From NCBI RefSeq assembly GCF_018398335.1, contig NZ_JAHBRX010000002.1, positions 1,116,001 to 1,180,000 on the forward strand: 64,000 bases of DNA, written 5' to 3'. Origin of the DNA: Chelatococcus sp. HY11 (lineage in GTDB: Bacteria > Pseudomonadota > Alphaproteobacteria > Rhizobiales > Beijerinckiaceae). Below, in pieces: positions 1 through 64,000 of the stretch; position 1 is the stretch's first letter, and every line of letters starts with the position of its first letter. Position numbers and translations under genes: made by a program. The notes below the pieces were generated by a model. It did not search any database and was not told the origin of the DNA. It saw only the letters and a program-made list of their open reading frames with translations.

Positions 1-133
1 CTATGCGTGTCACCCTCTGCCCAACCATCTCGACGACAGCAACCGAGCCGTCGTCGCACCAGACAGGCCCTTCCGGAAAGGTGAGGCCGGACGTGACGAC
101 CGTGATGTCGTTGGGGTGAAGATCATGGGTCAT
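1..133 (-). CDS. SMP-30/gluconolactonase-like protein, N-terminal fragment (runs off the window)
   Basis: Only the first 44 codons are in the window. The reading frame begins MTHDLHPNDITVVTSGL and continues into TFPEGPVW followed by a DDGSVAVVE stretch, the usual first blade of the SMP-30/gluconolactonase/LRE beta-propeller family. Members hydrolyse sugar lactones or related esters. An in-frame ATG at 163 would add ten residues (MIETNNGWRP); neither start has a strong ribosome binding site, so the start is uncertain. It lies downstream of tctCBA on the same strand but behind a strong hairpin, so it is probably a separate unit. Confidence 0.75.
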   Translation of the reverse strand, partial: MTHDLHPNDITVVTSGLTFPEGPVWCDDGSVAVVEMVGQRVTRI

Positions 134-202
134 GGGGCGCCATCCGTTGTTGGTCTCGATCATGTCGCGCGTCGTGCGTAATCATCGCGTTGCATCACAA
201 TT

Positions 203-228
203 CGGCGCCGGCGGCTTTCCCGGCGCCG
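203..228 (-). terminator. GC-rich stem-loop downstream of tctA
   Basis: Perfect 9-bp inverted repeat: CGGCGCCGG (203-211) pairs with CCGGCGCCG (220-228) around an 8-nt loop, five bases past the tctA stop. There is no long U tract on the minus strand, so it may be a weak or Rho-assisted terminator or an mRNA 3'-end stabiliser. Confidence 0.5.
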
Positions 229-232
229 TGAC

Positions 233-1720
233 CTAGGATGCCGTCGCCGGCCGCGAGGGTTTGAAGCCCAGCAGGAACAGCCCCACTGCGATGATCACAA
301 ATGTCGTCGATATCGGGCTGCTGAGAAATATTCCGAAGTCGCCGTCGGAAATCGCAAGCGCCTGCCGCGCGGACCGTTCGAACAGCGGGCCGAGCACAAA
401 GGCGAGTATCAACAGACCGATGTCAAACCGCCCGAGCCGCAGCAGATAGCCAACGAAGCCGAAGAATACCGCGATCACGACATCGAACGGGTCGCTGCGC
501 GTCGAATGCACGCCGATCATGCTGACCGTCAGGATCACCGGCGCCAGGAAGGCCCGCGGGACGGACAGAATGCGGACGAACAAGCCGACCAAAGGCAGGT
601 TGAGCGCAACCAACATGACGTTGCCGATATACATGCTGACCAGAACACCCCAGAACACCTCGGGCTGCCGGTTGATCAGCGTCGGGCCGGGCACCACGCC
701 ATGAATCATGAATGCACCGATCAGTAGTGCGGTGATCGCATTGGCGGGCAGACCCATGCATAGCAACGGAACGAACGCTCCAGCGGTCCCGGCGTTGTTG
801 GCCGCCTCCGGCCCAGCCAAGCCTTCAACAGCGCCATGGCCGAATTCTTTTGGATTGCGCGACAGCTTCTTTTCAACGGAGTAGGACAAGAACGAGGCCA
901 TGGTCGCGCCGCCTCCCGGCAACAGGCCGACGAGAAAGCCAAGCACCGTGCCGCGCGCCACGGGCGCCACTGAGCGACGGGTCTCCTCCCGGCTCGGTAC
1001 AAAGGCCAGCAACCCCTTGGGCGCGCTGAGGAGTTGCGCCTTGTTCTCCTTCTGTCTGGCGAGAAAAAGGACCTCGGACAGGCCGAAAAGCCCGATCGCC
1101 AGGGGGACGAGATCGATGCCGTCCGCGAGCGTGAGCGAGCCGAAGGTGAAACGCGGCTGAAGGTTCAGCGGATCCGTCCCGACATTACCCAAGAGGAGGC
1201 CGGCGGCGACCATGAGAAGCGCGCGGGGCAGGCTGGTGCTCGAGAGATAGCTGACGAGGATGAGCCCGGCCAGCATCATCATGGCGTATTCCGCGGGCCC
1301 GAAGGCGAGAATCAGCTTGGTCAGCGGCGGCGAAAGGATCGACACCGCGACGACGCCGACGGTTCCGGCGAAAAACGAGCCGAAGGCGGCGATCCCGAGT
1401 GCTGCGCCCGCCCTGCCCTTTTTCGCCATCTGATAGCCGTCGAGGCAAGTGACGACGGACGACGCCTCGCCTGGAATGCGCATCAGGACCGACGTGATGG
1501 TGCCGCCATAGGCGACACCATAGTAGATGCCGGAGAGCATGATGATCGCCGACGTCATGTTCATGCTGTAGGTCACGGGGATGAGCAGGGAGATTGTCGT
1601 CAACGGGCCAAGACCCGGCAGGATGCCGACGATCGTGCCGAGAAGCACGCCGATGAAGCAGAAGAGCAGGTTTTCGGGCGTCAGCGCGACACTGAAGCCA
1701 AGGAGGAGCATCTCGATCAC
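233..1720 (-). CDS. tctA: Tripartite tricarboxylate transporter, large permease TctA
   Basis: A 495-residue polytopic membrane protein of normal TctA length. It carries the two family loops: GILPGLGP at residues 32-39 and a second GLLPGGGA loop near residue 267, separated by long hydrophobic helices. It forms the channel of a secondary, ion-driven importer of carboxylates (citrate-type acids or other organic acids) with TctB and the periplasmic TctC. The start is probably GTG at 1720, three bases after the tctB stop and preceded by AGGGGTGAG; an ATG nine bases inside (1711) is the alternative. Gene order C-B-A on the minus strand forms one operon. The substrate cannot be read from sequence. 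Confidence 0.95.
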
Positions 1721-1723
1721 GTC

Positions 1724-2308
1724 TCACCCCTGTGTAAAAGACGCAAGGACGTGCTCGATCATGCCTGCCGGCAGTGCCACGCCAAGAAACCGCCCAAAGA
1801 CGATGTCGCCAACAAGCGCGACCGCGACCGCGTAGCTGATCGAGGTGTGCCAGGGCCGCCGTTCCCCGAAACGCAGGATGAACACGGTCACCACGGTCGT
1901 CGTCGCGATGAACCCGCCGATGAAGACCCCGACGACGAGGCCGATCAGCGCGACCACGTAGACGCGGAAGCTGCGCTGCTCCGCCTCTTCGACGGGCCCG
2001 TCATCACCCTCCTCGCCGGCGGCGGCGGTTGGCGTGCCGGGCGCCACCAACGCCAGGAGCCCCGTGATCACGCCGACAACGGCGGCGATCAGCGGTATCA
2101 GCCCCGGGCCGGGGCCCTCGAGCGCCCAAAGGTCCAGTCGCGAAGCCTGCCAGACGGCAAGCACCATGACGACGATCAGCAGGCCCGTGACCCAACGCCC
2201 GACATTGCTTTGAGCTACAGCCGGCGCAACATCCGCGCCGCCGGTCTCGCCCGTTTGGGGTATCTTCAACGGCAAGGGCGTCTTGGACGAAGGTTCCGTA
2301 TGCATCAT
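1724..2308 (-). CDS. tctB: Tripartite tricarboxylate transporter, small permease TctB
   Basis: About 194 residues with four strongly hydrophobic stretches, matching the small, poorly conserved TctB subunit. I place the start at the ATG at 2308 (protein MMHTEPSSKT...) because a GGAG lies seven bases upstream; the open frame continues further up but reads as an unlikely basic, low-complexity leader. The N-terminus is a hydrophilic, proline-rich tail of about 35 residues before the first helix (VTGLLIVVMVLAVWQ). A short acidic loop (GEEGDDGPVEEAEQ) separates helices 2 and 3. It sits between tctC and tctA with almost no spacing. Confidence 0.88.
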   Translation of the reverse strand: MMHTEPSSKTPLPLKIPQTGETGGADVAPAVAQSNVGRWVTGLLIVVMVLAVWQASRLDLWALEGPGPGLIPLIAAVVGVITGLLALVAPGTPTAAAGEEGDDGPVEEAEQRSFRVYVVALIGLVVGVFIGGFIATTTVVTVFILRFGERRPWHTSISYAVAVALVGDIVFGRFLGVALPAGMIEHVLASFTQG

Positions 2309-2457
2309 GTCGCTCCAGAACGATGGAACAGCCAATCTCGCGGCCAGTGGACCGGCTACTGGCGCCAGAGCAAGACGGCGACAAGCAGACTTGCTCCAGA
2401 GACAGTCCGAAGCCGCCTGCGCCGCTAAGGCAGTACGGTCGACAGGCAAGAGGGGCG

Positions 2458-3423
2458 TCAGGGCTTCTTCTTGAGCATGCCGGCTTCACTCAAGATCGCG
2501 ATCAGGTCCGGCGCCGATTCCTTGACGAGTCTCGTCAAGTCGGAGCCGGGGGTTCCGCTGGGAACCAAGCCGAATTTGGCAATCGCGGCGCTCACCTCCG
2601 GCTTCGCGCAGGCGGCCACGAAGGCCGCTTCCAGCCGCTTCTGGATAGCCACATCGAGCTTGGGCGGGGCCGCGAAGCCCACGAACGACAGGCTCACCGC
2701 ATCATAGCCCTGCTCAATCAATGTCTTGACCTCGGGATAAGCTGGCCAGCGGACGCGTCCCGCCGACGCCAGCAGTCGCAGTTCTCCCGATTCGATCATC
2801 GGCACCATGTCGGCTGGCGCCTGGATCACGGCGTCGACATGGCCGCCGGCGGCCTGAAGCACCGCCTCCGGCCCGCCTGTCGTTGGAATCCAGCGGAATT
2901 TCGCACCCGTCAGCTTGCCGAGTTGCGCCATGGCGCGGGTGCCTGCGACGGCCGATGAGGTGTAGGAAACCGTCTTCGTCTTGCCAAGCGCCACGAGCTC
3001 GGCGATCGACTTTGCCGGCGAGTTGCGCCCGACCCCGATGCCATAGACGATCTCGCCGGCAACGCCGATGGGCGTCAGCGCCCACGGATCGAATGTCGCG
3101 TCGGTGGTATAGGGCGCGAGGAAGTTCGATACGCCGATCGTCACCATTCGGTAGCCGTCCGGCGGAGAGGCGACGAGTTGCGCGATGGCCGCATTGCTGG
3201 CGGCGCCCGGCGTGTTCTTGATAATGATCGTGCGACGGAGATCCGGCTCCATGGCGGTCGCAACGGCGCGAGCCACGAGGTCGGTCGTGCCGCCGGCGCC
3301 CTGGCCGACCAGCAGCTCAATGTCCTTGGCCGGCCAGCTTTGCGCCTGCGCGCCGCCCCGAGACACGACCGCCATGAAGGCTCCCGCGGTTGCAAGTCCA
3401 GCCACGAATTCTCGTCGTTCCAT
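2458..3423 (-). CDS. tctC: Tripartite tricarboxylate transporter periplasmic binding protein (Bug/TctC family)
   Basis: About 321 residues: signal peptide MERREFVAGLATAGAFMAVV...AQAQS, then the Bug-family core WPAKDIELLVGQGAGGTTDLVAR, which is the conserved first strand and phosphate-like carboxylate loop. The start is set by an AGGAGG seven bases upstream of the ATG at 3423; an upstream in-frame ATG (3438) overlaps that ribosome binding site. It captures an organic acid in the periplasm for TctAB. A palindrome shared with the downstream beta-oxidation operons lies about 215 bases upstream, suggesting joint control by the TetR protein encoded at 15494. Confidence 0.93.
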   Translation of the reverse strand: MERREFVAGLATAGAFMAVVSRGGAQAQSWPAKDIELLVGQGAGGTTDLVARAVATAMEPDLRRTIIIKNTPGAASNAAIAQLVASPPDGYRMVTIGVSNFLAPYTTDATFDPWALTPIGVAGEIVYGIGVGRNSPAKSIAELVALGKTKTVSYTSSAVAGTRAMAQLGKLTGAKFRWIPTTGGPEAVLQAAGGHVDAVIQAPADMVPMIESGELRLLASAGRVRWPAYPEVKTLIEQGYDAVSLSFVGFAAPPKLDVAIQKRLEAAFVAACAKPEVSAAIAKFGLVPSGTPGSDLTRLVKESAPDLIAILSEAGMLKKKP

Positions 3424-3972
3424 ATTTTTCCTCCTCATCGCTTTTCATTATCGATGCTGTTTTGTTTGGTCGCATCGGCTCAAAGCGCGTCGCGTTCCAT
3501 TTTTGAAAACTGAAATTTGCGATAGAAAATATTTTTGAATACGCTTCTTTGCGGCCTTGAACGGGAGTTGCCCAAATCCTGCGAAAGGTTCCGGCAGACC
3601 GAGCAGAATGCCCCTCACCATCGGTCAGCCGCTTATCTACCTATCGATCGATAAATACTCCAAGGACCTTGTCAATGCTAAACTTGCGGTCGGGTAGGTC
3701 ACGGACGTTCAGGGCCTTTGGGCGAGGCGCGTCCATCCGTCACGCCGGCGTCGATTGCGCGAAACGGCGGCGTCCGCCTTTCCCTAAAAGCTTCACCCCC
3801 TTCCCTGACATCGCCACCGGAAAGCAGTTTCCGTTGAATTTCGCCCTCGCGCGAGTTCTGCGAGACGTTGTTCTCACAACATATCTAGTATAGCGCCCGC
3901 TTGCCGGCCGGCGTCCTGACACCGTCGGCGAGCTTGGCGCCGCCAACGGATCGCGCAAATGACGCGCGCCCC
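3424..3972. other. Intergenic region between tctC and the acyl-CoA ligase gene
   Basis: About 550 bases without a convincing gene. It is AT-richer than its surroundings, especially 3460-3545. It should contain the tctC promoter (minus strand) and the 3' end of the acyl-CoA ligase transcript. The one clear element is the palindrome at 3638-3657. A 74-codon open frame at 3669-3893 has no ribosome binding site and a composition unlike a protein, so I do not call it. Confidence 0.6.
3638..3657. promoter_or_regulatory. Operator-like palindrome, site A of the putative TetR regulon
   Basis: Sequence TACCTATCGATCGATAAATA; the central TATCGATCGATA is a perfect 12-bp palindrome and the outermost TA/TA also pair. 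It aligns without gaps to sites at 10687-10706 and 15306-15325. It lies about 215 bases upstream of tctC on that gene's strand. Confidence 0.65.
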
Positions 3973-5646
3973 TCATGACAAACGAACCTCGGCCTGCGGC
4001 TTCGCGGCAGGCTCCGGCGCCAGTTTGTAGTCCTTGTACTGCGCGCGCAGGGTCGGCTTGTGGACCTTGCCGGTCCCCGTCATGGGAAGCTCGTCAACAA
4101 ATTCGATCGCGTCAGGCAGCCACCATTTCGCGACACGCTGGGCGAGATGTTTGAGGAGTTCGTCGGCGTCCACCTGAGCGCCCGGTTTACGGATGATGAT
4201 CAGCAGCGGCCGCTCCTGCCATTTCGGGTGCGGTACACCGATTACCGATGCATGGGCCACATCGGGATGGCTCGCCGCGGCTGCCTCGAGTTCCTGTGAA
4301 CTAATCCATTCGCCGCCCGACTTGACGATATCCTTTGCGCGATCGCTGATGACGATCCGCCCCTGGCTGTCAATCGAGCCGATATCACCGGTAAAGAACC
4401 ACCCTTCACTATCGAGCGGGCTCCCGCCCTCCCCGTTGAGATATCCGGACGCGACCCATGTGCCTTTGAATTGCACATGGCCCTTGCTGACGCCGTCCTT
4501 CGGAAGGCTCGTCCCGTTCTCATCGACGATGCGGATCTTCGGGGTGAACATAGCGCGGCCAGATCTCAGCCGCTCGCCCATTTCATCCTCAATGACGGTG
4601 CCGGCGTCGAGCGGAACGCGGGTGCCCGCGGATCCGCCCAGCACTTCTGTCGACCCATAGTTGAGGAAGGTGTCGAGGTTGAAATCCGTTACAAGCGTTC
4701 GCATCAGCTCACGCGACGGCGGCGAGCCGCTTAGCATGGCGAGCCGCAACGCGGACGGACGCTTCCCGATCGTCTTCATCCAGTCGGTCAGGATCATCCA
4801 GACCGTCGGCACGGCCGCGGCGATCGAGACTTGCTCGCCGTCGATGAGCTCGAACAGCTTTTCAGGCTCGAACGCGCGGCCGGGAAGCACCAGCTTGCTG
4901 CCGGTGTAGCAGCACAGGAACGGCTGGTTCCAGGCATTTCCGTGGAACATTGGCGCGACCGGCATCAGGACTTCGCGTACGCCGTTGCGTGTACCCGGCA
5001 TCCACGAGGCCGTCGCGTTGGTCATTGTCTGCAACATGCTCGCGCGGTGCGAATAGACCACCCCCTTCGGATTGCCGGTGCTGCCCGAGGTGTAACAGAT
5101 CGTCGAGGCGGAACGCTCGTCGAAGGAAGGCCATTCAAAATCTCCATCCTCGCCGGCCACAACATCCTCGTAGACGATCACGTCACGAAGCGTGTTCGGC
5201 GGTACGCGGCCCGCCTCCGCCATGATTATGAAGTTCCGAATTTTGGGAAGGCGATCGGCAATACGTTCAACGATCGAAAGAGACGCGGTATCGACCAGAA
5301 GAAACTCATCTTCGGCATGGTTTATGATGTATATGATCTGTTCGTCATAAAGCCTTGGATTGACGGTGTGCAGGACCGCCTGGATACCCGTCACGGCGTA
5401 GAAGCACTCGAAGTGCCGATGCGTGCTCCACGCCAGCGACGCGACGCGCGTGGTCGCCCGCACACCAAGGCGCCTCAGGCCCTTGGCCAGTTGCTTGATG
5501 CGCCGGTGCGACTGCGCATAGTTCAGCCGGACAATGTCGCCCTCTATGTCCCGGGCCACGATGCCTGTTCCCGAATGATACTCGGCTGCATACTCGATGA
5601 GGCCCGAGAGCAGAAGCGGGGCGTCCATCATGAGGCCATTCATCAC
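3973..5646 (-). CDS. AMP-forming acyl-CoA synthetase (fatty/aryl acid-CoA ligase family)
   Basis: A 557-residue ANL-superfamily enzyme that activates a carboxylic acid to its CoA thioester via an acyl-adenylate. Visible core motifs: YTSGSTGNPKGV at 185-196 (phosphate loop), YGSTE, GWFFTGD, the hinge KDIVKSGGEWISS, and the catalytic-lysine segment TGTGKVHK near the C-terminus. It resembles medium/long-chain ligases rather than acetyl-CoA synthetases. GTG at 5646 is six bases after GGAG; ATG at 5643 is the alternative. It is the last gene of the minus-strand beta-oxidation unit, 75 bases after the binding-protein gene, and probably activates the acid imported by the adjacent Liv system. Confidence 0.93.
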   Translation of the reverse strand: MMNGLMMDAPLLLSGLIEYAAEYHSGTGIVARDIEGDIVRLNYAQSHRRIKQLAKGLRRLGVRATTRVASLAWSTHRHFECFYAVTGIQAVLHTVNPRLYDEQIIYIINHAEDEFLLVDTASLSIVERIADRLPKIRNFIIMAEAGRVPPNTLRDVIVYEDVVAGEDGDFEWPSFDERSASTICYTSGSTGNPKGVVYSHRASMLQTMTNATASWMPGTRNGVREVLMPVAPMFHGNAWNQPFLCCYTGSKLVLPGRAFEPEKLFELIDGEQVSIAAAVPTVWMILTDWMKTIGKRPSALRLAMLSGSPPSRELMRTLVTDFNLDTFLNYGSTEVLGGSAGTRVPLDAGTVIEDEMGERLRSGRAMFTPKIRIVDENGTSLPKDGVSKGHVQFKGTWVASGYLNGEGGSPLDSEGWFFTGDIGSIDSQGRIVISDRAKDIVKSGGEWISSQELEAAAASHPDVAHASVIGVPHPKWQERPLLIIIRKPGAQVDADELLKHLAQRVAKWWLPDAIEFVDELPMTGTGKVHKPTLRAQYKDYKLAPEPAAKPQAEVRLS

Positions 5647-5721
5647 AAGTTTCTCCGCGATGAAACAGTTCCTGATAAAATCTTCGCACCGACGGGACGG
5701 CGCGAAGCCAGTCGTTTGATA

Positions 5722-6927
5722 TCATTCTGCACAAATCAACTCGTCCTGGACAGCCCAGGAACTGCCGTTGAACTCCGCCAGCTTGAGACATTTGACCGGC
5801 GCGTAGTCGGTCGGTGATGTATTCAACGTGATGCCCGGTAAGAACATCGACAGCTGCAGGTCCTTGATGTTCTGGGCGGCCTTCATCACGCTGTCGCGCG
5901 TCAGATCCTTGCCTGCCTTCTCAAGCACGTGCTTCATGGTCTCGGCCTGCGAAAAGCCGGTCACCGCATTCGGGTCCTTCTGCGATTCACCTGGCATGTA
6001 CTTGTCCATAAAGGCCTTCCAGGCCATGAACCCTTCGTCGGTGGCCCATTGCGGATCATTGGGATCCTTGACGAACTGCACCGTCAGAATGCCCTTCGCG
6101 TTGTCCAGGCCAGCGGGGGCCAGCACGGAGCCGACCGACGACGACACGAACGAGATGTAATGCGTCGGCTTCCAGCCGAGCTCAGCGACCTTCTTGATGG
6201 CCTGCGCGCCGAACTTCGGTGTGGTGATGTCCACGAACACATTGGCGCCGCTCGCTTGCAGGCTGATGATCTGCGAGTTCACGGTCGGATCGCTGAGCTC
6301 GTAGGACTGCACCGCGACCAGCATCTCGTCGGCTTTGTCGCCTAGGCCCTTCTTCAGCCCCACCAGGTAATCCTTGCCGAAATCGTCGTTCTGGTAAAGT
6401 ACCGCGATCTTGGCGTCGGGAAAATTCTTGAGGATGTGCCGCCCATAGATCGCACCCTCCGCCTGGTAGGTCGGCGTCCAACCCATGGTCCATGGGTATT
6501 TGGCGGGATTATCCGAAAGAGTCGTTGCGCCCGACGAGGTGAACAGCTGCGGGACCTTCTTGGCATTCAAATAGTTGCGGATAGCAACGTTGTTGGCGGA
6601 CCCGAGCACGGCGAACATCGCAAGGACACCATCCCGTTCGACGAGTTGCCGCGTGGCCTCGACGGCTTTCGGCGGGCTGTAGGCATCGTCAAGCGAAATA
6701 AGCTTCACCTTGCGTCCGGCTATGCCCCCCTCGTCGTTCACTTTATTGAAGAAGGCCGTCAGGCTGCGTCCGGTTATCCCGAAGGCTGACGCTGGTCCGC
6801 TGTAGGGGACACTGTTGCCGAGCTTGACTTCCGTGTCGGTGACGCCGTCACGTGCCATCAAAGGCGTTGCGGACAGCGCAAGTGCGACCGTCGGTCCCAA
6901 TATTGTTTGCTTGATTGACAGCTTCAT
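5722..6927 (-). CDS. Branched-chain amino acid-type ABC transporter, periplasmic binding protein
   Basis: A 401-residue type I periplasmic binding protein (LivK/HAAT family). It has a signal peptide (MKLSIKQTILGPTVALALSATPLMA), followed by TEVKLGNSVPYSGPASAFG, the typical first strand and ligand loop. AGGAAAGT precedes the ATG. Proteins of this subgroup frequently bind aromatic or aliphatic carboxylates rather than amino acids. It is separated from its membrane and ATPase partners (livM, livH, livF, livG at 11681-15196) by five catabolic genes, yet no other permease is nearby, so it most likely feeds that transporter. Confidence 0.92.
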   Translation of the reverse strand: MKLSIKQTILGPTVALALSATPLMARDGVTDTEVKLGNSVPYSGPASAFGITGRSLTAFFNKVNDEGGIAGRKVKLISLDDAYSPPKAVEATRQLVERDGVLAMFAVLGSANNVAIRNYLNAKKVPQLFTSSGATTLSDNPAKYPWTMGWTPTYQAEGAIYGRHILKNFPDAKIAVLYQNDDFGKDYLVGLKKGLGDKADEMLVAVQSYELSDPTVNSQIISLQASGANVFVDITTPKFGAQAIKKVAELGWKPTHYISFVSSSVGSVLAPAGLDNAKGILTVQFVKDPNDPQWATDEGFMAWKAFMDKYMPGESQKDPNAVTGFSQAETMKHVLEKAGKDLTRDSVMKAAQNIKDLQLSMFLPGITLNTSPTDYAPVKCLKLAEFNGSSWAVQDELICAE

Positions 6928-7010
6928 ACTTTCCTCCGGCTTGTTTTTTAGGATTTAAGTCTGCTTTTCTAAGCTGGATCATAATTTTCTCGATGCTGTC
7001 CAGCTCGTCC

Positions 7011-8159
7011 TTACAACTTCGCCTGGTTTGATAGAACAACCGTAGACGCCGCGCCGAACATGTAGCCGACGCCATGACACACAGAGATCTCGACACCTTC
7101 CACCTGATAGCTCGCGGTGCGGCGCAGCTGACGCACGCTCTCCTGCAGCGCATACATCCCGTACATGCCGGAATGGGCATAGTTCAGCCCGCCACCGTTG
7201 GTGTTCATTGGCAAGCGCCCGCCCGGCGCCGTGTTCCTGTCCGCGACGAACGCACCGGCATCACCCCGCGCAACGAAGCCGAGATCCTCGAGCCCGAACA
7301 GGGGCACGTGGGCGAAGGCGTCGTAGATCATCAGGTGGTCGACATCGTCATGGGTAATGCCGGCATCCGCAAAGGCCGCCGCGCCCGACATCGAGAAGGC
7401 ACGCGAGGAACTGAAATCGTCCATCTGGCTGATCATCGGCGTCTCGGTGCTCTCCCCGCTGCCGATGATGTAAACCGGGCTGGTCGGGAAATCGGCCGCA
7501 CGGTCCACTGAGGTCACAATGAGCGCCCCACCCCCGTCGGTCACGACGCAGCATTCGCGCAGATGAAGCGGATAGGCGATCATCTTCGAGTTGAGCACGT
7601 CCTGCACCGACAGCGGCTTCCGTAGAAATGCGCGGGGATTGGGCGCGGCCCATTCGCGCTGGATCACCGGGACCGTCGCCAGTTGCTCCGCCGTCACGCC
7701 ATAGGTCTTCATGTAGCGCAGGATCGGCAGGCCGAACAGCACCGGCGGGAACGGCTTGCTGTAGGGCATCTCGAACTGGCCCATCTGGCTATAGGGATGC
7801 ACCGGCCACCAGCCCCGCATGCCCAGTTTCGAGCGGCCGCTTTCCCCGTGGGTGATCAGCACAGTCTTGCATTGCCCGGCCTGGATCGCGGCGGTGGCAT
7901 GCCGCACATGGCTGATGAAGCTGCAGCCGCCGATATTGGTGCCGTCCATCCAGAGCGGCTTCAGCCCGAGATAGTGCGCGACTTCGATCGGCTCCTCGCC
8001 GGCGCAGGCGATGCCGTCGATGTCGGACAGTTTGAGGCCGGCCTGCGCGATGGCGTTGAGGGCGGCGTCGGCATGCAGTTGGATGGCCGAGGCGCCGGGA
8101 ATGACGCCAAGCTCTGTCGTCTCGGCAGCGGCGACGATGGCGGCCTTCACCCGGCTCAT
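7011..8159 (-). CDS. Thiolase-fold acyltransferase/lyase (SCP-x/lipid-transfer thiolase-like)
   Basis: A 382-residue protein of the thiolase family branch that partners with DUF35 proteins. Thiolase landmarks are present in divergent form: Cys79 in GTNIGGCSF at the nucleophile position, NTNGGGLNYAHSGMYGMY replacing the usual GHPxGATG loop, and a C-terminal Cys in VCHGVGYM. Related pairs either thiolyse 3-oxoacyl-CoA or, in bacterial steroid side-chain degradation (Ltp2 with a DUF35 domain), perform a retro-aldol cleavage of 3-hydroxyacyl-CoA. The start codon overlaps the stop of the DUF35 gene (ATGA), implying translational coupling and a stoichiometric complex. Which of the two reactions it catalyses is open. 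Confidence 0.88.
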   Translation of the reverse strand: MSRVKAAIVAAAETTELGVIPGASAIQLHADAALNAIAQAGLKLSDIDGIACAGEEPIEVAHYLGLKPLWMDGTNIGGCSFISHVRHATAAIQAGQCKTVLITHGESGRSKLGMRGWWPVHPYSQMGQFEMPYSKPFPPVLFGLPILRYMKTYGVTAEQLATVPVIQREWAAPNPRAFLRKPLSVQDVLNSKMIAYPLHLRECCVVTDGGGALIVTSVDRAADFPTSPVYIIGSGESTETPMISQMDDFSSSRAFSMSGAAAFADAGITHDDVDHLMIYDAFAHVPLFGLEDLGFVARGDAGAFVADRNTAPGGRLPMNTNGGGLNYAHSGMYGMYALQESVRQLRRTASYQVEGVEISVCHGVGYMFGAASTVVLSNQAKL

Positions 8160-8572
8160 ATCGCGCCCTCCCGGGCCGGCCTGAACTGCGGAATGGTAAT
8201 GGCATCGTCGAGGCGTTCGAAGACCACCTCGAGTTTCATGTCGAGCACGAGCGCCTCGGGCGTTGGCGCGACGTCGCGCAGGTTGCTCATCATTTTCACG
8301 CCTTCGTCGAGCTGCACAACGGCGACGGCGACGGGAAGACCATCGCGGCCGTTCACGTAGTCAATCGAATAGCTGTAGAGGCGGGCTTTGCCGCTCGCCC
8401 GGAACACGTTCACGGCGCGCGATGCGCAAGCCGGGCAGAACGGCCGTGGCGGAAAATAGACGTGATCGCACGACGTGCATTTCTGCAGCAAAAGCCTTCC
8501 CTCGCGGGTGCCTGCCCAGAAATGCTCTGTTTCAGGGGTGGGCAGCGGCGCTGCGCCAAACACTTCCATCAT
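8156..8572 (-). CDS. Zn-ribbon/OB-fold protein (DUF35), partner of the thiolase-like protein
   Basis: 138 residues with the two-part DUF35 layout: an N-terminal helix-rich segment (PETEHFWAGTREGRLLLQ), a rubredoxin-like zinc ribbon CTSC...CPAC around residues 32-50, then an OB fold. Such proteins bind acyl-CoA and are needed for activity of a cognate thiolase-like enzyme. The gene overlaps the thiolase-like gene by four bases. All four zinc cysteines are present. Confidence 0.92.
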   Translation of the reverse strand: MMEVFGAAPLPTPETEHFWAGTREGRLLLQKCTSCDHVYFPPRPFCPACASRAVNVFRASGKARLYSYSIDYVNGRDGLPVAVAVVQLDEGVKMMSNLRDVAPTPEALVLDMKLEVVFERLDDAITIPQFRPAREGAI

Positions 8573-8638
8573 GTCGAGGTCAACTCCATACTCTGCGCCG
8601 GATGCGCGGAAAGCCTCTATCCTTGGCTACATCATTGG

Positions 8639-9502
8639 CTACACTTGCGATATTTCGGCGTAACCATTACTGATCGCGACGACCCCGCGCTCCACGACCA
8701 CACAACGGAAGCCGCAGACGCCAGCCCCCTCATGCCAGATCTCGGTGCGGATGGTCTCGCCGGGGAATACCGGGCTGGAAAATCTGAGGTTCATCTTGCG
8801 CAGGCGCGCGGGGTCGTAGTCGCAGACATTGCGCAACAGCCCATGGCCGGCGATGCCGAGCGTGCACAGACCATGCAGGATCGGCTCGGAGAAGCCGGCA
8901 CTGCGGGCGATCTCCGGATCGACATGGAGCGGATTGTCATCCCCGCTCAGCCGGTAGATCAGCGCCGCCTGCTTTTGCGCCTGGAAGTCCCAGGTCAGAT
9001 CCGCCGGACGTGCCGGCAAGGCGTGGGGTTGAGGCACCGGGCCCGCTTTGCCGCCAAAACCGCCATCGCCCCGGCAGACGACCGTGGAGGTGAGAGTAGC
9101 GATAGGCCGGCCCGTGGCCTTGTCCGTGAGGCGGTTTTCCATGAAGATGAACGCGCCTTTGTCAGGCCCCTTGTCCACCACGTCGAGGACGGCCGCCTGG
9201 CCGATGATCGTCCCCTCCGCCGGCAGCGCCCCAAGCAGCTCGATGCCCTGCTCGCCGTGCAGGATCTGCTTCCAGTCGATGCCGAGTTCCGGATCCTGGA
9301 TCCAGAACCCCGGGCTGGCGAGAATGACCGGCATGGTCGGCAGGGCCAGCATGCCGTTTTCATAGACGAACCGCAGTTGGCGCGGGTCGCTGATGTCCTG
9401 CCCCAGGCCCACGCCCAGGGCGTAGAGGGCCGCGTCTTTCCAGGTGAAATGGTGTTCGACCGGCGGGAAATGCCTGCCTTTCAGCGTATTCAGCTTGGAC
9501 AT
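8639..9502 (-). CDS. MaoC-type (R)-specific enoyl-CoA hydratase
   Basis: 287 residues with two hot-dog halves, as in hydratase 2 of peroxisomal multifunctional enzyme 2. The second half contains the signature YRLSGDDNPLHVDP, giving catalytic Asp188 and His193, then AGFSEPILHGL. It hydrates trans-2-enoyl-CoA to (3R)-hydroxyacyl-CoA in the cytoplasm. It lies between the acyl-CoA dehydrogenase (which makes the enoyl-CoA) and the DUF35/thiolase pair, and fits the MFE-2-like SDR further upstream. A GGGGGAGCGG precedes the ATG. Confidence 0.92.
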   Translation of the reverse strand: MSKLNTLKGRHFPPVEHHFTWKDAALYALGVGLGQDISDPRQLRFVYENGMLALPTMPVILASPGFWIQDPELGIDWKQILHGEQGIELLGALPAEGTIIGQAAVLDVVDKGPDKGAFIFMENRLTDKATGRPIATLTSTVVCRGDGGFGGKAGPVPQPHALPARPADLTWDFQAQKQAALIYRLSGDDNPLHVDPEIARSAGFSEPILHGLCTLGIAGHGLLRNVCDYDPARLRKMNLRFSSPVFPGETIRTEIWHEGAGVCGFRCVVVERGVVAISNGYAEISQV

Positions 9503-9511
9503 CCGCTCCCC

Positions 9512-10657
9512 CTAAAGTGACCGAGCGATGATTTCTTTCATGATCTCGTTCGTTCCGCCGTAGATCTTCTGGATTCGAGCGTCTGTCCACATACGCGAGA
9601 TCGGGTAATCGAGCGTATAGCCGTAGCCGCCGAACAGTTGCAGGCACTCGTCGATCAGATGCGTCTGGCGATCCGTAACCCACAGCTTCGACATCGCCGC
9701 CTTCACGGCGTCGAGTTCGCCGACTAGCAGCTTCGCGACGCAATGATCGACGAAAACACGGGCGATCTCGGTTTCCGTCTTGGCATTGGCGAGGACGAAG
9801 CGGGTGTTCTGGAAGTCGAAGACACGCTTGCCGAAGGCCTGCCGGTCCTTCACATAGGTCAGCGTGGCCTCGAGGGCTGCTTCCATGCAGGCGACGCCCT
9901 GCACGGCGATGGTCAGCCGCTCCTGCGGGAGCTGCTTCATCATATGGACAAAGCCCTTCCCCGCCTCGCCGATCAGGTTGGCGGCGGGCACCCGGACATC
10001 GTCGAAGAAGAGTTCCGACGTGTCCTGCGCGCGCAAGCCGATCTTGTTGAGTTTGCTCCCGCGCCGGAAGCCCTCAGCCTGATCCGTCTCCACAGCGATC
10101 AGCGAAATGCCTTTCTGCCCGTCAGCCGGATCGGTCTGGCACGCCACGATGATGAAATTGCTCAGTTGACCGTTCGAGATGAAGGTCTTCTGGCCTTTGA
10201 TCACGTAGGACGCGCCATCCCGCCGCGCCGTCGTGCGTATCGCCTTCAGATCGGAGCCGGCGCCAGGCTCCGACATGGCGATTGCGCCGATCAACTCGCC
10301 GGTAAAGAGCCTTGGCATCCAACGCTCGATCTGATCGGGCGTGGCGTAGTGATAGAGGTAGGGTGCGACGACCGCGTTGTGCAGGTGGATATTGAAGTCG
10401 AGGAAGCCGATACGCGCCAGTTCCTCGATGATGATGGCCTCGTGACGATAGTCGCCGCCGGCGCCGCCAAGTTCGACCGGGCAGCTGGCGAGGAGGAAGC
10501 CGGCTTCGCCCGCTTTCCGCCACACCGCGTGTGAGACCATGCCTTCCTCGCGCCATTGGTCACGGTGCGGCACCACCTCCCGTTCGCAGAAGCTGCGAAA
10601 GCTGTCGCGGAACAGCGCCAGTTCCGCAGCGGTCACGCCATTGAAATCTTCGGCCAC
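9512..10657 (-). CDS. Acyl-CoA dehydrogenase (long-chain/isovaleryl-type active site)
   Basis: 381-residue FAD flavoprotein; MSEPGAGSD at 128-136 and the C-terminal IYGGTNEIMKEIIARSL are family signatures. The Glu of the common YEGT motif is Gly here, and a Glu is found in PQERL (Glu246) on helix G, the catalytic position of LCAD and isovaleryl-CoA dehydrogenase. It oxidises acyl-CoA to 2-enoyl-CoA and passes electrons to ETF. It is the first gene of a sub-operon: the operator-like palindrome at 10687-10706 lies 30 bases upstream of its start. Confidence 0.94.
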   Translation of the reverse strand: MAEDFNGVTAAELALFRDSFRSFCEREVVPHRDQWREEGMVSHAVWRKAGEAGFLLASCPVELGGAGGDYRHEAIIIEELARIGFLDFNIHLHNAVVAPYLYHYATPDQIERWMPRLFTGELIGAIAMSEPGAGSDLKAIRTTARRDGASYVIKGQKTFISNGQLSNFIIVACQTDPADGQKGISLIAVETDQAEGFRRGSKLNKIGLRAQDTSELFFDDVRVPAANLIGEAGKGFVHMMKQLPQERLTIAVQGVACMEAALEATLTYVKDRQAFGKRVFDFQNTRFVLANAKTETEIARVFVDHCVAKLLVGELDAVKAAMSKLWVTDRQTHLIDECLQLFGGYGYTLDYPISRMWTDARIQKIYGGTNEIMKEIIARSL

Positions 10658-10686
10658 GCTCTCGCTCCAAGCCTATACGTTGTATC

Positions 10687-10706
10687 TATCTATCGTCCGA
10701 TAGAAT
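10687..10706. promoter_or_regulatory. Operator-like palindrome, site B of the putative TetR regulon
   Basis: Sequence TATCTATCGTCCGATAGAAT; CTATCG and CGATAG are perfect 6-bp arms around TC. It aligns to sites A and C and lies in the 74-base gap between the SDR stop and the acyl-CoA dehydrogenase start, so a separate regulated promoter for the dehydrogenase-to-ligase unit is likely. Confidence 0.7.
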
Positions 10707-10731
10707 TATGCTTAAATGACTGACGGTCTGC

Positions 10732-11652
10732 TCAGATCGCTTCCCACGCGAAGACGTCGGCGGAGCTTTCGAGCGGTACCAGTGCTGGCCTGAACGAGGG
10801 CAGCATGGTCTCCGCCAGGGCCTCCACCGTCCAGCCGCCATCCTTGTGGATCTGGCGGACGGGGCGCGGCTGGCTCATGAGGAAAACCTCATTCTTGCGC
10901 GCGGCGAAGATCTGGCCCGTGACATCGTCGGCGAGATCGCTGAGCAGGAAGATGACAAGCGGCGCCATCTTGGCCGGCGAAACGGCCTTCATTTTCTCGA
11001 CATCGAAATTCCGCGCCATCGCTTCTTCCGGCATCGTGTTGATCAGGCGGCTCCAGGCGAAGGGCGCGATGCAGTTCGACCGGACGCCGAAACGTTGCAT
11101 GTCGATGGCGATCGCGCGCGACAGGGATGCGACGCCGGCCTTGGCGGCGGCATAGTTCGCCTGGGCAATGTTGCCGATCAGCGATGACGTCGACGTCATA
11201 TGCACCATGCTGCCGGATTGCTGCTTGCGCATATGCGGCGCCGCCGCGCGCGCAACGTAGAAACTGCCTCGGACATGGACGTCGAGGACGAGGTTGAAAT
11301 CCTCTTCCGACATCTGGTGAAAGATCTTGTCGCGGAGAATGCCGGCGTTGTTGACGACGCCGTCGACCTTGCCGAAGCTATCCATCGCGGTTTCGATGAT
11401 ACGCTTGGCGCCGTTCGGATCGGCCACGCTGTCGGTGTTGGCCACGGCCCGTCCACCTGTGGACTTGATCCCTTCCACCACCTCATGGGCCGGCTCCTGA
11501 TCGGCCCCTTCGCCGCTCGTCGAGCCGCCGAAGTCATTGACCACCACCGCCGCGCCCTCGGCGGCCGCCATCAGCGCGATTTCGCGCCCGATGCCACGTC
11601 CGCCTCCGGTGACGACGACCACCCGGTCTTCGAGATTGGGTTTCTTGGCCAT
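10732..11652 (-). CDS. SDR-family 3-hydroxyacyl-CoA dehydrogenase (MFE-2-like)
   Basis: 306 residues from ATG 11652 (MAKKPNLEDRVVVVTGGG), chosen because AAGGA precedes it; the longer open frame upstream is arginine-rich noise overlapping livM's end. NAD(P)-binding TGGGRGIG, NNAG, and the Ser...YAAAK catalytic set are visible. The insertion after strand 2 (DFGGSTSGEGADQEPAHEVV) and the C-terminal extension match the dehydrogenase part of peroxisomal MFE-2, which oxidises (3R)-hydroxyacyl-CoA. This pairs stereochemically with the MaoC hydratase at 8639-9502. It is the last gene of the livG-F-H-M unit. Confidence 0.9.
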   Translation of the reverse strand: MAKKPNLEDRVVVVTGGGRGIGREIALMAAAEGAAVVVNDFGGSTSGEGADQEPAHEVVEGIKSTGGRAVANTDSVADPNGAKRIIETAMDSFGKVDGVVNNAGILRDKIFHQMSEEDFNLVLDVHVRGSFYVARAAAPHMRKQQSGSMVHMTSTSSLIGNIAQANYAAAKAGVASLSRAIAIDMQRFGVRSNCIAPFAWSRLINTMPEEAMARNFDVEKMKAVSPAKMAPLVIFLLSDLADDVTGQIFAARKNEVFLMSQPRPVRQIHKDGGWTVEALAETMLPSFRPALVPLESSADVFAWEAI

Positions 11653-11680
11653 GCTTGGTCCTTTTCGATCAATTCTGATG

Positions 11681-12778
11681 TCATTGGGAAGGGCTGGCAG
11701 CAGGCGCCGGGCGCGCCGCCGTGCCGGGATTGTCGAGGCCGGGCAGGCCACGGGGCCCTGTTTGCCGCTGGGCCATGTTCGGAAAGAGGTGGTCAAACAG
11801 CCGGCGGAACAAGCTGGAGACGCCGTCCGGCAGGAAGACGACCACGAGGATCAGCGCGAGGCCATAAGCCATCCAAGGCGCGGACTTCGACAACTGGTCC
11901 GCGACATTTGGCACGAACTGGATGAACAGGGCCCCGAAGATCACCCCCCAGACCGAGTTCACGCCGCCGATCACCGCGCCCACGAGCAAGGTGATCGACA
12001 GGAACATGGTGAAGCTGTCCGGCGCCACATACTGCACGGTGATGGCGCTGAGCGCGCCCGCAGCCCCCGTCAGCATCGCGCTGAAGGCGAAGGCCAACGC
12101 CTTGTAGCGCGGCAGGTCGACCCCCATCGCGACAGCGGCGATGGGGTTGTCGCGGATCGCGATGAAAGCGCGTCCGATACGGCTGCGCAACAGGCCGAGC
12201 GTCGCGAAGAGGGCAAAGGCGGCCGACAGGAGGGCGATCAGATAGAGCCAGTGATCAGCGGTGAGAGGCAGGAATGACGGCGCCTCCGGCGGCATCAGGG
12301 CGATGCCAAGCACGCCGCCCGTCAGCCCTTCGATTGCCGGATGTTTCAACAGTTGCGGAAAGGCGATCGCCAGCGAGAAGGTGGCGAGCGCCAGATAGAG
12401 CCCCTTCAGCCGCAGGGCCGGCAGGCTGAACAGCGCGCCGAAGAGGAAGGTTGTCAGCGCCGCGAGCGGCAAGGCGAGCAGATAGGACACATGTGCCTTG
12501 TCGATGAGGATCGCCGCCACATAGGCACCGAGCCCGTAGAAGGCGCCCTGCCCTAGCGAAATCTGCCCGCAATACCCCGTGAGAACGACGATGCCCAGAA
12601 TGGCGATGGCATAGTTCATCAGCATGGTCAGCTGGAATGTTCCGTAGCCGCTGACCACCAGGGGCAAAAGGGCGAGGCCGACAAGGATGACAAGCGGCAG
12701 GCTGTAACGAAGCGCCGCCGGCACGTTTGCGCGGGTCTGGCTGGTGTCGATCTGGCTGTTGTGCATGTTCATCGCCAT
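11681..12778 (-). CDS. livM: Liv-type ABC transporter permease LivM
   Basis: 365 residues with about nine hydrophobic helices and LivM landmarks GYCGQISLGQGAFYGLGAYVAA and RIGRAFIAIRDNPIAAVAMGV. ATG 12778 is used; two more in-frame ATGs follow within 12 bases. The C-terminus carries a hydrophilic Pro/Ala-rich tail. It lies two bases after the livH stop. It imports the ligand delivered by a periplasmic binding protein, most likely the one encoded at 5722-6927. Confidence 0.93.
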   Translation of the reverse strand: MAMNMHNSQIDTSQTRANVPAALRYSLPLVILVGLALLPLVVSGYGTFQLTMLMNYAIAILGIVVLTGYCGQISLGQGAFYGLGAYVAAILIDKAHVSYLLALPLAALTTFLFGALFSLPALRLKGLYLALATFSLAIAFPQLLKHPAIEGLTGGVLGIALMPPEAPSFLPLTADHWLYLIALLSAAFALFATLGLLRSRIGRAFIAIRDNPIAAVAMGVDLPRYKALAFAFSAMLTGAAGALSAITVQYVAPDSFTMFLSITLLVGAVIGGVNSVWGVIFGALFIQFVPNVADQLSKSAPWMAYGLALILVVVFLPDGVSSLFRRLFDHLFPNMAQRQTGPRGLPGLDNPGTAARPAPAASPSQ

Positions 12779-12780
12779 TC

Positions 12781-13653
12781 CTAGACCCGCGCCGTGAGCG
12801 CCCGGCCGAACAGGCCGGCCGGCCGCACCATCACCACGGCGACGATCAGCGCGAGCGCCACCGTCAGCTTGAGCTCCGGACCAGCGATGTAGACGCCGAT
12901 GATGTTCTCGAACATGCCGACCACGAAACCGCCGACAACCGCCCCCCACGGATTGTCGATGCCGCCCAGCAAGGCGCCGGCGAAGGCATAGAGCAGCACG
13001 CCACCCATCATGTTTGGCTCGAGGAAGACGACCGGCGCGATCATCATGCCCGCGACCGCGCCGATCGCGGCGGCAAGCCCCCATCCGATCGTCAACACCC
13101 AGTCGACCCGGATGCCGACAAAACGGCTGGAGAGCGGGTTCTGCGCGGCGGCTCGCATCGCCAGTCAAAAAGGCGTGAAGCGCAGGAAGCCCAGCAGCGC
13201 GCAGAGCACGATCAGTGTCACGAGGAACGAACCGACTTCATGGGCGGAAACGAGACGCCCGCCGAGAAAGCTCGGGAACGGGCTGGGAAACTGCCGTATC
13301 TCGGTGCCGCCGATCCAGCTGCTGGCGCTGTTGAACACGATAAGCAGCCCGACCGACACCGCGACGAAGGCAAAGTCGGAACGGCCGCTCACGCGTTTCA
13401 TCACGACGCGTTCGACCAGGGCGCCGACGATGAAGGAAGCGCCCAGAACCAGCGCGAACACGAGCCAATAGGACAGGCCCGTACTGAGCAGATACCAGGC
13501 GCCGAAAGTGGAGGCTGTCGCCATCTCGCCTTGCGCGAAATTCACGTGATGAGTCGTCTGATAGATCATGACCAGGGCAAGCGCGAGGCTGGCATAGATG
13601 CCACCCGTCGCGATGCCGGCCACCAGCTGATGCAGGAACTCGGTCATTCTCAA
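12781..13653 (-). pseudogene. livH: LivH permease interrupted by an in-frame TGA stop
   Basis: One continuous frame of 291 codons encodes a full LivH (start MRMTEFLHQLVAGIATGGIY, end RPAGLFGRALTARV), but codon 163 (13165-13167) is TGA. Upstream the protein reads FLRFTPF and directly downstream LAMRAAAQNP. LivH family members have Gly between these (FGLAMRAAAQNP), and the intact LivH at 33244-34134 has Gly at the aligned place (HTLLGKSVRA), so a single GGA-to-TGA change explains it. No frameshift is involved. An ATG lies six bases after the stop (13158), so reinitiation could yield two half-proteins of 162 and 125 residues. Otherwise this importer is dead, or the base is a sequencing error. 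Confidence 0.85.
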
Positions 13654-14360
13654 TGTCCAAGATAGGAGCGGCGAATGGCGTCGTCGCGCATGAGGTCCGC
13701 GGCGTCGCCATGCAACGCGATCTGCCCGGCCTCCAGCACATAGCCGTAGTCGGCCAGCTGCAGGGCCATGTTGGCGTTCTGCTCGACCAGCAGCATGCCG
13801 ACGCCGCTCTCACGGTTGACCTGACGCAGGATCTCGAAGATCTCCGCGACGACCAGCGGCGCCAGACCGAAGGATGGCTCGTCGAGCAGCAGAACACGGG
13901 GTCTCTGCATCAGGGCGCGGCTCAGGGCCAGCATCTGCTGCTCACCCCCGGAGAGCGTCCCCGCCTGTTGCCGCCAGCGCTGCTTCAAGCGTGGAAAATA
14001 CGTGTAGAAGCGCTCGATATCGGCCTCGACGGCGCGGTCCTTGCGGATATGCGCGCCAACGCGGAGATTGTCGTGGACGGACAGATGCACGAAGGTGCCA
14101 CGGTTCTCGGGCACATGCGCCACACCGAGCCTGGCAACATTCTCAATCGCCCGGCCGGCGATGTTTTCGCCGTCGAGGACTATCCTGCCGCGGACCGGGA
14201 TCACGCCGCAGATCGCGCGGATCGTGCTCGTCTTGCCCGCGCCGTTGGCGCCGAGCAGCGCCGAAATGCCGTCGCGCCGCACTTGCAAGTCGATGCCATG
14301 GAGGACGCGGGTGCGCCCGTAAGACGCCTCAAGCCGCTCGATGCTCAGCAATGCGCTCAT
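13650..14360 (-). CDS. livF: Liv-type ABC transporter ATPase LivF
   Basis: 236-residue ABC ATPase, standard LivF length. Walker A GANGAGKTS, signature LSGGEQQMLALSRAL, Walker B VLLLDEPSFGLAP, and switch His in the LLVEQNANMAL segment are intact. The stop overlaps the livH start (ATGA), so the two are translationally coupled. It powers uptake together with LivG. Confidence 0.95.
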   Translation of the reverse strand: MSALLSIERLEASYGRTRVLHGIDLQVRRDGISALLGANGAGKTSTIRAICGVIPVRGRIVLDGENIAGRAIENVARLGVAHVPENRGTFVHLSVHDNLRVGAHIRKDRAVEADIERFYTYFPRLKQRWRQQAGTLSGGEQQMLALSRALMQRPRVLLLDEPSFGLAPLVVAEIFEILRQVNRESGVGMLLVEQNANMALQLADYGYVLEAGQIALHGDAADLMRDDAIRRSYLGH

Positions 14361-15196
14361 TGCGCAGTCCCCAGATAAGCTTGCAGGACATCTTCGTTCT
14401 TCTGGACCGCGCTCGGTATCCCTTCAGCGATATTTCGCCCGAAGTTCAAAACAACGATCCGATCGCAAAGCTTCATGATGAAGCCCATGTGATGCTCGAC
14501 AATGAGCACGGTGAGGCCGAGTCTGGCGCGCAGATCGACCACCAGATCGCCGAGCGCCTCCACTTCGTCGTGGATCAGGCCCGCCGCCGGCTCGTCGAGC
14601 AGGAGCAGCTTCGGCCAGGCCGCCAGCGCGCGCGCCAGTTCGATACGCTTCTGAAAGCCGAAGGGCAGATCTCCCGCGCTGACATGTCCCACCGCATCGA
14701 GGCCGACGAGCTTTGCGAGCTCCCAGGCCTCATCGCGGACACGGTCCTCTTCCCGTCTCGCGACAGGAAGACGGAAGACGTTACTGAGCACGCCACCCCT
14801 GGTGCGGCTGTGGGCGCCCAGCATGATGTTCTCGATCACCGACAGGGAGCGAAACAGCGCGAGGTTCTGGAACGTCCGGCCGATGCCCAGGCCGACCATG
14901 CGGGATGGACTGAGCCGGCCGAGCTTCACGCCGTCGAATTCGATCGCATCCGCCCCGATCGGCGCTAGACGGCTGAGACAGTTGAAGAGCGTCGTCTTCC
15001 CCGCGCCATTCGGGCCGATGATCCCGTAGATTTCGCCGTTTCCGACATCGAAGCTCACATCATTCAGGGCCACGATACCGCCGAAGCGAACCGTCAGGCC
15101 GCTGACCCGAAGGATCACCGAACGCGAATCGTCATCCCGGGCGGCGCTCGCAGGAAGCGGACCGGCCGATATCGAGTTGACCATATCACTCGCCAT
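14357..15196 (-). CDS. livG: Liv-type ABC transporter ATPase LivG
   Basis: About 279 residues. Walker A GPNGAGKTT, Walker B KLLLLDEPAAGL and the LivG-typical long insert after the Q-loop (RTFQNLALFRSLSVIENIMLG) are present; the ABC signature is the divergent FGFQKRIELARAL, common in LivG. There is an unusually long N-terminal leader of about 30 residues before the first strand, so the true start may be ATG 15184 (preceded by GGCGAG). It is the first gene of the unit, 110 bases downstream of operator-like site C, and overlaps livF by four bases. Confidence 0.92.
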   Translation of the reverse strand: MASDMVNSISAGPLPASAARDDDSRSVILRVSGLTVRFGGIVALNDVSFDVGNGEIYGIIGPNGAGKTTLFNCLSRLAPIGADAIEFDGVKLGRLSPSRMVGLGIGRTFQNLALFRSLSVIENIMLGAHSRTRGGVLSNVFRLPVARREEDRVRDEAWELAKLVGLDAVGHVSAGDLPFGFQKRIELARALAAWPKLLLLDEPAAGLIHDEVEALGDLVVDLRARLGLTVLIVEHHMGFIMKLCDRIVVLNFGRNIAEGIPSAVQKNEDVLQAYLGTAQ

Positions 15197-15305
15197 GGCT
15201 GCCGAGCACAATCAGGCGCGACCGGGAACAGTACGTCGTGCGGCCAATGCTTTAAAAGCACCCGGCTGAAGGATGACGCATGCCATTAGAATCCTCCGTT
15301 ATTTT

Positions 15306-15325
15306 TATCTATTGATCGTTAGGTA
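15306..15325. promoter_or_regulatory. Operator-like palindrome, site C of the putative TetR regulon
   Basis: Sequence TATCTATTGATCGTTAGGTA aligns gap-free to sites A and B, keeping TA-C-TAT in the left half and the central ATCG. It lies in the divergent livG/tetR promoter region, about 110 bases upstream of livG. Confidence 0.65.
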
Positions 15326-15368
15326 GATTGAACTACAATGTCAATGGCCTGATGATCGATTCCTGCGT

Positions 15369-15408
15369 TACTGATCGTCCGACAATTGGTTTTTGGCGCT
15401 ACTGATCG
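15369..15408. promoter_or_regulatory. Possible tetR autoregulatory site (site D) with ACTGATCG direct repeats
   Basis: 15369-15388 reads TACTGATCGTCCGACAATTG and shares the 9-base core ATCGTCCGA with site B. The octamer ACTGATCG occurs at 15370-15377 and again at 15401-15408, 31 bases apart, about three helical turns. It is 86-125 bases upstream of tetR. It is a weaker match than sites A-C. Confidence 0.4.
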
Positions 15409-15493
15409 AGTATGAAATAATGCCCTGCATGGTACGAATTCACAAATTATCCGCGCGGCATCAAACGATACGTTATCCAAACGGGGCTACACG

Positions 15494-16141
15494 ATGACGC
15501 AAGGGAAAAGCGTGAAACGCGCCAATAAAACGCCCGAGCCTCATCACGACATGGCCAATTTCGACAATCGTGAGCATCAGATACTCTCTGTCGCGCGTGA
15601 CCTTTTCACGATGAAGGGATATGACGGCACCTCGATCCGTGACATCGCCGATGCCATCTCGATCAAGACCGCATCCATCTACTATTATTTTCCATCCAAG
15701 GAAGATTTGTTTGTCGAGGTCATGCGCCGTGGCATCGCCAAGATTTCTGACGCTGTCCGCGCTGCCGTCTCGCAGTCGTCCGATCCCTGGGAGCGGCTGG
15801 AACTGGCGGCCGTTGCCCATTGCGAGGCCATGCTTGCGGCCGAAGGCTTCCGTGTCCTGATCTCGCCCAAGCCGCCTGCTACACTGAGTGATGACAGTAT
15901 TCGCAAGCTTGTGGCGCAGCGCAAGGCGCACGAGCAGCTGATTACGGAGATAATCAATCGCCTCGATCTCGCGCCGCATATCGATAAGACTATATTCATG
16001 TTCACATATCTTGCCGCCCTGAACGGAACGGCAATCTGGTACAATCCGGCGGGGAAGCTTTCTCCGTCTGAAGTTGCCAGGAAAACGATCGCTATTCTCA
16101 AAGGGGCGGCCGCGCCAGCATCCGCCGATGTCGGTGCGTGA
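15494..16141 (+). CDS. TetR/AcrR-family transcriptional regulator
   Basis: 215 residues. The N-terminal helix-turn-helix is at about 28-72: HQILSVARDLFTMKGYDGTSIRDIADA followed by the recognition helix and SIYYYFPSKEDLF. The C-terminal all-helical ligand domain is typical of TetR proteins that sense acyl-CoAs or small hydrophobic acids, as in FadR/PaaR-like regulators of beta-oxidation. It is transcribed divergently from livG; three aligned palindromes occur upstream of livG, the acyl-CoA dehydrogenase and tctC, making it the likely repressor of all three units. ATG 15494 is used; ATG 15551 is an alternative that would trim a hydrophilic leader. Confidence 0.93.
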   Translation: MTQGKSVKRANKTPEPHHDMANFDNREHQILSVARDLFTMKGYDGTSIRDIADAISIKTASIYYYFPSKEDLFVEVMRRGIAKISDAVRAAVSQSSDPWERLELAAVAHCEAMLAAEGFRVLISPKPPATLSDDSIRKLVAQRKAHEQLITEIINRLDLAPHIDKTIFMFTYLAALNGTAIWYNPAGKLSPSEVARKTIAILKGAAAPASADVGA

Positions 16142-16283
16142 CACCGGGACGTTAGGGCTCCCGCGTGATGTTTGAAAATTAGCGGATCGATCAACCTCAT
16201 AACCTCGTCTTATGCCGCCAGCTGCCTCCCCGAGGCGGGACGCCGTCATCGGCAGGCAGGATCGCGACTGCAAAGGACACAGG

Positions 16284-17399
16284 GTGGAACCTCTCACCGG
16301 CACAAAAATCGTGGAGATGGCGGGCATCGGCCCGGCTCCGTTCTGCGGCATGCTGCTGGCGGATCTCGGCGCTGACGTGATCTGCGTGCAGCGACCGAAC
16401 CACGCCGACAGCGAATGGAACATCCCCGAGCGGTACGATCTGCTCAATCGCAACAAGCGGTCGGTGACCGTGGACCTGAAGTCCCCCAAGGGTGTCGAGG
16501 CAGCGCTCGAGCTGGTCGAGGCCGCCGATGTCCTTGTTGAGGGCTATCGCCCCGGGGTCATGGAGAAGCTCGGGCTGGCGCCCGACATCTGCCTATCGCG
16601 CAACAGGCGTCTCGTCTACGCGCGCATGACGGGCTGGGGCCAGACCGGGCCTCTCAGCCAGTCCGCCGGGCATGACCTCAATTACATCGCCATCACCGGG
16701 GCGCTGGGCGCCATCGGCAGCCGCAACGGGCCGCCCGCCATTCCACTCAATCTGGTTGGCGATTTCGGTGGGGGCTCCCTTTACCTCGCCATGGGCGTGT
16801 TGGCGGCGGTGATCGAGGCGCAGCGCTCCGGCAAGGGTCAGGTCATCGACGCCGCGATGATCGACGGCGTGGCGAGCCTGATGGCGGCCTTCCACGGCCA
16901 GTTGCAGGCCGGGTTGTGGAACGATGAACGCGGCTCCAACCTGCTGGATGGGGGAGCGCCCTACTACGGCGTCTACGAAACCAAGGATGGGCTCTACGTT
17001 TCGATCGCCGCTATCGAGACGAAATTTTATCGCGAGTTTCTGGAACGCGCGGGTCTCATCAACGAAGACTTGCCCGCGCAGACGGACCGCGCCGGCTGGG
17101 ACGTGCTGCGTGCCCGTTTCACGCGCTTGTTCCTGTCGCGCACCCGCGACGAATGGTGCGATCTTCTCGAAGGCACGGACTGCTGCTTTGCACCTGTCCT
17201 CAGCCTGTCCGAAAGCCCCTTGCACCGCCAGAACGTCGCGCGCGACGTCTTCGCCAAGGTGGGCGGCGTCCTCAATCCGGCACCGGCGCCGCGCTTCAGC
17301 CGCACGCCTGGCAAACTGCGCAGCATGCCCGGCGCCAGAAGCGAGATTGGCGCCGTGCTGGCGGAATGGAACGGCAAGGCCACCCGAATAGCCGGGTGA
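16284..17399 (+). CDS. Alpha-methylacyl-CoA racemase-like CaiB/BaiF protein
   Basis: 371 residues from GTG 16284, chosen because AAGGA lies seven bases upstream. It is a family III CoA-transferase fold, but the sequence fits AMACR: GIGPAPFCGMLLADLGADV near the N-terminus, His130 in SAGHDLNY and Asp160 in VGDFGGGS. This is the same 30-residue spacing as the catalytic His126/Asp156 pair of Mycobacterium tuberculosis racemase. It would interconvert (2R)- and (2S)-methylacyl-CoA so that S-specific acyl-CoA dehydrogenases can act. It follows tetR by about 140 bases on the same strand, hinting that the TetR module handles 2-methyl-branched acids. Confidence 0.85.
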   Translation: MEPLTGTKIVEMAGIGPAPFCGMLLADLGADVICVQRPNHADSEWNIPERYDLLNRNKRSVTVDLKSPKGVEAALELVEAADVLVEGYRPGVMEKLGLAPDICLSRNRRLVYARMTGWGQTGPLSQSAGHDLNYIAITGALGAIGSRNGPPAIPLNLVGDFGGGSLYLAMGVLAAVIEAQRSGKGQVIDAAMIDGVASLMAAFHGQLQAGLWNDERGSNLLDGGAPYYGVYETKDGLYVSIAAIETKFYREFLERAGLINEDLPAQTDRAGWDVLRARFTRLFLSRTRDEWCDLLEGTDCCFAPVLSLSESPLHRQNVARDVFAKVGGVLNPAPAPRFSRTPGKLRSMPGARSEIGAVLAEWNGKATRIAG

Positions 17400-17410
17400 C
17401 TTGCACGGTC

Positions 17411-18343
17411 TCAGAACCCGACGTTGCTGGCGCCCTTGGTCTCCAGCATCCGGCGCGCGTCGTCCGGCGTGGCGATCTCCAGGGACAGTTCCTCGAGGAT
17501 GCGCCTGATCTTCGCGACCTGCTCGGCGTTCGACTTGGCGAGTTGGCCGCGGCCGAGATAGAGCGAGTCCTCCAGACCGACGCGGACATTGCCGCCGAGG
17601 ATGGCGCCCATGGTAACAAGCGGCATCTGGTGGCGGCCGGCGGCCAGGATGGACAGGTAGTAGTCATCGCCGAACAGCTTGTCGGCGGTCGCCTTCATAT
17701 GAAGCATGTGCTCGGGCTGGGGCGCGATGCCGCCGAGGATGCCGAAGATCGACTGCACGAAGAACGGCGGCTTGACGATGCCGCGATCGGCGAAATGCGC
17801 CAGATTGTAGAGATGGCCGACATCGTAGCACTCGTATTCGAAGCGTGTGCCGAAATCGCCCAGTTCCCGCATGCCCCGCTCGATCTGATCGAACGTATTC
17901 GACAGGATGAAGCCCTTGGTCATTTCCAGGTAGGGCAATTCCCAATCGTATTTGAACTCGCGCACCCGGCCGGCCGCGCCCGAGATATTGAAGTTGAACG
18001 AACCCATGTTCATGGAGGCGATTTCGGGCTTGGCCCATTTTGCCGCCGCGAGGCGCTCGTCGAGCGTCATGCCAAGCCCGCCGCCCGTGGTGATGTTGAC
18101 GATGGCGTCGGTCTGCTCCTTGATCGTCGGCAGGAACCGGGCGAACAAGTCCGGAGACTGCGACGGCTTGCCGGTTTCCGGCACACGCGCGTGCAGATGC
18201 AGGATGGCCGCGCCGGCTTGAGCCGCGCCCACGGCCTGCTCGGCGATCTGCTCGGGCGTGACCGGCAGATAGGGCGACATCGAGGGCGTATGGATCGAGC
18301 CTGTGATGGCGCAACTGATGATGACTTTGTCGGCTTTCTTCAC
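17411..18343 (-). CDS. Beta-keto acid cleavage enzyme (BKACE, DUF849)
   Basis: 310 residues from GTG 18343, set by a perfect AAGGAGG five bases upstream. The TIM-barrel zinc enzyme signature is clear: ITGSIHTPSMSPYLPVTPEQI, HLHAR with zinc ligands His49 and His51, NITTGGG, and VRVGLEDSLYL near the C-terminus. BKACE enzymes condense a beta-keto acid with acetyl-CoA and split it into acetoacetate and a new acyl-CoA; the founding member acts in lysine fermentation. It is the last gene of the left arm of module 3, just after the CoA-transferase gene, and ends 11 bases from the convergent racemase gene. Confidence 0.92.
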   Translation of the reverse strand: MKKADKVIISCAITGSIHTPSMSPYLPVTPEQIAEQAVGAAQAGAAILHLHARVPETGKPSQSPDLFARFLPTIKEQTDAIVNITTGGGLGMTLDERLAAAKWAKPEIASMNMGSFNFNISGAAGRVREFKYDWELPYLEMTKGFILSNTFDQIERGMRELGDFGTRFEYECYDVGHLYNLAHFADRGIVKPPFFVQSIFGILGGIAPQPEHMLHMKATADKLFGDDYYLSILAAGRHQMPLVTMGAILGGNVRVGLEDSLYLGRGQLAKSNAEQVAKIRRILEELSLEIATPDDARRMLETKGASNVGF

Positions 18344-18353
18344 GTTGTCCTCC

Positions 18354-19619
18354 TTAAAGTTTCTCTTGGATGGCACGCCAAGCCGTCATCAGGTCCGGCT
18401 GGTGCGCCGGCGCGGCGATCGCGATCAACGCCTCGGCCCGTTCGGGGACAGACCGACCACGAAGGTCGGCGATGCCGTGTTCCGTGACGATCACGTCCAC
18501 ATCCGTGCGGGCAATGGAAGCGATGTGGCCCGCGCCGAGCCGCGGCACGATCCGTGACACGGCCTCGCCGCCTTTCGCATAGGTGGACGGCAGGGCGACG
18601 ATGCTGAGGCCGCCCGGCGCCTGACGCGCGCCGCGCGCGAAATCCGGCGCACCCCCCACCCCACTGACTGCCCTGCCGCCGGCCGTCTCGAGGTCGCACT
18701 GGCCAAGCAGATCGACCGTCAGCGCGGAATTGACGGCCAGCAGCCCGTCGATCGTGGCCAGATTGCGGGGATTATGGGTCACCGAGCAGGGTTGAACGGC
18801 GATGACATCCTGCGTGGCCGACCAGTCGTAGAGCCTGCGGCTACCGACGAGCACGCAGGTGACATGGCGAAAGTCGGGGTCGAGCAGCCCTTTGTCCGCG
18901 AGCGCGATCGCGCCGTCCGACAGCATTCCCGAATGCAGACGCAGCCGCCGCCGATCATGCAGCAAGCCGAACAGCGCGTCCGGCACCTTGCCGAGCCCGA
19001 CCTGCAAGGCTGCGCCGTCGCGGACAAGCGTCGCAATGTGGCGAGCGATCGCCAAGGCCTCACCCCCCGACGTGCCGGGTTCATAGATTGGAAGGGGCGC
19101 GGAGGATTCCACCCACAAATCGAAGGCCGCGAGCGGCATGGTCGGCGCCCCGGACACAAAGGGCATGTTCGCATTGACCACGGCCACCCGGCGCACGGCG
19201 CGCGCCAGCACCTGCGGCGTGAACTCCACCGCAGCGCCAAGGGACACGCGGCCGTGGCGGTCCGGAAGCGACACCGTCACCACCACGAGCGTCGGGACGA
19301 GGCGCTCGTCCACGTGCTTCACGAAGCCATGGTAGGACATCGCCAGGTGCCGGAAACGCCCGTCGCGCTGGGCGTTACGGAAGCCGGGCTGCATGAAGAG
19401 GCCGGACACGCGTGCGGTGGGGTGCAGGCGGTCTAGATCGAGCGTGTTGATTCCCGGCACGAAGCTCGTCGTCAGGCTCACGCCCCGCGACCGTTCCGGA
19501 TCAAGCTCAAGCGCCGCCACGAGATCCCGTGGCGCGCCCGCCGAGCCGGGGAGATAGACATGCGAACCGGCGACGCACTGGTCGAGCACGGTGTCGAGAT
19601 GCGCCGCGGCCACGCTCAT
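18354..19619 (-). CDS. Acetyl-CoA hydrolase/4-hydroxybutyrate CoA-transferase family protein
   Basis: 421 residues; ATG overlaps the stop of the CitE-like gene. It has the two-domain layout of this CoA-transferase family with AVNSALTVDLLGQ, SGVGGAPDFARGA and VTEHGIADLRGRS in the C-terminal domain. In characterised 4-hydroxybutyrate CoA-transferases the CoA-carrying Glu sits in an HTEM motif; the aligned segment here reads LHSGMLSDG, with Gly231 at that place, as in a subset of homologues. A transferase of this family, a MaoC hydratase and a CitE-like lyase form the Yersinia ripABC itaconate operon, which this trio resembles. A hydrolase or non-canonical transferase is possible. Confidence 0.85.
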   Translation of the reverse strand: MSVAAAHLDTVLDQCVAGSHVYLPGSAGAPRDLVAALELDPERSRGVSLTTSFVPGINTLDLDRLHPTARVSGLFMQPGFRNAQRDGRFRHLAMSYHGFVKHVDERLVPTLVVVTVSLPDRHGRVSLGAAVEFTPQVLARAVRRVAVVNANMPFVSGAPTMPLAAFDLWVESSAPLPIYEPGTSGGEALAIARHIATLVRDGAALQVGLGKVPDALFGLLHDRRRLRLHSGMLSDGAIALADKGLLDPDFRHVTCVLVGSRRLYDWSATQDVIAVQPCSVTHNPRNLATIDGLLAVNSALTVDLLGQCDLETAGGRAVSGVGGAPDFARGARQAPGGLSIVALPSTYAKGGEAVSRIVPRLGAGHIASIARTDVDVIVTEHGIADLRGRSVPERAEALIAIAAPAHQPDLMTAWRAIQEKL

Positions 19620-20506
19620 GACCGGGACTGACAAGCGAGATGCAGGTCGAGAATGTAGCGTGCCTGCTTGAGATGGGGGATATCCAGCATGCGGCCATCG
19701 AGCCCCACCGTGCCGGCGCCGGGGCTCGCCTCGAAGGCCGCGACGACGCGGCGGGCATGGTCGACCGCAGCCGCCGAAGGAGCGAAGGCCGTGTTGATGG
19801 TCTCGACCTGCGCCGGGTGGATGGCGATGCGGCCCGTGAAGCCCTCGTTGGCGGCGGCGACGCAGGATGCGAGCAGGCCATCCGTGTCGCGGAAATCCGC
19901 ATAGAGGGTTTCGATGGCAAGGACACCGGCCGACTTCGCCGCGAGCAGGGTCGCCGAGCGCACCCACTGGTAGGTGAAAGCCCATTGCCCCGTCGCATCG
20001 CGGTTTGTGCTTGCGCCGATCGCCGCGCTCAGATCCTCCGCCCCCCAGGTAAACCCCAGCAGCCTCGGGAGCGCGACGTCGGCAAACTGGGCGAGGCGCA
20101 GGGGCGCGACCGGGGTTTCGGTGGCGACCGACATGACGCGCGTGCGGCCGCTTTCGAGCCCCTCCCGCGCCTCGAAGGCGTCGAGGTAGTGGCTGAGACG
20201 CAGCACATCGGCGGGGCCGTTCGTCTTTGGCACCAGGATCCCGTCAGGAATTCCTCCCATGGTGGCGGCAAGGTCGGCAAGCGCGCCGTCATCGAGCGGA
20301 TTGATGCGGATCCAGAGTTGTGCCTGCCGTTTGGACGGCGGCCGGGCGTCGAGGAAGGTACGGATCATGGAACGGGCATCGGCCTTGCGCTCCGGAGCCA
20401 CCGCGTCCTCGAGATCGAGGATCAGCGCATCGGCGCCAGCCCCCTCCGCCTTGCCGAGCTTCTTGTCGCTGTCACCGGGAATGAAAAGCCAGGAACGGAT
20501 GGTCAT
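19616..20506 (-). CDS. CitE/HpcH-HpaI family CoA-ester lyase (citramalyl/malyl-CoA lyase-like)
   Basis: 296 residues from ATG 20506, which overlaps the upstream MaoC stop (ATGA). The CitE-like TIM barrel shows [22 protein letters not shown] (31-37), RIN (68-70), magnesium ligand Glu130 in SVATETPVA, and [11 protein letters not shown] (154-164). Relatives split (S)-citramalyl-CoA to pyruvate and acetyl-CoA or malyl-CoA to glyoxylate and acetyl-CoA, and do not need the ACP chain of citrate lyase. Placed directly after a MaoC hydratase, it most likely cleaves the 3-hydroxyacyl-CoA that hydratase makes. Confidence 0.9.
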
Positions 20507-20979
20507 GCCTGTCGCTCCGGCGCTGGTCCGGTCCTCTTGAGCTGCAAGCCGGATCGCTTGCAAGAAGCGACGAGCTCGCCCCTCTGGTTATAGGCACGGT
20601 GGATGAAGGTGACGATGCCCGCGTTCGGCCGCGATTTGCTCTCGCGCAGATCATGGACCTCGGTCTCGACGCGCAGCGTGTCGCCGTGAAAAACGGGTTT
20701 GGGGAAGCGCACCTCGTCCCAGCCGAGATTGGCGACCGCCTTGCCAAGCGTCGTGTCGGCGACCGAGATGCCAACCATGAGACCGAGCGTAAAGGCGGAG
20801 TTCACCAGCCGCTGGCCAAATTCCGTCTCCGTCCGGCAGTATTCCTCATCGAGATGCAGCAAAGCCGGGTTATGGGTCAGTGCACTGAAGAAGACATTGT
20901 CAGCCTCCGTGACAGTCCGGCGCAGTTCATGCCGAAATGTCTGGCCGATATGGAGTTCGTCGAAATAGGGCGCGGGCAT
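20503..20979 (-). CDS. MaoC-family hydratase (itaconyl/mesaconyl-CoA hydratase-like)
   Basis: 158-residue single hot-dog hydratase. The segments [21 protein letters not shown] and [19 protein letters not shown], plus [17 protein letters not shown], are characteristic of the MaoC group that hydrates branched C5 dicarboxyl-CoA esters. His42 is the retained catalytic His; the usual catalytic Asp of hydratase 2 is not in the same position (THNP rather than GDxNP). The gene overlaps the CitE-like lyase gene by four bases and follows the acyl-CoA dehydrogenase gene closely, giving the order oxidation, hydration, cleavage. Confidence 0.9.
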
Positions 20980-20993
20980 CCCTGTCCTCCCGA

Positions 20994-22160
20994 TTAGTAG
21001 GATTTCGGCAATCCAAGCGCTTTCTCAGCGAGGAATGAGAGGATGAGCTCCTCGCTGACGGGAGCGATCCGCGTCAGGATCGACTCCCGGAACAGACGTT
21101 CCACCTGATATTCACGCGCATATCCCATACCGCCGTGGGTCAGCACGGCACGCGTGCAGCTCTGGAACGCGGCCCTGCCCGCGAGAAGCTTGGCGGAATT
21201 GGCCTCCACGGCGCACGAAAGCCCCTGATCGTAAAGCCAGCCGGCCCGCAGGCACATCCAGTAAGCCGATTCCAGATAGGCCCAGCATTCCGCCAGCGGA
21301 TGCTGGATGCCCTGGTTCTTGCCGATCGGCCGGCCGAAGACGACGCGCTCCTTCGCATAGCGGGCGGCCCGCTGCAGCGCGTCGCGCCCGACGCCGATCG
21401 CCTCGGTCGCCACCAGCACGCGCTCCGGATTGAGGCTATGGAAAATATATTCGAAGCCGCGCCCTTCCTCGCCGACCCGATCCTCTTCGGGAATGAAGAT
21501 ATTGTCGATGAAGACGGCATTGGAATCGACGGCGTTGCGACCCATCTTGTGAATGCGCCGCACCTCGATCTTCGCGCGGTCAAGGTCCGTGTAGAACAGG
21601 GTCATCCCCTCGCCCGGGCGCTTGCATTCGCTCTTGGGGGTGGTGCGGGTCAGCAGCAGGATCTTGTCCGCGACCTGGGCGGTCGATGTCCAGATCTTGC
21701 GTCCACTGACCTTGTAGCCGCCGGCTGTGCGCGTGGCGAAGGTCTTGATGCTGGTTGTGTCGAGCCCGGCATCGGGCTCGGTTACGCCGAAACAGGCCTT
21801 CTGCTCGCCCTTGATCAGCGGCACCAGCCAACGGTGCTTCTGCTCGGGCGTACCGTGGACCACTATGGAATGCGGGCCGAACAGGTTGATATGAATGGCT
21901 GACGCCGCTGAGTAACCACCGCCGCTCGATGTAACCGCGTGCATCATGATCGCTGCTTCGGTTACGCCAAGACCTGCGCCGCCCAGCTCTTCCGGCATCG
22001 TAATGCCCAGCCAGCCGCTATCGGCCATGGATCGATAATATTCTTGCGGAAAACGTGCGTTCTCCTCGCAGTCGGTCCAATAACCGTCATCGAATTGCGC
22101 GCATATCTTGCGGACGCTCTCATCGATGGCAAGTTGATCGTCGGACAGCACGAAATCCAT
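20994..22160 (-). CDS. Acyl-CoA dehydrogenase family protein, possible partner of the adjacent kinase
   Basis: 388 residues from ATG 22160, set by GGAGGTGAC directly upstream. FAD/substrate motifs FGVTEPDAG and KIWTSTAQ are present. The usual YEGT Glu is absent ([22 protein letters not shown]); a Glu is present on helix G in NPERV (Glu246). It heads the left arm of module 3, divergent from an APH-fold kinase gene across one palindrome. This kinase/dehydrogenase pairing recalls LvaA/LvaC of levulinate degradation and the fused ACAD10/11 proteins, where the dehydrogenase-like part eliminates phosphate from 4-phospho-acyl-CoA. An ordinary dehydrogenase role feeding the MaoC hydratase is equally possible. 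Confidence 0.9.
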
Positions 22161-22221
22161 GTCACCTCCGAAGGCCCTCACCGGCGGAATCCGCGGGCCG
22201 GCTCTGGCTGGCTTGCATCGC

Positions 22222-22244
22222 CGAATTATTGGTCTGATAATTCG
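22222..22244. promoter_or_regulatory. Operator-like palindrome in the divergent promoter of module 3
   Basis: Perfect 8-bp arms CGAATTAT (22222-22229) and ATAATTCG (22237-22244) around TGGTCTG. The central TTATTGGTCTGATAAT differs at only two of 16 positions from TTATTGGCCTGACAAT upstream of the second Liv operon (35535-35550). The TTGG-CTGA-AA pattern resembles operators of GntR/FCD regulators, so the GntR protein encoded at 29843 is the natural candidate. Confidence 0.72.
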
Positions 22245-22284
22245 CTTGTTTCAATGATTGGTGTCAAGTAAGAAAATCCAAGCG

Positions 22285-23691
22285 ATGAAAACAGCGACTG
22301 CGGAGGAATCTCAGCCTCACATGAGAACATCGGACATCGACAGCGCTGCGCGGCCCGGCACGCAAGACGAGCTGCTGACCTGGGTGGAAGACATCTGCGG
22401 CGGAAAGATCGTCAATCGTAGGCAGATCGCCGGCGGAAACCGCTGCCATTCATGGGCCCTGGACATCGAGCCGCGCAACGGCGGCGCTCTCATGCCGCTT
22501 TATCTGCGCGTGCAAGTGGCCCCCACCATCGGGGTCGAGCCCTACACGGTCTGGCGCGAGGCCTCTGTATATCGTGCGGTGAAGGAACCGGCGGTCAGGA
22601 TGCCGCGGCTCGTTGCCGCTCACGAAACGATCCCGGCGATCCTCACGGAGCGCGCGGCGGGAATCGCCGAATTCAGGCATCTCAAGGATGAGCCGGCGCG
22701 GCTCGCCATCAGCCAGGGTTTCGTCGCCGCCCTGGCGGCGCTTCATCGGCTCGATATCAGCACCCTGGACCTCGGGGCTCTCGCACGGCAAGACTTGAGC
22801 GTCAGGGCTGCGATCACTGAGGAAATCCAGATCTGGCGCGCGATGTACGAGGAAACCAGACGTCGCGATCCGCTGATCGACCTGGCTTTCTCATGGCTTG
22901 AGGCCAACCGTCCGAGGGTCGATGACCGCGCCGTGCTGGTGCACGGAGACGCGGGGCCGGGAAACTTCCTGTTCGACCGAGGCCGCCTGACGGCGCTGAT
23001 CGATTGGGAGTTGGCGCATCTCGGCGATCCCATGGACGACCTCGCCTGGTTCTCCATGCGCTGCGTGATGGAGCCTGTCCCCGATTTCGTGGGCCGCCTC
23101 AGGGAGTATGAAGCCCATTCCGGCATCCGGGTCGATCGCGTGCGGCTCAACTTCCACCGCGTCCTCGTATCCCTGCGTGTCGTCGTCATCCGCCATCGCA
23201 ACGTCAGCGGGCTTCCGGGCAATTCGCTGGTATCGCGCGCCTTGAACCGCCGGCTTCTGGTGGAAGCCATAGCCACCGCGTCGGGTATAGAGCTTCCAGT
23301 TTTGCCCAAGATGGTAGAGCCCGAAACGGCACGTTCACCGCTGTTCAACAAGATCATCGAGGACATCCGCACAGAGATCGTACCGCGCAGCACTGATCCT
23401 CATGCTATCGCTCTCCTGAAGGACGGCGCGAAAGTCATGAAACATCTTCGCGAGATGGATCGCTACGCGGCGGCGATGGAACAGCAGGAACTGCTTGCCC
23501 TCAACGTCTTCTTCGGAAAACCGCAGAACTCCCTGGCCGAGGGCCGCGCGGCGCTATCCCGACGTGTCCTTGATGGGGATTACGAGCTGGCGCGCCTCCT
23601 CACCTACTTCCACGGCAACGTCATCCGCGAGACCCAGCTCAACGCCGATGCGCAGGGTGGGCTTGCCACCCGTGGTTTTCCCGCGTTCTAG
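22285..23691 (+). CDS. APH-fold phosphotransferase (ACAD10/LvaA-like kinase)
   Basis: 468 residues from ATG 22285; TTG/GTG starts at 22258/22261 would lengthen it and no start has a convincing ribosome binding site. Kinase residues are intact: VHGDAGPGNFLF gives His220, Asp222 and Asn227 of the catalytic loop, and LIDWELAHLGDP supplies the metal-binding Asp240. It is longer than antibiotic phosphotransferases, with a C-terminal helical extension of roughly 130 residues. In a CoA-linked catabolic operon next to an acyl-CoA dehydrogenase, a role in phosphorylating a hydroxyacyl-CoA is more likely than antibiotic resistance. First gene of the right arm of module 3. Confidence 0.87.
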   Translation: MKTATAEESQPHMRTSDIDSAARPGTQDELLTWVEDICGGKIVNRRQIAGGNRCHSWALDIEPRNGGALMPLYLRVQVAPTIGVEPYTVWREASVYRAVKEPAVRMPRLVAAHETIPAILTERAAGIAEFRHLKDEPARLAISQGFVAALAALHRLDISTLDLGALARQDLSVRAAITEEIQIWRAMYEETRRRDPLIDLAFSWLEANRPRVDDRAVLVHGDAGPGNFLFDRGRLTALIDWELAHLGDPMDDLAWFSMRCVMEPVPDFVGRLREYEAHSGIRVDRVRLNFHRVLVSLRVVVIRHRNVSGLPGNSLVSRALNRRLLVEAIATASGIELPVLPKMVEPETARSPLFNKIIEDIRTEIVPRSTDPHAIALLKDGAKVMKHLREMDRYAAAMEQQELLALNVFFGKPQNSLAEGRAALSRRVLDGDYELARLLTYFHGNVIRETQLNADAQGGLATRGFPAF

Positions 23692-23707
23692 GTAACAGAG
23701 AGGTTCC

Positions 23708-24682
23708 ATGTCAGCGATCGAGACCGCCGGCAACGACACCGCCGGCCCGGTTATCACCGGCAAGGACGACAGCTTCCATTTCGACGTCATGAGCGATCGT
23801 TGGTGGGAGACGGAAACGGCTTGGTTTGCGTTCTGCAATCCCGAACGTCGTCTAGGCGGATGGCTCTACACGATGGTGCGCCCCAACATCGGCACGGTGG
23901 CGGGCGGGGCCTGGATATGGGACGACAGCGCCCATCTGCCGTGGGAGGTGCTTTATTCCGCCAACTACACGGCGCTGCGCTTACCTGAGAACGCCGATCT
24001 CAACGACATCGCCCTGCCGACAGGGGTGTCGATCCGCACACTGGAGTCCCTGACGAAGTACCAGCTTGGCTTCAAGGACGAAGGCCGCGTCGATCTCGCC
24101 CTTACCTATGAAGCGATCATGCCACCCCGCCCGCTGCGGAAGCCCGGATCATCGTTCAAGCATCTCAGCCATTTCGACCAGTTCGGCCGCGTTCACGGCG
24201 ATCTCGTACTGCACGGGGAGACGATTTCGATCGACTGTCTTGCCATTCGCGACCGCAGCTGGGGTCCCCGTCCGGAGCATCGTCCCGGCAAGAGCGCCTA
24301 TGTCACAGGCATAGCATCCCCGCGGGACGCCTTCCTCGCCGTGACCACCTGGAATGATGAATCGAACACGATTGCCTACGGCTTCCAGATCCGCGACGGC
24401 GAAACGGCAGACCTGGTGGCGGGCAGACGCATCGTCGAGCGCTGCCCTAAGGCAGGCTGGGTCAATCGCATCATCATCGAGGCGACCGATGCGCTCGGCC
24501 GCCCCCTCCTGGCCGAGGGGCGGCGACTGAGCGGCATCATCATCAATCGTCACAGTTTCATCGATAGCAATGGCCTTATCGAATGGACAATCAACGGCAA
24601 GCTCGGCCACGGTGAAGATCAGGATATGTGGCCAACACATGCGTGGTCAGAATTCGCGCGAAGGAACAGGGCTGCCCGCTGA
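23708..24682 (+). CDS. Lipocalin-like protein of the CrtC/AttH-related DUF7064 type, function unknown
   Basis: 324 residues, no signal peptide or membrane segment. Rich in beta-strand patterns with many Trp/aromatic residues (DRWWETETAWFAF, GGAWIWDDSAHLPW, RDRSWGPRPEH). This resembles the hydroxyneurosporene-dehydrogenase/AttH-like double beta-barrel group, whose uncharacterised members occur beside APH-fold kinases and acyl-CoA dehydrogenases. The SWGPR segment is a recurrent signature in such proteins. It sits 16 bases after the kinase gene with AGAGGT before its ATG, so it is co-transcribed. A hydrophobic-ligand or acyl-CoA binding/isomerising role is an inference only. Confidence 0.7.
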   Translation: MSAIETAGNDTAGPVITGKDDSFHFDVMSDRWWETETAWFAFCNPERRLGGWLYTMVRPNIGTVAGGAWIWDDSAHLPWEVLYSANYTALRLPENADLNDIALPTGVSIRTLESLTKYQLGFKDEGRVDLALTYEAIMPPRPLRKPGSSFKHLSHFDQFGRVHGDLVLHGETISIDCLAIRDRSWGPRPEHRPGKSAYVTGIASPRDAFLAVTTWNDESNTIAYGFQIRDGETADLVAGRRIVERCPKAGWVNRIIIEATDALGRPLLAEGRRLSGIIINRHSFIDSNGLIEWTINGKLGHGEDQDMWPTHAWSEFARRNRAAR

Positions 24683-24711
24683 CAACACGCTGGCGCCAGG
24701 GAGGAATGACT

Positions 24712-25911
24712 GTGGACTATCCGCTTGAGGGAATTACCGTCCTTGATCTCAGCCAGATTTACAACGGGCCTTACGCCACCTTCCTGATGGCCATGGCAGG
24801 CGCGACCATCATCAAGATCGAGCCGCCTGGCGGTGAGTCGCTGCGCCGGCGCGGGGTCGTCGGTGGCGCCGCCCTTCCCTTCGCCATGCTGAACGGCTGT
24901 AAGCAGAGCATCGTGCTCGATCTGAAATCGGCCGAGGACAAAGCCATATTTCTCGATCTCGTGCCGCAGGCCGATGTGGTCGTGGAGAACTTCGCTCCGG
25001 GAACGATGGACAGGCTCGGCCTTGGCGCGAGCGTACTGCAGGCGATCAATCCCAAATTAATCTATGCGGCGAGCTCCGGCTTCGGATCCGATGGACCTTA
25101 TCGCAACTATCCGGCCATGGATCTGACGATACAGGCCCTGTCCGGCGTGATGTCGACGACCGGCTTTCCCGACCGGCCGCCGGTCAAGGCGGGACCTGCC
25201 TTGTGCGACTTCTTTTCCGGAGTTCACCTCTATGGGGCGATCGCGACAGCCCTGTTCGAGCGGGAGAGAACCGGCAAGGCGCGCTGCGTGGAGGTGGCCA
25301 TGCAGGACGCGGTCTACCCTTCGCTCAGTTCAAGCCTTGGCTTGCATTGGGGCAGCGGCGGCCAAGGCGAGACGCCTCCACGCACAGGCAACCGGCATGC
25401 CGGTCTCGCCGAGGCGCCCTATAACGTTTATCCGACCTCGGATGGCTGGATCGCCATCATCTGCGTCGGCGAGCAGCACTGGCGATCGCTGGCGAAGGCC
25501 ATGCAGCGTCCAGATCTCGCTGACGATCCGCGCTTCGGCACACTGAAGCAGCGTGTCGAGAACATGGATGCGATCGACGCGCTGGTGGGCGAATGGACGA
25601 GCCGCTACCCCCGCCAAGCGCTGTTCGAGTTGCTGATGGAGCATTCCGTGGCCTGCGCCCCGGTGCGTGAGCTCGACGAGGTGGTGAACGACCCGAACAT
25701 GCATGCCCGTGGCGCGCTTCAATGGCAGGACCACCCTGAACTGGGGCGGATCGTGGTGCAGCATTCACCGCTGCGGTTCGCCGGCCTGCCGCTGCGCCCC
25801 ATGGAGCCAAGCCGCAGGCTGGGCGCCGACACCGCCGCCGTGCTGACCGAGAGGCTCGGCGCACCGGCGGCGGCTTCATCGACCGAACTGAAAAAACAAG
25901 CGAGGGCATAG
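24712..25911 (+). CDS. CaiB/BaiF family III CoA-transferase
   Basis: 399 residues from GTG 24712. An ATG at 24706 touches the GGAGG ribosome binding site (24700-24704), whereas the GTG is seven bases from it, so the GTG is preferred. Family hallmarks: LEGITVLDLSQIYNGPYATFLMA, VVENFAPGTMDRLGLG, ASSGFGSDGPY, and the CoA-carrying Asp in YPAMDLT. Such enzymes move CoA between carboxylic acids via an aspartyl-CoA intermediate. Unlike the racemase-like protein at 16284, it lacks the GHDLNY and GDFGGGS pair, so it should be a true transferase that activates the substrate of module 3. Confidence 0.9.
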   Translation: MDYPLEGITVLDLSQIYNGPYATFLMAMAGATIIKIEPPGGESLRRRGVVGGAALPFAMLNGCKQSIVLDLKSAEDKAIFLDLVPQADVVVENFAPGTMDRLGLGASVLQAINPKLIYAASSGFGSDGPYRNYPAMDLTIQALSGVMSTTGFPDRPPVKAGPALCDFFSGVHLYGAIATALFERERTGKARCVEVAMQDAVYPSLSSSLGLHWGSGGQGETPPRTGNRHAGLAEAPYNVYPTSDGWIAIICVGEQHWRSLAKAMQRPDLADDPRFGTLKQRVENMDAIDALVGEWTSRYPRQALFELLMEHSVACAPVRELDEVVNDPNMHARGALQWQDHPELGRIVVQHSPLRFAGLPLRPMEPSRRLGADTAAVLTERLGAPAAASSTELKKQARA

Positions 25912-25971
25912 CCGCCGGATCGTCCATCGATCAGGCAGGCACCATGCATCTCACGTCTGAAGGAAAGACCC

Positions 25972-27993
25972 ATGGGCGGAATGGTTGGAATCGACGTCGG
26001 GGGCACGTTCACCGACCTGATCTATTCGGCGGACGGCCAGACCGTTAGCCAGGTGCTGAAGGTTCCCTCAACGCCGGACGATCCGTCGCGCGCCATCGTG
26101 GACGCGCTGGCCGCGGGCAATATCGAGCCAAGCTCACTGGACATCGTTCTCCACGGCACCACCATCGCGACGAATGCGGTGATCGAGCGCAAGGGCGCGC
26201 GCTGCGCCCTGCTGACCACCCGCGGCTTCCGCGACATTCTCGAGCTTGGGCGTCGCGACAGGCAACGGATGTACGGCCTGACCGGCGTGCACCATCCGCT
26301 CGTGCCGCGCCAACTGCGCGCGGAGGTGGACGAGCGGCTCGACCATCGCGGCAATGTGATCACGCCACTCGACGAGGAGGGCGTGCGCGCCTTTGGCATG
26401 GCCATGAAGGCTGAGGAGATCGAGGCCATCGTCGTCGCCTTCCTCCATTGCTATGCCAACCCAACCCATGAGAACCGCGCTGCGGAGATCCTGCGCGAGA
26501 TCTCGCCCGCCTGGGAGGTCGTGACGTCGAGCGGCGTCATCCGCGAATATTACGAGTTCGAGCGCACGAGCACGGCGACCGTCCAGGCCTATCTCCAGCC
26601 ATTGGTGGCGCGTTATGCGGCGAACCTGCAGAGACGTCTCGCCGCCAAGGGTTTTGCCGGCGAGACTTTGGTGATGCAGTCCAATGGGGGTCTCGTCCCT
26701 CTGCCCCAGTTGCCGGGCCGCGCCGCCAATATTGTGCGTTCCGGCCCAGCGGCGGGCGTGATGGCCGCCGCCAGGATCGCGGCCGACGCCGGCTTTCCGC
26801 ATGTCATCACCGGAGACATGGGCGGCACCAGCTACGACGTCGCGGTGCTGGTCAACGGCGTGCCGCGCATCGCTGAAACCACGGATCTCGACTTCCGGAT
26901 CCCGCTGCGCCTGCCGATGATCGACGTGCACACCATCGGCGCGGGCGGCGGCAGCATCGCCTATGTCGATCGCGGCGGCATCCTGCAGGTCGGCCCGCGC
27001 AGCGCCGGCGCCGTTCCCGGGCCGGTGTGCTTCGGGCGTGGAGGGACGGAGCCAACCGTCGCCGATGCCAATGCCGTTCTCGCGCGCATCAACGCGGATC
27101 AGCCTATCGGGCTGAAGCATCTCGCCTCGCTTGACATTGATGGCGCGCGCCGCGCTATCGCAAGCCTCGGTGAGCAGATCGGTCTCGGCATCGAAGCGAC
27201 CGCCGAGGCCATTCTCGCTGTCGTCAACCAGCGAATGGCAGGCCGCACCAGACTTCTGTCAGTGGAGCGGGGGCATGATCCGCGTGACTTCGCGCTCGTG
27301 GCCTTCGGTGGCGCGGGACCGTTGCACGGCGCGGCGATCATGCGCGAGGTGGGCGTGCGCACCATGTTGCTGCCGCCCAATCCGGGCGTGCTATGCGCCT
27401 TCGGCTGCTCGATCGCCGATCTGCGCTACGACCTGTCGCAGACGGTCGAGCGACCCGTGACCGATCTCGACGCCGCGTGGATCGCCGATGTGCTGCGCGG
27501 CCAGCGGAAGGACGGTGAAGCCCAGATCCTCGCGAGCGGCATCGCCGCCGAATCGATCACTGTCTCCCATTATGCGGATATGGCCTATGTCGGGCAGATC
27601 CACAGCCTGCGCGTGCCTGTCGGCGGCGACTGGTCGCGAGAGCGCATGGTGGAGGCCTTCGAGGCGGTCTATCGGCAGGAATACGGCAATACGCTCGGCG
27701 CCATACCGACTGTTATCGTCGGGCTGAAGACCGCCGTCACGGGCGTGCGCAGCAAAGCGCCGGCCGCAGCCGCGCATGCTGTCGAGGCCTATGCCGCAAA
27801 GCCCGACCGCACCCGCCAGGTGCATTTCGGCGAATGGCTCGACACCCCGGTCTATGACCGACAAGGGCTGCGCCCAGGCGCCACGTTCAGCGGACCGGCC
27901 ATTGTCGAACAGGCCGACACCACCAGCGTCATCGAGCCGGGCATGGTCGCGAAGGTCGATCAGTTCGGCAACATTCTCGTGGAGATCGCCTGA
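25972..27993 (+). CDS. hyuA: Hydantoinase/oxoprolinase subunit A family protein (HyuA), first copy
   Basis: 673 residues of the ASKHA (actin-like ATPase) fold. The N-terminal phosphate loop GIDVGGTFTDLIY is at 5-17, then HGTTIATNAVIERKGAR, SGPAAGVMAA, GDMGGTSYDVAV and DVHTIGAGGGSIAYVD. Members couple ATP hydrolysis to opening of lactam rings (5-oxoproline, N-methylhydantoin) or, in acetone and acetophenone carboxylases, to substrate carboxylation. AAGGAAAGA precedes the ATG. The stop overlaps the hyuB ATG by one base, so A and B are coupled. Substrate unknown; in this CoA-centred module either hydrolysis or carboxylation would fit. Confidence 0.92.
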   Translation: MGGMVGIDVGGTFTDLIYSADGQTVSQVLKVPSTPDDPSRAIVDALAAGNIEPSSLDIVLHGTTIATNAVIERKGARCALLTTRGFRDILELGRRDRQRMYGLTGVHHPLVPRQLRAEVDERLDHRGNVITPLDEEGVRAFGMAMKAEEIEAIVVAFLHCYANPTHENRAAEILREISPAWEVVTSSGVIREYYEFERTSTATVQAYLQPLVARYAANLQRRLAAKGFAGETLVMQSNGGLVPLPQLPGRAANIVRSGPAAGVMAAARIAADAGFPHVITGDMGGTSYDVAVLVNGVPRIAETTDLDFRIPLRLPMIDVHTIGAGGGSIAYVDRGGILQVGPRSAGAVPGPVCFGRGGTEPTVADANAVLARINADQPIGLKHLASLDIDGARRAIASLGEQIGLGIEATAEAILAVVNQRMAGRTRLLSVERGHDPRDFALVAFGGAGPLHGAAIMREVGVRTMLLPPNPGVLCAFGCSIADLRYDLSQTVERPVTDLDAAWIADVLRGQRKDGEAQILASGIAAESITVSHYADMAYVGQIHSLRVPVGGDWSRERMVEAFEAVYRQEYGNTLGAIPTVIVGLKTAVTGVRSKAPAAAAHAVEAYAAKPDRTRQVHFGEWLDTPVYDRQGLRPGATFSGPAIVEQADTTSVIEPGMVAKVDQFGNILVEIA

Positions 27994-29738
27994 TGGATCC
28001 CGTCACCCTGGCCGTCGTGCGCGGCGCCCTCGAACAGATCGCCGACGAGATGGACATGCATCTCATTCACGCGGCCATCTCGCCCATCATTTCCGAGACG
28101 AACGATTGCGCGCACGGGATCTTCCATCCGCAGACCGGCGAAACCATCGCGCAGGGCAGCTACGGCCTGCCGCTCTTTCTCGCCAACATGCAATTCAGCG
28201 TGCAGCACCTCATCGAGGTCGTGAACAAGTCGGGCGGCTTCAAGCCCGGCGACGTCTGGATCATGAACGAGCCCTATCTGAGCGGCACGCACCTTCAGGA
28301 CGTCGTGCTCGTGGCGCCCTATTTCGTGGGCGACACGCTGTTCGCGCTGCTGGCCAATACCGGCCACTGGATGGATGTCGGCGGCAGCGTGCCCGGCGGC
28401 TGGGCGCCGAGCGCCCAGGAGATCCACCAGGAAGGGATCATCATCCCGCCCCTGCGGCTCTATGATGGCGGTGTTTACAACAAGGCCGTTGTCGACATGA
28501 TTCTGGCGAATGTGCGGCTACCGGGCCAGATCGCGGGCGACCTCGCCGCCATGGTCAATGTGTTCGCCCTCGGCGCGAAGGGCCTCGACGCGCTCGTCGG
28601 CAAGTATGGTATGGCGGAACTCTCGGCCTGTATCGCGCAGATGATGGAGAGCTCGGAAACGCAGATGCGCTCCTATGTCGCCGAAATTCCTGACGGCGCC
28701 TATACCGTCGAGGACTTCTTCGACAATGACGGCATTGAGGACAAGCCCCTGACCGTCGCGCTGAAAGTCGTGGTCGACGGAACCGACCTCAATTTCGACT
28801 TCACCGGCACGTCCGATGCGGCGAAGGGTCCGATGAACGTGGCGACGAGCACCGCGAAATCGATGTGCTATGTCGCGCTCAAGCACATCTTCCCCGATGT
28901 GCCGGTCAATGGCGGCGCTTTTCGGCCGACGCGTTTTACCATTCCCAAGGGCTGCCTGCTGGCGGCGGAATATCCCAAGCCCGTCGGCGGCACCACAGAC
29001 GTGACCCAGCGTGTCGTCGATGCGGTGTTCGGCGCGCTGGCGCAGGCGATCCCGGAGAAAGTCCCCGCCGCCGCCTTCGGCACCGCCGGCGTCATGACGT
29101 TGTCGGGGAAGCGTCCGGATAGCGATGCGTATTACGTCGCCGTTTATCCCTATCCCGGCGGCTACGGCGGCAGCCATGTCTCGGACGGCCTGGTCAATGG
29201 CACGCCACCCGGCTCGATGGCCAAGTTCATGTCGGTCGAGATGTCGGAGCATCGCTATCCCATGCGCTTCGAATACCTTAAAATCCGCGAGGAATCAGCG
29301 GGTGCCGGCCTGCATGCCGGCGGCTGTGGCACTGCCTACGGCATTCGCGCCTTGTCGAACTGCGTCGTGTCCATCCTTGGCGACCGCGTCGACCACAGGC
29401 CGTTCGGCGTCCAGGGCGGCCAACCGGGCGCCGCCAATTCCGTGGAGTTCGAGGTGGGCGGCAAGACGTGGCGGCCACCCATGCGCAGCAAGATCGAGAA
29501 GCTCGCGCTCGCCAACGGTGACATCGTCCACCTCGCCTCGCCGGGTGGCGGCGGTTTTGGCGATCCGCTTCAGCGCGATCCGGCCCTGGTGCAGCATGAT
29601 CTCGACGAAGGGCTGATCAGCCGCGAAACCGCCGAGAATATCTATGGTGTCACCATCGAGGAGCGACCGAAAGCCAGCGGGGGCCTCCGCTTTTGCGTCA
29701 GTGCCTCGGGAAGGCAAAAAGCCGCCGGACGGGACTGA
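27993..29738 (+). CDS. hyuB: Hydantoinase/oxoprolinase subunit B family protein (HyuB), first copy
   Basis: 581 residues. Starts MDPVTLAVVRGALEQIADEMDMHL, the standard HyuB opening; SETNDCAHGIF, GDVWIMNEPYLSGTHLQD, FDFTGTSDAAKGPMN and the C-terminal GGGGFGDPLQRDP are all family markers. It forms the catalytic hydrolase/carboxylase complex with HyuA. The C-terminus beyond VTIEERPKA is a short unrelated tail. Last structural gene before the GntR regulator, 104 bases upstream. Confidence 0.92.
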   Translation: MDPVTLAVVRGALEQIADEMDMHLIHAAISPIISETNDCAHGIFHPQTGETIAQGSYGLPLFLANMQFSVQHLIEVVNKSGGFKPGDVWIMNEPYLSGTHLQDVVLVAPYFVGDTLFALLANTGHWMDVGGSVPGGWAPSAQEIHQEGIIIPPLRLYDGGVYNKAVVDMILANVRLPGQIAGDLAAMVNVFALGAKGLDALVGKYGMAELSACIAQMMESSETQMRSYVAEIPDGAYTVEDFFDNDGIEDKPLTVALKVVVDGTDLNFDFTGTSDAAKGPMNVATSTAKSMCYVALKHIFPDVPVNGGAFRPTRFTIPKGCLLAAEYPKPVGGTTDVTQRVVDAVFGALAQAIPEKVPAAAFGTAGVMTLSGKRPDSDAYYVAVYPYPGGYGGSHVSDGLVNGTPPGSMAKFMSVEMSEHRYPMRFEYLKIREESAGAGLHAGGCGTAYGIRALSNCVVSILGDRVDHRPFGVQGGQPGAANSVEFEVGGKTWRPPMRSKIEKLALANGDIVHLASPGGGGFGDPLQRDPALVQHDLDEGLISRETAENIYGVTIEERPKASGGLRFCVSASGRQKAAGRD

Positions 29739-29842
29739 TGTGTATTTCCGTCGGGGTGGCTGGCGGGATTCAGATGAATACGTGATAATTCCGCGCTTGC
29801 CTGCGACGAGCCAAATGAGGTCAAAGGCGATCTCGGCCGTTC

Positions 29843-30658
29843 ATGCCCTTGCCTCGGGAGTTTGCGAATTTGACTGAGAAGGAACCGAGCGGGATCGTAC
29901 CGATATTCGTGCCCAAGGCCTCGGATATATTGGCCGCGCGCCTACGCGATCTCATTCTTGCGGGTAAGTTCGTAGCGGGCGATATGCTGCCGGCCGAGCG
30001 AGAACTGGTCGCGGAATCAGGCCTGAGCCGCGCGTCGGTGCGCGAGGCGCTCCGGGTCCTCGAAGCTGAGAACCTGGTTACGACCCGCCCCGGCCGACTT
30101 GGCGGCTCGATGGTGACCCTTCCCGGCCGCAAGTCCGTCGCGCGCTCGGTGGAGCTGTTCATCCGCACCCACGGTATCCGGCTCGAATCGCTACTGGACT
30201 GTCGGCTAGCCGTCGAGCCCATGATGGCGAGCCTGGCCGCTGTCAAACGAAGCCCGGAAGAATTGGCTGAGATGGAGCGACTCCACGAAGCCTTTCTCGC
30301 CTCGGGCGACGACATCGCCGCCTACAAGCAGATCAATCTCGAATGGCATCTGGCGGTGGCGCGCGCGAGCCAGAACGAACCGCTGATCGCTCTGATGGAA
30401 GCGATTTCAGACTCCATCCTGAAGGCGGCAGACTACCAGCAGGTCACCACTGAAGGTATCCGCCACGAAGCTTTTCTCGCCCATACCCGGATTATGAAGG
30501 CGATCACTCAGGGTGATGCGGCGTTAGCCTTCAAGAGCATGGAGCGCCACGTCAGCGCCTATAGCAAGGTGGCGCGCGAGCGTCTCCACCGGCAGCAGGT
30601 CTCGGCCAATCTCCAACCGGAAAAACGACTTCGGAAAAAGGAGCCTGCCGCGGACTGA
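29843..30658 (+). CDS. GntR-family regulator, FadR/FCD subfamily (module 3)
   Basis: 271 residues. Winged helix at about 25-95: KASDILAARLRDLILAGKF, AERELVAESGLSRASVREALRVLEAENLV, then the wing TTRPGRLGGSMV. The C-terminal helical FCD domain (about 105-255) includes NLEWHLAVARAS and HEAFLAHTRIMKAI, which carry metal/ligand-binding histidines in this family. The C-terminus is a basic tail. FCD regulators usually sense an organic acid. It is downstream of the right arm and convergent with the Liv operon; the two aligned palindromes at 22222 and 35535 fit its family's operators. Confidence 0.92.
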   Translation: MPLPREFANLTEKEPSGIVPIFVPKASDILAARLRDLILAGKFVAGDMLPAERELVAESGLSRASVREALRVLEAENLVTTRPGRLGGSMVTLPGRKSVARSVELFIRTHGIRLESLLDCRLAVEPMMASLAAVKRSPEELAEMERLHEAFLASGDDIAAYKQINLEWHLAVARASQNEPLIALMEAISDSILKAADYQQVTTEGIRHEAFLAHTRIMKAITQGDAALAFKSMERHVSAYSKVARERLHRQQVSANLQPEKRLRKKEPAAD

Positions 30659-30710
30659 GCGTATCGTGAGCTCACGCGGGTTGGTCCGGGAACACGGACA
30701 GTTGCGCGCG

Positions 30711-30753
30711 ATGCGCTGAGGTTTGGCCCCCGAGGCCGCAAGGCTCAGCGCAT
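30711..30753. terminator. Inverted repeat between convergent gntR and livF
   Basis: ATGCGCTGAG (30711-30720) and CTCAGCGCAT (30744-30753) form perfect 10-bp arms around a 23-nt loop that can itself fold (GGCC with GGCC). It lies in the 124-base convergent gap, so a bidirectional terminator is plausible, though neither strand has a U tract. Confidence 0.45.
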
Positions 30754-30782
30754 GCCGCCGACCGATAACCGAGGCGCTTGCC

Positions 30783-31499
30783 TTACGCGCCCATGTAGGC
30801 GGCCTGCAGCGCCGGATCATTGCGCAAGTCGTCGGAACTGCCGGACCGGACAATCCGGCCGTGCTCCACGACATAGGCCCGCTTCGACAGCTCGAGGGCC
30901 TCCTCCACATTCTGCTCGACCAGGACGATGGACAGACCTTCGTGGCGCGCCAACGCCTCCACGAGCTCGAACACCTTGCCCACCATCATTGGCGACAGCC
31001 CGACAGAAGGCTCGTCGAGCATCAGCAGCTTCGGGCGGCTCATCACCGCCCGCGCAATGGCGCACATCTGGCGCTCGCCGCCGGAGAGATGCCCCGCCAG
31101 TTGTTCGCGACGCTCCGCGAGGACCGGGAAAAGGCTGATGACTTCCTCCAGCCTGTCCTTCGCATCCTGCCGGGAACGTCGAGCGAAATAGCCAAGTTCC
31201 AGGTTTTCCTGGACGGTCATGAAGGGAAACAGCCGGCCGCCCTCGGGCACCATCACGAGGCCCATGGCGGGCAAGCGGTGCGGTGCGATCGTGGTGATAT
31301 CAGTGCCGTCGAAATGGATCGACCCGCGCGTGACCTCTACCAGCCGGGTGATGGCGCCGAGCAACGTGCTCTTTCCGGCGCCATTGGCGCCGACAATGGA
31401 CACGATCTCGCCGTCGGAAACCGAAAGCGAGATGCCTTCGAGCACGGCCGCCTGATTGTAGCCGGCGTGGAGATCTCGGATTTCCAGGATGGTATTCAC
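30783..31499 (-). CDS. livF: Liv-type ABC transporter ATPase LivF, second system
   Basis: 238 residues with Walker A GANGAGKST, signature LSGGERQMCAIARAV, Walker B KLLMLDEPSVGLSP and the VLVEQNVEEAL switch region. Start overlaps the livG stop (ATGA). It is the last gene of an intact livK-H-M-G-F operon and belongs with module 3 by position and by the shared operator-like site. Confidence 0.95.
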   Translation of the reverse strand: MNTILEIRDLHAGYNQAAVLEGISLSVSDGEIVSIVGANGAGKSTLLGAITRLVEVTRGSIHFDGTDITTIAPHRLPAMGLVMVPEGGRLFPFMTVQENLELGYFARRSRQDAKDRLEEVISLFPVLAERREQLAGHLSGGERQMCAIARAVMSRPKLLMLDEPSVGLSPMMVGKVFELVEALARHEGLSIVLVEQNVEEALELSKRAYVVEHGRIVRSGSSDDLRNDPALQAAYMGA

Positions 31500-32221
31500 C
31501 GGCGCGCCTTCCCGATATAAGCCTCGACCACCTGCCGGTCGGACAGCACATCCTCCGGGCTTCCCTGCGCGATTTTCGTACCGAAGTTCAGCACGACCAC
31601 CTGGTTGGCAAAGGCCCGCACGACTTTCAGATTGTGCTCGATGACCAGGATCGTGAAGCCTTCGCGGTGAAGCCGCTGCACGAGCGTGATGACCTCGTCG
31701 ACCTCTGTCTGGTTGAGCCCCGCCATCACTTCATCCAGCAGGATAATGGTAGGATCAAGCGCGAGGGCGCGCGCGATCTCAAGCCGCCGGCGCTCGCTGA
31801 GCGTGAGCAGGCCGGCCCTCACCGAAGCGCGGGCCGACAGGCCGACCATCTCGAGCGCTTCGCTCGCCCGCCGGGCGGCCGCCTGCGCGCCGCGGTTGTG
31901 TAGAAAGGCGCCGATGAGCGCGTTTTCAAGCGTTGTAAGCGAGGTCAGCGTCTTGGAGATCTGGAACGTGCGGCCAAAGCCGAGCACCGCGCGCTTCTGC
32001 GGCGACGCGGCCGTGATGTCCTCGCCCTTGAAGAGCACCGCGCCCGACGAAACCTTCAGCTGCCCCGTCACAAGGTTGAACAGGGTAGTTTTGCCGGCCC
32101 CGTTCGGGCCGATGAGGCTCACGAGATCGCCCTTGGCCATTTCCAACGAGACGTTGTTGACCGCTGTCAGTCCCCCGAAACGCTTGGTGACACCATCGAT
32201 CTTGAGAAGCGGCTCAGCCAT
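31496..32221 (-). CDS. livG: Liv-type ABC transporter ATPase LivG, second system
   Basis: 241 residues; Walker A GPNGAGKTT, Walker B TIILLDEVMAGL (Val-Met in place of the usual Pro-Ala after Asp-Glu, as in some LivG) and the divergent signature LTLSERRRLEIARAL. Overlaps livM by eight bases and livF by four. Shorter at the N-terminus than the LivG at 14357, lacking its long leader. Confidence 0.94.
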   Translation of the reverse strand: MAEPLLKIDGVTKRFGGLTAVNNVSLEMAKGDLVSLIGPNGAGKTTLFNLVTGQLKVSSGAVLFKGEDITAASPQKRAVLGFGRTFQISKTLTSLTTLENALIGAFLHNRGAQAAARRASEALEMVGLSARASVRAGLLTLSERRRLEIARALALDPTIILLDEVMAGLNQTEVDEVITLVQRLHREGFTILVIEHNLKVVRAFANQVVVLNFGTKIAQGSPEDVLSDRQVVEAYIGKARR

Positions 32222-33257
32222 GGCGGCGCCTCCTGATTGACTGCCAGGCGCTTTCGACGGCGCCGACGATGCCGCGCTTCAGGAAGAGCGAACACAGGAT
32301 GAGAACTGCCCCCAGCACAACGAGATGGCCTCCCGGGATTGAGCCACCGATCGTCGCCCGCAGGTAAAACTCTACCGGCACGATGAGCAGCGCCCCGACC
32401 AGGGGGCCGAAGAGGGTGCCAACGCCGCCTATCAGCGAGATGAGCAGGAAGCGGACGCCGATGTCGGGCAAGGAGAGCAGCGTCGGGGGATCGATGAAGC
32501 GCAGATACAAAGCGAAGAACACGCCCCCCATCGCTGTCAGCGCCGCGCTGAGCGCCATGCCCGTCATTTTGACATACAGCACGTCGATACCGCTCGCCTG
32601 CGCCGCATCCTGATCGTCGCGGACAGCCTGGAGATAGTATCCAAGCCGGGTTCTGTAGACGAAACCGCTGACGATCAGGCAGAAGATGAGGAACCCGAGC
32701 ATCAGCAGGGCATAAGAGAAGCGGTTCGTGAATATCATGTTTGAAAACCCTGCCTTGAATGGCAGGGACATGCCACGTGGTCCGCCCGTCAGGCTGTCGA
32801 AGTAATTGGCGAGCACGAAGGCGACCTCGCTGACGGCCAAGGTTGCGATGCCGAAGAACTTTCCCTTCAGGCGAAACAGCGGCCAGCAGATCAAGGCGGC
32901 CGCGATCGCGGCCGCCAGTGCGGCCGGCACCAGCGCGATCCACGGCGAAAGGCCGAACCGGATGTAGAGGTTGCCGGCGAGATAAGCCCCGATGGCGAAG
33001 TAGACGCCGTGGGCGAGCGAGAACTGTCCGCCATAGCCGCCGATGATATTCCAGCTTGTTGCCAGCGCCGCGAAGAGAAAGGTGTAGGACAGGATGTTCA
33101 TGTAGAACGGCTGGCCGGACAACAGCCAGGTGCAGCCCAGCAAGACGATCGCCACCGCCGCGATACGCACCAGTTCCGTATCAAAGGTGGTGAGACCTGT
33201 GACGGATTTTGCTTTCAACGCGGATGCCGGCATGGGCAATGTGTCAGTTCTGCTCAC
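32214..33257 (-). CDS. livM: Liv-type ABC transporter permease LivM, second system
   Basis: 347 residues, polytopic. NIIGGYGGQFSLAHGVYFAIGAYLAG and the cytoplasmic loop RTRLGYYLQAVRDDQDAAQASGID (the ATPase-contact EAA-like region) identify LivM. It overlaps livH by 14 bases. A hydrophilic N-terminal extension of about 28 residues precedes the first helix. Confidence 0.94.
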   Translation of the reverse strand: MSRTDTLPMPASALKAKSVTGLTTFDTELVRIAAVAIVLLGCTWLLSGQPFYMNILSYTFLFAALATSWNIIGGYGGQFSLAHGVYFAIGAYLAGNLYIRFGLSPWIALVPAALAAAIAAALICWPLFRLKGKFFGIATLAVSEVAFVLANYFDSLTGGPRGMSLPFKAGFSNMIFTNRFSYALLMLGFLIFCLIVSGFVYRTRLGYYLQAVRDDQDAAQASGIDVLYVKMTGMALSAALTAMGGVFFALYLRFIDPPTLLSLPDIGVRFLLISLIGGVGTLFGPLVGALLIVPVEFYLRATIGGSIPGGHLVVLGAVLILCSLFLKRGIVGAVESAWQSIRRRRHG

Positions 33258-34134
33258 GGAGACCTACCTCTTCAGCGCCCATGACACCGAATAGTCCGCT
33301 CGGACGGACGATCAGCACGATGATAAACACGAGGAACCAGGCGACATGCTTGAGTTCCGGATTGACGTAGTACCCGGCGAACGCCTCGATCATGCCGATG
33401 ATGAACCCCCCGGCGAAGGCGCCCCAGACGCTGCCGAGCCCGCCGAGAACAACTACTGCGAAGGCCGCGACAATGAAGTTCCCGCCGATCTGCGGCGACA
33501 TGGTGTAGATCGGCGCGAGCAGGGTGCCGGCGAGCCCGGCCAGCGCCGCGCCCGTGCCGAAGGTGAGCATGTAGGTCCACTCGACATTGATGCCCATGAG
33601 CCGGGCCGAACGGCGATCCTGTGTCACCGCGCGCACGGATTTGCCGAGAAGCGTGTGCTTCAGGAACCAGCTGAGCCCGATGGCGACAACGCAAACGGAA
33701 AGCAGGACAATGAGCCGCGAGAGGCTGAGGCTCACCCCGCCAAGGTCGAAATGGACCTGCGACAAGGGCGTCGGCACGGTGTAGCTCATGCCGCGGGTAA
33801 TCGCCAGGACCATGTTCTGCAGCAACAGCAGCAGGCCGAAGGTGGCAAAGACCTGCATCATCGGTTCGTTCTGCAGCGGTTGCAGGATGAAGCGCTGAAC
33901 CACCACGCCGAAGAGGAACAGGCTCGGCACCACCACCAGGATGGACACATAGGGATCGACGCCGATCAACAGATACGCGAGATAAGCGCCGTACATGCCC
34001 AGCATAACGAATTCGCCCTGGGCGAAATTGACAATGCGGATGACGCCAAAGATGAGATTCAACCCGATACTGACGAGTCCGTATATACCGCCAAGCAGCA
34101 AGCCGACTGTGACGACGTTGATAAAGGCTGACAT
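33244..34134 (-). CDS. livH: Liv-type ABC transporter permease LivH, second system (intact)
   Basis: 296 residues with about eight helices; FGVIRIVNFAQGEFVMLGMYGAY is the LivH signature and TLLGKSVRAVTQDRRSARLMGIN is the ATPase-contact loop. The Gly of LLGKSVRA is the residue replaced by a stop codon in the livH at 12781-13653, so this copy serves as an internal reference. It lies 59 bases after the binding-protein gene. Confidence 0.95.
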   Translation of the reverse strand: MSAFINVVTVGLLLGGIYGLVSIGLNLIFGVIRIVNFAQGEFVMLGMYGAYLAYLLIGVDPYVSILVVVPSLFLFGVVVQRFILQPLQNEPMMQVFATFGLLLLLQNMVLAITRGMSYTVPTPLSQVHFDLGGVSLSLSRLIVLLSVCVVAIGLSWFLKHTLLGKSVRAVTQDRRSARLMGINVEWTYMLTFGTGAALAGLAGTLLAPIYTMSPQIGGNFIVAAFAVVVLGGLGSVWGAFAGGFIIGMIEAFAGYYVNPELKHVAWFLVFIIVLIVRPSGLFGVMGAEEVGLREQN

Positions 34135-34193
34135 TATGGGCGCCTCCGCGAGACACGCGCCGACAGAGATGGCAGCGCGTGTCCTACATTATT

Positions 34194-35420
34194 TTACTTG
34201 GAAGAAAGGCCGATGGGCTTGACGCCCGGAACAGCCGCTTCATTCGGATACACGGTGACGACCTTGCCGCCCTGCCACTGGCCCACCGTCGGGAAGGCCA
34301 GCCCGTTCTGCATCTTGTCATCGAACTTCACGCCAAAACCCGTCGCATAGGAGCCGAGCGGCTTGTTCAATGCTTTCGCCGCGGCAACGACGGCCTCGGG
34401 CTTTGTCCCGCCCGCCGCCTTGATGGCCTCGGCCATTACCTGAAAGCCGACATAGGCGTTGAGGCTCTGGGGCGCGATCGGCTCGCCGCCGAACTTCGCC
34501 TTATAGGCGGCGAGATACTCGTCCTTGCCCGGGCCGAATTTCTCCGAAATATCGTAGCGCGGATAGGACACGACGAAAATGCCTTCGAGACCCGCCGGGC
34601 CCAGAGCCTCGAGGGTCTCCTTGGTATCGGCGGTACCGTTGAAGATCGTTACCGGCGGCTTGAAGTTCTGGCCTTGCGCGGTGCGCAACAGAAGATTGCT
34701 GTCAGGGATGTAGCCGGTGCTCAGCCACACGTCGGGCGCGCCGTCGCGCATGCGCAAGATCACGTCCGTCAGATCGATGGACTTGGCGCTATAGGGCGTC
34801 TTGCCGACGACCTTGACACCCGCCTCTTTCAGAAGCTCCGCCTGGCGATCGCCGATCGTGGTGCCATAGACTGAATCCTCATGGGTGATCCAGACCTTCA
34901 GATCACCCGGCTTCTTGCCGAGACCGTTGGCGACGAGATCGACCACCGCCTTAGCCGAGAGTTCGGCAAAGGTGCCGGCCGAAGGCCCCGACCGCACGAA
35001 GTTCGGCAGGCCGCGCTCGGTGAGGTTGGCGGCAAGCGCATTCGTGTCCCAGTAGAGCTTGTCATACTGCAATGCCGCCTCGCTGCCGGCGGCGGCGACC
35101 GCGCTCATGTAGGTGCCGATGAAGACATCGACGTTGTCGCGGGTCGATAACTGGTCGATCGAGGCGATCGCCTCCTGCGCGTTCGTGGCATTGCCGCGGA
35201 TGATCTTGATCGGCTTTCCAAGCAATCCGCCATTGGCGTTGATCTTCTCGGCGGCAAGTTCATAGCCGCGTGTGACCTCGTCTCCATAGAGGGCGACCGC
35301 TCCGGAGTAAGGGTTGATGGCACCAACTTTGAACGCGTCCTGCGCGTGGGCGCTGCCACCGGCGAGGGCCAGACTGCCGGCCGCGGCAAGCAAAAGGCTA
35401 CGCTTCGTGAACTTGATCAT
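34194..35420 (-). CDS. Liv-type ABC transporter periplasmic binding protein, second system
   Basis: 408 residues: signal peptide MIKFTKRSLLLAAAGSLALA...SAHAQ, then DAFKVGAINPYSGAVALYGDEV, the type I binding-protein opening. AGGAGG lies eight bases before the ATG. First gene of the intact livK-H-M-G-F operon, with the TTGGCCTGACAA palindrome about 115 bases upstream. The ligand is probably the acid or amide degraded by module 3. Confidence 0.93.
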   Translation of the reverse strand: MIKFTKRSLLLAAAGSLALAGGSAHAQDAFKVGAINPYSGAVALYGDEVTRGYELAAEKINANGGLLGKPIKIIRGNATNAQEAIASIDQLSTRDNVDVFIGTYMSAVAAAGSEAALQYDKLYWDTNALAANLTERGLPNFVRSGPSAGTFAELSAKAVVDLVANGLGKKPGDLKVWITHEDSVYGTTIGDRQAELLKEAGVKVVGKTPYSAKSIDLTDVILRMRDGAPDVWLSTGYIPDSNLLLRTAQGQNFKPPVTIFNGTADTKETLEALGPAGLEGIFVVSYPRYDISEKFGPGKDEYLAAYKAKFGGEPIAPQSLNAYVGFQVMAEAIKAAGGTKPEAVVAAAKALNKPLGSYATGFGVKFDDKMQNGLAFPTVGQWQGGKVVTVYPNEAAVPGVKPIGLSSK

Positions 35421-35534
35421 ATTCCATCCTCCTCCCGTTTTGCCGGGACGCCCGGATTCTTCGGATCTGTCCCGGCGACTCGATCAACGTTTCCACCTGG
35501 TCCGGCGCCTTTCCGCCAAAAGCGCGGCCCTCCG

Positions 35535-35552
35535 TTATTGGCCTGACAATAA
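35535..35552. promoter_or_regulatory. Operator-like palindrome upstream of the second Liv operon
   Basis: TTATTGGCCTGACAATAA: perfect 6-bp arms TTATTG/CAATAA. It aligns with the palindrome at 22222-22244 (14 of 16 core positions identical) and lies about 115 bases upstream of the binding-protein start in an AT-rich stretch likely to hold the promoter. Confidence 0.7.
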
Positions 35553-35678
35553 TAATTATAAAACGATGATCATTTCAATTCCCTTCCATCATGGAGAGGG
35601 CCATCAATCGTGATTAGACGTTAGCAACCGCAATTTTGTCCGTCTGCGCCAATTGCGTCTTTGTCCCATCAGCATATC

Positions 35679-35702
35679 GCGCCCTGCCATAAGGCAGAGC
35701 GC
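35679..35702 (-). terminator. Hairpin downstream of the FMN monooxygenase gene
   Basis: GCGC-C-CTGCC-ATAA-GGCAG-A-GCGC forms a stem with one central mismatch and a 4-nt loop, starting 14 bases beyond the stop at 35716. No U tract follows on the minus strand, so termination strength is uncertain. The rest of 35421-35678 holds the Liv promoter region and no gene. Confidence 0.35.
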
Positions 35703-35715
35703 GGCCCGCGACCGG

Positions 35716-37056
35716 TCAGCGTGCGTCCGGCGCCTTGAAGGCGGGCTTGCGCAGCCCCAGATGCTCCCGCAGCGTGGCGCCGCTATACTCCGTGCGGAAG
35801 CGGCCGCGGCGCTGGAGTTCCGGGACCACGAGGTCGACGAACTCGTTCAGGCCCGTGGGAAACACGGGCGGCAGCACATTGAAGCCGTCGGCGGCGCGTC
35901 CGTCGAACCAGGCTTCCATCACGTCCGCAACCTGGCTGGGGGAGCCGATGACCACATTGTGCCCGCGCGCGACGGCGACGTTGAGATAAAGCTGCCGGAG
36001 CGTCAGGTTGTCTTTACGCGCCATCCGCAGGATGACCTCAGTCCGTCCCTTCGCGCCGTCGTGATCGGCAAGGTCCGGCAGCGGCTCGTCCAGCGGATAG
36101 GCTGAGAGGTCGCGGCCCAGCAGATGCTGAAGCAGGAACATGCCGACCGATGGCTGCACGAGCGATTGCAGGTACTCGTATTTTTCCTTCGCCTCGGCCT
36201 CGGTGCGGCCGATCACCGGGAAGATGCCCGGCATGATGACCAGGTCGTCGGGGCTGCGGCCGTGGGCGGCAAGACGCCCCTTCGCGTCGGCGTAGAAAGC
36301 CTGGCCTTCCGCGAGGCTTTCAGCGGCCGTGAAAATCACTTCGGCGGTCTGCGCGGCGAGATCGCGCCCGGGGCCCGATGATCCGGCCTGGACGATGACC
36401 GGCTGTCCCTGGGGCGATCGCGGCACGTTCAACGGACCTTTCACCGAAAACAACGGGCCGTTGTGATTGAGGAAATGCATCTTCGCCGGATCGAAATAGC
36501 GGCCCGTTTCCTTGTTCGCCTCGATGGCGTCGTCTTCCCAGCTGTCCCATAGCCCTTTGACGACCTCAGCAAATTCGGTGGCGCGGACATAGCGGTCCGC
36601 GTGCGCCATATGCGGGTTGGCACTGAAATTGGCCGCCTCCGCCTGATTGTGGGAGGTGACAAGGTTCCATCCGACGCGGCCACCACTGATAAGGTCGAGC
36701 GAGGCGAACTTGCGCGCCAGGTGGTAGGGCTCGTTGTAGGTGGTTGTCGCGGTCGCCACGAGCCCGATCCTATCAGTCACGGCCGCGAGCGCCGCCAGCA
36801 ATGTCAATGGCTCGAAATAGACCGCGCGCGCGGCGCCGGCCTGCGCGTCCAGGTTCTCCGGGCGAATACCGACGAGATCGGCCAGAAAAAACAGATCAAA
36901 CTTGCCGCGCTGCGCGGTCTTCGCGAGTTCCACGCACCGCTGATAGTTGAAAGCGCTGTCGGTCTCGCCGTCGGGATGGCGCCAGCCAGCCACATGGTGA
37001 CCGCCCGGCCAGTAGAACACACCGAGTTTGATCTCATCGCTACGCTTGTCAGCCAT
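35716..37056 (-). CDS. FMN-dependent monooxygenase, NtaA/SnaA/DszA family
   Basis: 446 residues of the bacterial luciferase-like TIM-barrel subgroup that acts on nitrilotriacetate, EDTA, dibenzothiophene sulfone and similar compounds using FMNH2 from a separate reductase. Visible: KLGVFYWPGGHHVAGWRHP, GLVATATTTYNEPYHLARKFASLD, GRVGWNLVTS, PVIVQAGSSGPGRDLAAQTAE and NVLPPVFP. GGGAG lies upstream of the ATG. No flavin reductase gene is visible in the window, so a general cellular reductase must supply FMNH2. It is divergent from the IclR/LysR pair across 174 bases and probably controlled by one of them. Confidence 0.92.
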   Translation of the reverse strand: MADKRSDEIKLGVFYWPGGHHVAGWRHPDGETDSAFNYQRCVELAKTAQRGKFDLFFLADLVGIRPENLDAQAGAARAVYFEPLTLLAALAAVTDRIGLVATATTTYNEPYHLARKFASLDLISGGRVGWNLVTSHNQAEAANFSANPHMAHADRYVRATEFAEVVKGLWDSWEDDAIEANKETGRYFDPAKMHFLNHNGPLFSVKGPLNVPRSPQGQPVIVQAGSSGPGRDLAAQTAEVIFTAAESLAEGQAFYADAKGRLAAHGRSPDDLVIMPGIFPVIGRTEAEAKEKYEYLQSLVQPSVGMFLLQHLLGRDLSAYPLDEPLPDLADHDGAKGRTEVILRMARKDNLTLRQLYLNVAVARGHNVVIGSPSQVADVMEAWFDGRAADGFNVLPPVFPTGLNEFVDLVVPELQRRGRFRTEYSGATLREHLGLRKPAFKAPDAR

Positions 37057-37230
37057 TGGTTTCTCCCGGGGCGTCGCGCGTCCGGCGGAAAAATCATCGC
37101 CGTGCTCTGTTCTGCGCGCCTGTCAGTTCGGAAATAAGCCACGGCGACTGGAGCGCGCAAAGTAAAAATTCATTTTCGCTACTCATTAATATATAGAGAT
37201 TTTGAGAATAGGACGCCGCGGGAGAATCGT

Positions 37231-38001
37231 ATGGCGGATGAGGGAGTGAAATCAGCCAGGCGGGTTTTCGAGTTTCTCGAATATTTCGCGGCGGTGCAGC
37301 GCAGCGTCTCGGTCGCGGAACTGGCGACGCACTACGGCTATCCCAATTCCAGCGTGTCCTCGATCATGCGCACGATGGTCGGCATGGGGTACCTCAGCTA
37401 CAACGGCTCGGCGCGCACTTACCTGCCGACGGCGCGCCTGACGTTCCTCGTCGATTGGGTGGCGACCCAGCTCTACGATCAGGAACGGGTGCGTGCGATC
37501 ATGCAGGATCTGAGCGACGCCACCGGCGAGACGATCCTGCTCGGCGTGCAGAATGGTATTCAGGCGCAATATGTTCAGATCATCGACGCCACCGGGCCGG
37601 TGCGGCTTCATGCCGAGCCCGGCAGCTTCCGCGGGCTCGGCACGACGGCGGTCGGGCATATCCTGCTGGCGCGCCACGACGACGCGCAGATCAGCCGGCT
37701 GATCCGCCGCATCAACAGCGACACGCCCGATCCCTCAAAGAAACTCGACCCATCCGCGCTCATCGAGAAGGTGCGCAAGGCGCGTGCGCAGGGCTATGCC
37801 CTGTCCATCAGCGGTGTCGTCAAGGGCGCCGGCGCGATCGCGATGCTGCTGCCGGAGAGCCTGGGCGCCACCCCGCTGGCGATCGGCATATCGAGCGTCG
37901 AAGCGGTTATCGTCGGAAACGAGCAGGCTTATGTGGACCTCCTCCGCACAACCATACAGAAGCGGACAGTTGGAGCCGCGAATTGGGGGGAGCAGACATG
38001 A
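37231..38001 (+). CDS. IclR-family transcriptional regulator
   Basis: 256 residues. N-terminal winged helix (SARRVFEFLEYFAAVQRSVSVAELATHYGYPNSSVSSIMRTMVGMGYL) and the GAF-like effector domain with GETILLGVQNG, RLHAEPGSFRGLGTTAVGHILLA and the C-terminal ISSVEA segment. IclR proteins sense aromatic acids, acylhomoserine lactones, glyoxylate or pyruvate. GGGAG precedes the ATG. Its last codon overlaps the LysR start (ATGA), so both regulators are made from one transcript. Confidence 0.94.
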   Translation: MADEGVKSARRVFEFLEYFAAVQRSVSVAELATHYGYPNSSVSSIMRTMVGMGYLSYNGSARTYLPTARLTFLVDWVATQLYDQERVRAIMQDLSDATGETILLGVQNGIQAQYVQIIDATGPVRLHAEPGSFRGLGTTAVGHILLARHDDAQISRLIRRINSDTPDPSKKLDPSALIEKVRKARAQGYALSISGVVKGAGAIAMLLPESLGATPLAIGISSVEAVIVGNEQAYVDLLRTTIQKRTVGAANWGEQT

Positions 38002-38927
38002 ACCTGCGGCAGATGGAAGTCTTCCACGCGATCATGCGCGCCGGTTCGGTCACCGGCGCCGCCCGGCTTCTAAACGTGACGCAGCCGGCCGTGAGCGCCG
38101 TGCTGCGCCATTGCGAGGACCAGTTGCGCATCAAGCTGTTCGAGCGCACCGGCGGGCGGCTGCAGCCCACGCCCGAAGCGGAAGCCATCTTCCCCGACAT
38201 CGCCAACATCTTCCAGCGCGTCGAAACCGTCAGCCGCGTCGCCAACGATCTCGCCGGCGGCAGACTTGGCAACATCACGGTTGCGGCCACCTTCGCCATC
38301 GCCAATGGCCCCCTGGCCGAAGCCGTTGCCGTCTTCTCCCGCTTCAAACCGTCGGTCCGGTTCTCCGTCCATGCCTTGCCCACCCATCAGGTCATCGATC
38401 GCGTGTCCCGTCGCGAAGCCGATTTCGGCCTTGGCTTCGGGCCGATCAGGGATCCCGCGGTCGAGGCGGAGCTGCTGGCGAGCGCCGAGATCGCCTGCAT
38501 CATGCCGACCGACCATCCGCTGGCGCAGGAAGAGGTCATCACCGTCGAGAAGCTCGCCGGGCATCCGATTATCACCTACGCGCCGCACACCCCGATCGGC
38601 GGGCCAGTGGAAACAGCCTTCCGGGACTGCGACGTGGAACTGGTACGCGCCGTGCAGGTCAACTATTCGATGACGGCCTTCGTCCTGGCCGCGCGCGGCG
38701 CGGGCATCGCGATGGTCGAGCCTCTGCTGCTCAGCGCAGCCTCCATGCCATCGCTTGTGGCGCGCAGGTTCGAACCAAGGATCACCGTGGAAACCATGCT
38801 GATCCATCCCATCGGCCGAGGACAGACGCGGACGATGCGGAGCTTCATCGATACCTTGAAGACCAAGATCTCGGAGACCTATGGCACTGTGCTGCCGGAG
38901 TCGATCGACGGCAGCCCATCATCCTGA
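37998..38927 (+). CDS. LysR-family transcriptional regulator
   Basis: 309 residues from ATG 37998, preceded by GGGGGGAG. The LysR helix-turn-helix is at 1-60 (MNLRQMEVFHAIMRAGSVTG, LLNVTQPAVSAVLRHCEDQL), followed by the periplasmic-binding-like effector domain. The first residues resemble the opine-type (OccR/NocR) subgroup. Translationally coupled to the IclR gene. It likely controls the aldolase gene 55 bases downstream or the divergent monooxygenase. Confidence 0.93.
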   Translation: MNLRQMEVFHAIMRAGSVTGAARLLNVTQPAVSAVLRHCEDQLRIKLFERTGGRLQPTPEAEAIFPDIANIFQRVETVSRVANDLAGGRLGNITVAATFAIANGPLAEAVAVFSRFKPSVRFSVHALPTHQVIDRVSRREADFGLGFGPIRDPAVEAELLASAEIACIMPTDHPLAQEEVITVEKLAGHPIITYAPHTPIGGPVETAFRDCDVELVRAVQVNYSMTAFVLAARGAGIAMVEPLLLSAASMPSLVARRFEPRITVETMLIHPIGRGQTRTMRSFIDTLKTKISETYGTVLPESIDGSPSS

Positions 38928-38982
38928 CTTATGAACAAGGCCCGAATTGTGACTGTCTGCCTCGGCGCATGGGGCGTTAGCT

Positions 38983-39819
38983 ATGCCCATCTCACACAGC
39001 ATGGGCGAACAGATGGAACTGCAAGATCTCGTCAGAAACAATGTCAAAACCCGCATTGCCAAGGATGAAGTCGCGGTATCGATGATCGTGCGGCTCGTAC
39101 AGAGCATTGAAATCGTGAGCATCGCCAGGGTCAGCGGCTTCGATTCGCTGTATGTGGACCTCGAACATTGTTCGTTCTCTCTCGAAACGACAGCTCAGAT
39201 CTGCATGGCTTCGCTGCTGGCGGGGGTAACCCCGTTCGTGCGCGTTCCCAGCATCGAGTCGGACTATGTCTCACGCGTGCTCGACAACGGAGCGCTTGGC
39301 GTCATAGCACCGCATATCACCTCGGCTCGCGACGCCGAGAAAGTCGTTCGCAATGCCAAATTTCCCCCGCGCGGCGAGCGTTCGGTGACCGTGGGCATCC
39401 CGCATCTCGGATTCCAGACCTGGCCCGTCGATGAGGTGCGCAAGGCGCTGAACGACGCGACGACGGTTATCGCCATGATCGAGGACCAGCGCGGCCTCGA
39501 CAATGCCGAGGAAATCGCTGCGGTCGATGGCGTCGATATCCTGATGATCGGTACCAACGATCTCTGCGCAGACTTTGGAATCGACGGCCAATTCGAACAT
39601 CAACGCGTGGCCGATGCCTATCGGCGCACCATCGAGGCCTGCGCCAGGCACGGCAAGACCGTCGGGATCGGCGGTCTCGCCAATAAACCGAAGCTGATCG
39701 AGCAGTTCGTCGGCCTTGGTGCGCGTTATGTCTCCTCGGGCGCCGACCTGTCTTTCCTGCTGGCCGGTGCCAAGGATCGCGCCGCCGCGATACGCGCCTT
39801 TCAGAACAAGCCGCGCTGA
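38983..39819 (+). CDS. HpcH/HpaI-family aldolase
   Basis: 278 residues from ATG 38983 (ATGs at 39001 and 39013 are alternatives). It is a class II aldolase TIM barrel: FDSLYVDLEHCSFSLE, PFVRVPSIESDYVSRVLDNGALGVIAPHI, RGERSVT, MIEDQRGLDNAEEIAAVDGVDILMIGTNDL. This places it with 4-hydroxy-2-oxoheptanedioate/2-keto-3-deoxyglucarate aldolases, which release pyruvate and an aldehyde. The aldehyde could be the substrate of the aldehyde dehydrogenase at 40317. It follows lysR on the same strand and ends at a convergent intrinsic terminator. Confidence 0.9.
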   Translation: MPISHSMGEQMELQDLVRNNVKTRIAKDEVAVSMIVRLVQSIEIVSIARVSGFDSLYVDLEHCSFSLETTAQICMASLLAGVTPFVRVPSIESDYVSRVLDNGALGVIAPHITSARDAEKVVRNAKFPPRGERSVTVGIPHLGFQTWPVDEVRKALNDATTVIAMIEDQRGLDNAEEIAAVDGVDILMIGTNDLCADFGIDGQFEHQRVADAYRRTIEACARHGKTVGIGGLANKPKLIEQFVGLGARYVSSGADLSFLLAGAKDRAAAIRAFQNKPR

Positions 39820-39844
39820 TCGTCTGACGGCACTATTCGCCGGC

Positions 39845-39876
39845 AAACAAAAAGCCGCCGCGAGCACCGCGGCGGC
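39845..39876 (-). terminator. Intrinsic terminator of the aldehyde dehydrogenase unit
   Basis: On the minus strand a perfect 9-bp stem GCCGCCGCG / CGCGGCGGC with a 5-nt loop is followed by TTTTTGTTT: a textbook Rho-independent terminator 30 bases after the small gene's stop. It also lies past the end of the convergent aldolase gene. Confidence 0.85.
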
Positions 39877-39906
39877 CCTGTCACGACGGCGGAATGTCGC
39901 GGGACC

Positions 39907-40191
39907 TCACGCCCCCTTGCGGGCAATGGCCTCTTGATGCGCCGGATCGATCAGGGGAAAGACTGTGAATGCGGCGGGCACGCAGTCCGACCATTCCGTC
40001 ATCAGGCGATGCAACGTCTCGTGGCTCTCGACCTCGAAAACGACGATCGCGCCGCGGCCCGTCTTCACATAGACGGCCTTGACGATGCCCGCCTCCTTTT
40101 GGCGATCCAGCCAGTCCCAGAACGTCGTCTGGATTCCGCGCACCTGGGAGGGGCGGGCCGGCTGCGGATCACTGATGACCATGAACTGCAT
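39907..40191 (-). CDS. Muconolactone-isomerase-like small protein
   Basis: 94 residues from ATG 40191, with AAGGAA eight bases upstream. The MQFMVIS opening, the central strand GRGAIVVFEVESHETLHRLMTEW and TVFPLID fit the ferredoxin-like alpha/beta fold of muconolactone delta-isomerase and related dimeric proteins. Many such proteins in non-aromatic operons have no known reaction. It is 125 bases after the aldehyde dehydrogenase gene on the same strand and is followed by an intrinsic terminator. Confidence 0.78.
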   Translation of the reverse strand: MQFMVISDPQPARPSQVRGIQTTFWDWLDRQKEAGIVKAVYVKTGRGAIVVFEVESHETLHRLMTEWSDCVPAAFTVFPLIDPAHQEAIARKGA

Positions 40192-40316
40192 GATGTCGTT
40201 CCTTGTTGAAGCGTTGCTTGCGCGCGAGGCAGGCCTGCCTCGCGATGAGGGCCGAATACAGATCGAATGCCTGCCGGCCGCCCTCACAGACCGCCCGTGG
40301 ATCGCCACGACGGGTG

Positions 40317-41831
40317 CTAGGAACGCAGCCCGGCGTTGATCTGGATGGTGCGCGAGCGCGTGAAGTGGTTGAGCATGGATTGGAGCGTATATTCCTTGCC
40401 GAGCCCGCTGACCTTCAGCCCGCCATAGGAGACATTGGCGCGGGGGCCCGCATACTGGTTGACCTGCACGAGACCGGCCTCGATACGTGCCGCGAACTGC
40501 ATCGCAGTGCCGAGATCCCGCGTCCACATCGCGGCAGCCAGGCCAAAGACGCTGTCATTGGCAATGCGAATCGCATCCTCGAAGTCGGTGAACCGCACGG
40601 CCACCGCCACGGGCCCGAAGATCTCCTCCTGACAGAGCGGCGCGTCATGCGGCACGTTGTCGATCAGGGTCGGCCGCATGAAGAGGCGACCCGGCATCGA
40701 CGAATCGGCCTCGGGCGACCCACCGCAAAGAACGCGGGCGCCGGGGATATCCTTGACGCTGCTCACGAACGACTGGATGCGATCCATCTGCTTCTGGGAG
40801 ATGATCGCTCCGACCTCGGTGTTCTCGTCGAAGGGATTCCCGACAACCAGCGCATTCATCAGCTTGACTGCACCTTCGACGACCTCGTCGTAGATGCGCT
40901 CCTGGATCAGGATGCGCGAGCCCGCGATGCAGGACTGGCCCTGCCGCATGAAGCGCATGCCGGCCACGACGCCTGGAATGGCCAACGCGAGATCAGCATC
41001 GGCCATCACGATATTGGGGTTCTTGCCACCGAGCTCAAGCGTGACCGGGATGAGCTTGTCGGCAACATATTGCGAGATGAGCTTGCCGACGTTGACCGAG
41101 CCGGTGAAGGTCGCCTTGCGCACGGCCGGATGCTGCACCAGCGGCTTGCCGACTTCCTCGCCGACGCCGGAGATCATGTTGATCGCGCCCGGAGGCAGGA
41201 AGGACTGGATGATCTCCGCGCAGCGCAACACGGCGAGCGGGGCGGTTTCCGCGCTCTTGACCACGATGGTGTTGCCCGCCACGAGAGCCGGCGCGATCTT
41301 GGCGCTCAACGTGAAGACCGGACCGTTCCACGGGATAACCGCCGCGATCACGCCGATCGGCTCGCAGGTCGTGTAGTGCAGAACGCCCTGCGCATCGGGA
41401 ACCGTCTCGCCCTTGAGCTCGCCGGAGACCCCGGCGAACATGCGTAGCATATCGACCGCGGTGGCCATGTCGCCGCGGGATTGCGAAGCGATCGGGTGGC
41501 CGGTTTCGAGCGTCTGCAGCTGTGACAGCGTCTCAAGTTCCGCCTCGATCCGGTCCGCAGCCTGGGCGATCAGCCTGCCGCGCTCGCGGGCAGGAATGCG
41601 CGACCACACGGGAAAGGCCTTCGCTGCAGCTTCCACGGCGCGCGCGGCATCGGCAGCGCCGCAGCGCGGCACGGTCGCGATCACCTCCATCGTCGGGGGG
41701 TGGATGACGTCGATCGTCGCATCCGTCTCAGCGGCGACGAGGCTGCCACCAACAAGAACCTTGTTGGACAAGCGCTTTGCTTCCGCCCGCGCCGCAGCGG
41801 AGTCGATCAGTCTCTTCTGAGTGCCGGACAT
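40317..41831 (-). CDS. NAD(P)-dependent aldehyde dehydrogenase
   Basis: 504 residues from ATG 41831, set by AAAGGGAGG upstream. Catalytic residues are intact: Asn169 (PWNG), Glu266 (LELGGK) and nucleophile Cys301 (RQGQSCIAGSR). TFTGSVNVG marks the cofactor loop. It oxidises an aldehyde to the acid, perhaps the aldehyde released by the adjacent aldolase or formed by the divergent GMC oxidoreductase. It is divergent from that gene across 242 bases. Confidence 0.94.
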   Translation of the reverse strand: MSGTQKRLIDSAAARAEAKRLSNKVLVGGSLVAAETDATIDVIHPPTMEVIATVPRCGAADAARAVEAAAKAFPVWSRIPARERGRLIAQAADRIEAELETLSQLQTLETGHPIASQSRGDMATAVDMLRMFAGVSGELKGETVPDAQGVLHYTTCEPIGVIAAVIPWNGPVFTLSAKIAPALVAGNTIVVKSAETAPLAVLRCAEIIQSFLPPGAINMISGVGEEVGKPLVQHPAVRKATFTGSVNVGKLISQYVADKLIPVTLELGGKNPNIVMADADLALAIPGVVAGMRFMRQGQSCIAGSRILIQERIYDEVVEGAVKLMNALVVGNPFDENTEVGAIISQKQMDRIQSFVSSVKDIPGARVLCGGSPEADSSMPGRLFMRPTLIDNVPHDAPLCQEEIFGPVAVAVRFTDFEDAIRIANDSVFGLAAAMWTRDLGTAMQFAARIEAGLVQVNQYAGPRANVSYGGLKVSGLGKEYTLQSMLNHFTRSRTIQINAGLRS

Positions 41832-42073
41832 GGGCCTCCCTTTTTGATCTTGTTGACTCGAGCGGTGGAAAGGTAAGCCAGCCAGAGCAGGCGACCAAAT
41901 CAGCAAAGCGAACGATGCCATAAGCCCAGGTGAATGAGAGACGAAGCTGCGCCCTGCTCCATAAAGACGGCTTATAGGACACCGGTAATCCGCGATTTGC
42001 CTCGACGGCGCTGGATGCTGTTTGTCGAATCAAGCCGATATCTTTCGAAGATTCGGCGGATTGGGGAAGAAAC

Positions 42074-43690
42074 ATGGACGTTTTTGACTATGTGATCATA
42101 GGTGGCGGCTCGGCTGGCTGTGTCATCGCCAACAGGCTGGTGACGGCCGGCGCCTCGGTCTGCGTCCTCGAAGCCGGACCTGTCGACAGCAATTTTTTCA
42201 TCCATATGCCGGTTGGCTTCGTAAAAACGCTCTTCAATCCTTCTCTGATCTGGCAATTCTACAGCGAACCGTCGGAGGGGAGCGGCGGCCGGAAACTATA
42301 CGCGCCGCAGGGCAAGACGCTGGGCGGATCGAGCTCCGTCAATGGCATGGTCTATGTGCGCGGGCAGGCGAACGACTACAACGCCTGGGCGCAGAGCGGC
42401 AATCGCGGCTGGGGCTATGCGGACGTGCTTCCCTATTTCCGACGAATCGAAAGCCGCATGGCGCCTCACGATCCGAACTACCGCGGCAGCAAGGGGCTGC
42501 TGCCCGTCACCGATCCCGACTGGAGACATCCCCTATGCGAGGCTTTCATCGCCGGCGCGCAGTCGATCGGGCTGCCGCGCAATGCCGACTATAACGGCGC
42601 CACCCAGGAAGGCACGGGTTACTACCAGCGCACGATAGCCGGCTCCCGCAGGATCAGCGCGGCCCGCGCCTATCTCTATCCGGTCATGAAGAAGCCTAAT
42701 ATCCGGGTTCTGACCGATGCCCAGGCCTCCTCCCTCATCCTCGACGGCAAGCGTGTTGTCGGCGTCAGCTACAGGCGCGGCGGCGTTGCGTCGGAAGTGC
42801 GCGCGCGCCGTGAAGTCATCGTCAGTGCCGGCGCCATTAACACGCCGCGTCTGCTGCAACTGTCTGGCATCGGCAACCCGGATGTCTTGACCCGCGCGGG
42901 CGTTACTGTCCGCCACGCGCTCAATGGCGTCGGCGAAAACCTCTCGGATCACTACAGTCCCCGTCTTGTCGCCAGCGTGAAGAACATCGGCACCATCAAC
43001 GGCCTCGTGAAGGGCCCGCGCCTGATGTCCGAGTTCCTGCGCTGGAGCCTGCGCAAGCCGAGCGTTTTGGCCCTCAGCGCGGCGGTCTGCTACGCTTTTG
43101 GCCGCTCAGATCCGGCGCTCGACGCGCCGGACTACACCATCATCTTCACGCCCGCGAGCTACAAGGACGGGCAGCTCGGCGTGCTCGACGACTATCCCGG
43201 AATCACGGCCGGCGCCTGGCAGATGCGTCCGGAAAGCACCGGCTATGTCCACATCACGTCGGCCGACGTCAACACGGCGCCGACGATCCAGCCGAACTAT
43301 CTCGCCGCCGAAAAAGACCGCCGGGTCCTGCTGCACGCCATTCGCTCCGCGCGCCGCATCCTCCAGAGCCAGCCGATGGCCGCCTATTACGACGCGGAGC
43401 GGCTACCGGGCGCCTCGCTGCAGACCGATGACGAACTGCTCGACTTCGCGCGCCGCTACGGATCGAGCACCTATCACCTCGCCGGGAGCTGCCGCATGGG
43501 GCCGAGCACCGCACGCAACACGGTGGTAGACGACCAGTTGCGCGTCCACGGCCTGGAGAACCTGCGGATCGCCGATTCCTCGGTCATTCCCGCGATGGTC
43601 TCCGCCAATACCTACGCCACCGCCCTGCTGATCGGGGAAAAGGCGGCGGACTTCATACTGGGTCGCGAGGCGCTCGCCGACGCTGCCTGA
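42074..43690 (+). CDS. GMC-family FAD oxidoreductase (choline dehydrogenase-like)
   Basis: 538 residues; FAD loop YVIIGGGSAGCVIANRL, GMC signature 1 GKTLGGSSSVNGMVYVRGQ, signature 2 SAGAINTPRLLQLSGIG, and the C-terminal YHLAGSCRMG plus SSVIPAMVSANTYATAL with the active-site His/Asn region. GGGGAAGAAAC precedes the ATG. It oxidises a primary or secondary alcohol using FAD; soluble, no signal peptide. An ATCTT/AAGAT inverted repeat at 42040-42052 lies in its promoter and could be an operator, but no second copy was found. Confidence 0.92.
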   Translation: MDVFDYVIIGGGSAGCVIANRLVTAGASVCVLEAGPVDSNFFIHMPVGFVKTLFNPSLIWQFYSEPSEGSGGRKLYAPQGKTLGGSSSVNGMVYVRGQANDYNAWAQSGNRGWGYADVLPYFRRIESRMAPHDPNYRGSKGLLPVTDPDWRHPLCEAFIAGAQSIGLPRNADYNGATQEGTGYYQRTIAGSRRISAARAYLYPVMKKPNIRVLTDAQASSLILDGKRVVGVSYRRGGVASEVRARREVIVSAGAINTPRLLQLSGIGNPDVLTRAGVTVRHALNGVGENLSDHYSPRLVASVKNIGTINGLVKGPRLMSEFLRWSLRKPSVLALSAAVCYAFGRSDPALDAPDYTIIFTPASYKDGQLGVLDDYPGITAGAWQMRPESTGYVHITSADVNTAPTIQPNYLAAEKDRRVLLHAIRSARRILQSQPMAAYYDAERLPGASLQTDDELLDFARRYGSSTYHLAGSCRMGPSTARNTVVDDQLRVHGLENLRIADSSVIPAMVSANTYATALLIGEKAADFILGREALADAA

Positions 43691-43736
43691 CATTCCGATC
43701 GCGGAATGGACCTGATCCCCAAGGAAGGACAAGACG

Positions 43737-44831
43737 ATGGATGGCACCAAGCCTGCGGAGAAGCTTTTCATCCGGGCAGAAGATCTGACCCTCGTTTCGG
43801 CCCAACTGCTCGAAAAGAGCGGCCTGTCGCCAGCCGACGCTGAGCTGGTAGCCCGCTGTCTGGTGGAGGCCGATCTGCGTGGCGTCGAGACACACGGTGT
43901 CGTGCGGCTCGTGCACTATATCAAGCGGATCCACCTTGGCCTCATCAATCCCGTGCCGGCGATCCGCGTCACCAAGGTGACGCCGGTTGCCGCCTCGGTG
44001 GACGGTGACGACGGCTTCGGCTTCGTCGTCGCTGAGCGGGCGATGCGCGAGGCGATCGAGATGGCCTCGCAATACGGCGTAGGCCTCGCCTCGGTCCATC
44101 GGAGCAGCCACTTCGGCATGGCGGCGAGCTATGTCCTGCAGGCCGTGCGCGCCGGCTACATGTCGCTGGTCTTCACCAATGCTTCCGCGTCCATGCCGCC
44201 TTGGGGCGGCCGCGACCCCGTGCTAGGCACGAGCCCCTTCGCCGCCGGCGCCCCTGGCGGGAAGCTGCCGCCCTTCGTGCTCGACATGGCGGTCGCCGTC
44301 GCCGCCCGGGGCAAGGTGCGCCTGGCCGCCAAGCGGGGCCAGAGCGTTCCCGAAGGCTGGGGCCTCGACAAGGATGGTCGCGCCACCACCGATCCGCAGG
44401 CGATCCTCGACGGCGGCGTGGTCCTGCCCGTCGGCGGTCCGAAGGGTTCGGCGATCGCCATGATGATGGATATCTTCTCGGGCGTGTTCTCCGGCTCGGC
44501 CTTTGCCGGCGAGGTGACCAACCATACCGAGGAATTCACAAAGCCCCAAAATGTCGGGCATTTCATCATGGCCATCAAACCGGACCTGTTCCTGCCGATG
44601 ACGGAATTCGCCGAGCGCATGGACTTTCTCACCAACCGGGTGAAGTCGTCGGCGCTCGCCGACGGCTTCTCCGAGATTCTGGTCTCAGGCGAGCCGGAAG
44701 CCCGATTGGAGACGAGGCGCCGGGCAGAAGGCATTGCCCTGCCCAAGGCAGAGCTCGATGCAATCCGCATCGCGGCGGAGGGACACGGCCTTCCCTTCCC
44801 GACGCTGTCCACATACGCCTTTGCATCCTGA
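43737..44831 (+). CDS. Malate/L-lactate dehydrogenase family oxidoreductase
   Basis: 364 residues of the NAD(P)-dependent Ldh2/ComC/YiaK fold, distinct from Rossmann-type dehydrogenases. Markers: EADLRGVETHGVVRL with the active-site His, VHRSSHFGMAASYVLQA, NASASMPPWGGRDPVLGTSPFAAGAP, and GPKGSAIAMMMDI. Substrates in the family include malate, sulfolactate, ureidoglycolate and 2,3-diketogulonate. AAGGAAGG precedes its ATG, 46 bases after the GMC gene; co-transcribed. Confidence 0.93.
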   Translation: MDGTKPAEKLFIRAEDLTLVSAQLLEKSGLSPADAELVARCLVEADLRGVETHGVVRLVHYIKRIHLGLINPVPAIRVTKVTPVAASVDGDDGFGFVVAERAMREAIEMASQYGVGLASVHRSSHFGMAASYVLQAVRAGYMSLVFTNASASMPPWGGRDPVLGTSPFAAGAPGGKLPPFVLDMAVAVAARGKVRLAAKRGQSVPEGWGLDKDGRATTDPQAILDGGVVLPVGGPKGSAIAMMMDIFSGVFSGSAFAGEVTNHTEEFTKPQNVGHFIMAIKPDLFLPMTEFAERMDFLTNRVKSSALADGFSEILVSGEPEARLETRRRAEGIALPKAELDAIRIAAEGHGLPFPTLSTYAFAS

Positions 44832-44843
44832 GGAACGCCCACC

Positions 44844-45656
44844 ATGGCCTTGACCCCAGCAAATCGCGATTTCGCGCTCGTCGACACGCATGCCCATATC
44901 TTTCGCGCCGACCTCCCGATGGCGCCAGGCGGGCTGCATCTGCCGACGCATGACTTCGAGACGGCCGACTATCTGGCGATCCTCGATGCCCATGGCGTGG
45001 AAAACGCCGTCATTGCCGCGCCGAGCTTCCTCGGCACCTATAACGACTACATGATCAAGGCGCTGAAGCGCGAGCCGCGCCTGCGCGGCACGGTCATCGT
45101 CGAGCCCGGGATCGATCCCTACATCCTCAAGGCGATGGACGGCGACGGCGTGGTCGGCGTCCGCCTGTCCTTCCGGGGGCGCAAGCAACTGCCCGATGTT
45201 GCGGGCGCGGAGTTCCAGCGGCTGCTCTGGCGGCTCGCCGACCTCGACTGGCACGTGCATCTGCATATCGAGGGCCAGCGCCTACCGGAGGTATTGCCAG
45301 TCCTGACACGATCCCCCGTCAAGCTGGTGGTCGATCATTTCGGTCGGCCCGACCCCGAAACCGGCGCCGAGAGCGAAGGCTTCCGAGCCTATCTGCGTGC
45401 GTTCGATTCCGGCCGCACGTGGGGCAAGCTGTCCGGCGGGTTCCGCATTGTCTGTGATCCCCAGCCGCTTGCGGACCGGCTCATGGCCGTGGCGGGCCCA
45501 GAGCGCCTGGTTTGGGGCAGTGACTGCCCGTTTACGGACTTTGAGAAGACGGTGACCTACCAGTCCACCATCGACTCACTGGTCCAGTGGGTGCCTTCAC
45601 GCGATGATCGGAACATCATCGCTCAGACGTCGCTTAAACTATACAAATTCAAGTAA
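44844..45656 (+). CDS. Amidohydrolase family 2 protein (2-pyrone-4,6-dicarboxylate lactonase-like)
   Basis: 270 residues of the TIM-barrel amidohydrolase_2 family. Metal/active-site segments are DTHAHIF near residue 14, HVHLHIEGQ, VVDHFGRPDP and the late WGSDCPF, in the order of LigI and related lactonases. It would open a lactone or decarboxylate/hydrate a cyclic acid. It is 12 bases after the dehydrogenase gene and is the last gene of this unit. The 3' end is AT-rich. Confidence 0.9.
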   Translation: MALTPANRDFALVDTHAHIFRADLPMAPGGLHLPTHDFETADYLAILDAHGVENAVIAAPSFLGTYNDYMIKALKREPRLRGTVIVEPGIDPYILKAMDGDGVVGVRLSFRGRKQLPDVAGAEFQRLLWRLADLDWHVHLHIEGQRLPEVLPVLTRSPVKLVVDHFGRPDPETGAESEGFRAYLRAFDSGRTWGKLSGGFRIVCDPQPLADRLMAVAGPERLVWGSDCPFTDFEKTVTYQSTIDSLVQWVPSRDDRNIIAQTSLKLYKFK

Positions 45657-45978
45657 TAAAAGGGCCTTGGACTGGAAGTTCATTCGTCAGACGTGGACTA
45701 ACAGGCCATGGAGTTGAAGCTATAGCGAGGCCGATATCAATCACGACCACGTCTTGACGGCTCGGAACATCGCGGCGCGGCGGTTGTTAGCTCTATGCTC
45801 CCGACGTTTTCAGCCTGAGCGCCCGGGAGCAGCCCCGATCCGGCAGCTTCCCCAAGCGGGTCGGGGCGCCTACATGACTCATACATCTCGCAGACTTTCA
45901 GCGGATAGGGATGCACAGCCCCGCGCTCCCGCCAGTGCCGGTTTGGGCCGGGGGTTTGCTTTTACCAGGTGGATCGGC
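45657..45978. other. Non-coding interval
   Basis: About 320 bases after the amidohydrolase stop. I see no gene, RNA or clear terminator; short open frames lack ribosome binding sites. GC content drops relative to the catabolic modules on both sides. Confidence 0.5.
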
Positions 45979-46182
45979 TTAGGTCGCCTTTGGGCTCTCA
46001 GCGGCTTCGCGCACGCGGGCGAGACAAACCTGCATGCTCTCCAGGATCGCCTCCGCCGTGGCAGTGGCCTGGCCACTGGCCCGCAATTCCCTGATGAACT
46101 CGCGTTGCCGGGCGCATCGCGCTTCGGCTTCTGTTACGTGCTCTGCGGACACTGTGATCGAAGCGACCTTCGGTGTGGACAT
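45979..46182 (-). CDS. Small hypothetical protein (67 residues)
   Basis: Starts MSTPKVASITVSAEHVTEAE at ATG 46182 with a strong GGAGGA six bases upstream. The protein is mainly helical and charged (RCARQREFIRELRASGQ, AILESMQVCLARVREAAE), has two Cys separated by about 30 residues, and no signal or membrane segment. I do not recognise a function. On the minus strand a GGAAC (46226-46230) followed 17 bases later by GCTT (46205-46208) is a poor EcfG-like promoter. The good ribosome binding site and protein-like composition make it a likely real gene. Confidence 0.65.
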   Translation of the reverse strand: MSTPKVASITVSAEHVTEAEARCARQREFIRELRASGQATATAEAILESMQVCLARVREAAESPKAT

Positions 46183-46545
46183 GTCTTCCTCCGCCTAGAC
46201 AAAGAAGCAGCCAAAACCGATCCAAGTTCCGATGCATCATAATATCGCATCACTGGGCTACCGCAGAGTGATCAGCTAGAGGAGCACAACTTTACAGCCT
46301 TTTTTGTTGGGCTAGCGGAAAGTGCTCATCCGTCGATTGCTGATTCTTGAGGCGACAGATCCTTGCGCCTCCCGTACAGGCAGGCTTGCAGAGCGAGAAT
46401 TCCTTACTATCATTATTCGGCTGAGACCCGGCGTAGAAAATGGAGCGCGATGTGCTCTTGACACGCCGCTCGTTCAATACTCATCCCGGCTCCAGCCGGA
46501 ATGAAGAATTGGTCAGATGATGCCAGCGGAAGCCCAGCATTGAGA
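46183..46545. other. Non-coding interval
   Basis: About 360 bases, AT-richer than the catabolic modules. It holds the promoter of the 67-residue gene (minus strand). Open frames of about 60 codons on both strands have no ribosome binding sites and unconvincing products. Confidence 0.45.
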
Positions 46546-46564
46546 GCGCCCCCCGTGGGGGCGC
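46546..46564 (-). terminator. Tight GC hairpin downstream of the CsbD/DUF883-like gene
   Basis: GCGCCCCC (46546-46553) and GGGGGCGC (46557-46564) form a perfect 8-bp stem with a 3-nt loop, 26 bases past the gene's stop. There is no U tract on the minus strand. Confidence 0.5.
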
Positions 46565-46572
46565 GTCTCTGC

Positions 46573-46605
46573 TTTAGCGCCAAGACCTATTTAGCGCCAA
46601 GACCT
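46573..46605. repeat. 17-bp tandem repeat spanning a stop codon
   Basis: TTTAGCGCCAAGACCT occurs at 46573-46588 and again at 46590-46605, separated by a single A. The right copy contains the last codons and stop (RSWR-stop) of the gene at 46591-46905; the left copy lies just beyond the stop. It is probably a recent slippage duplication. Confidence 0.85.
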
Positions 46606-46905
46606 GCGACTATTCTCGTCAGCCCTACCCCGGCACATCCAGCCAATGACGGCGCCAAACATCCCGGCCACGAGTATGCTACTCAGCGGGCTTGACCCTA
46701 CTTGGCGTCCCAAGGCCTGAACGCCATCCTCATAATAGGCTTGGCCGGCGTCCACCGTCTGGCGCGTTACGTCTTTCGCGGTGCTGGCCGCCTGGTCCTT
46801 CAAGTCTACCACCTTGTCGCGTCCAGAATTCCACGTCTCTTTAGCAGCGTCCTTAGCCTTGTCAGCCATGTCCTGCGCTGCGCCCTTGATTTGTTCACTA
46901 TCCAT
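46591..46905 (-). CDS. CsbD-like/DUF883 (ElaB/YqjD-type) membrane-associated stress protein
   Basis: 104 residues from ATG 46905, with GGAGG seven bases upstream. The N-terminal MDSEQIKGAAQDMADKAKDA is CsbD-like. It continues as a long amphipathic helix and ends with one hydrophobic segment LSSILVAGMFGAVIGWMC (about 75-92) followed by a basic tail, the ElaB/YqjD layout that tethers proteins to the inner membrane. Such genes belong to general stress regulons; an EcfG-type promoter motif lies just upstream (46935-46959), supporting stress control. The C-terminal codons are part of a tandem repeat. Confidence 0.85.
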   Translation of the reverse strand: MDSEQIKGAAQDMADKAKDAAKETWNSGRDKVVDLKDQAASTAKDVTRQTVDAGQAYYEDGVQALGRQVGSSPLSSILVAGMFGAVIGWMCRGRADENSRRSWR

Positions 46906-46934
46906 GCGAACCTCCGTTTGATTCCATGCAGGTC

Positions 46935-46959
46935 AACGCCCGAAAAATCACTTCGTTCA
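46935..46959 (-). promoter_or_regulatory. EcfG-type (general stress response) promoter candidate
   Basis: On the minus strand TGAAC, 16 bases, CGTT, against the alphaproteobacterial EcfG consensus GGAAC-N16/17-CGTT: one mismatch in nine. It is 30 bases upstream of the ATG of the CsbD/DUF883-like gene, leaving a short leader with the ribosome binding site. Confidence 0.6.
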
Positions 46960-47129
46960 CAGCGGCGTCAAAAAAGACACCCCTCGCAGAGACGCCGTCA
47001 TCGATCACAACGTCAGGGAATTCATCGCCCCAGACCGACGTTTTGTTCTTCCCGGTTCCGTCACATGACGTTGGATATCGGGGGCCGCCGCGCGGGATGC
47101 CAACTGCGCGCATGACACGCGTTGGAAAA

Positions 47130-47140
47130 TTGTTATACAA
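47130..47140. promoter_or_regulatory. TTGTTATACAA operator-like site upstream of gntR (module 6)
   Basis: TTGTTATACAA lies 17 bases upstream of the gntR start. The embedded TATACA (47134-47139) could be the -10 box, with ATGACA 16 bases upstream as -35, so binding here would repress gntR itself. Identical 11-mers occur at 53774 and 55081. Confidence 0.65.
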
Positions 47141-47156
47141 ATTACTCCATACGCGA

Positions 47157-47933
47157 ATGATGGTGCCGATGACCAAGGCTTCAGCCTCCCAACAACCGAC
47201 CTACCAGTTTCTCAATCCGAAACGCGAGTCGCTTCCCGAAGCCATTGCCAATGTGGTCGCCGAAGCCATCGCCAGCGGCCAACTCGCGCCCGGTGCACGC
47301 ATCGTCGAGACCGCGTTGACCACCAGCCTCAACGTGAGCCGCGTGCCGGTGCGCGAAGCGCTCAAGGTCCTGCATACCCAAGGGATTATCGAGGGTGGGA
47401 GCCATCGCGGCTTTCGCGTCGCGACCTTTTCGCCGAAAATGGTGCAGAGCGTCCAGGAAGCACGCATCGACCTGGAAACGCTTCTCCTGCGCGACGCGGT
47501 GGCAAACTGGCAGTCAGGGGCCGCGGATGTAAAGGAACTCGATGCTGTGATCGCGCGCATGCGCACGGCCGCCCGTGCCGGGGACTTCGAGGAGATGCTG
47601 CGCGCCGATCTCGCATTTCACCGGGTGATCTGCGATGCGGCGCAAAATCCCATCTTCGCGACCCTGTGGACGGCTATCGCCCGCCATGTCCTCATCATTC
47701 TCAATCTCGCCCGTTTTCGGGATACGGACCTGTCCGTCGTCGTGCGCCGTCATATCGCGCTGAAGGACCAGATCATCATGCAGATCGCCCAGCGCGGCTC
47801 GGTCGCGGACCTGCGCACGATCCTCGAGGCTCATTTCCTGGCCGAGCGCGCCTCGGTGATCGGCGAGCCCGCGGCGGGGAAAGTCAAGCCGCGAGCCAGC
47901 CGCCGTCCACCATCAGGCAAGACCCGGTCGTAA
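47157..47933 (+). CDS. GntR-family regulator, FCD subfamily (module 6)
   Basis: About 258 residues from ATG 47157 (ATGs at 47160 and 47169 also in frame; no strong ribosome binding site). Winged helix: SLPEAIANVVAEAIASGQL, ARIVETALTTSLNVSRVPVREALKVLHTQGII, RGFRVATFS. The FCD domain includes LRADLAFHRVICDAAQNP and VVRRHIALKDQI with ligand-binding histidines. A basic C-terminal tail overlaps the 3' end of the convergent SDR gene by 50 bases. The TTGTTATACAA sites around it, the SDR and the hydantoinase operon suggest it is the module's repressor. Confidence 0.92.
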   Translation: MMVPMTKASASQQPTYQFLNPKRESLPEAIANVVAEAIASGQLAPGARIVETALTTSLNVSRVPVREALKVLHTQGIIEGGSHRGFRVATFSPKMVQSVQEARIDLETLLLRDAVANWQSGAADVKELDAVIARMRTAARAGDFEEMLRADLAFHRVICDAAQNPIFATLWTAIARHVLIILNLARFRDTDLSVVVRRHIALKDQIIMQIAQRGSVADLRTILEAHFLAERASVIGEPAAGKVKPRASRRPPSGKTRS

Positions 47934-48663
47934 ACGAGGCTTCGTCACTCGCGAGGAAGAGGGCCGCCCGTGCCACCTCGTCCGGGCTGCCGAGACGGCC
48001 GAGTGGATGGCGTGCCGCCGAGGCGGCACGCGCTGCCGCCGCGTCCGGCGATCGCTCGAAAGCGCGGGCGAGCAGCGGAGTGTCGATGGCGCCGGGCACC
48101 ACCACATTGACGCGGATGTTCTCCGCCGCGTGGTCCAGAGCCATACTGCGCGCCAGGCTGACGATCGCACCCTTGCTCGCGAGATAAGCCGCGTTGGCCC
48201 GGCCTCCCGCGAATGCCAGTTGCGAGCCGACCAGAACGATCGCCCCGCCGCCGCGCGACCGCATGGCGTGAATGGCGGCCCGGCTCCACAGGAACGATCC
48301 GGTGAGGTTGGTGCGCAGAACCGCATCCCAAGCATCGACCGAGCTGTCCGCGACCGACTGGCCGGTCGACCAGCCGGCCGCCGCAAGCAGGACATCGAAG
48401 CCGCCGAAGCGCTGGCGCGCTGCTTCGGCGTGGGCGTCCACGGTCATCACGTCACCCACGTCGCCGGCAAGGGCAAGCGCCACGCCCCCGGCTGCCTCGA
48501 CCATCGCCGTGGCCCGCACCAAAGCCGCTTCATCCCGATCGACAAGGACGAGCGTCGCCCCCTCCTGTGCGAAGAGAACGGCGCTGGCCAGGCCGATGCC
48601 GGACGCAGCCCCGGTCACAGCCACGACCTTGTCCCTCAGCCGCCCAGGCCTGTCGACCACCAT
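47884..48663 (-). CDS. SDR-family oxidoreductase
   Basis: 259-residue classical SDR: VAVTGAASGIG cofactor loop, DRDEAAL after strand 2 suggesting NAD preference, AAAG in the NNAG position, LVGSQL catalytic Ser, and YLASK with Tyr/Lys. The GSCLMVDGGWLAA ending is typical. It probably oxidises a hydroxyl of a pathway intermediate. It is divergent from the Dpp operon, with a degenerate operator-like site in the shared promoter, and overlaps the convergent gntR 3' end. Confidence 0.92.
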   Translation of the reverse strand: MVVDRPGRLRDKVVAVTGAASGIGLASAVLFAQEGATLVLVDRDEAALVRATAMVEAAGGVALALAGDVGDVMTVDAHAEAARQRFGGFDVLLAAAGWSTGQSVADSSVDAWDAVLRTNLTGSFLWSRAAIHAMRSRGGGAIVLVGSQLAFAGGRANAAYLASKGAIVSLARSMALDHAAENIRVNVVVPGAIDTPLLARAFERSPDAAAARAASAARHPLGRLGSPDEVARAALFLASDEASFTTGSCLMVDGGWLAA

Positions 48664-48697
48664 CTGATGTCACTTTCCCGTTGCGAATGATGTTAGT

Positions 48698-48708
48698 TTG
48701 TTAGACAT
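48698..48708. promoter_or_regulatory. Degenerate TTGTTATACAA-like site between the SDR and Dpp units
   Basis: TTGTTAGACAT matches TTGTTATACAA at nine of eleven positions. It lies 35 bases upstream of the SDR start and 140 bases upstream of dppD, in the only divergent promoter region of module 6. Confidence 0.45.
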
Positions 48709-48848
48709 TTTACGAAACATGTTGCGCAGCACAAGAGGCCGTGCACACAATACGGCGACAGGCGCCTGCTGATCTGGAGATCTTGTCCGGCAGCGGTGTG
48801 GTGCGCGACCGATCAACCCGTCACACAAGATCCCGGAGTTCGCCGAAC

Positions 48849-49829
48849 GTGGAGCCAGTCTTGTCCGTCCGCGATCTCCGTGTGGAATTCGCCACCCGGC
48901 GAGGAACCGTTCGCGCACTCGACGACGTCTCCTTCGCAATCGACAAGGCAGAGGTGCTGGGCGTGGTCGGTGAATCCGGGGCGGGGAAATCCGTAACGGG
49001 CGCCGCCGTCATGGGGCTGGTCGCGCCCCCCGGACGCATTACGGCCGGCGAAATAAGTCTGGGAGGTCTCAGGATCGACGGCTTCGACGAGCGCGGCATG
49101 CGCGCCATTCGCGGCAAGCGCATCGGCATGATTTTCCAGGATCCGCTAACGAGCCTCAATCCTCTGATCCGCATTGGCGACCAACTGGTCGAGACCATGC
49201 TGACCCATCTCAACCTCAGCGCGCGCCAAGCTCGGCTCGCGGCCATCGACCTCCTCGCCGAAACCGGCATTCCAAGCCCTGCGACACGCATCGACAGCTA
49301 TCCGCACGAATTTTCGGGTGGCATGCGCCAGCGCGTGGTGATTGCGCTGGCCCTGTGCGGCGAGCCCGATCTCGTCATCGCGGATGAACCGACCACGGCG
49401 CTCGACGTGTCCGTCCAGGCGCAGATCATCGCCCTCATCAAACGTCTTTGCAAGGAGCGCCGTACGGCCGTCATGCTGATCACCCACGACATGGGTGTGA
49501 TCGCCGAAGCAGCCGATCGCGTCGCCGTCATGTATGCGGGACGGGTCGTCGAGGTCGGCCCGGTGGACGACATCGTGCGGCGGCCGCGCCACCCCTATAC
49601 CCAGGGCTTGATGAGCGCGATCCCGCCGCTTGATCATCGGCCCGACCGGCTGGTGCAGATTCCAGGCAGCATGCCGCGGCTGACGGCGATCCCGTCGGGC
49701 TGTGCCTTTCATCCACGCTGCCCGCAGGCTTTCGCGCTCTGCCGTGTCGAGGAGCCGGCGGGGCGCCGCGCCGGCACGAGTTTTGCTGCTTGCCATCTCT
49801 ATTCGCCGGCGGCAGGACGGGTTTCGTGA
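48849..49829 (+). CDS. dppD: Dipeptide/oligopeptide-type ABC transporter ATPase DppD
   Basis: 326 residues from GTG 48849, where homology begins (VEPVLSVRDLRVEF); the open frame extends 36 codons upstream without protein character. Walker A GESGAGKSV, Q-loop FQDPLTSLNP, signature FSGGMRQRV, Walker B LVIADEPTTALD, and the C-terminal oligopeptide-family cysteine cluster region GCAFHPRCPQAFALC are all present. First gene of the long plus-strand operon; its stop overlaps the dppF GTG. Confidence 0.94.
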   Translation: MEPVLSVRDLRVEFATRRGTVRALDDVSFAIDKAEVLGVVGESGAGKSVTGAAVMGLVAPPGRITAGEISLGGLRIDGFDERGMRAIRGKRIGMIFQDPLTSLNPLIRIGDQLVETMLTHLNLSARQARLAAIDLLAETGIPSPATRIDSYPHEFSGGMRQRVVIALALCGEPDLVIADEPTTALDVSVQAQIIALIKRLCKERRTAVMLITHDMGVIAEAADRVAVMYAGRVVEVGPVDDIVRRPRHPYTQGLMSAIPPLDHRPDRLVQIPGSMPRLTAIPSGCAFHPRCPQAFALCRVEEPAGRRAGTSFAACHLYSPAAGRVS

Positions 49830-50692
49830 GCACGGTTGACCTTGTGATCGTATCGGACCTGAAGAAGGAGTTTCGCGCCCGCGGGAACCTCATCTCGATG
49901 CTGCGACGGCGCAGCCGGCCCCCGGTGCTGGCGGTGGATGGCGTGTCCTTCACCGTCGAGCGCGGCAAGACCTTTGCGCTCGTCGGCGAATCGGGATCCG
50001 GCAAATCGACGATCGCCCGCATGGTGGTGGGCCTGATGGCGCCGACCTCAGGCGAAATCGCCATCGACGGCGTGTCCATGACGGCGCCGTCGGCGGCTGC
50101 CGCCCGCCTTGCCTTGCGACGGCGCATCCAGATGGTCTTCCAGGATCCCTATGCCAGCCTCAACCCGCGCTGGCGTGTCGGCGACATCATCGCCGAGCCG
50201 ATTACCGCTTTCGGGCTGTGCGCGCCCGGAGCCGACACCCGGGCGCGGGTCGGGGAACTCCTCGGCCTGGTGGGGCTGCATGCGGATGACGGGCTGAAGT
50301 TTCCGCATGAGTTTTCAGGCGGCCAGCGCCAGCGCATCGCCATTGCGCGCGCGATCGCCTCCGATCCCGCTTTCATCGTCTGCGACGAGCCGACCTCGGC
50401 GCTCGACGTGTCCGTCCAGGCCCAGATTCTCAACCTCATGCGCGATTTGCAGGACCGGCTTGGCCTGACATATCTGTTCATCAGCCACAACCTGGCCGTG
50501 GTGCGCTTCATGGCCGACCGCATCGGCGTGCTCAGCCGCGGCAAGCTCGTGGAAGCCGCGCCCAGCGCGGAGCTGTTTGCAGATCCTCAGCACCCCTATA
50601 CGCGGCAGCTTCTGGCCGCTGCGCCGGATATCGGCGCGGCCTCGTCAACCCTGGCGCTCCCCCACGGCGCCCTCTCACCAGCGGAGATCTGA
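49826..50692 (+). CDS. dppF: Dipeptide/oligopeptide-type ABC transporter ATPase DppF
   Basis: 288 residues from GTG 49826 (GTGA overlap with dppD). Walker A GESGSGKST, FQDPYASLNPRW, signature FSGGQRQRIAIARAI, Walker B FIVCDEPTSALD. Second ATPase of the importer; the C-terminus stops shortly after the HPYTRQLLAA segment and lacks the Cys-rich iron-sulfur-like tail found in DppD. One base separates its stop from the GTG of the hydrolase gene. Confidence 0.94.
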   Translation: MSTVDLVIVSDLKKEFRARGNLISMLRRRSRPPVLAVDGVSFTVERGKTFALVGESGSGKSTIARMVVGLMAPTSGEIAIDGVSMTAPSAAAARLALRRRIQMVFQDPYASLNPRWRVGDIIAEPITAFGLCAPGADTRARVGELLGLVGLHADDGLKFPHEFSGGQRQRIAIARAIASDPAFIVCDEPTSALDVSVQAQILNLMRDLQDRLGLTYLFISHNLAVVRFMADRIGVLSRGKLVEAAPSAELFADPQHPYTRQLLAAAPDIGAASSTLALPHGALSPAEI

Positions 50693-50693
50693 G

Positions 50694-52160
50694 GTGGCAG
50701 AGCCCTTTGACTGCATGATCCGCGGCGGCCGTGTGGTCACCGCCTCGGGAACGTTCGACGCCGATGTCGCCATCTCCGGAGAGACGATCGCCGCCATCGG
50801 CCGCGGCCTCGGCGAGGCGAGGCGGGTGATCGATGCGACCGACAAGCTGGTTCTACCGGGCGGGGTAGATCCCCATTGCCATATCGAGCAGATGACGGCC
50901 GCCGGTGTGGTCAATGCTGACACCTTTGCCACGGCGACGACCAGCGCGTTATTCGGTGGCACCACGACGGTCATTCCCTTCGCCGCGCAGCATGTTGGCG
51001 CCAGCCTGAAAGGCACGGTCGCTGACTACCACAGGTTGGCGGAAAAAGGCGCGGTGGTTGATTATGCCCTGCACATGATTCTCGCCGATCCGACGCCGGA
51101 GGTGATTGCCGAGGAGTTGCCGGCGCTGGTCGCGGCCGGCCACAGCTCGATCAAGCTGTTCATGACCTACGATCGCCTGAAGGTTGACGACGAGCGCTTC
51201 CTCGACGTGTTGCTCGCCGCGCGCAAGGCCGGCGCTTTGGTCTGCGTCCATGCCGAGAACCATGGCATGATCGCCTGGATGGGCAAGCGGCTCGTCGAAC
51301 GCGGCTATATCAAGCCGAAATATCATGCGATGGCCCATCCGCGCCTCGCCGAGGTCGAGGCGTTCGGACGCCTCATCGCCATGGCGCGGCTCGTCGACCA
51401 GCCGGTGATGATCTTCCACGTCTCGACGGCGGAAGGGGCCGCCGTGATCCGCCAGGCGCGCGGTGAAGGCACCAAGATCTTCGCCGAGACCTGCCCGCAC
51501 TATCTGCTGCTCGATGCAAGCGCGCTCGACAAGCCGGGGACGGAGGGAGCGAAATGGATGTGCAGCCCGCCGATGCGGACCCAAGGCGACAGCGAGGCGC
51601 TGTGGCAGGCCATCGGGCTGGGCGACCTCCAGGTGGTGTCCTCTGATCACGCGCCGTTCCGTCATGACGAGACGGGGAAGCTGAAAGCCGGCCCGGGCGC
51701 CAATTTCAAGCAGATGGCGAACGGCATGCCCGGCCTGGAGAACCGCCTGCCGATCCTGTTCGACGCCATGGTGTCGCAAGGCCGTTTCACGCTCGAGAAA
51801 TTCGTCGAGGTCACCGCGACCGCCCCGGCCCGGATCTATAATCTCCATCCGCGCAAGGGGACTATCCAGCCCGGCGCGGACGCCGATATCGCCATCTGGG
51901 ATCCCGAACGCGCGGTCACGCTAGCCGATGCCGACGTACATGATGCAACGGGCTATACACCCTACCCCGGCCGCGTGGTGCGCGGCTGGCCGGAAACCGT
52001 GCTGGTGCGCGGCACGGTGGCCATAACCGGGGACAAGCTGCAGATCGCGCCGGGCTTCGGCCGGTTCCTGCCGCGATCCGGCGGCGAGGCGGCGCGACCG
52101 ACGGGGCGGCTCGAGGCAGAACTCGATCCAGCCCGCAATTTCGGCGCGGAACTCTTGTGA
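50694..52160 (+). CDS. Dihydropyrimidinase/D-hydantoinase-family cyclic amidohydrolase
   Basis: 488 residues from GTG 50694, seven bases after GGAG. Binuclear zinc set is complete: His61/His63 (DPHCHIEQ), carboxylated Lys154 (SSIKLFMTYD), His186 (HAEN), His242 (HVSTAEGA) and Asp318 (SSDHAPF). These enzymes open cyclic imides such as dihydrouracil, hydantoins and succinimide. Located immediately after the importer ATPases, it is a good candidate for the first intracellular step of module 6. Overlaps the next gene by four bases (GTGA). Confidence 0.93.
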   Translation: MAEPFDCMIRGGRVVTASGTFDADVAISGETIAAIGRGLGEARRVIDATDKLVLPGGVDPHCHIEQMTAAGVVNADTFATATTSALFGGTTTVIPFAAQHVGASLKGTVADYHRLAEKGAVVDYALHMILADPTPEVIAEELPALVAAGHSSIKLFMTYDRLKVDDERFLDVLLAARKAGALVCVHAENHGMIAWMGKRLVERGYIKPKYHAMAHPRLAEVEAFGRLIAMARLVDQPVMIFHVSTAEGAAVIRQARGEGTKIFAETCPHYLLLDASALDKPGTEGAKWMCSPPMRTQGDSEALWQAIGLGDLQVVSSDHAPFRHDETGKLKAGPGANFKQMANGMPGLENRLPILFDAMVSQGRFTLEKFVEVTATAPARIYNLHPRKGTIQPGADADIAIWDPERAVTLADADVHDATGYTPYPGRVVRGWPETVLVRGTVAITGDKLQIAPGFGRFLPRSGGEAARPTGRLEAELDPARNFGAELL

Positions 52161-53761
52161 GCGGCGACATCGAGGCCGATGTGGTCGTCATCGGAGCGGG
52201 GCCGACGGGTGCCGCCGCCGCCTGGCGACTGGCGGCCGCCGGACTGTCCGTCGTCTGTCTGGAACGAGGCCACTGGTTCGACTACGCCGCCCTCGGTCAG
52301 GGTGAGCCGGGCTATGGGCGCCGGCGCCGCGCCACCTTCAACGACAACCCCAATCTCCGCCGACACAGCGACGACTATCCCGTCGACGACAGCGACAGCC
52401 CGATCAAACCGATGATCGGCAATGCCGTCGGCGGCTCGTCCATCTATTGGGCAGCGCATGTGCCCCGGTATCGTCCCGAGGATTTCCGCGTGCGCAGCCT
52501 CGATAATGTCGGCGACGACTGGCCTATCACCTACGAGGACATCGCGCCGTATTACGACCTCAACGAGACGGAAATCGGCCTGGCATCCTTTCCCGGCGAT
52601 CCCGCCGGTCCGGAGCGCACGGCCGCGCCCCTCTCCATGCCATCGATCGGACCGGCCGGTCGTCGTCTGGCGCGGGCCTTCGACAGTCTTGGCTGGCATT
52701 GGTGGCCCGTCGACCTGGCGGTCGGGCAGGATGCGGACGATCCGCGGACCGCACGCTGTACGCATATCGGCCCATGCGAGCCGGGATGCCCGGCCCGCAT
52801 CCGCGCCGGAGCCGATCGCGCCTACATGAAGAAGGCATTGGCCGCAGGCGCACGGCTCCACACCGGCGCGCGTGTCATCGGGCTGGAGCACGACGCGGCA
52901 CATCGGGTGGCTGCCGCCCTGGTGGCCGACGACAGCGGCACCAGACGGGTGCGCGGCCATCGCTTCATCCTGGCCGCCAATGGCATGGGCACGCCGCGGC
53001 TTCTCCTGCTCTCGGCCTCGAAGGCGTTTCCGAACGGGCTCGCCAACAGTTCAGGGCTCGTCGGCCGCAATCTCATGCTGCATCCCCATGCGAGGGTCGA
53101 CGGATACTTCGCCGAGCGCCTCGGCACCTGGACGCCCGGCCAGAAGGCCGGCATCGTCTGTCTGGAGTTCTATGCGACGCGGGCGGAGAACGGATTTCCG
53201 CGAGGCTTCAAGATGCAACTCAACGCCAGCCCCGCCCCCGCCGACATCGCGCGGAGAAGTGGCAGCGCGGCGCCGCTGCCATGGGGGGCTGGCCATCACG
53301 AAGCCTTCGCGGAGCAGTTCGACCGCATCGCCAGCCTGAATATCTGCATCGAGGACCTCGCCGATCGCGACAACCGCATCACGCTCTCATCCGAGCTCGC
53401 CGACCGCGACGGCCTGCCGGCACCGAAGATGATCTATCGCCTGTCCGATGCCTCCCGCGCCAACCTCGACTTCGCCATGGACCGCGCCGAGCAGGTGCTG
53501 AACATGTCCGGGGCCACCGCCACCGTCCGCGATCCCCTGAAAGCCCAGGCCGGCTTCCACCTGATGGGCACGGCCCGCATGGGCGACGATCCGGACAACG
53601 CCGTCGTCGATGCGTTCGGTCGCTGCCATGACGTCGGCAACCTGTTCATCGTGGATTCCAGCATCTTCGTGACGTCGGGGGCCATGAATCCGACATCGAC
53701 CGCCCAGGCGCTAGCGCTGCGCACAGCCGATCACCTGATCGCGACGCGCCATGCGCCCTGA
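52157..53761 (+). CDS. GMC-family FAD oxidoreductase (gluconate/sorbosone dehydrogenase-like)
   Basis: 534 residues. FAD loop VVVIGAGPTGAAAAWRLA, NAVGGSSIYWAAHVPR, a Cys-containing segment CTHIGPCEPGCPARIRAGADRAY, LAANGMGTPRLLLLS, and the C-terminal GFHLMGTARMGDDPDNAVVD plus SGAMNPTSTAQALALR are typical of the large flavoprotein subunits of membrane gluconate-type dehydrogenases. No Tat or Sec signal is visible and no cytochrome or small subunit gene is adjacent, so it probably works in the cytoplasm. GTG start overlaps the previous stop. Confidence 0.9.
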   Translation: MSGDIEADVVVIGAGPTGAAAAWRLAAAGLSVVCLERGHWFDYAALGQGEPGYGRRRRATFNDNPNLRRHSDDYPVDDSDSPIKPMIGNAVGGSSIYWAAHVPRYRPEDFRVRSLDNVGDDWPITYEDIAPYYDLNETEIGLASFPGDPAGPERTAAPLSMPSIGPAGRRLARAFDSLGWHWWPVDLAVGQDADDPRTARCTHIGPCEPGCPARIRAGADRAYMKKALAAGARLHTGARVIGLEHDAAHRVAAALVADDSGTRRVRGHRFILAANGMGTPRLLLLSASKAFPNGLANSSGLVGRNLMLHPHARVDGYFAERLGTWTPGQKAGIVCLEFYATRAENGFPRGFKMQLNASPAPADIARRSGSAAPLPWGAGHHEAFAEQFDRIASLNICIEDLADRDNRITLSSELADRDGLPAPKMIYRLSDASRANLDFAMDRAEQVLNMSGATATVRDPLKAQAGFHLMGTARMGDDPDNAVVDAFGRCHDVGNLFIVDSSIFVTSGAMNPTSTAQALALRTADHLIATRHAP

Positions 53762-53773
53762 GTGGCACAGTTT

Positions 53774-53784
53774 TTGTTATACAA
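53774..53784. promoter_or_regulatory. TTGTTATACAA operator-like site inside the operon
   Basis: Exact copy of the 11-mer at 47130, 13 bases after the GMC stop and 36 bases upstream of the amidohydrolase ATG. It suggests an internal regulated promoter. Confidence 0.6.
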
Positions 53785-53819
53785 TCTAACGGTGAAATTT
53801 CCGGTCGGAGCGTTGGCCC

Positions 53820-55052
53820 ATGCGTCGCCTGATCATCGCTGATCGTCTCATCGATGCAGTTCATGCGGCGCCGATCGCGCACGGCGCCATCCTCATTGAT
53901 GGCGAGCGCATTCTCGACTGCGGGCGCGCCACCGATATCGGACGGCCGGAGGGCGCTGAGCTCATCGACGCCACGGGTATGACGGTGATGCCGGGCCTCA
54001 TCGATGCCCATGTCCACCTCGCCTACAGTGGTACGCCGCACAAGGCGCTGTTCCGCTCCGAACACGCGGAAATGTCTTATCCGGCAGTGTCTTTGCGGGC
54101 GGCCGCCTACGCCCGCGAGACCCTGCGCCATGGCTTCACCGCGGTGCGCGACATGCATGCGCCCGGCGGCACGATCATCGACCTGCGCGATGCCATCGAC
54201 GCCGGCCATGTCGAGGGGCCGCGCATCCGTGCCTGCGGACGCGGCCTGTCCGTGACCGGCGGCCATATGGACCAGCCCGGCTGGGCGGACCACACCTCGT
54301 TCCGCGACCTCACCCATCCTTGCGACGGCCCGGATGGCTTTCGCCGTGGCGTGCGGGAGGAGATCAAACGCGGCGCGGATTTCATCAAACTGAACACGAA
54401 TGCGGCGATTCACGGTCGGCCCGATCGCTTCTGCCGGCTCGAAATGGCCGAGGACGAAATCAAAGCCGCCTGCGACGAAGCCCATGAGCAGGGCCTGAAG
54501 GTCGCCTCGCATACCTTGGGCGAGCAGCCCCTCGCCGCCACCATCGTCAATGGTGTCGATTGCGTCGAACATGCCCATTTCACCGATGACCGCATCATCG
54601 AACTGATGGTGCGGCAGGGTACGTTCCTGGTGCCCACTCTGCTCGTCAACGAGCGCAACTTCGACTTCACGCCGGAGGCGCAGGGTATCAGCCAGCGCCA
54701 TTGGGAGTGGTTGCTGGCGTCACGCGAGGCGAAGTGGGCGACGCTCGCCAAGGCGCGCGCCGCCGGCGTGCGTATCGGCTGCGGCACCGACGCCGGCTTC
54801 ATGATCCCCCATGGCTCGATGAGCTGGCGCGAGATCGCGCTGCTCGCCGAAGGCGGCCTGACGCCCCTCGAGGCGATCACCGCGGCCACGGCGACCAACG
54901 CCGAACTCCTCGATCTCGACGCCGGCCGGCTCGAAAAGGGGCGGCTTGCGGACATCCTGATAGTCGCCGGCAATCCTCTCGACGACCTCTCGCTGCTCGG
55001 CAACCCCGCCAATCTGCGTGTCATCAAGGGCGGCCGAGACATCCGCCCGTGA
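53820..55052 (+). CDS. Metal-dependent amidohydrolase (imidazolonepropionase/Xaa-Pro dipeptidase-like)
   Basis: 410 residues of the amidohydrolase_1 superfamily: DAHVHLAYSG with metal ligands His64/His66, HGFTAVRDMHAPGG, ADFIKLN with the bridging Lys, VASHTLGEQP, NGVDCVEHAHF, GCGTDAGF and a C-terminal LEKGRLADILIVAGNPL strand. This group includes imidazolonepropionase-like enzymes and cytosolic prolidase-like amidohydrolases that cleave N-acyl amino acids or cyclic imidates. It would act on an amide intermediate of module 6. GGAG is ten bases upstream of the ATG. Confidence 0.92.
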   Translation: MRRLIIADRLIDAVHAAPIAHGAILIDGERILDCGRATDIGRPEGAELIDATGMTVMPGLIDAHVHLAYSGTPHKALFRSEHAEMSYPAVSLRAAAYARETLRHGFTAVRDMHAPGGTIIDLRDAIDAGHVEGPRIRACGRGLSVTGGHMDQPGWADHTSFRDLTHPCDGPDGFRRGVREEIKRGADFIKLNTNAAIHGRPDRFCRLEMAEDEIKAACDEAHEQGLKVASHTLGEQPLAATIVNGVDCVEHAHFTDDRIIELMVRQGTFLVPTLLVNERNFDFTPEAQGISQRHWEWLLASREAKWATLAKARAAGVRIGCGTDAGFMIPHGSMSWREIALLAEGGLTPLEAITAATATNAELLDLDAGRLEKGRLADILIVAGNPLDDLSLLGNPANLRVIKGGRDIRP

Positions 55053-55072
55053 CAATCGCAAGCCCTTGACGT

Positions 55073-55091
55073 TTGTATAATTGTTATACAA
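55073..55091. promoter_or_regulatory. Extended operator-like palindrome TTGTATAA-TTG-TTATACAA
   Basis: Perfect 8-bp arms at 55073-55080 and 55084-55091; the right part is the same TTGTTATACAA 11-mer (55081-55091). It is 21 bases after the amidohydrolase stop and 46 bases before the class V enzyme start. It is the most symmetric copy of the motif. Confidence 0.7.
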
Positions 55092-55136
55092 GAATTCACC
55101 CAGCAGTCCGGCACCGTCCAGCGCGGGAACACCGAC

Positions 55137-56420
55137 GTGAATGAAGCTGCCGCCCCCATTGTTAGCGGAGATGTCCCTGCCGGTGCGCCGGTGACCGGTG
55201 GCGCCGGCCGCCTCGGCCATGCCGCGCTGGATCTCTGGGCGTTGGAGCCCGGAACGCTGCACCTCAATCACGGTGCCTTCGGGGGGACGCCGCGCGCCGT
55301 GCTTGCCGAGCAGGCGACCTGGCAGGCACGGATGGAGGCCAATCCGAGCCGCTTCTTCATGAGCGAGTTGCCGGGGCATCTACGCACCGCCGCCGCCGAA
55401 CTTGCTGGTTTCGTCGGCACGGCGCCAGAGCGTCTCGCTTTCGTCGAGAACACGACGAGCGGCATCAACGCGGTCATCCGCTCGCTCGACCTGACGACCG
55501 GCGACGAGATCCTCACGACGGACCATGTCTATGGCGCGGTCCGCAACAGCCTGCGTCATATCGCCGATCGCACCGGCGCCCGGATCGTCGAGGCGCCCGT
55601 CGCCATGCCCGTCAGCGACGGCGCCGCGATCGTCGCGGCGCTGGCAGCTCACCTGACATCCAGGACCCGGCTGGTGGTCGTGGACCACGTGGCCTCCGCC
55701 TCCGCCGTCATCGCCCCGGTGGCCGCCGTAGTGGCGCTCTGCCACGGCCGCGGCCTGCCGGTGCTGGTCGACGGCGCCCATGCACCCGGGCTCGTCGATC
55801 TCGACATCGATGCCATCGGCGCCGACTGGTATGTGGGCAATTGCCACAAATGGCTGTGCGCCCCGAAGGGGGCCGCCTTCCTCGCCGTGTCCAGGACATC
55901 ATCGACAAGCGTCCACCCGCTCGCCATCTCGCACGCCTACGGGCAAGGTTTTACCGCGGAGTTCGACAAGGTAGGAACGCGCGACGCCTCGGCGTGGCTC
56001 AGCGTGCCCGCCGCGATCCGCTTTCATCGGGCGCTCGGGGGGCAAGCGCTGCGTCAGCGCAACCGCGCGCTCGCGCATGGCGCCGCCATCGCGATCGCCG
56101 ATGCGCTCCAGAGCCCGCTGGGCGCCGATCCCGCCCTGTTCGCGGCGATGGCCACGATCCGGCTTCCTGGAGAACACCCGGCAACGCGCGGCGAGTTCTC
56201 GCGCATCCATGACGCGATCTTCGCCGCCGCGGGAGCGGAAATCGCGATCACGGCCGTCGCCGGCAGGCTCTATCTGAGGATCTGCGCCCACGCCTACAAC
56301 GAGATAACGGACTATGCCGGCATTGCCGCGGCGACGCTTAAGGCGGTCGCACCGAACACCGCGGAGGGCGCATCTGGCGCCGCGGAGGGTGCTCCTGGCG
56401 CCGCGGAGGTCTTGGCATGA
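55137..56420 (+). CDS. Class V aminotransferase-fold PLP enzyme (isopenicillin N epimerase-like)
   Basis: 427 residues; start GTG 55137 (leader to residue 30 is Ala/Gly-rich). Family features: LHLNHGAFGGTPRAVLAEQ, ENTTSGINAVIRSL, Asp212 (VDGAHAPG) that contacts the pyridine nitrogen, and PLP Lys238 in VGNCHKWLCAPKG. Relatives are epimerases, cysteine-sulfinate-type lyases and aminotransferases. In an operon with cyclic amidases it may racemise or deaminate the released amino acid. The last 20 codons encode AEGASGA/AEGAPGA repeats and the stop overlaps dppB (ATGA). Confidence 0.9.
   Translation: MNEAAAPIVSGDVPAGAPVTGGAGRLGHAALDLWALEPGTLHLNHGAFGGTPRAVLAEQATWQARMEANPSRFFMSELPGHLRTAAAELAGFVGTAPERLAFVENTTSGINAVIRSLDLTTGDEILTTDHVYGAVRNSLRHIADRTGARIVEAPVAMPVSDGAAIVAALAAHLTSRTRLVVVDHVASASAVIAPVAAVVALCHGRGLPVLVDGAHAPGLVDLDIDAIGADWYVGNCHKWLCAPKGAAFLAVSRTSSTSVHPLAISHAYGQGFTAEFDKVGTRDASAWLSVPAAIRFHRALGGQALRQRNRALAHGAAIAIADALQSPLGADPALFAAMATIRLPGEHPATRGEFSRIHDAIFAAAGAEIAITAVAGRLYLRICAHAYNEITDYAGIAAATLKAVAPNTAEGASGAAEGAPGAAEVLA
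56359..56409 (+). repeat. 21-bp tandem repeat in the C-terminal coding tail
   Basis: Two 21-bp units (56359-56379 and 56380-56400) differing at three positions plus a partial third (56401-56409, CCGCGGAGG). They encode AEGASGA and AEGAPGA, an in-frame expansion at the end of the PLP enzyme just before the dppB start. Confidence 0.8.
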
Positions 56421-57403
56421 TCAACTACTTCGCCCAGCGACTGGGCCAGGCGCTGATCGTAATCTTCGTCGTGGCGGTGCTCGCCTTCCTGATGTTCCGT
56501 TTCCTGGGCGATCCCATCGTCGCCATCCTTGGCGCCAATTCCACCGGCCTGCAGCGCGACGCCCTGCGGCGCGAACTCGGCCTCGACGCCCCGCTGCTCT
56601 TCCAGTTCGCCGATTATCTCTGGCAGATGCTGCGCGGCAATTTCGGGTTGAGCTACCGCCTGGGCCAGCCGGTCGGACAGGTGCTGCTCGAGCGGGCGCC
56701 TGCGACGATCGAACTTGCCATGAGCGGCATGCTGCTGTCGCTCGCCGTCGGTATCCCGGCCGGCATCTACACGGCCCTCCATCGCCGGCGCATCTCGAGC
56801 CAGCTCACGCTCGGGCTGTCGCTCGTCGGCATCTCGATGCCCTCGTTCTTCATGGGCATCCTTCTGATCTTCGTGTTCAGCGTCCGGCTCGGCTGGCTGC
56901 CTTCCTTCGGGCGCGGCGAAACGGTGTCGATCGGCTGGTGGAGCACGGGCCTGCTCACCATCAGCGGCCTGAAGGCGCTGGTCATGCCGGCCATCACCAT
57001 TTCAGTCTTCCAGATCGCCATGATCATGCGCCTCGTCCGCGCCGAGATGCTGGAAGTCATGCGCATGGACTATATCCGCTTCGCGCGGGCCCGCGGCCTG
57101 TCGAACCGGGCGGTCCATCTGCGCCACGCCCTCGGCAACACACTCGTGCCGGTCATCACCATCACCGGCCTGCAGCTGGGCTCGGTGATCGCCTTTGCCG
57201 TCATTACTGAACAAGTATTCCAGTGGCCAGGGCTTGGCCTTTTGTTCCTGCAATCGGTGGCGGCAGCCGATGTACCAGTGATCGCTGCCTATCTCGTCCT
57301 GATCGCCCTCGTCTTCGTGGTCATCAACCTGATCGTCGATCTCCTCTACTACGTCATCGATCCGCGGTTGCAGTCGCTGATCACCAACGGATCGAGGGCA
57401 TAG
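56417..57403 (+). CDS. dppB: Dipeptide/oligopeptide-type ABC transporter permease DppB
   Basis: 328 residues, six helices. Starts MINYFAQRLGQALIVIFVV and contains GLDAPLLFQFADYLWQMLRGNFG, the periplasmic segment of DppB, and the ATPase-contact loop DYIRFARARGLSNRAVHLRH. Overlaps the preceding gene by four bases. Gene order D-F-(enzymes)-B-C-A is unusual because catabolic genes split the ATPases from the permeases. Confidence 0.95.
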   Translation: MINYFAQRLGQALIVIFVVAVLAFLMFRFLGDPIVAILGANSTGLQRDALRRELGLDAPLLFQFADYLWQMLRGNFGLSYRLGQPVGQVLLERAPATIELAMSGMLLSLAVGIPAGIYTALHRRRISSQLTLGLSLVGISMPSFFMGILLIFVFSVRLGWLPSFGRGETVSIGWWSTGLLTISGLKALVMPAITISVFQIAMIMRLVRAEMLEVMRMDYIRFARARGLSNRAVHLRHALGNTLVPVITITGLQLGSVIAFAVITEQVFQWPGLGLLFLQSVAAADVPVIAAYLVLIALVFVVINLIVDLLYYVIDPRLQSLITNGSRA

Positions 57404-57404
57404 C

Positions 57405-58361
57405 ATGAGCGCCTCCGATACGACCACGATGCGAATGCCCGGTCTCTTCAGCCGTTGCAAGGCATGGCTCGGCGACAGCGATCTCGTCTACGACTTCCTC
57501 CACACGCCGACGGCCATCGTCTCGCTGGTCGTCATCGTGATCTACCTGATCGCCGCCGGCTTTCCCGGGCTGGTAGCACCGCATCCCGTTTTCGATCTGG
57601 CGACCCTGGACTTCAGCAATGCCTTCCTGCCCCCCGCATGGCTGGAGGGGGGCAACTGGCACTTCATCTTCGGTGCCGACGATCAGGGCCGCGACATCCT
57701 TTCTGCCATCATCTACGGACTCCGGGTCTCGCTGTTCGTCAGCATAACGGCCGTCGGCATCTCGCTTCTGCTCGGCGTGGCGCTCGGCCTGATCGCGGGC
57801 TATTGCGGCGGCTGGATCGACGCGCTGATCATGCGCATCGCCGACGTGCAGCTCACCTTCCCGGCGATGCTGGTCGCGGTGATCGTCGACGGACTGGTTC
57901 GGGCAGCCTTCGGGCAGGCGGCGCACGACCGCTTCGCCGTCTGGATCATGATCGTCGCCATCGCCCTCGCCGGCTGGGTGCAATACGCGCGGACCGTCCG
58001 AGGCTCGACGATGGTCGAGGCCGGCCGCGATTACGTGGCCTCGGCGAAGCTCCTGGGACAGTCGGCGGGCTTCATTCTGTTCCGCCATATCCTGCCGAAT
58101 GTCGCCGCGCCGGTTTTCGTCGTGGCGACTATCCAGCTCGCCGTCGCCATCATCCTGGAGGCGACGCTGTCCTTCGTGGGGCTTGGTATCCCGCCGACGG
58201 AGCCCTCGCTCGGCACGCTGATCCGCGTCGGCAACGGTTATCTCCTGTCGGGGGAATGGTGGCTCGCGATCTTTCCGGGGCTGGCGCTCCTCATCCTTGT
58301 ACTCGCCGTCAATCTGCTCGGGGACTTCCTGCGTGACGCGCTGAACCCCCGCCTCAAGTGA
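57405..58361 (+). CDS. dppC: Dipeptide/oligopeptide-type ABC transporter permease DppC
   Basis: 318 residues. Periplasmic loop ends in HFIFGADDQGRDILSAIIYGLRVSL, the DppC hallmark; GRDYVASAKLLGQSAGFILFRHILPN is the ATPase-contact loop and EATLSFVGLGIPPTEPSLGTLI is a late conserved motif. One base separates it from dppB. Confidence 0.95.
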   Translation: MSASDTTTMRMPGLFSRCKAWLGDSDLVYDFLHTPTAIVSLVVIVIYLIAAGFPGLVAPHPVFDLATLDFSNAFLPPAWLEGGNWHFIFGADDQGRDILSAIIYGLRVSLFVSITAVGISLLLGVALGLIAGYCGGWIDALIMRIADVQLTFPAMLVAVIVDGLVRAAFGQAAHDRFAVWIMIVAIALAGWVQYARTVRGSTMVEAGRDYVASAKLLGQSAGFILFRHILPNVAAPVFVVATIQLAVAIILEATLSFVGLGIPPTEPSLGTLIRVGNGYLLSGEWWLAIFPGLALLILVLAVNLLGDFLRDALNPRLK

Positions 58362-58439
58362 ACGACCAGAAAGGCCGCGTAAGCGCGCCGATAACCAGGG
58401 TGGCCATCAAGGCAACCCATCCAGAAGAGGGACTAGGTC

Positions 58440-60074
58440 ATGACAACGGATTTAATATTGTCGAGAGCCCCTTCACGACTGAAGACAAGGCTTCTGCAAG
58501 GCATTTTCGGCGCTGTGCTGCTCGCCGGCTTCGCGGCTTCGCCCGCCGCCTCGACGGCGGCGGCCGCGAAAACGCTGCGCATCGGTGCCCAGGCGGATGC
58601 GGGCACGATGGATCCGCAGGCGCAGAACATCCAGACGACGATTTCGCTCCTCAACATGATCTACGAGCCGCTGGTCACGCGGGACAAATCGCTCGCGAAG
58701 ACCCCCGCCCTGGCGGAGAGCTGGTCGCAGACCGCCCCCGACACCTGGCGCTTCAAGCTGCGGCCGAACGTCAAGTTCCACGACGGCAGCCCGTTCACGG
58801 CCGAGGACGTGGCCTTCACCATCAAGCGGGCGCAGGGCGCCACGTCGCAGTTCACGTCCTATTCGGCTGGTCTCACGCCCAAGATCGTCGATGACCTGAC
58901 CGTCGACATCGTCACGCCGAAGCCCGACCCGCTGCTGCCCGACAAAATCATGAACCTGCCCATCATGAGCAAGCTGTGGACGGAGAAGAATGGCGCGCTC
59001 GAACCGCAGAACCTCAAGGAAAAGAAGGAAAGCTTCACCGCGCTGAACGCCAACGGCACCGGCCCGTACAAGCTCGTGAGCCGCGCGCCCGATTCCAAGA
59101 CGGTGCTGGCGCGGTCGCCGACCTATTGGGGCAAGCTCGACGGCGACATCGACGAAGTCGTCTTCATGCCGATCGGCAGCGATCCGACCCGTATGGCGGC
59201 CCTCGTCTCCGGCGAGATCGACATCGCCATCGATGTCCCCAGCCAGGATGTGGCGCGGCTCTCGCAGAACCCCGATCTCAAGATCTCCAAGGTCGATGAA
59301 TTCCGCACGATTTTCTTCGGCTTCGACCTCAAGAACGACAAGCTGAAATACGCCGAGACAGGCGACAAGAACCCCTTCAAGGATATCCGGGTGCGCCAGG
59401 CCATCAACATGGCCGTCGACCGCGACGCCATCGTGCGCACCGTCATGCGCGGCCTGGCGAGCCCAACCGCCCAGATCCTCGCCCCCGGCAACGTCGGCTA
59501 TGACCCGGCGCTCGACAAGGCGCCCAAGGTCGATCGCGAGGGCGCGAAGAAGCTCCTGGCCGAGGCGGGCTATCCGGAGGGCTTTGCCTTCACGCTGGAC
59601 TGCCCCAACGACCGCTACGTCAACGACGAGCAGGTTTGCAAGACGCTCGTCACGATGCTGGCCCCCATCGGCCTCAAGGCCAATCTCAACTCCATGCCGC
59701 GCGCGAAGTATTTCCCGAAGATCTGGGATCGAGATACTTCGATGTTCATGATGGGCTTCAACTCGCCGTTCTTCGACGGCATGTATGCTCTCGAAACCAT
59801 GCTGATGACCCGCGACGACGCCAAGGGCGAGGGCATCTACAACTACGAGAACTATTCGAACCCCGTGCTCGACAAGGAGATTGCCGCCGCCCGCGACGAG
59901 CTCGATCCGGCCAAGCGCTCAGCCATGATGAAGGCGATCTACAAGAAGATCAGCGACGATACCCTCTATGTATCGCTCTACAATCAGGTTCTCGTCTACG
60001 CGATGCGCAAGGCGGTCGATGCGCCCGTGCGCCCCGACAACATGTTCGAAATCCGCTGGGTGACCATGAAGTGA
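58440..60074 (+). CDS. dppA: Dipeptide/oligopeptide-type ABC transporter binding protein DppA
   Basis: 544 residues of solute-binding family 5. A signal peptide with a long basic n-region precedes cleavage near residue 43 (STAAAA-KTL). KTLRIGAQADAGTMDPQ, WRFKLRPNVKFHDGSPFTAEDVAFTI, TNGTGPYKL-like ANGTGPYKLVSR, and IRVRQAINMAVDRDAIV are typical. It captures a peptide-sized ligand in the periplasm. The ligand is presumably the cyclic or N-substituted amide degraded by the surrounding enzymes. Confidence 0.94.
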   Translation: MTTDLILSRAPSRLKTRLLQGIFGAVLLAGFAASPAASTAAAAKTLRIGAQADAGTMDPQAQNIQTTISLLNMIYEPLVTRDKSLAKTPALAESWSQTAPDTWRFKLRPNVKFHDGSPFTAEDVAFTIKRAQGATSQFTSYSAGLTPKIVDDLTVDIVTPKPDPLLPDKIMNLPIMSKLWTEKNGALEPQNLKEKKESFTALNANGTGPYKLVSRAPDSKTVLARSPTYWGKLDGDIDEVVFMPIGSDPTRMAALVSGEIDIAIDVPSQDVARLSQNPDLKISKVDEFRTIFFGFDLKNDKLKYAETGDKNPFKDIRVRQAINMAVDRDAIVRTVMRGLASPTAQILAPGNVGYDPALDKAPKVDREGAKKLLAEAGYPEGFAFTLDCPNDRYVNDEQVCKTLVTMLAPIGLKANLNSMPRAKYFPKIWDRDTSMFMMGFNSPFFDGMYALETMLMTRDDAKGEGIYNYENYSNPVLDKEIAAARDELDPAKRSAMMKAIYKKISDDTLYVSLYNQVLVYAMRKAVDAPVRPDNMFEIRWVTMK

Positions 60075-60218
60075 CGGGCACGGCCAAGCTCGCTCCGGCG
60101 CGACGCTGTTCGTGAACGCCACCGGCCGCTCGATGCGCGCCACACATGTACGGCCGGGACGCGGCACCGTCCGCGCCCCGCGTCGGAAGCGCTTTTTCGA
60201 CCTCAACTGCACGGGACC

Positions 60219-62315
60219 ATGATGAGTAAGCCGCGTTACCGTATCGGCATAGATGTCGGTGGGACTTTTACAGATTTCGTTCTGGCCGACGTCGTGGGAC
60301 GCACTCTCATGTTCCACAAGGAACCGAGCGTGCCGAGCGATCCTTCGCTCGCGGTCGAACGCGGCATCGCCAGCCTCCTCGCCACGCATGCGATCGCCGC
60401 GCAGGACGTGGAGCTCATCGTCCACGGCACGACGATCGGTCTCAATGCCATCATCCAGCGGCGCGGCGCGCGCATGGCGCTCGTCGTGTCCAAGGGTAAT
60501 CGCGATCTCCTCGAAATCGCCCGGCTGCGCCTGCCGAGTTCCTACGACTTCACCGAGCCGCGCGAAGTGCCGCTCGTGCCGCGCAACCTGGTCTTCGAGA
60601 TATCGTCGCGGATGAAGTCGGACGGCACGCTGCTCGCCCCTGTTGACCCGGCGGAGATCGAAGACCTCGCGGCACGGCTCACGGCCGCAAAGGTTGACGC
60701 CGTCGCGATCGTCCTGCTCAACGCCTACCGCAGCGCGTCGCTGGAGATCGCCGTGGCGGAGGCGCTGCGGCAGCGCCTGCCCGACGTTCTCGTGACGGAG
60801 TCCGGTGTCATCTGGCCCGAGGTGCGCGAGTACGAGCGCGGGCTCGTCGCCGGCCTCAACGCCTATATTCATCCGCTCATGACCCGCTATTTCGACCGTT
60901 TGAAGCAGCGTGTCAGCGACAAGGGCGTGGCGGCGCCGATCTACATCACCGCCAACAACGGTGGCACGCTGAGCCTGGAGACCGCCCGCGCGCGGCCCAT
61001 CGACACGGTCCTGTCCGGGCCCGCCTCCGGCGTCGTCGCCTCGACCCGTGTCGGCACGGCCGCCGGCCGCAAGGAACTCGTCACCTTCGACATGGGCGGC
61101 ACTTCGGCTGACATCGCGGTCTGCCAGACCGGGGTGCCGGAATTCACCACGGCGACATTCGTCGGCGATTTCCCGCTGATGATGCCGGTGGTCAATGTCG
61201 GGGCCATCGGCGCCGGCGGAGGCTCCATCGTCTGGGTCGACGCGCAGGGCTTCCTGAAGATCGGCCCGCTGTCCGCCGGTGCCGACCCCGGGCCCGTCTG
61301 CTACCGCCTGGGCGGCGTCGAGCCGACGCTGACGGACTGCTATGTCGTCCTGGGCATCATTGATCCCAACACGTTCCTCGGCGGCCGCATGGTTCTCGAC
61401 GCTGACGCCGCGTGGCAGGCGCTCGAACGCATCGCCGACAAGCTGGGCCTCGCCGGGGCGGAGCGGGCCGTGGCCGCCGCCGAGGCGGCCGTCCGCGTCG
61501 CCAGCGCGAAAATGGCGACCGAGATCACCAAGCTGCTGGCGACGGCCGGCGTCGATCCCCGCGCCTTCGCCTTGATGGCCTACGGCGGCGCGGGACCGAC
61601 CCACGCCAATCTCCTCGCCGAGGAGGCCGGGCTGACCGCTGTCATGGTGCCGATCGCGCCGGGCACCTTCTGTGCCCTCGGTGCCATCCTCGCCGACGTG
61701 CGCCGCGACTATGTGCGCACGGCACGGCATCTCATCAGTTCCGTGCCGGATGCCGCCACGCAATGGATGGCCCTGACCACAGCCCTCGAGGGTCTTGAAA
61801 GGCAGGCGCGCGCTTGGATCGCTAAGGAGGGCAGCATCATCGGCGACAGTGGCATCGTCGTGTCCTTCAACATGCGCTATCACGCCCAGGCCTACGAAAT
61901 CGAGATCATCGTGCCCGCCGCCTTGCAGCCTGGGCTCGACGCAGCCGGCCTCTGCGCGCTGTTCCATCGCGAGCATGAGCGGCTCTATGGGTTCAGCGAA
62001 CCGACCGTCCCCATTGAGACGACGACGATCCGCCTCGGGGTCATCGGCCGCGTCGCGCCGGTCGCCCTGCCCGAGGTTCCCGCGCGCCATGCAACGCCGG
62101 TCGGGCATCGCACCATCTGGCGCGAGGGCCGTCAGGTCACCGCCGCCGTCTATGCCCGCGCCGATGTCGGCGCCGGGGCGGTGATCCCCGGCCCCGCCAT
62201 CGTCGAGCAGCTCGACACCACCACCTTCGTTCTGCCCGGTTGGCGCGCCGAGGCCGACAGCATCGGCACCCTGCATCTGACGCGCGCGACACCCGCAACC
62301 GAGACCCAGTCATGA
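60219..62315 (+). CDS. hyuA: Hydantoinase/oxoprolinase subunit A family protein (HyuA), second copy
   Basis: 698 residues (ATG 60219 or 60222). ASKHA ATPase signatures: YRIGIDVGGTFTDFVLAD, HGTTIGLNAIIQRRGARMAL, TANNGGTLSLETARARPI, SGPASGVVAS, FDMGGTSADIAV, and GAIGAGGGSIVWVD. It differs clearly from the first HyuA at 25972 (different insertions, different C-terminus), so the pairs are distinct paralogues rather than a recent duplication. It sits 144 bases after dppA and overlaps hyuB by four bases. It probably catalyses ATP-dependent ring opening in module 6. Confidence 0.93.
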   Translation: MMSKPRYRIGIDVGGTFTDFVLADVVGRTLMFHKEPSVPSDPSLAVERGIASLLATHAIAAQDVELIVHGTTIGLNAIIQRRGARMALVVSKGNRDLLEIARLRLPSSYDFTEPREVPLVPRNLVFEISSRMKSDGTLLAPVDPAEIEDLAARLTAAKVDAVAIVLLNAYRSASLEIAVAEALRQRLPDVLVTESGVIWPEVREYERGLVAGLNAYIHPLMTRYFDRLKQRVSDKGVAAPIYITANNGGTLSLETARARPIDTVLSGPASGVVASTRVGTAAGRKELVTFDMGGTSADIAVCQTGVPEFTTATFVGDFPLMMPVVNVGAIGAGGGSIVWVDAQGFLKIGPLSAGADPGPVCYRLGGVEPTLTDCYVVLGIIDPNTFLGGRMVLDADAAWQALERIADKLGLAGAERAVAAAEAAVRVASAKMATEITKLLATAGVDPRAFALMAYGGAGPTHANLLAEEAGLTAVMVPIAPGTFCALGAILADVRRDYVRTARHLISSVPDAATQWMALTTALEGLERQARAWIAKEGSIIGDSGIVVSFNMRYHAQAYEIEIIVPAALQPGLDAAGLCALFHREHERLYGFSEPTVPIETTTIRLGVIGRVAPVALPEVPARHATPVGHRTIWREGRQVTAAVYARADVGAGAVIPGPAIVEQLDTTTFVLPGWRAEADSIGTLHLTRATPATETQS

Positions 62316-64000
62316 AACTCGATCCCGTTCTCGTCGAGATTTTTTTCCACAAGGTGACGGCGATCGCCGAGGAGATGGCGATCGCCCTGCAGCGCACCGC
62401 GCGCACCACCTACGTCAAGGAAGCCGGCGACTTCGGCACCGCGCTCGCCACGCCGGCCGGGCGCTTCTTTGCCTATCCGAAAGTCATGGGTGTGTCGGGT
62501 TTCCTCGACAGCAATGTCGGCCCCGCCCTCGCCCTCATCCCGTCCCTCGAGCCTGGAGACGTGGTGTTGACGAACCACCCCTTCGCGTCCGAGGGGCTGG
62601 CGACCCACATGCCGGATCTCCACCTGATCCGGCCGATATTCTACGAAGGCGAGATCGTAGCCCACGCCTGGGATTTCATTCACTCAGCCGATATCGGCGG
62701 CGGCGTGCCGTCGAGCATCTCGCCGCGTTTCTCCGACCTTTATCAGGAGGGCTTCCAGATCCCGCCGGTCAAGCTCGTCAAGGCCGGCGTGATGAACGAG
62801 GACGTGCTGACGCTGTATCGCGCGAACTGCCGGACACCGGAGGTCAACCTCGGGGACATCAAGGCGATGCTTGCCGCCCTGGCCGTCGGCGAACGGCGCG
62901 TGCATGGCCTGATCGCCCAGCATGGTCTGGAGACCTTCCTGCAGGCGCAGGCGGACCTCGCCGAATACGCCGCGACCAAGGCCCTCGCCGTCCAGAAGAA
63001 GATCCCTGACGGCACCTATGAGTTCTGGGACCTGTTGGACGACGACTTCAATTCCAAGGTGCCGATCCGCGTCCGCTGCAAGCTCACCGCCAATAATGGC
63101 CATGTGCATCTCGACTTCACGGGCTCGGATCCGCAGGTGCTCGCTGCCTACAACATCCCGACCGGCGGCCAGCGCCATCCCTGGCTGACGCTGAAGCTGA
63201 TGCATTTCATCTACAGTCACGACAAGACCATCCCGCTCAACCACGGCATCTTCGAGAACATCACGGTCGAGGCGCCGCGCGGCACCGTCGTCAATCCGGA
63301 GCCGGGCGCGGCTGTCGGTGTGCGCTCGGCCACAGCCATCCGGCTCAACGAAGCCCTCGTCGGGGCGATGGCCAAGGCGCGCCCGGGTCTGATGCCGGCG
63401 CCGAGCGGCGGCATCATGATCCCCTCGGTACTGGTGGAACAGGACGCCGCGACCGGTGCGCGCAATGTGATGGTCCTGCAATCGCTGGTCGGCGGCACAG
63501 GTGCCCGTCAGGGCGCGGACGGCGTCGACGGCCGTGACTCGAGCCTTGCCAACCAGCGCAACACGCCGATGGAGAAGACCGAGGAGGAGGCCGAAGCCAC
63601 CATCGTCGACTACGCGCTGCGCCTCGATTCCGGCGGTGCCGGGCGCTGGCGCGGCGGCACCGGCGTGGTCTTCAGCGTACGCATTGCCCGCCATGGCTCG
63701 GCGGTGCTCGGCCGGGGCATGGAGCGCTTCGTTTTCCGGCCCTGGGGCATGGCGGGCGGCCGGCCGGGCGAGAAGGCCAGGGTCGTCGTCAATCTGGGCA
63801 CGCCTGCCGAGCGCGAGCTCGGCAAGCTCGATATTTTCTACCCCGAGCCGGGAGATGTCGTGACCATCATGACGCCGGGCGGCGGCGGTTACGGTGATCC
63901 TTTGGAGCGTCCCGCCGAAGAGGTGGCCCGCGACGTGGCCTTCGGCTACGTCAGCGCCAAGGCGGCCCGTCGCGACTATGGCGTGGCGATCAGTGGCGAC
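62312..64000 (+). CDS. hyuB: Hydantoinase/oxoprolinase subunit B family protein (HyuB), second copy, runs off the window
   Basis: The frame is open from ATG 62312 to the window edge (563 codons) and no stop is reached. It begins MKLDPVLVEIFFHKVTAIAE and contains GDVVLTNHPFASEGLATHMPD, HAWDFIHSADIGGGVPSS, HLDFTGSDPQVLAAYNIP, and near the end MTPGGGGYGDPLERP, where HyuB proteins are usually close to their C-terminus. So only a short piece should be missing. The first HyuB has SETNDCAHGIF where this one has KEAGDFGTALA, consistent with a different substrate class. Coupled to hyuA by an ATGA overlap. Confidence 0.93.
   Translation, partial: MKLDPVLVEIFFHKVTAIAEEMAIALQRTARTTYVKEAGDFGTALATPAGRFFAYPKVMGVSGFLDSNVGPALALIPSLEPGDVVLTNHPFASEGLATHMPDLHLIRPIFYEGEIVAHAWDFIHSADIGGGVPSSISPRFSDLYQEGFQIPPVKLVKAGVMNEDVLTLYRANCRTPEVNLGDIKAMLAALAVGERRVHGLIAQHGLETFLQAQADLAEYAATKALAVQKKIPDGTYEFWDLLDDDFNSKVPIRVRCKLTANNGHVHLDFTGSDPQVLAAYNIPTGGQRHPWLTLKLMHFIYSHDKTIPLNHGIFENITVEAPRGTVVNPEPGAAVGVRSATAIRLNEALVGAMAKARPGLMPAPSGGIMIPSVLVEQDAATGARNVMVLQSLVGGTGARQGADGVDGRDSSLANQRNTPMEKTEEEAEATIVDYALRLDSGGAGRWRGGTGVVFSVRIARHGSAVLGRGMERFVFRPWGMAGGRPGEKARVVVNLGTPAERELGKLDIFYPEPGDVVTIMTPGGGGYGDPLERPAEEVARDVAFGYVSAKAARRDYGVAISGD

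Follow-up and report, generated by a model that had tools for sequence, protein, structure and literature searches.

A rare and conserved set of genes in Chelatococcus sp. HY11, apparently under joint regulation, looks built to import and dismantle a small ring-amide compound. On balance we regard it as a GntR-controlled catabolic regulon of about 20 genes for a small amide-containing compound, which would be taken up by a Dpp-type importer and its ring amide opened by HyuAB. The window, i.e. the whole stretch analysed, comprises 64,000 nucleotides (GCF_018398335.1, contig NZ_JAHBRX010000002.1, 1,116,001-1,180,000 of the forward strand); coordinates past its end are given on stretch L010, where position p corresponds to window position 62000 + p. 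The locus sits on a large repABC-type replicon. Gene families were checked against Pfam and NCBIfam models. All 13 genes named in an earlier sequence-only reading were present on the strands given there, and their families were confirmed. The features are:

47122..47140, plus strand: putative operator, with TTGTTATACAA at 47130-47140, 16 bases before the GntR ATG
47157..47933, plus strand: GntR/FCD regulator (ATG 47157; open frame from 46926)
47884..48663, minus strand: SDR oxidoreductase, tail to tail with GntR
48698..48708, plus strand: degenerate putative operator with two mismatches, in the SDR/DppD gap
48741..49829, plus strand: DppD ATPase (an internal true start is possible)
49826..50692, plus strand: DppF ATPase (GTG 49826; open frame from 49790)
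50694..52160, plus strand: dihydropyrimidinase/D-hydantoinase (GTG 50694; open frame from 50577)
52157..53761, plus strand: GMC oxidoreductase
53774..53784, plus strand: exact putative operator before AmiH
53820..55052, plus strand: AmiH, Xaa-Pro/Xaa-Arg-dipeptidase-like amidohydrolase
55073..55091, plus strand: putative operator palindrome TTGTATAATTGTTATACAA before the PLP enzyme gene
55137..56420, plus strand: class V PLP enzyme, distant relative of Egt2/EgtE and PvdN
56417..57403, plus strand: DppB permease
57405..58361, plus strand: DppC permease
58440..60074, plus strand: DppA, family 5 solute-binding protein
60219..62315, plus strand: HyuA, hydantoinase/oxoprolinase/caprolactamase alpha type
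62312..64000, plus strand: HyuB, cut by the window end (stop at L010 2357, window-equivalent 64357)
L010 2354-3484, plus strand, beyond the window: PhnW-like class V transaminase
L010 3481-4533, plus strand, beyond the window: D-2-hydroxyacid dehydrogenase family
L010 4556-5284, minus strand, beyond the window: RraA-like, with a one-mismatch putative operator 39 bases upstream
L010 7331-8353, minus strand, beyond the window: Gfo/Idh/MocA, with an exact putative operator 30 bases upstream
L010 9327-10271, minus strand, beyond the window: PuuE-like, below the cut-off of its model
L010 10287-10778, minus strand, beyond the window: glyoxalase/epimerase-like
L010 10901-11665, minus strand, beyond the window: SDR2, with a one-mismatch putative operator at 11717

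The gene order from DppD to HyuB is real, and the operon extends farther than had been described. It continues past HyuB, outside the view of the sequence-only reading, with the PhnW-like transaminase and the D-2-hydroxyacid dehydrogenase. Strand and spacing suggest that the SDR2, glyoxalase/epimerase-like and PuuE-like genes form one unit. The earlier statement that most neighbours overlap was too strong: the ten junctions from DppD to HyuB comprise four 4-base overlaps, two 1-base gaps and four gaps of 58-144 bases, where the overlap count assumes the GTG 49826 start for DppF and one of the 1-base gaps the GTG 50694 start for the dihydropyrimidinase. Two of the four longer gaps contain a putative operator.

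A search of other genomes for the gene order, as had been proposed, showed that the core PLP enzyme-DppB-DppC-DppA-HyuA-HyuB-dehydrogenase is present in the genome of HY11 and in eight others. Since three of these eight retain nearly the full order, the order is kept beyond chance. Loci of relatives were compared in fetched stretches, neighbouring open reading frames being picked with a codon-usage score in ten stretches, and a broken piece (L015) was excluded from every count. In the fetched loci the D-2-hydroxyacid dehydrogenase occurs in 8/8 relatives, the PhnW-like transaminase in 6/8 (absent at L012 and L013), and the RraA-like and Gfo genes in 4/8 each. GMC and AmiH hold a conserved position only in 3/8. 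GntR relatives were found in L120, L122 and L011, the last from Microvirga antarctica with an almost complete operon, and none in the fetched loci of the other five. The dihydropyrimidinase was detected in one relative, at another place and on the other strand, and not in the fetched loci of the remaining seven; it lies outside the conserved core. A divergent version (G1241) combines PhnW-like, HyuAB, SDR, hydroxyacid dehydrogenase and Dpp genes, with 33-63% identity over the main matches; its fetched stretches contain no relative of the PLP enzyme, GntR, RraA, Gfo, AmiH or GMC and no putative operator at up to two mismatches. No DppA relative was found at 1e-150 in a plasmid collection, from which records near the HY11 genome were perhaps excluded.

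The exact sequence TTGTTATACAA occurs four times in the 6.95-Mb genome, always inside the 23 kb of the cluster, preceding the genes for GntR, AmiH, the PLP enzyme and Gfo/Idh/MocA. Sites with at most one mismatch are located at operon promoters in 8/8 relatives, and the site in the SDR/DppD gap has two mismatches in L011 and is exact in L120 and L122. Ten operon loci of relatives (197 kb) contained six exact sites, and 73 control loci with a comparable GC content (1.08 Mb) none. With one mismatch allowed, the whole genome holds no more matches to the operator pattern than to the same pattern reversed as a control (24 versus 26), and among the pattern matches only the exact ones are distinctive. 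The GntR regulator of the cluster is the probable binder of the putative operators, and it would presumably repress from the TTGTTATACAA sites until an inducer binds. The conserved order and the shared putative operator support the earlier proposal of a dedicated GntR regulator and one co-regulated pathway. They also bear on the idea that no single pathway is encoded, and that genes for scavenging amides, sugars and amino acids merely gathered near one importer on the large repABC-type replicon. Such genes are abundant in the genome, which has 22 HyuB-type matches, and dihydropyrimidinase, GMC and AmiH are variably present among relatives. Nevertheless, the order conserved in 3/8 and the core in 8/8 relatives, the gene overlaps and the restriction of the exact putative operator to the cluster make this unlikely.

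The importer has the composition of the Dpp/Opp type: a family 5 binding protein, two permeases and two oligo_HPY ATPases. Uptake of nickel or staphylopine was rejected as its function, DppA scoring far under all such cut-offs (143.9 versus 600, 134.5 versus 393 and 100.5 versus 800). HyuB exceeds the Hydantoinase_B Pfam cut-off (465.9 versus 26.8 bits) and adjoins its partner HyuA, which places the pair in the HyuA/HyuB superfamily. Whether models or solved chains are considered, HyuA matches caprolactamase, 5-oxoprolinase and N-methylhydantoinase best. Because HyuA and HyuB fall well short of the caprolactamase cut-offs NF050156 and NF050157 (505.6 and 234.4 versus 1000 bits each), the pair may be a hydrolase or a carboxylase. 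Both proteins also hit models of acetophenone carboxylase (266 and 106.4 bits), and there are matches between HyuA and carboxylase subunits of solved structure; together with the many alcohol-oxidising families in the operon, this fits an ATP-dependent carboxylase serving the degradation of a ketone- or polyol-containing compound that enters by the peptide-type importer, the amidohydrolases being accessory. We give this version a rather small chance, given the best matches of HyuA and the lack of an additional carboxylase subunit among the annotated operon genes.

The dihydropyrimidinase lies over the D-hydantoinase cut-offs (TIGR02033, 586.6 versus 393.25; PRK13404, 706.9 versus 647), and AmiH under that for Xaa-Pro dipeptidase (NF051886, 298.6 versus 500). 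Both amidohydrolases contain metal-ligand motifs, whose residues presumably bind the metal. Ergothioneine-type hydantoin use was discarded on the scores of the dihydropyrimidinase (230 and 198.5 versus ErtD cut-offs of 650 and 600). D-hydantoinase-type and HyuAB-type enzymes also occur together in hydantoin utilisation (hyu) operons. In contrast to these, no carbamoylase or hydantoin racemase was found among the annotated genes, and 7/8 relatives lack the hydantoinase in their fetched loci. By sequence, the nearest solved relatives of the PLP enzyme, for which the earlier reading suggested racemisation or deamination as a candidate activity, are Egt2-type C-S lyases (Egt2, 121.3 bits), the protein falling under the EgtE C-S lyase cut-off TIGR04343 (67.2 versus 400); those of the GMC oxidoreductase are FAD glucose and fructose dehydrogenases.

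The PhnW-like transaminase raises the question of phosphonates. It scores above two 2-aminoethylphosphonate (AEP) transaminase cut-offs (PRK13479, 412.7 versus 296; TIGR03301, 382.1 versus 360.8) and keeps the FR[IV]G arginine and the NKC lysine, whose roles in this enzyme we assume. PhnX or PhnA is present in 3/9 operon genomes, in each case at a site away from the operon. The adjoining dehydrogenase product matches PGDH/2-hydroxyacid dehydrogenase models (pfam02826-type), and PbfF, a pfam02826 protein, sits in alphaproteobacterial phnW clusters according to PMC12366243. The operon might accordingly import an amide of AEP or of a hydroxylated relative, from which the hydrolases would free AEP or that relative, with PhnW then making phosphonoacetaldehyde, with the dehydrogenase-like neighbour as a PbfF-type racemase. 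We find this improbable. The TIGR02326 cut-off is not reached (381.9 versus 400.8), and phosphonate breakdown is disfavoured because neither PhnX nor PhnA was detected at E 1e-20 in 6/9 operon genomes (completeness figure given for 5/9; C-P lyase not included) and because the transaminases of the operon group in a clade apart, whose 8/8 rows have changed motifs in common, three of them in 0/22 other rows. Compared with the alphaproteobacterial AEP clusters phnWYA with pbfF, which share a PhnW-family transaminase and a pfam02826-type homologue, the operon has no adjoining PhnX or PhnA, carries a Dpp importer and HyuAB instead, and has its transaminase in this separate clade.

For the favoured ring-amide pathway we infer the catabolic direction, the step order and each reaction. 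The dedicated importer (DppA, B, C, D and F) would bring in a small amide-containing compound, whose ring amide (lactam or imide) HyuAB would open with ATP. AmiH, and in HY11 also the zinc-type hydantoinase, could hydrolyse further amide bonds. The PhnW-like enzyme would transaminate the freed amine, and the oxo product would pass to the D-2-hydroxyacid dehydrogenase, encoded by the overlapping gene. Hydroxyl groups may be oxidised by the GMC, SDR and Gfo/Idh/MocA enzymes, and an amino-acid moiety may be the target of the Egt2-like PLP enzyme, for which we can only guess at lyase chemistry. The oxo acid that is left may be split towards pyruvate by the RraA-like protein, perhaps by aldol cleavage. 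An N-heterocyclic or modified-peptide compound, as first suggested, remains plausible as the substrate class; no single substrate is indicated.

PMC6061476 describes for caprolactam breakdown in Pseudomonas jessenii a caprolactamase, an omega-aminotransferase and a 6-oxohexanoate dehydrogenase: a lactamase of the HyuAB type acts first, then a transaminase that uses pyruvate, then a dehydrogenase. This series counts for the proposed pathway, since the operon likewise has a HyuAB-type enzyme (ATP-dependent in P. jessenii), a PLP transaminase and a dehydrogenase. Relative to that cluster, the operon has a class V transaminase of the PhnW-like kind, its dehydrogenase is of the hydroxyacid rather than the aldehyde type, and it adds the Dpp importer, hydantoinase, dipeptidase-like and GMC enzymes; its HyuA and HyuB also differ from caprolactamase in the scores given above. 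A literature search found no description of such a gene combination: the enzyme kinds are known, and the combination is undescribed. Tentatively, and with somewhat less confidence than in the regulon itself, we propose a pathway, so far undescribed, for a natural ring-amide that bears hydroxyl and amino groups. Its transaminase, derived from PhnW, would have shifted from phosphonates to the product of ATP-dependent lactam opening, and HyuAB-PhnW-like-hydroxyacid dehydrogenase would be the signature module.

For genes of this clade, annotation as AEP transaminase should not by itself be read as a sign of phosphonate degradation. With a bounded gene set and a putative operator at hand, a ligand screen of DppA might bring to light a natural nutrient and enzyme specificities that are new.

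Every one of the 13 genes named in the sequence-only reading was found in the window (G000:C2:1116001-1180000; G000 being the Chelatococcus genome of 6.95 Mb in 6 contigs and C2 its contig holding the window). The accompanying claim that most neighbours overlap held only in part. Between DppD and HyuB there are ten junctions: four show a 4-base overlap, two a 1-base gap and four a gap of 58-144 bases, figures which assume that DppF starts at GTG 49826 and dihydropyrimidinase at GTG 50694. HyuB extends beyond the window end into stretch L010 (L010 position p = window 62000 + p), where an ATGA overlap joins it to a PhnW-like class V transaminase gene, which itself overlaps a gene of the D-2-hydroxyacid dehydrogenase family. 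Genome-wide, 22 Hydantoinase_B matches were obtained. At 1.92 Mb, C2 resembles a replicon of the repABC type, and the NHL/SMP-30-like frame listed here may be part of the regulon.

Further features of the region
25972-29738 of the window: second HyuA-HyuB pair
L010:8384-9322 (+): NHL/SMP-30-like frame, starting at an operator common to the divergent Gfo gene
L010:15718-17187 (-): repC-type replication gene, ~11 kb beyond the dehydrogenase gene

The palindrome TTGTATAATTGTTATACAA sits in the gap between AmiH, a Xaa-Pro-dipeptidase-like amidohydrolase, and the class V PLP enzyme. The octamer TTATACAA occurs four times in the window versus 0.08 expected from shuffles, and TTGTNNNACAA four times versus 0.17 expected, one of these, at 41761, lying outside the cluster. 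The exact 11-mer TTGTTATACAA is present four times in the whole genome, all within C2:1163130-1186394, where the sites precede GntR, AmiH, PLP and the Gfo gene. At ≤1 mismatch to TTGTTATACAA, 24 sites were found genome-wide, six of them in the cluster, including two extra ones before RraA and SDR2. Since a reversed control pattern gave 26, the one-mismatch sites outside the cluster look like noise. Because a site precedes its own gene, we infer that the GntR protein of the cluster would bind this putative operator.

A search of genome contigs with the PLP enzyme yielded at least 80 loci. When the operon proteins were mapped onto these 80 (seven loci being gap-filled), the core was found in six of those listed, namely L011 (Microvirga antarctica), L012, L013, L014 (genome G576), L017 and L018; L015, a broken piece of locus, was excluded from counts. 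DppA searches at E 1e-165 matched 3/397 genomes in the family and 3/397 in the order, own genome counted in both. Beyond it there were four matches, of which G996 and G836 are additional genomes and the other two were taken as the genomes of L011 and L014. In the phylum sample 37/398 passed 1e-120, with identities of 39-46% among the matches listed, own genome aside. The core is thus known from the own genome plus eight. The gene order was seen nearly in full in three of the eight relatives (L011, G996, G836), as GntR, SDR, DppD, DppF, GMC, AmiH, PLP, DppB, DppC, DppA, HyuA, HyuB, PhnW-like and dehydrogenase; dihydropyrimidinase is not part of that order.

Presence among the eight relatives (fetched stretches only)
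Dehydrogenase: 8/8
PhnW-like: 6/8; absent at L012, L013
RraA-like: 4/8 (L012, L013, G576, G996)
Gfo: 4/8 (G576, G996, L017, L018)
GntR: 3/8
Dihydropyrimidinase: 1/8 (L014/G576, minus strand, adjoining SDR)

L013, which has no PhnW-like gene, carries a class I aminotransferase upstream of DppD, a possible replacement for it. A second module of class I aminotransferase, Gfo/Idh/MocA and epimerase with DppD/DppF relatives was observed at two places. A relative of its aminotransferase was found in five of the ten genomes searched, the own genome having none.

Second module
L013:356-3549: joined to the operon
L118:12979-17400: directly downstream of the operon

At least one operator site at ≤1 mismatch was found in each of the eight relatives, which are not eight independent cases because near-identical sites occur in L017/L018 and in L012/L013. 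Ten operon loci (197 kb) hold six exact sites and 15 at ≤1 mismatch, two of the 15 being double-counted because L119/L120 and L121/L122 overlap. In comparison, 73 loci with PLP relatives and no operon (1.08 Mb) gave no exact site and six at ≤1 mismatch.

Operator sites in relatives (≤2 mismatches)
L011: before GntR, in the SDR/DppD gap, before PLP
L012, L013, L014: before PLP
L012, L013, G996: before RraA
L017, L018, G996: before Gfo
G996, G836: in the AmiH-PLP gap and the SDR/DppD gap

A class-level transaminase search matched 26/376 genomes at 1e-95, and the surroundings were examined for ten of these 26. One matching genome, G1241, holds a divergent version of the operon. In its two fetched stretches, relatives of the PLP enzyme, GntR, RraA, Gfo, AmiH, GMC and dihydropyrimidinase were looked for and none was found.

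Identity of G1241 proteins to operon proteins
PhnW-like 56%, HyuA 61%, HyuB 63%, SDR 56%
Dehydrogenase 51%, DppB 41%, DppC 44%, DppA 33%

PhnW together with a pfam02826 protein is a recognised sign of phosphonate use, according to PMC12366243, PMC8154272 and PMC10590968. At E 1e-20, PhnX was matched in one of the nine operon genomes (the own genome, split over two frames) and PhnA in two, in a search limited to these two enzymes and to nine genomes of which five have a completeness figure. The transaminase alignment comprised 30 rows (28 from loci, two solved chains), eight of which form the operon clade (seven operon enzymes plus G1241). SPNA, SAT in a GSGTF-type stretch, ETGTG, VASFG and FPGR occur in all eight; SPNA, SAT at that place and VASFG occur in none of the other 22 rows, ETGTG in two (L146, L150) and FPGR in one (L164). 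With midpoint rooting the eight rows cluster at support 100/99, and L164 joins them at 98/95. Only one of the comparison loci, L129, has a known phnA neighbour.

Related loci
L130:9850-10598 (G000:C2:708850-709598): phosphonatase-like (TIGR01422) match split between two frames, within a different Dpp-type operon
L164:8724-17990: PhnW-like gene, more distantly related, adjoining DppBCA and two gamma-glutamyltranspeptidase genes; an arginase-family gene lies near

By sequence, the nearest solved structures to the GMC enzyme are FAD glucose and fructose dehydrogenases; for the PLP enzyme the nearest is Egt2, for the D-2-hydroxyacid dehydrogenase CtBP and for DppA 5u4o, a binding protein for which no ligand is named. 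AmiH and dihydropyrimidinase retain their superfamily's metal-ligand motifs. HyuAB belongs to the oxoprolinase/hydantoinase/carboxylase group; our reading is that it would open a lactam or imide and, less probably, carry out a carboxylation. Functionally, the closest match is caprolactam breakdown, in which a HyuAB-type enzyme is followed in series by an aminotransferase that uses pyruvate and by a dehydrogenase (PMC6061476); the operon likewise combines a HyuAB-type enzyme, a PhnW-like transaminase and a dehydrogenase.

No description of the gene combination was found in the titles and abstract openings of the mainly open-access papers searched, which is weak evidence of absence. The genes of the operon all belong to known kinds; their combination and their operator are, as far as the searches go, undescribed.
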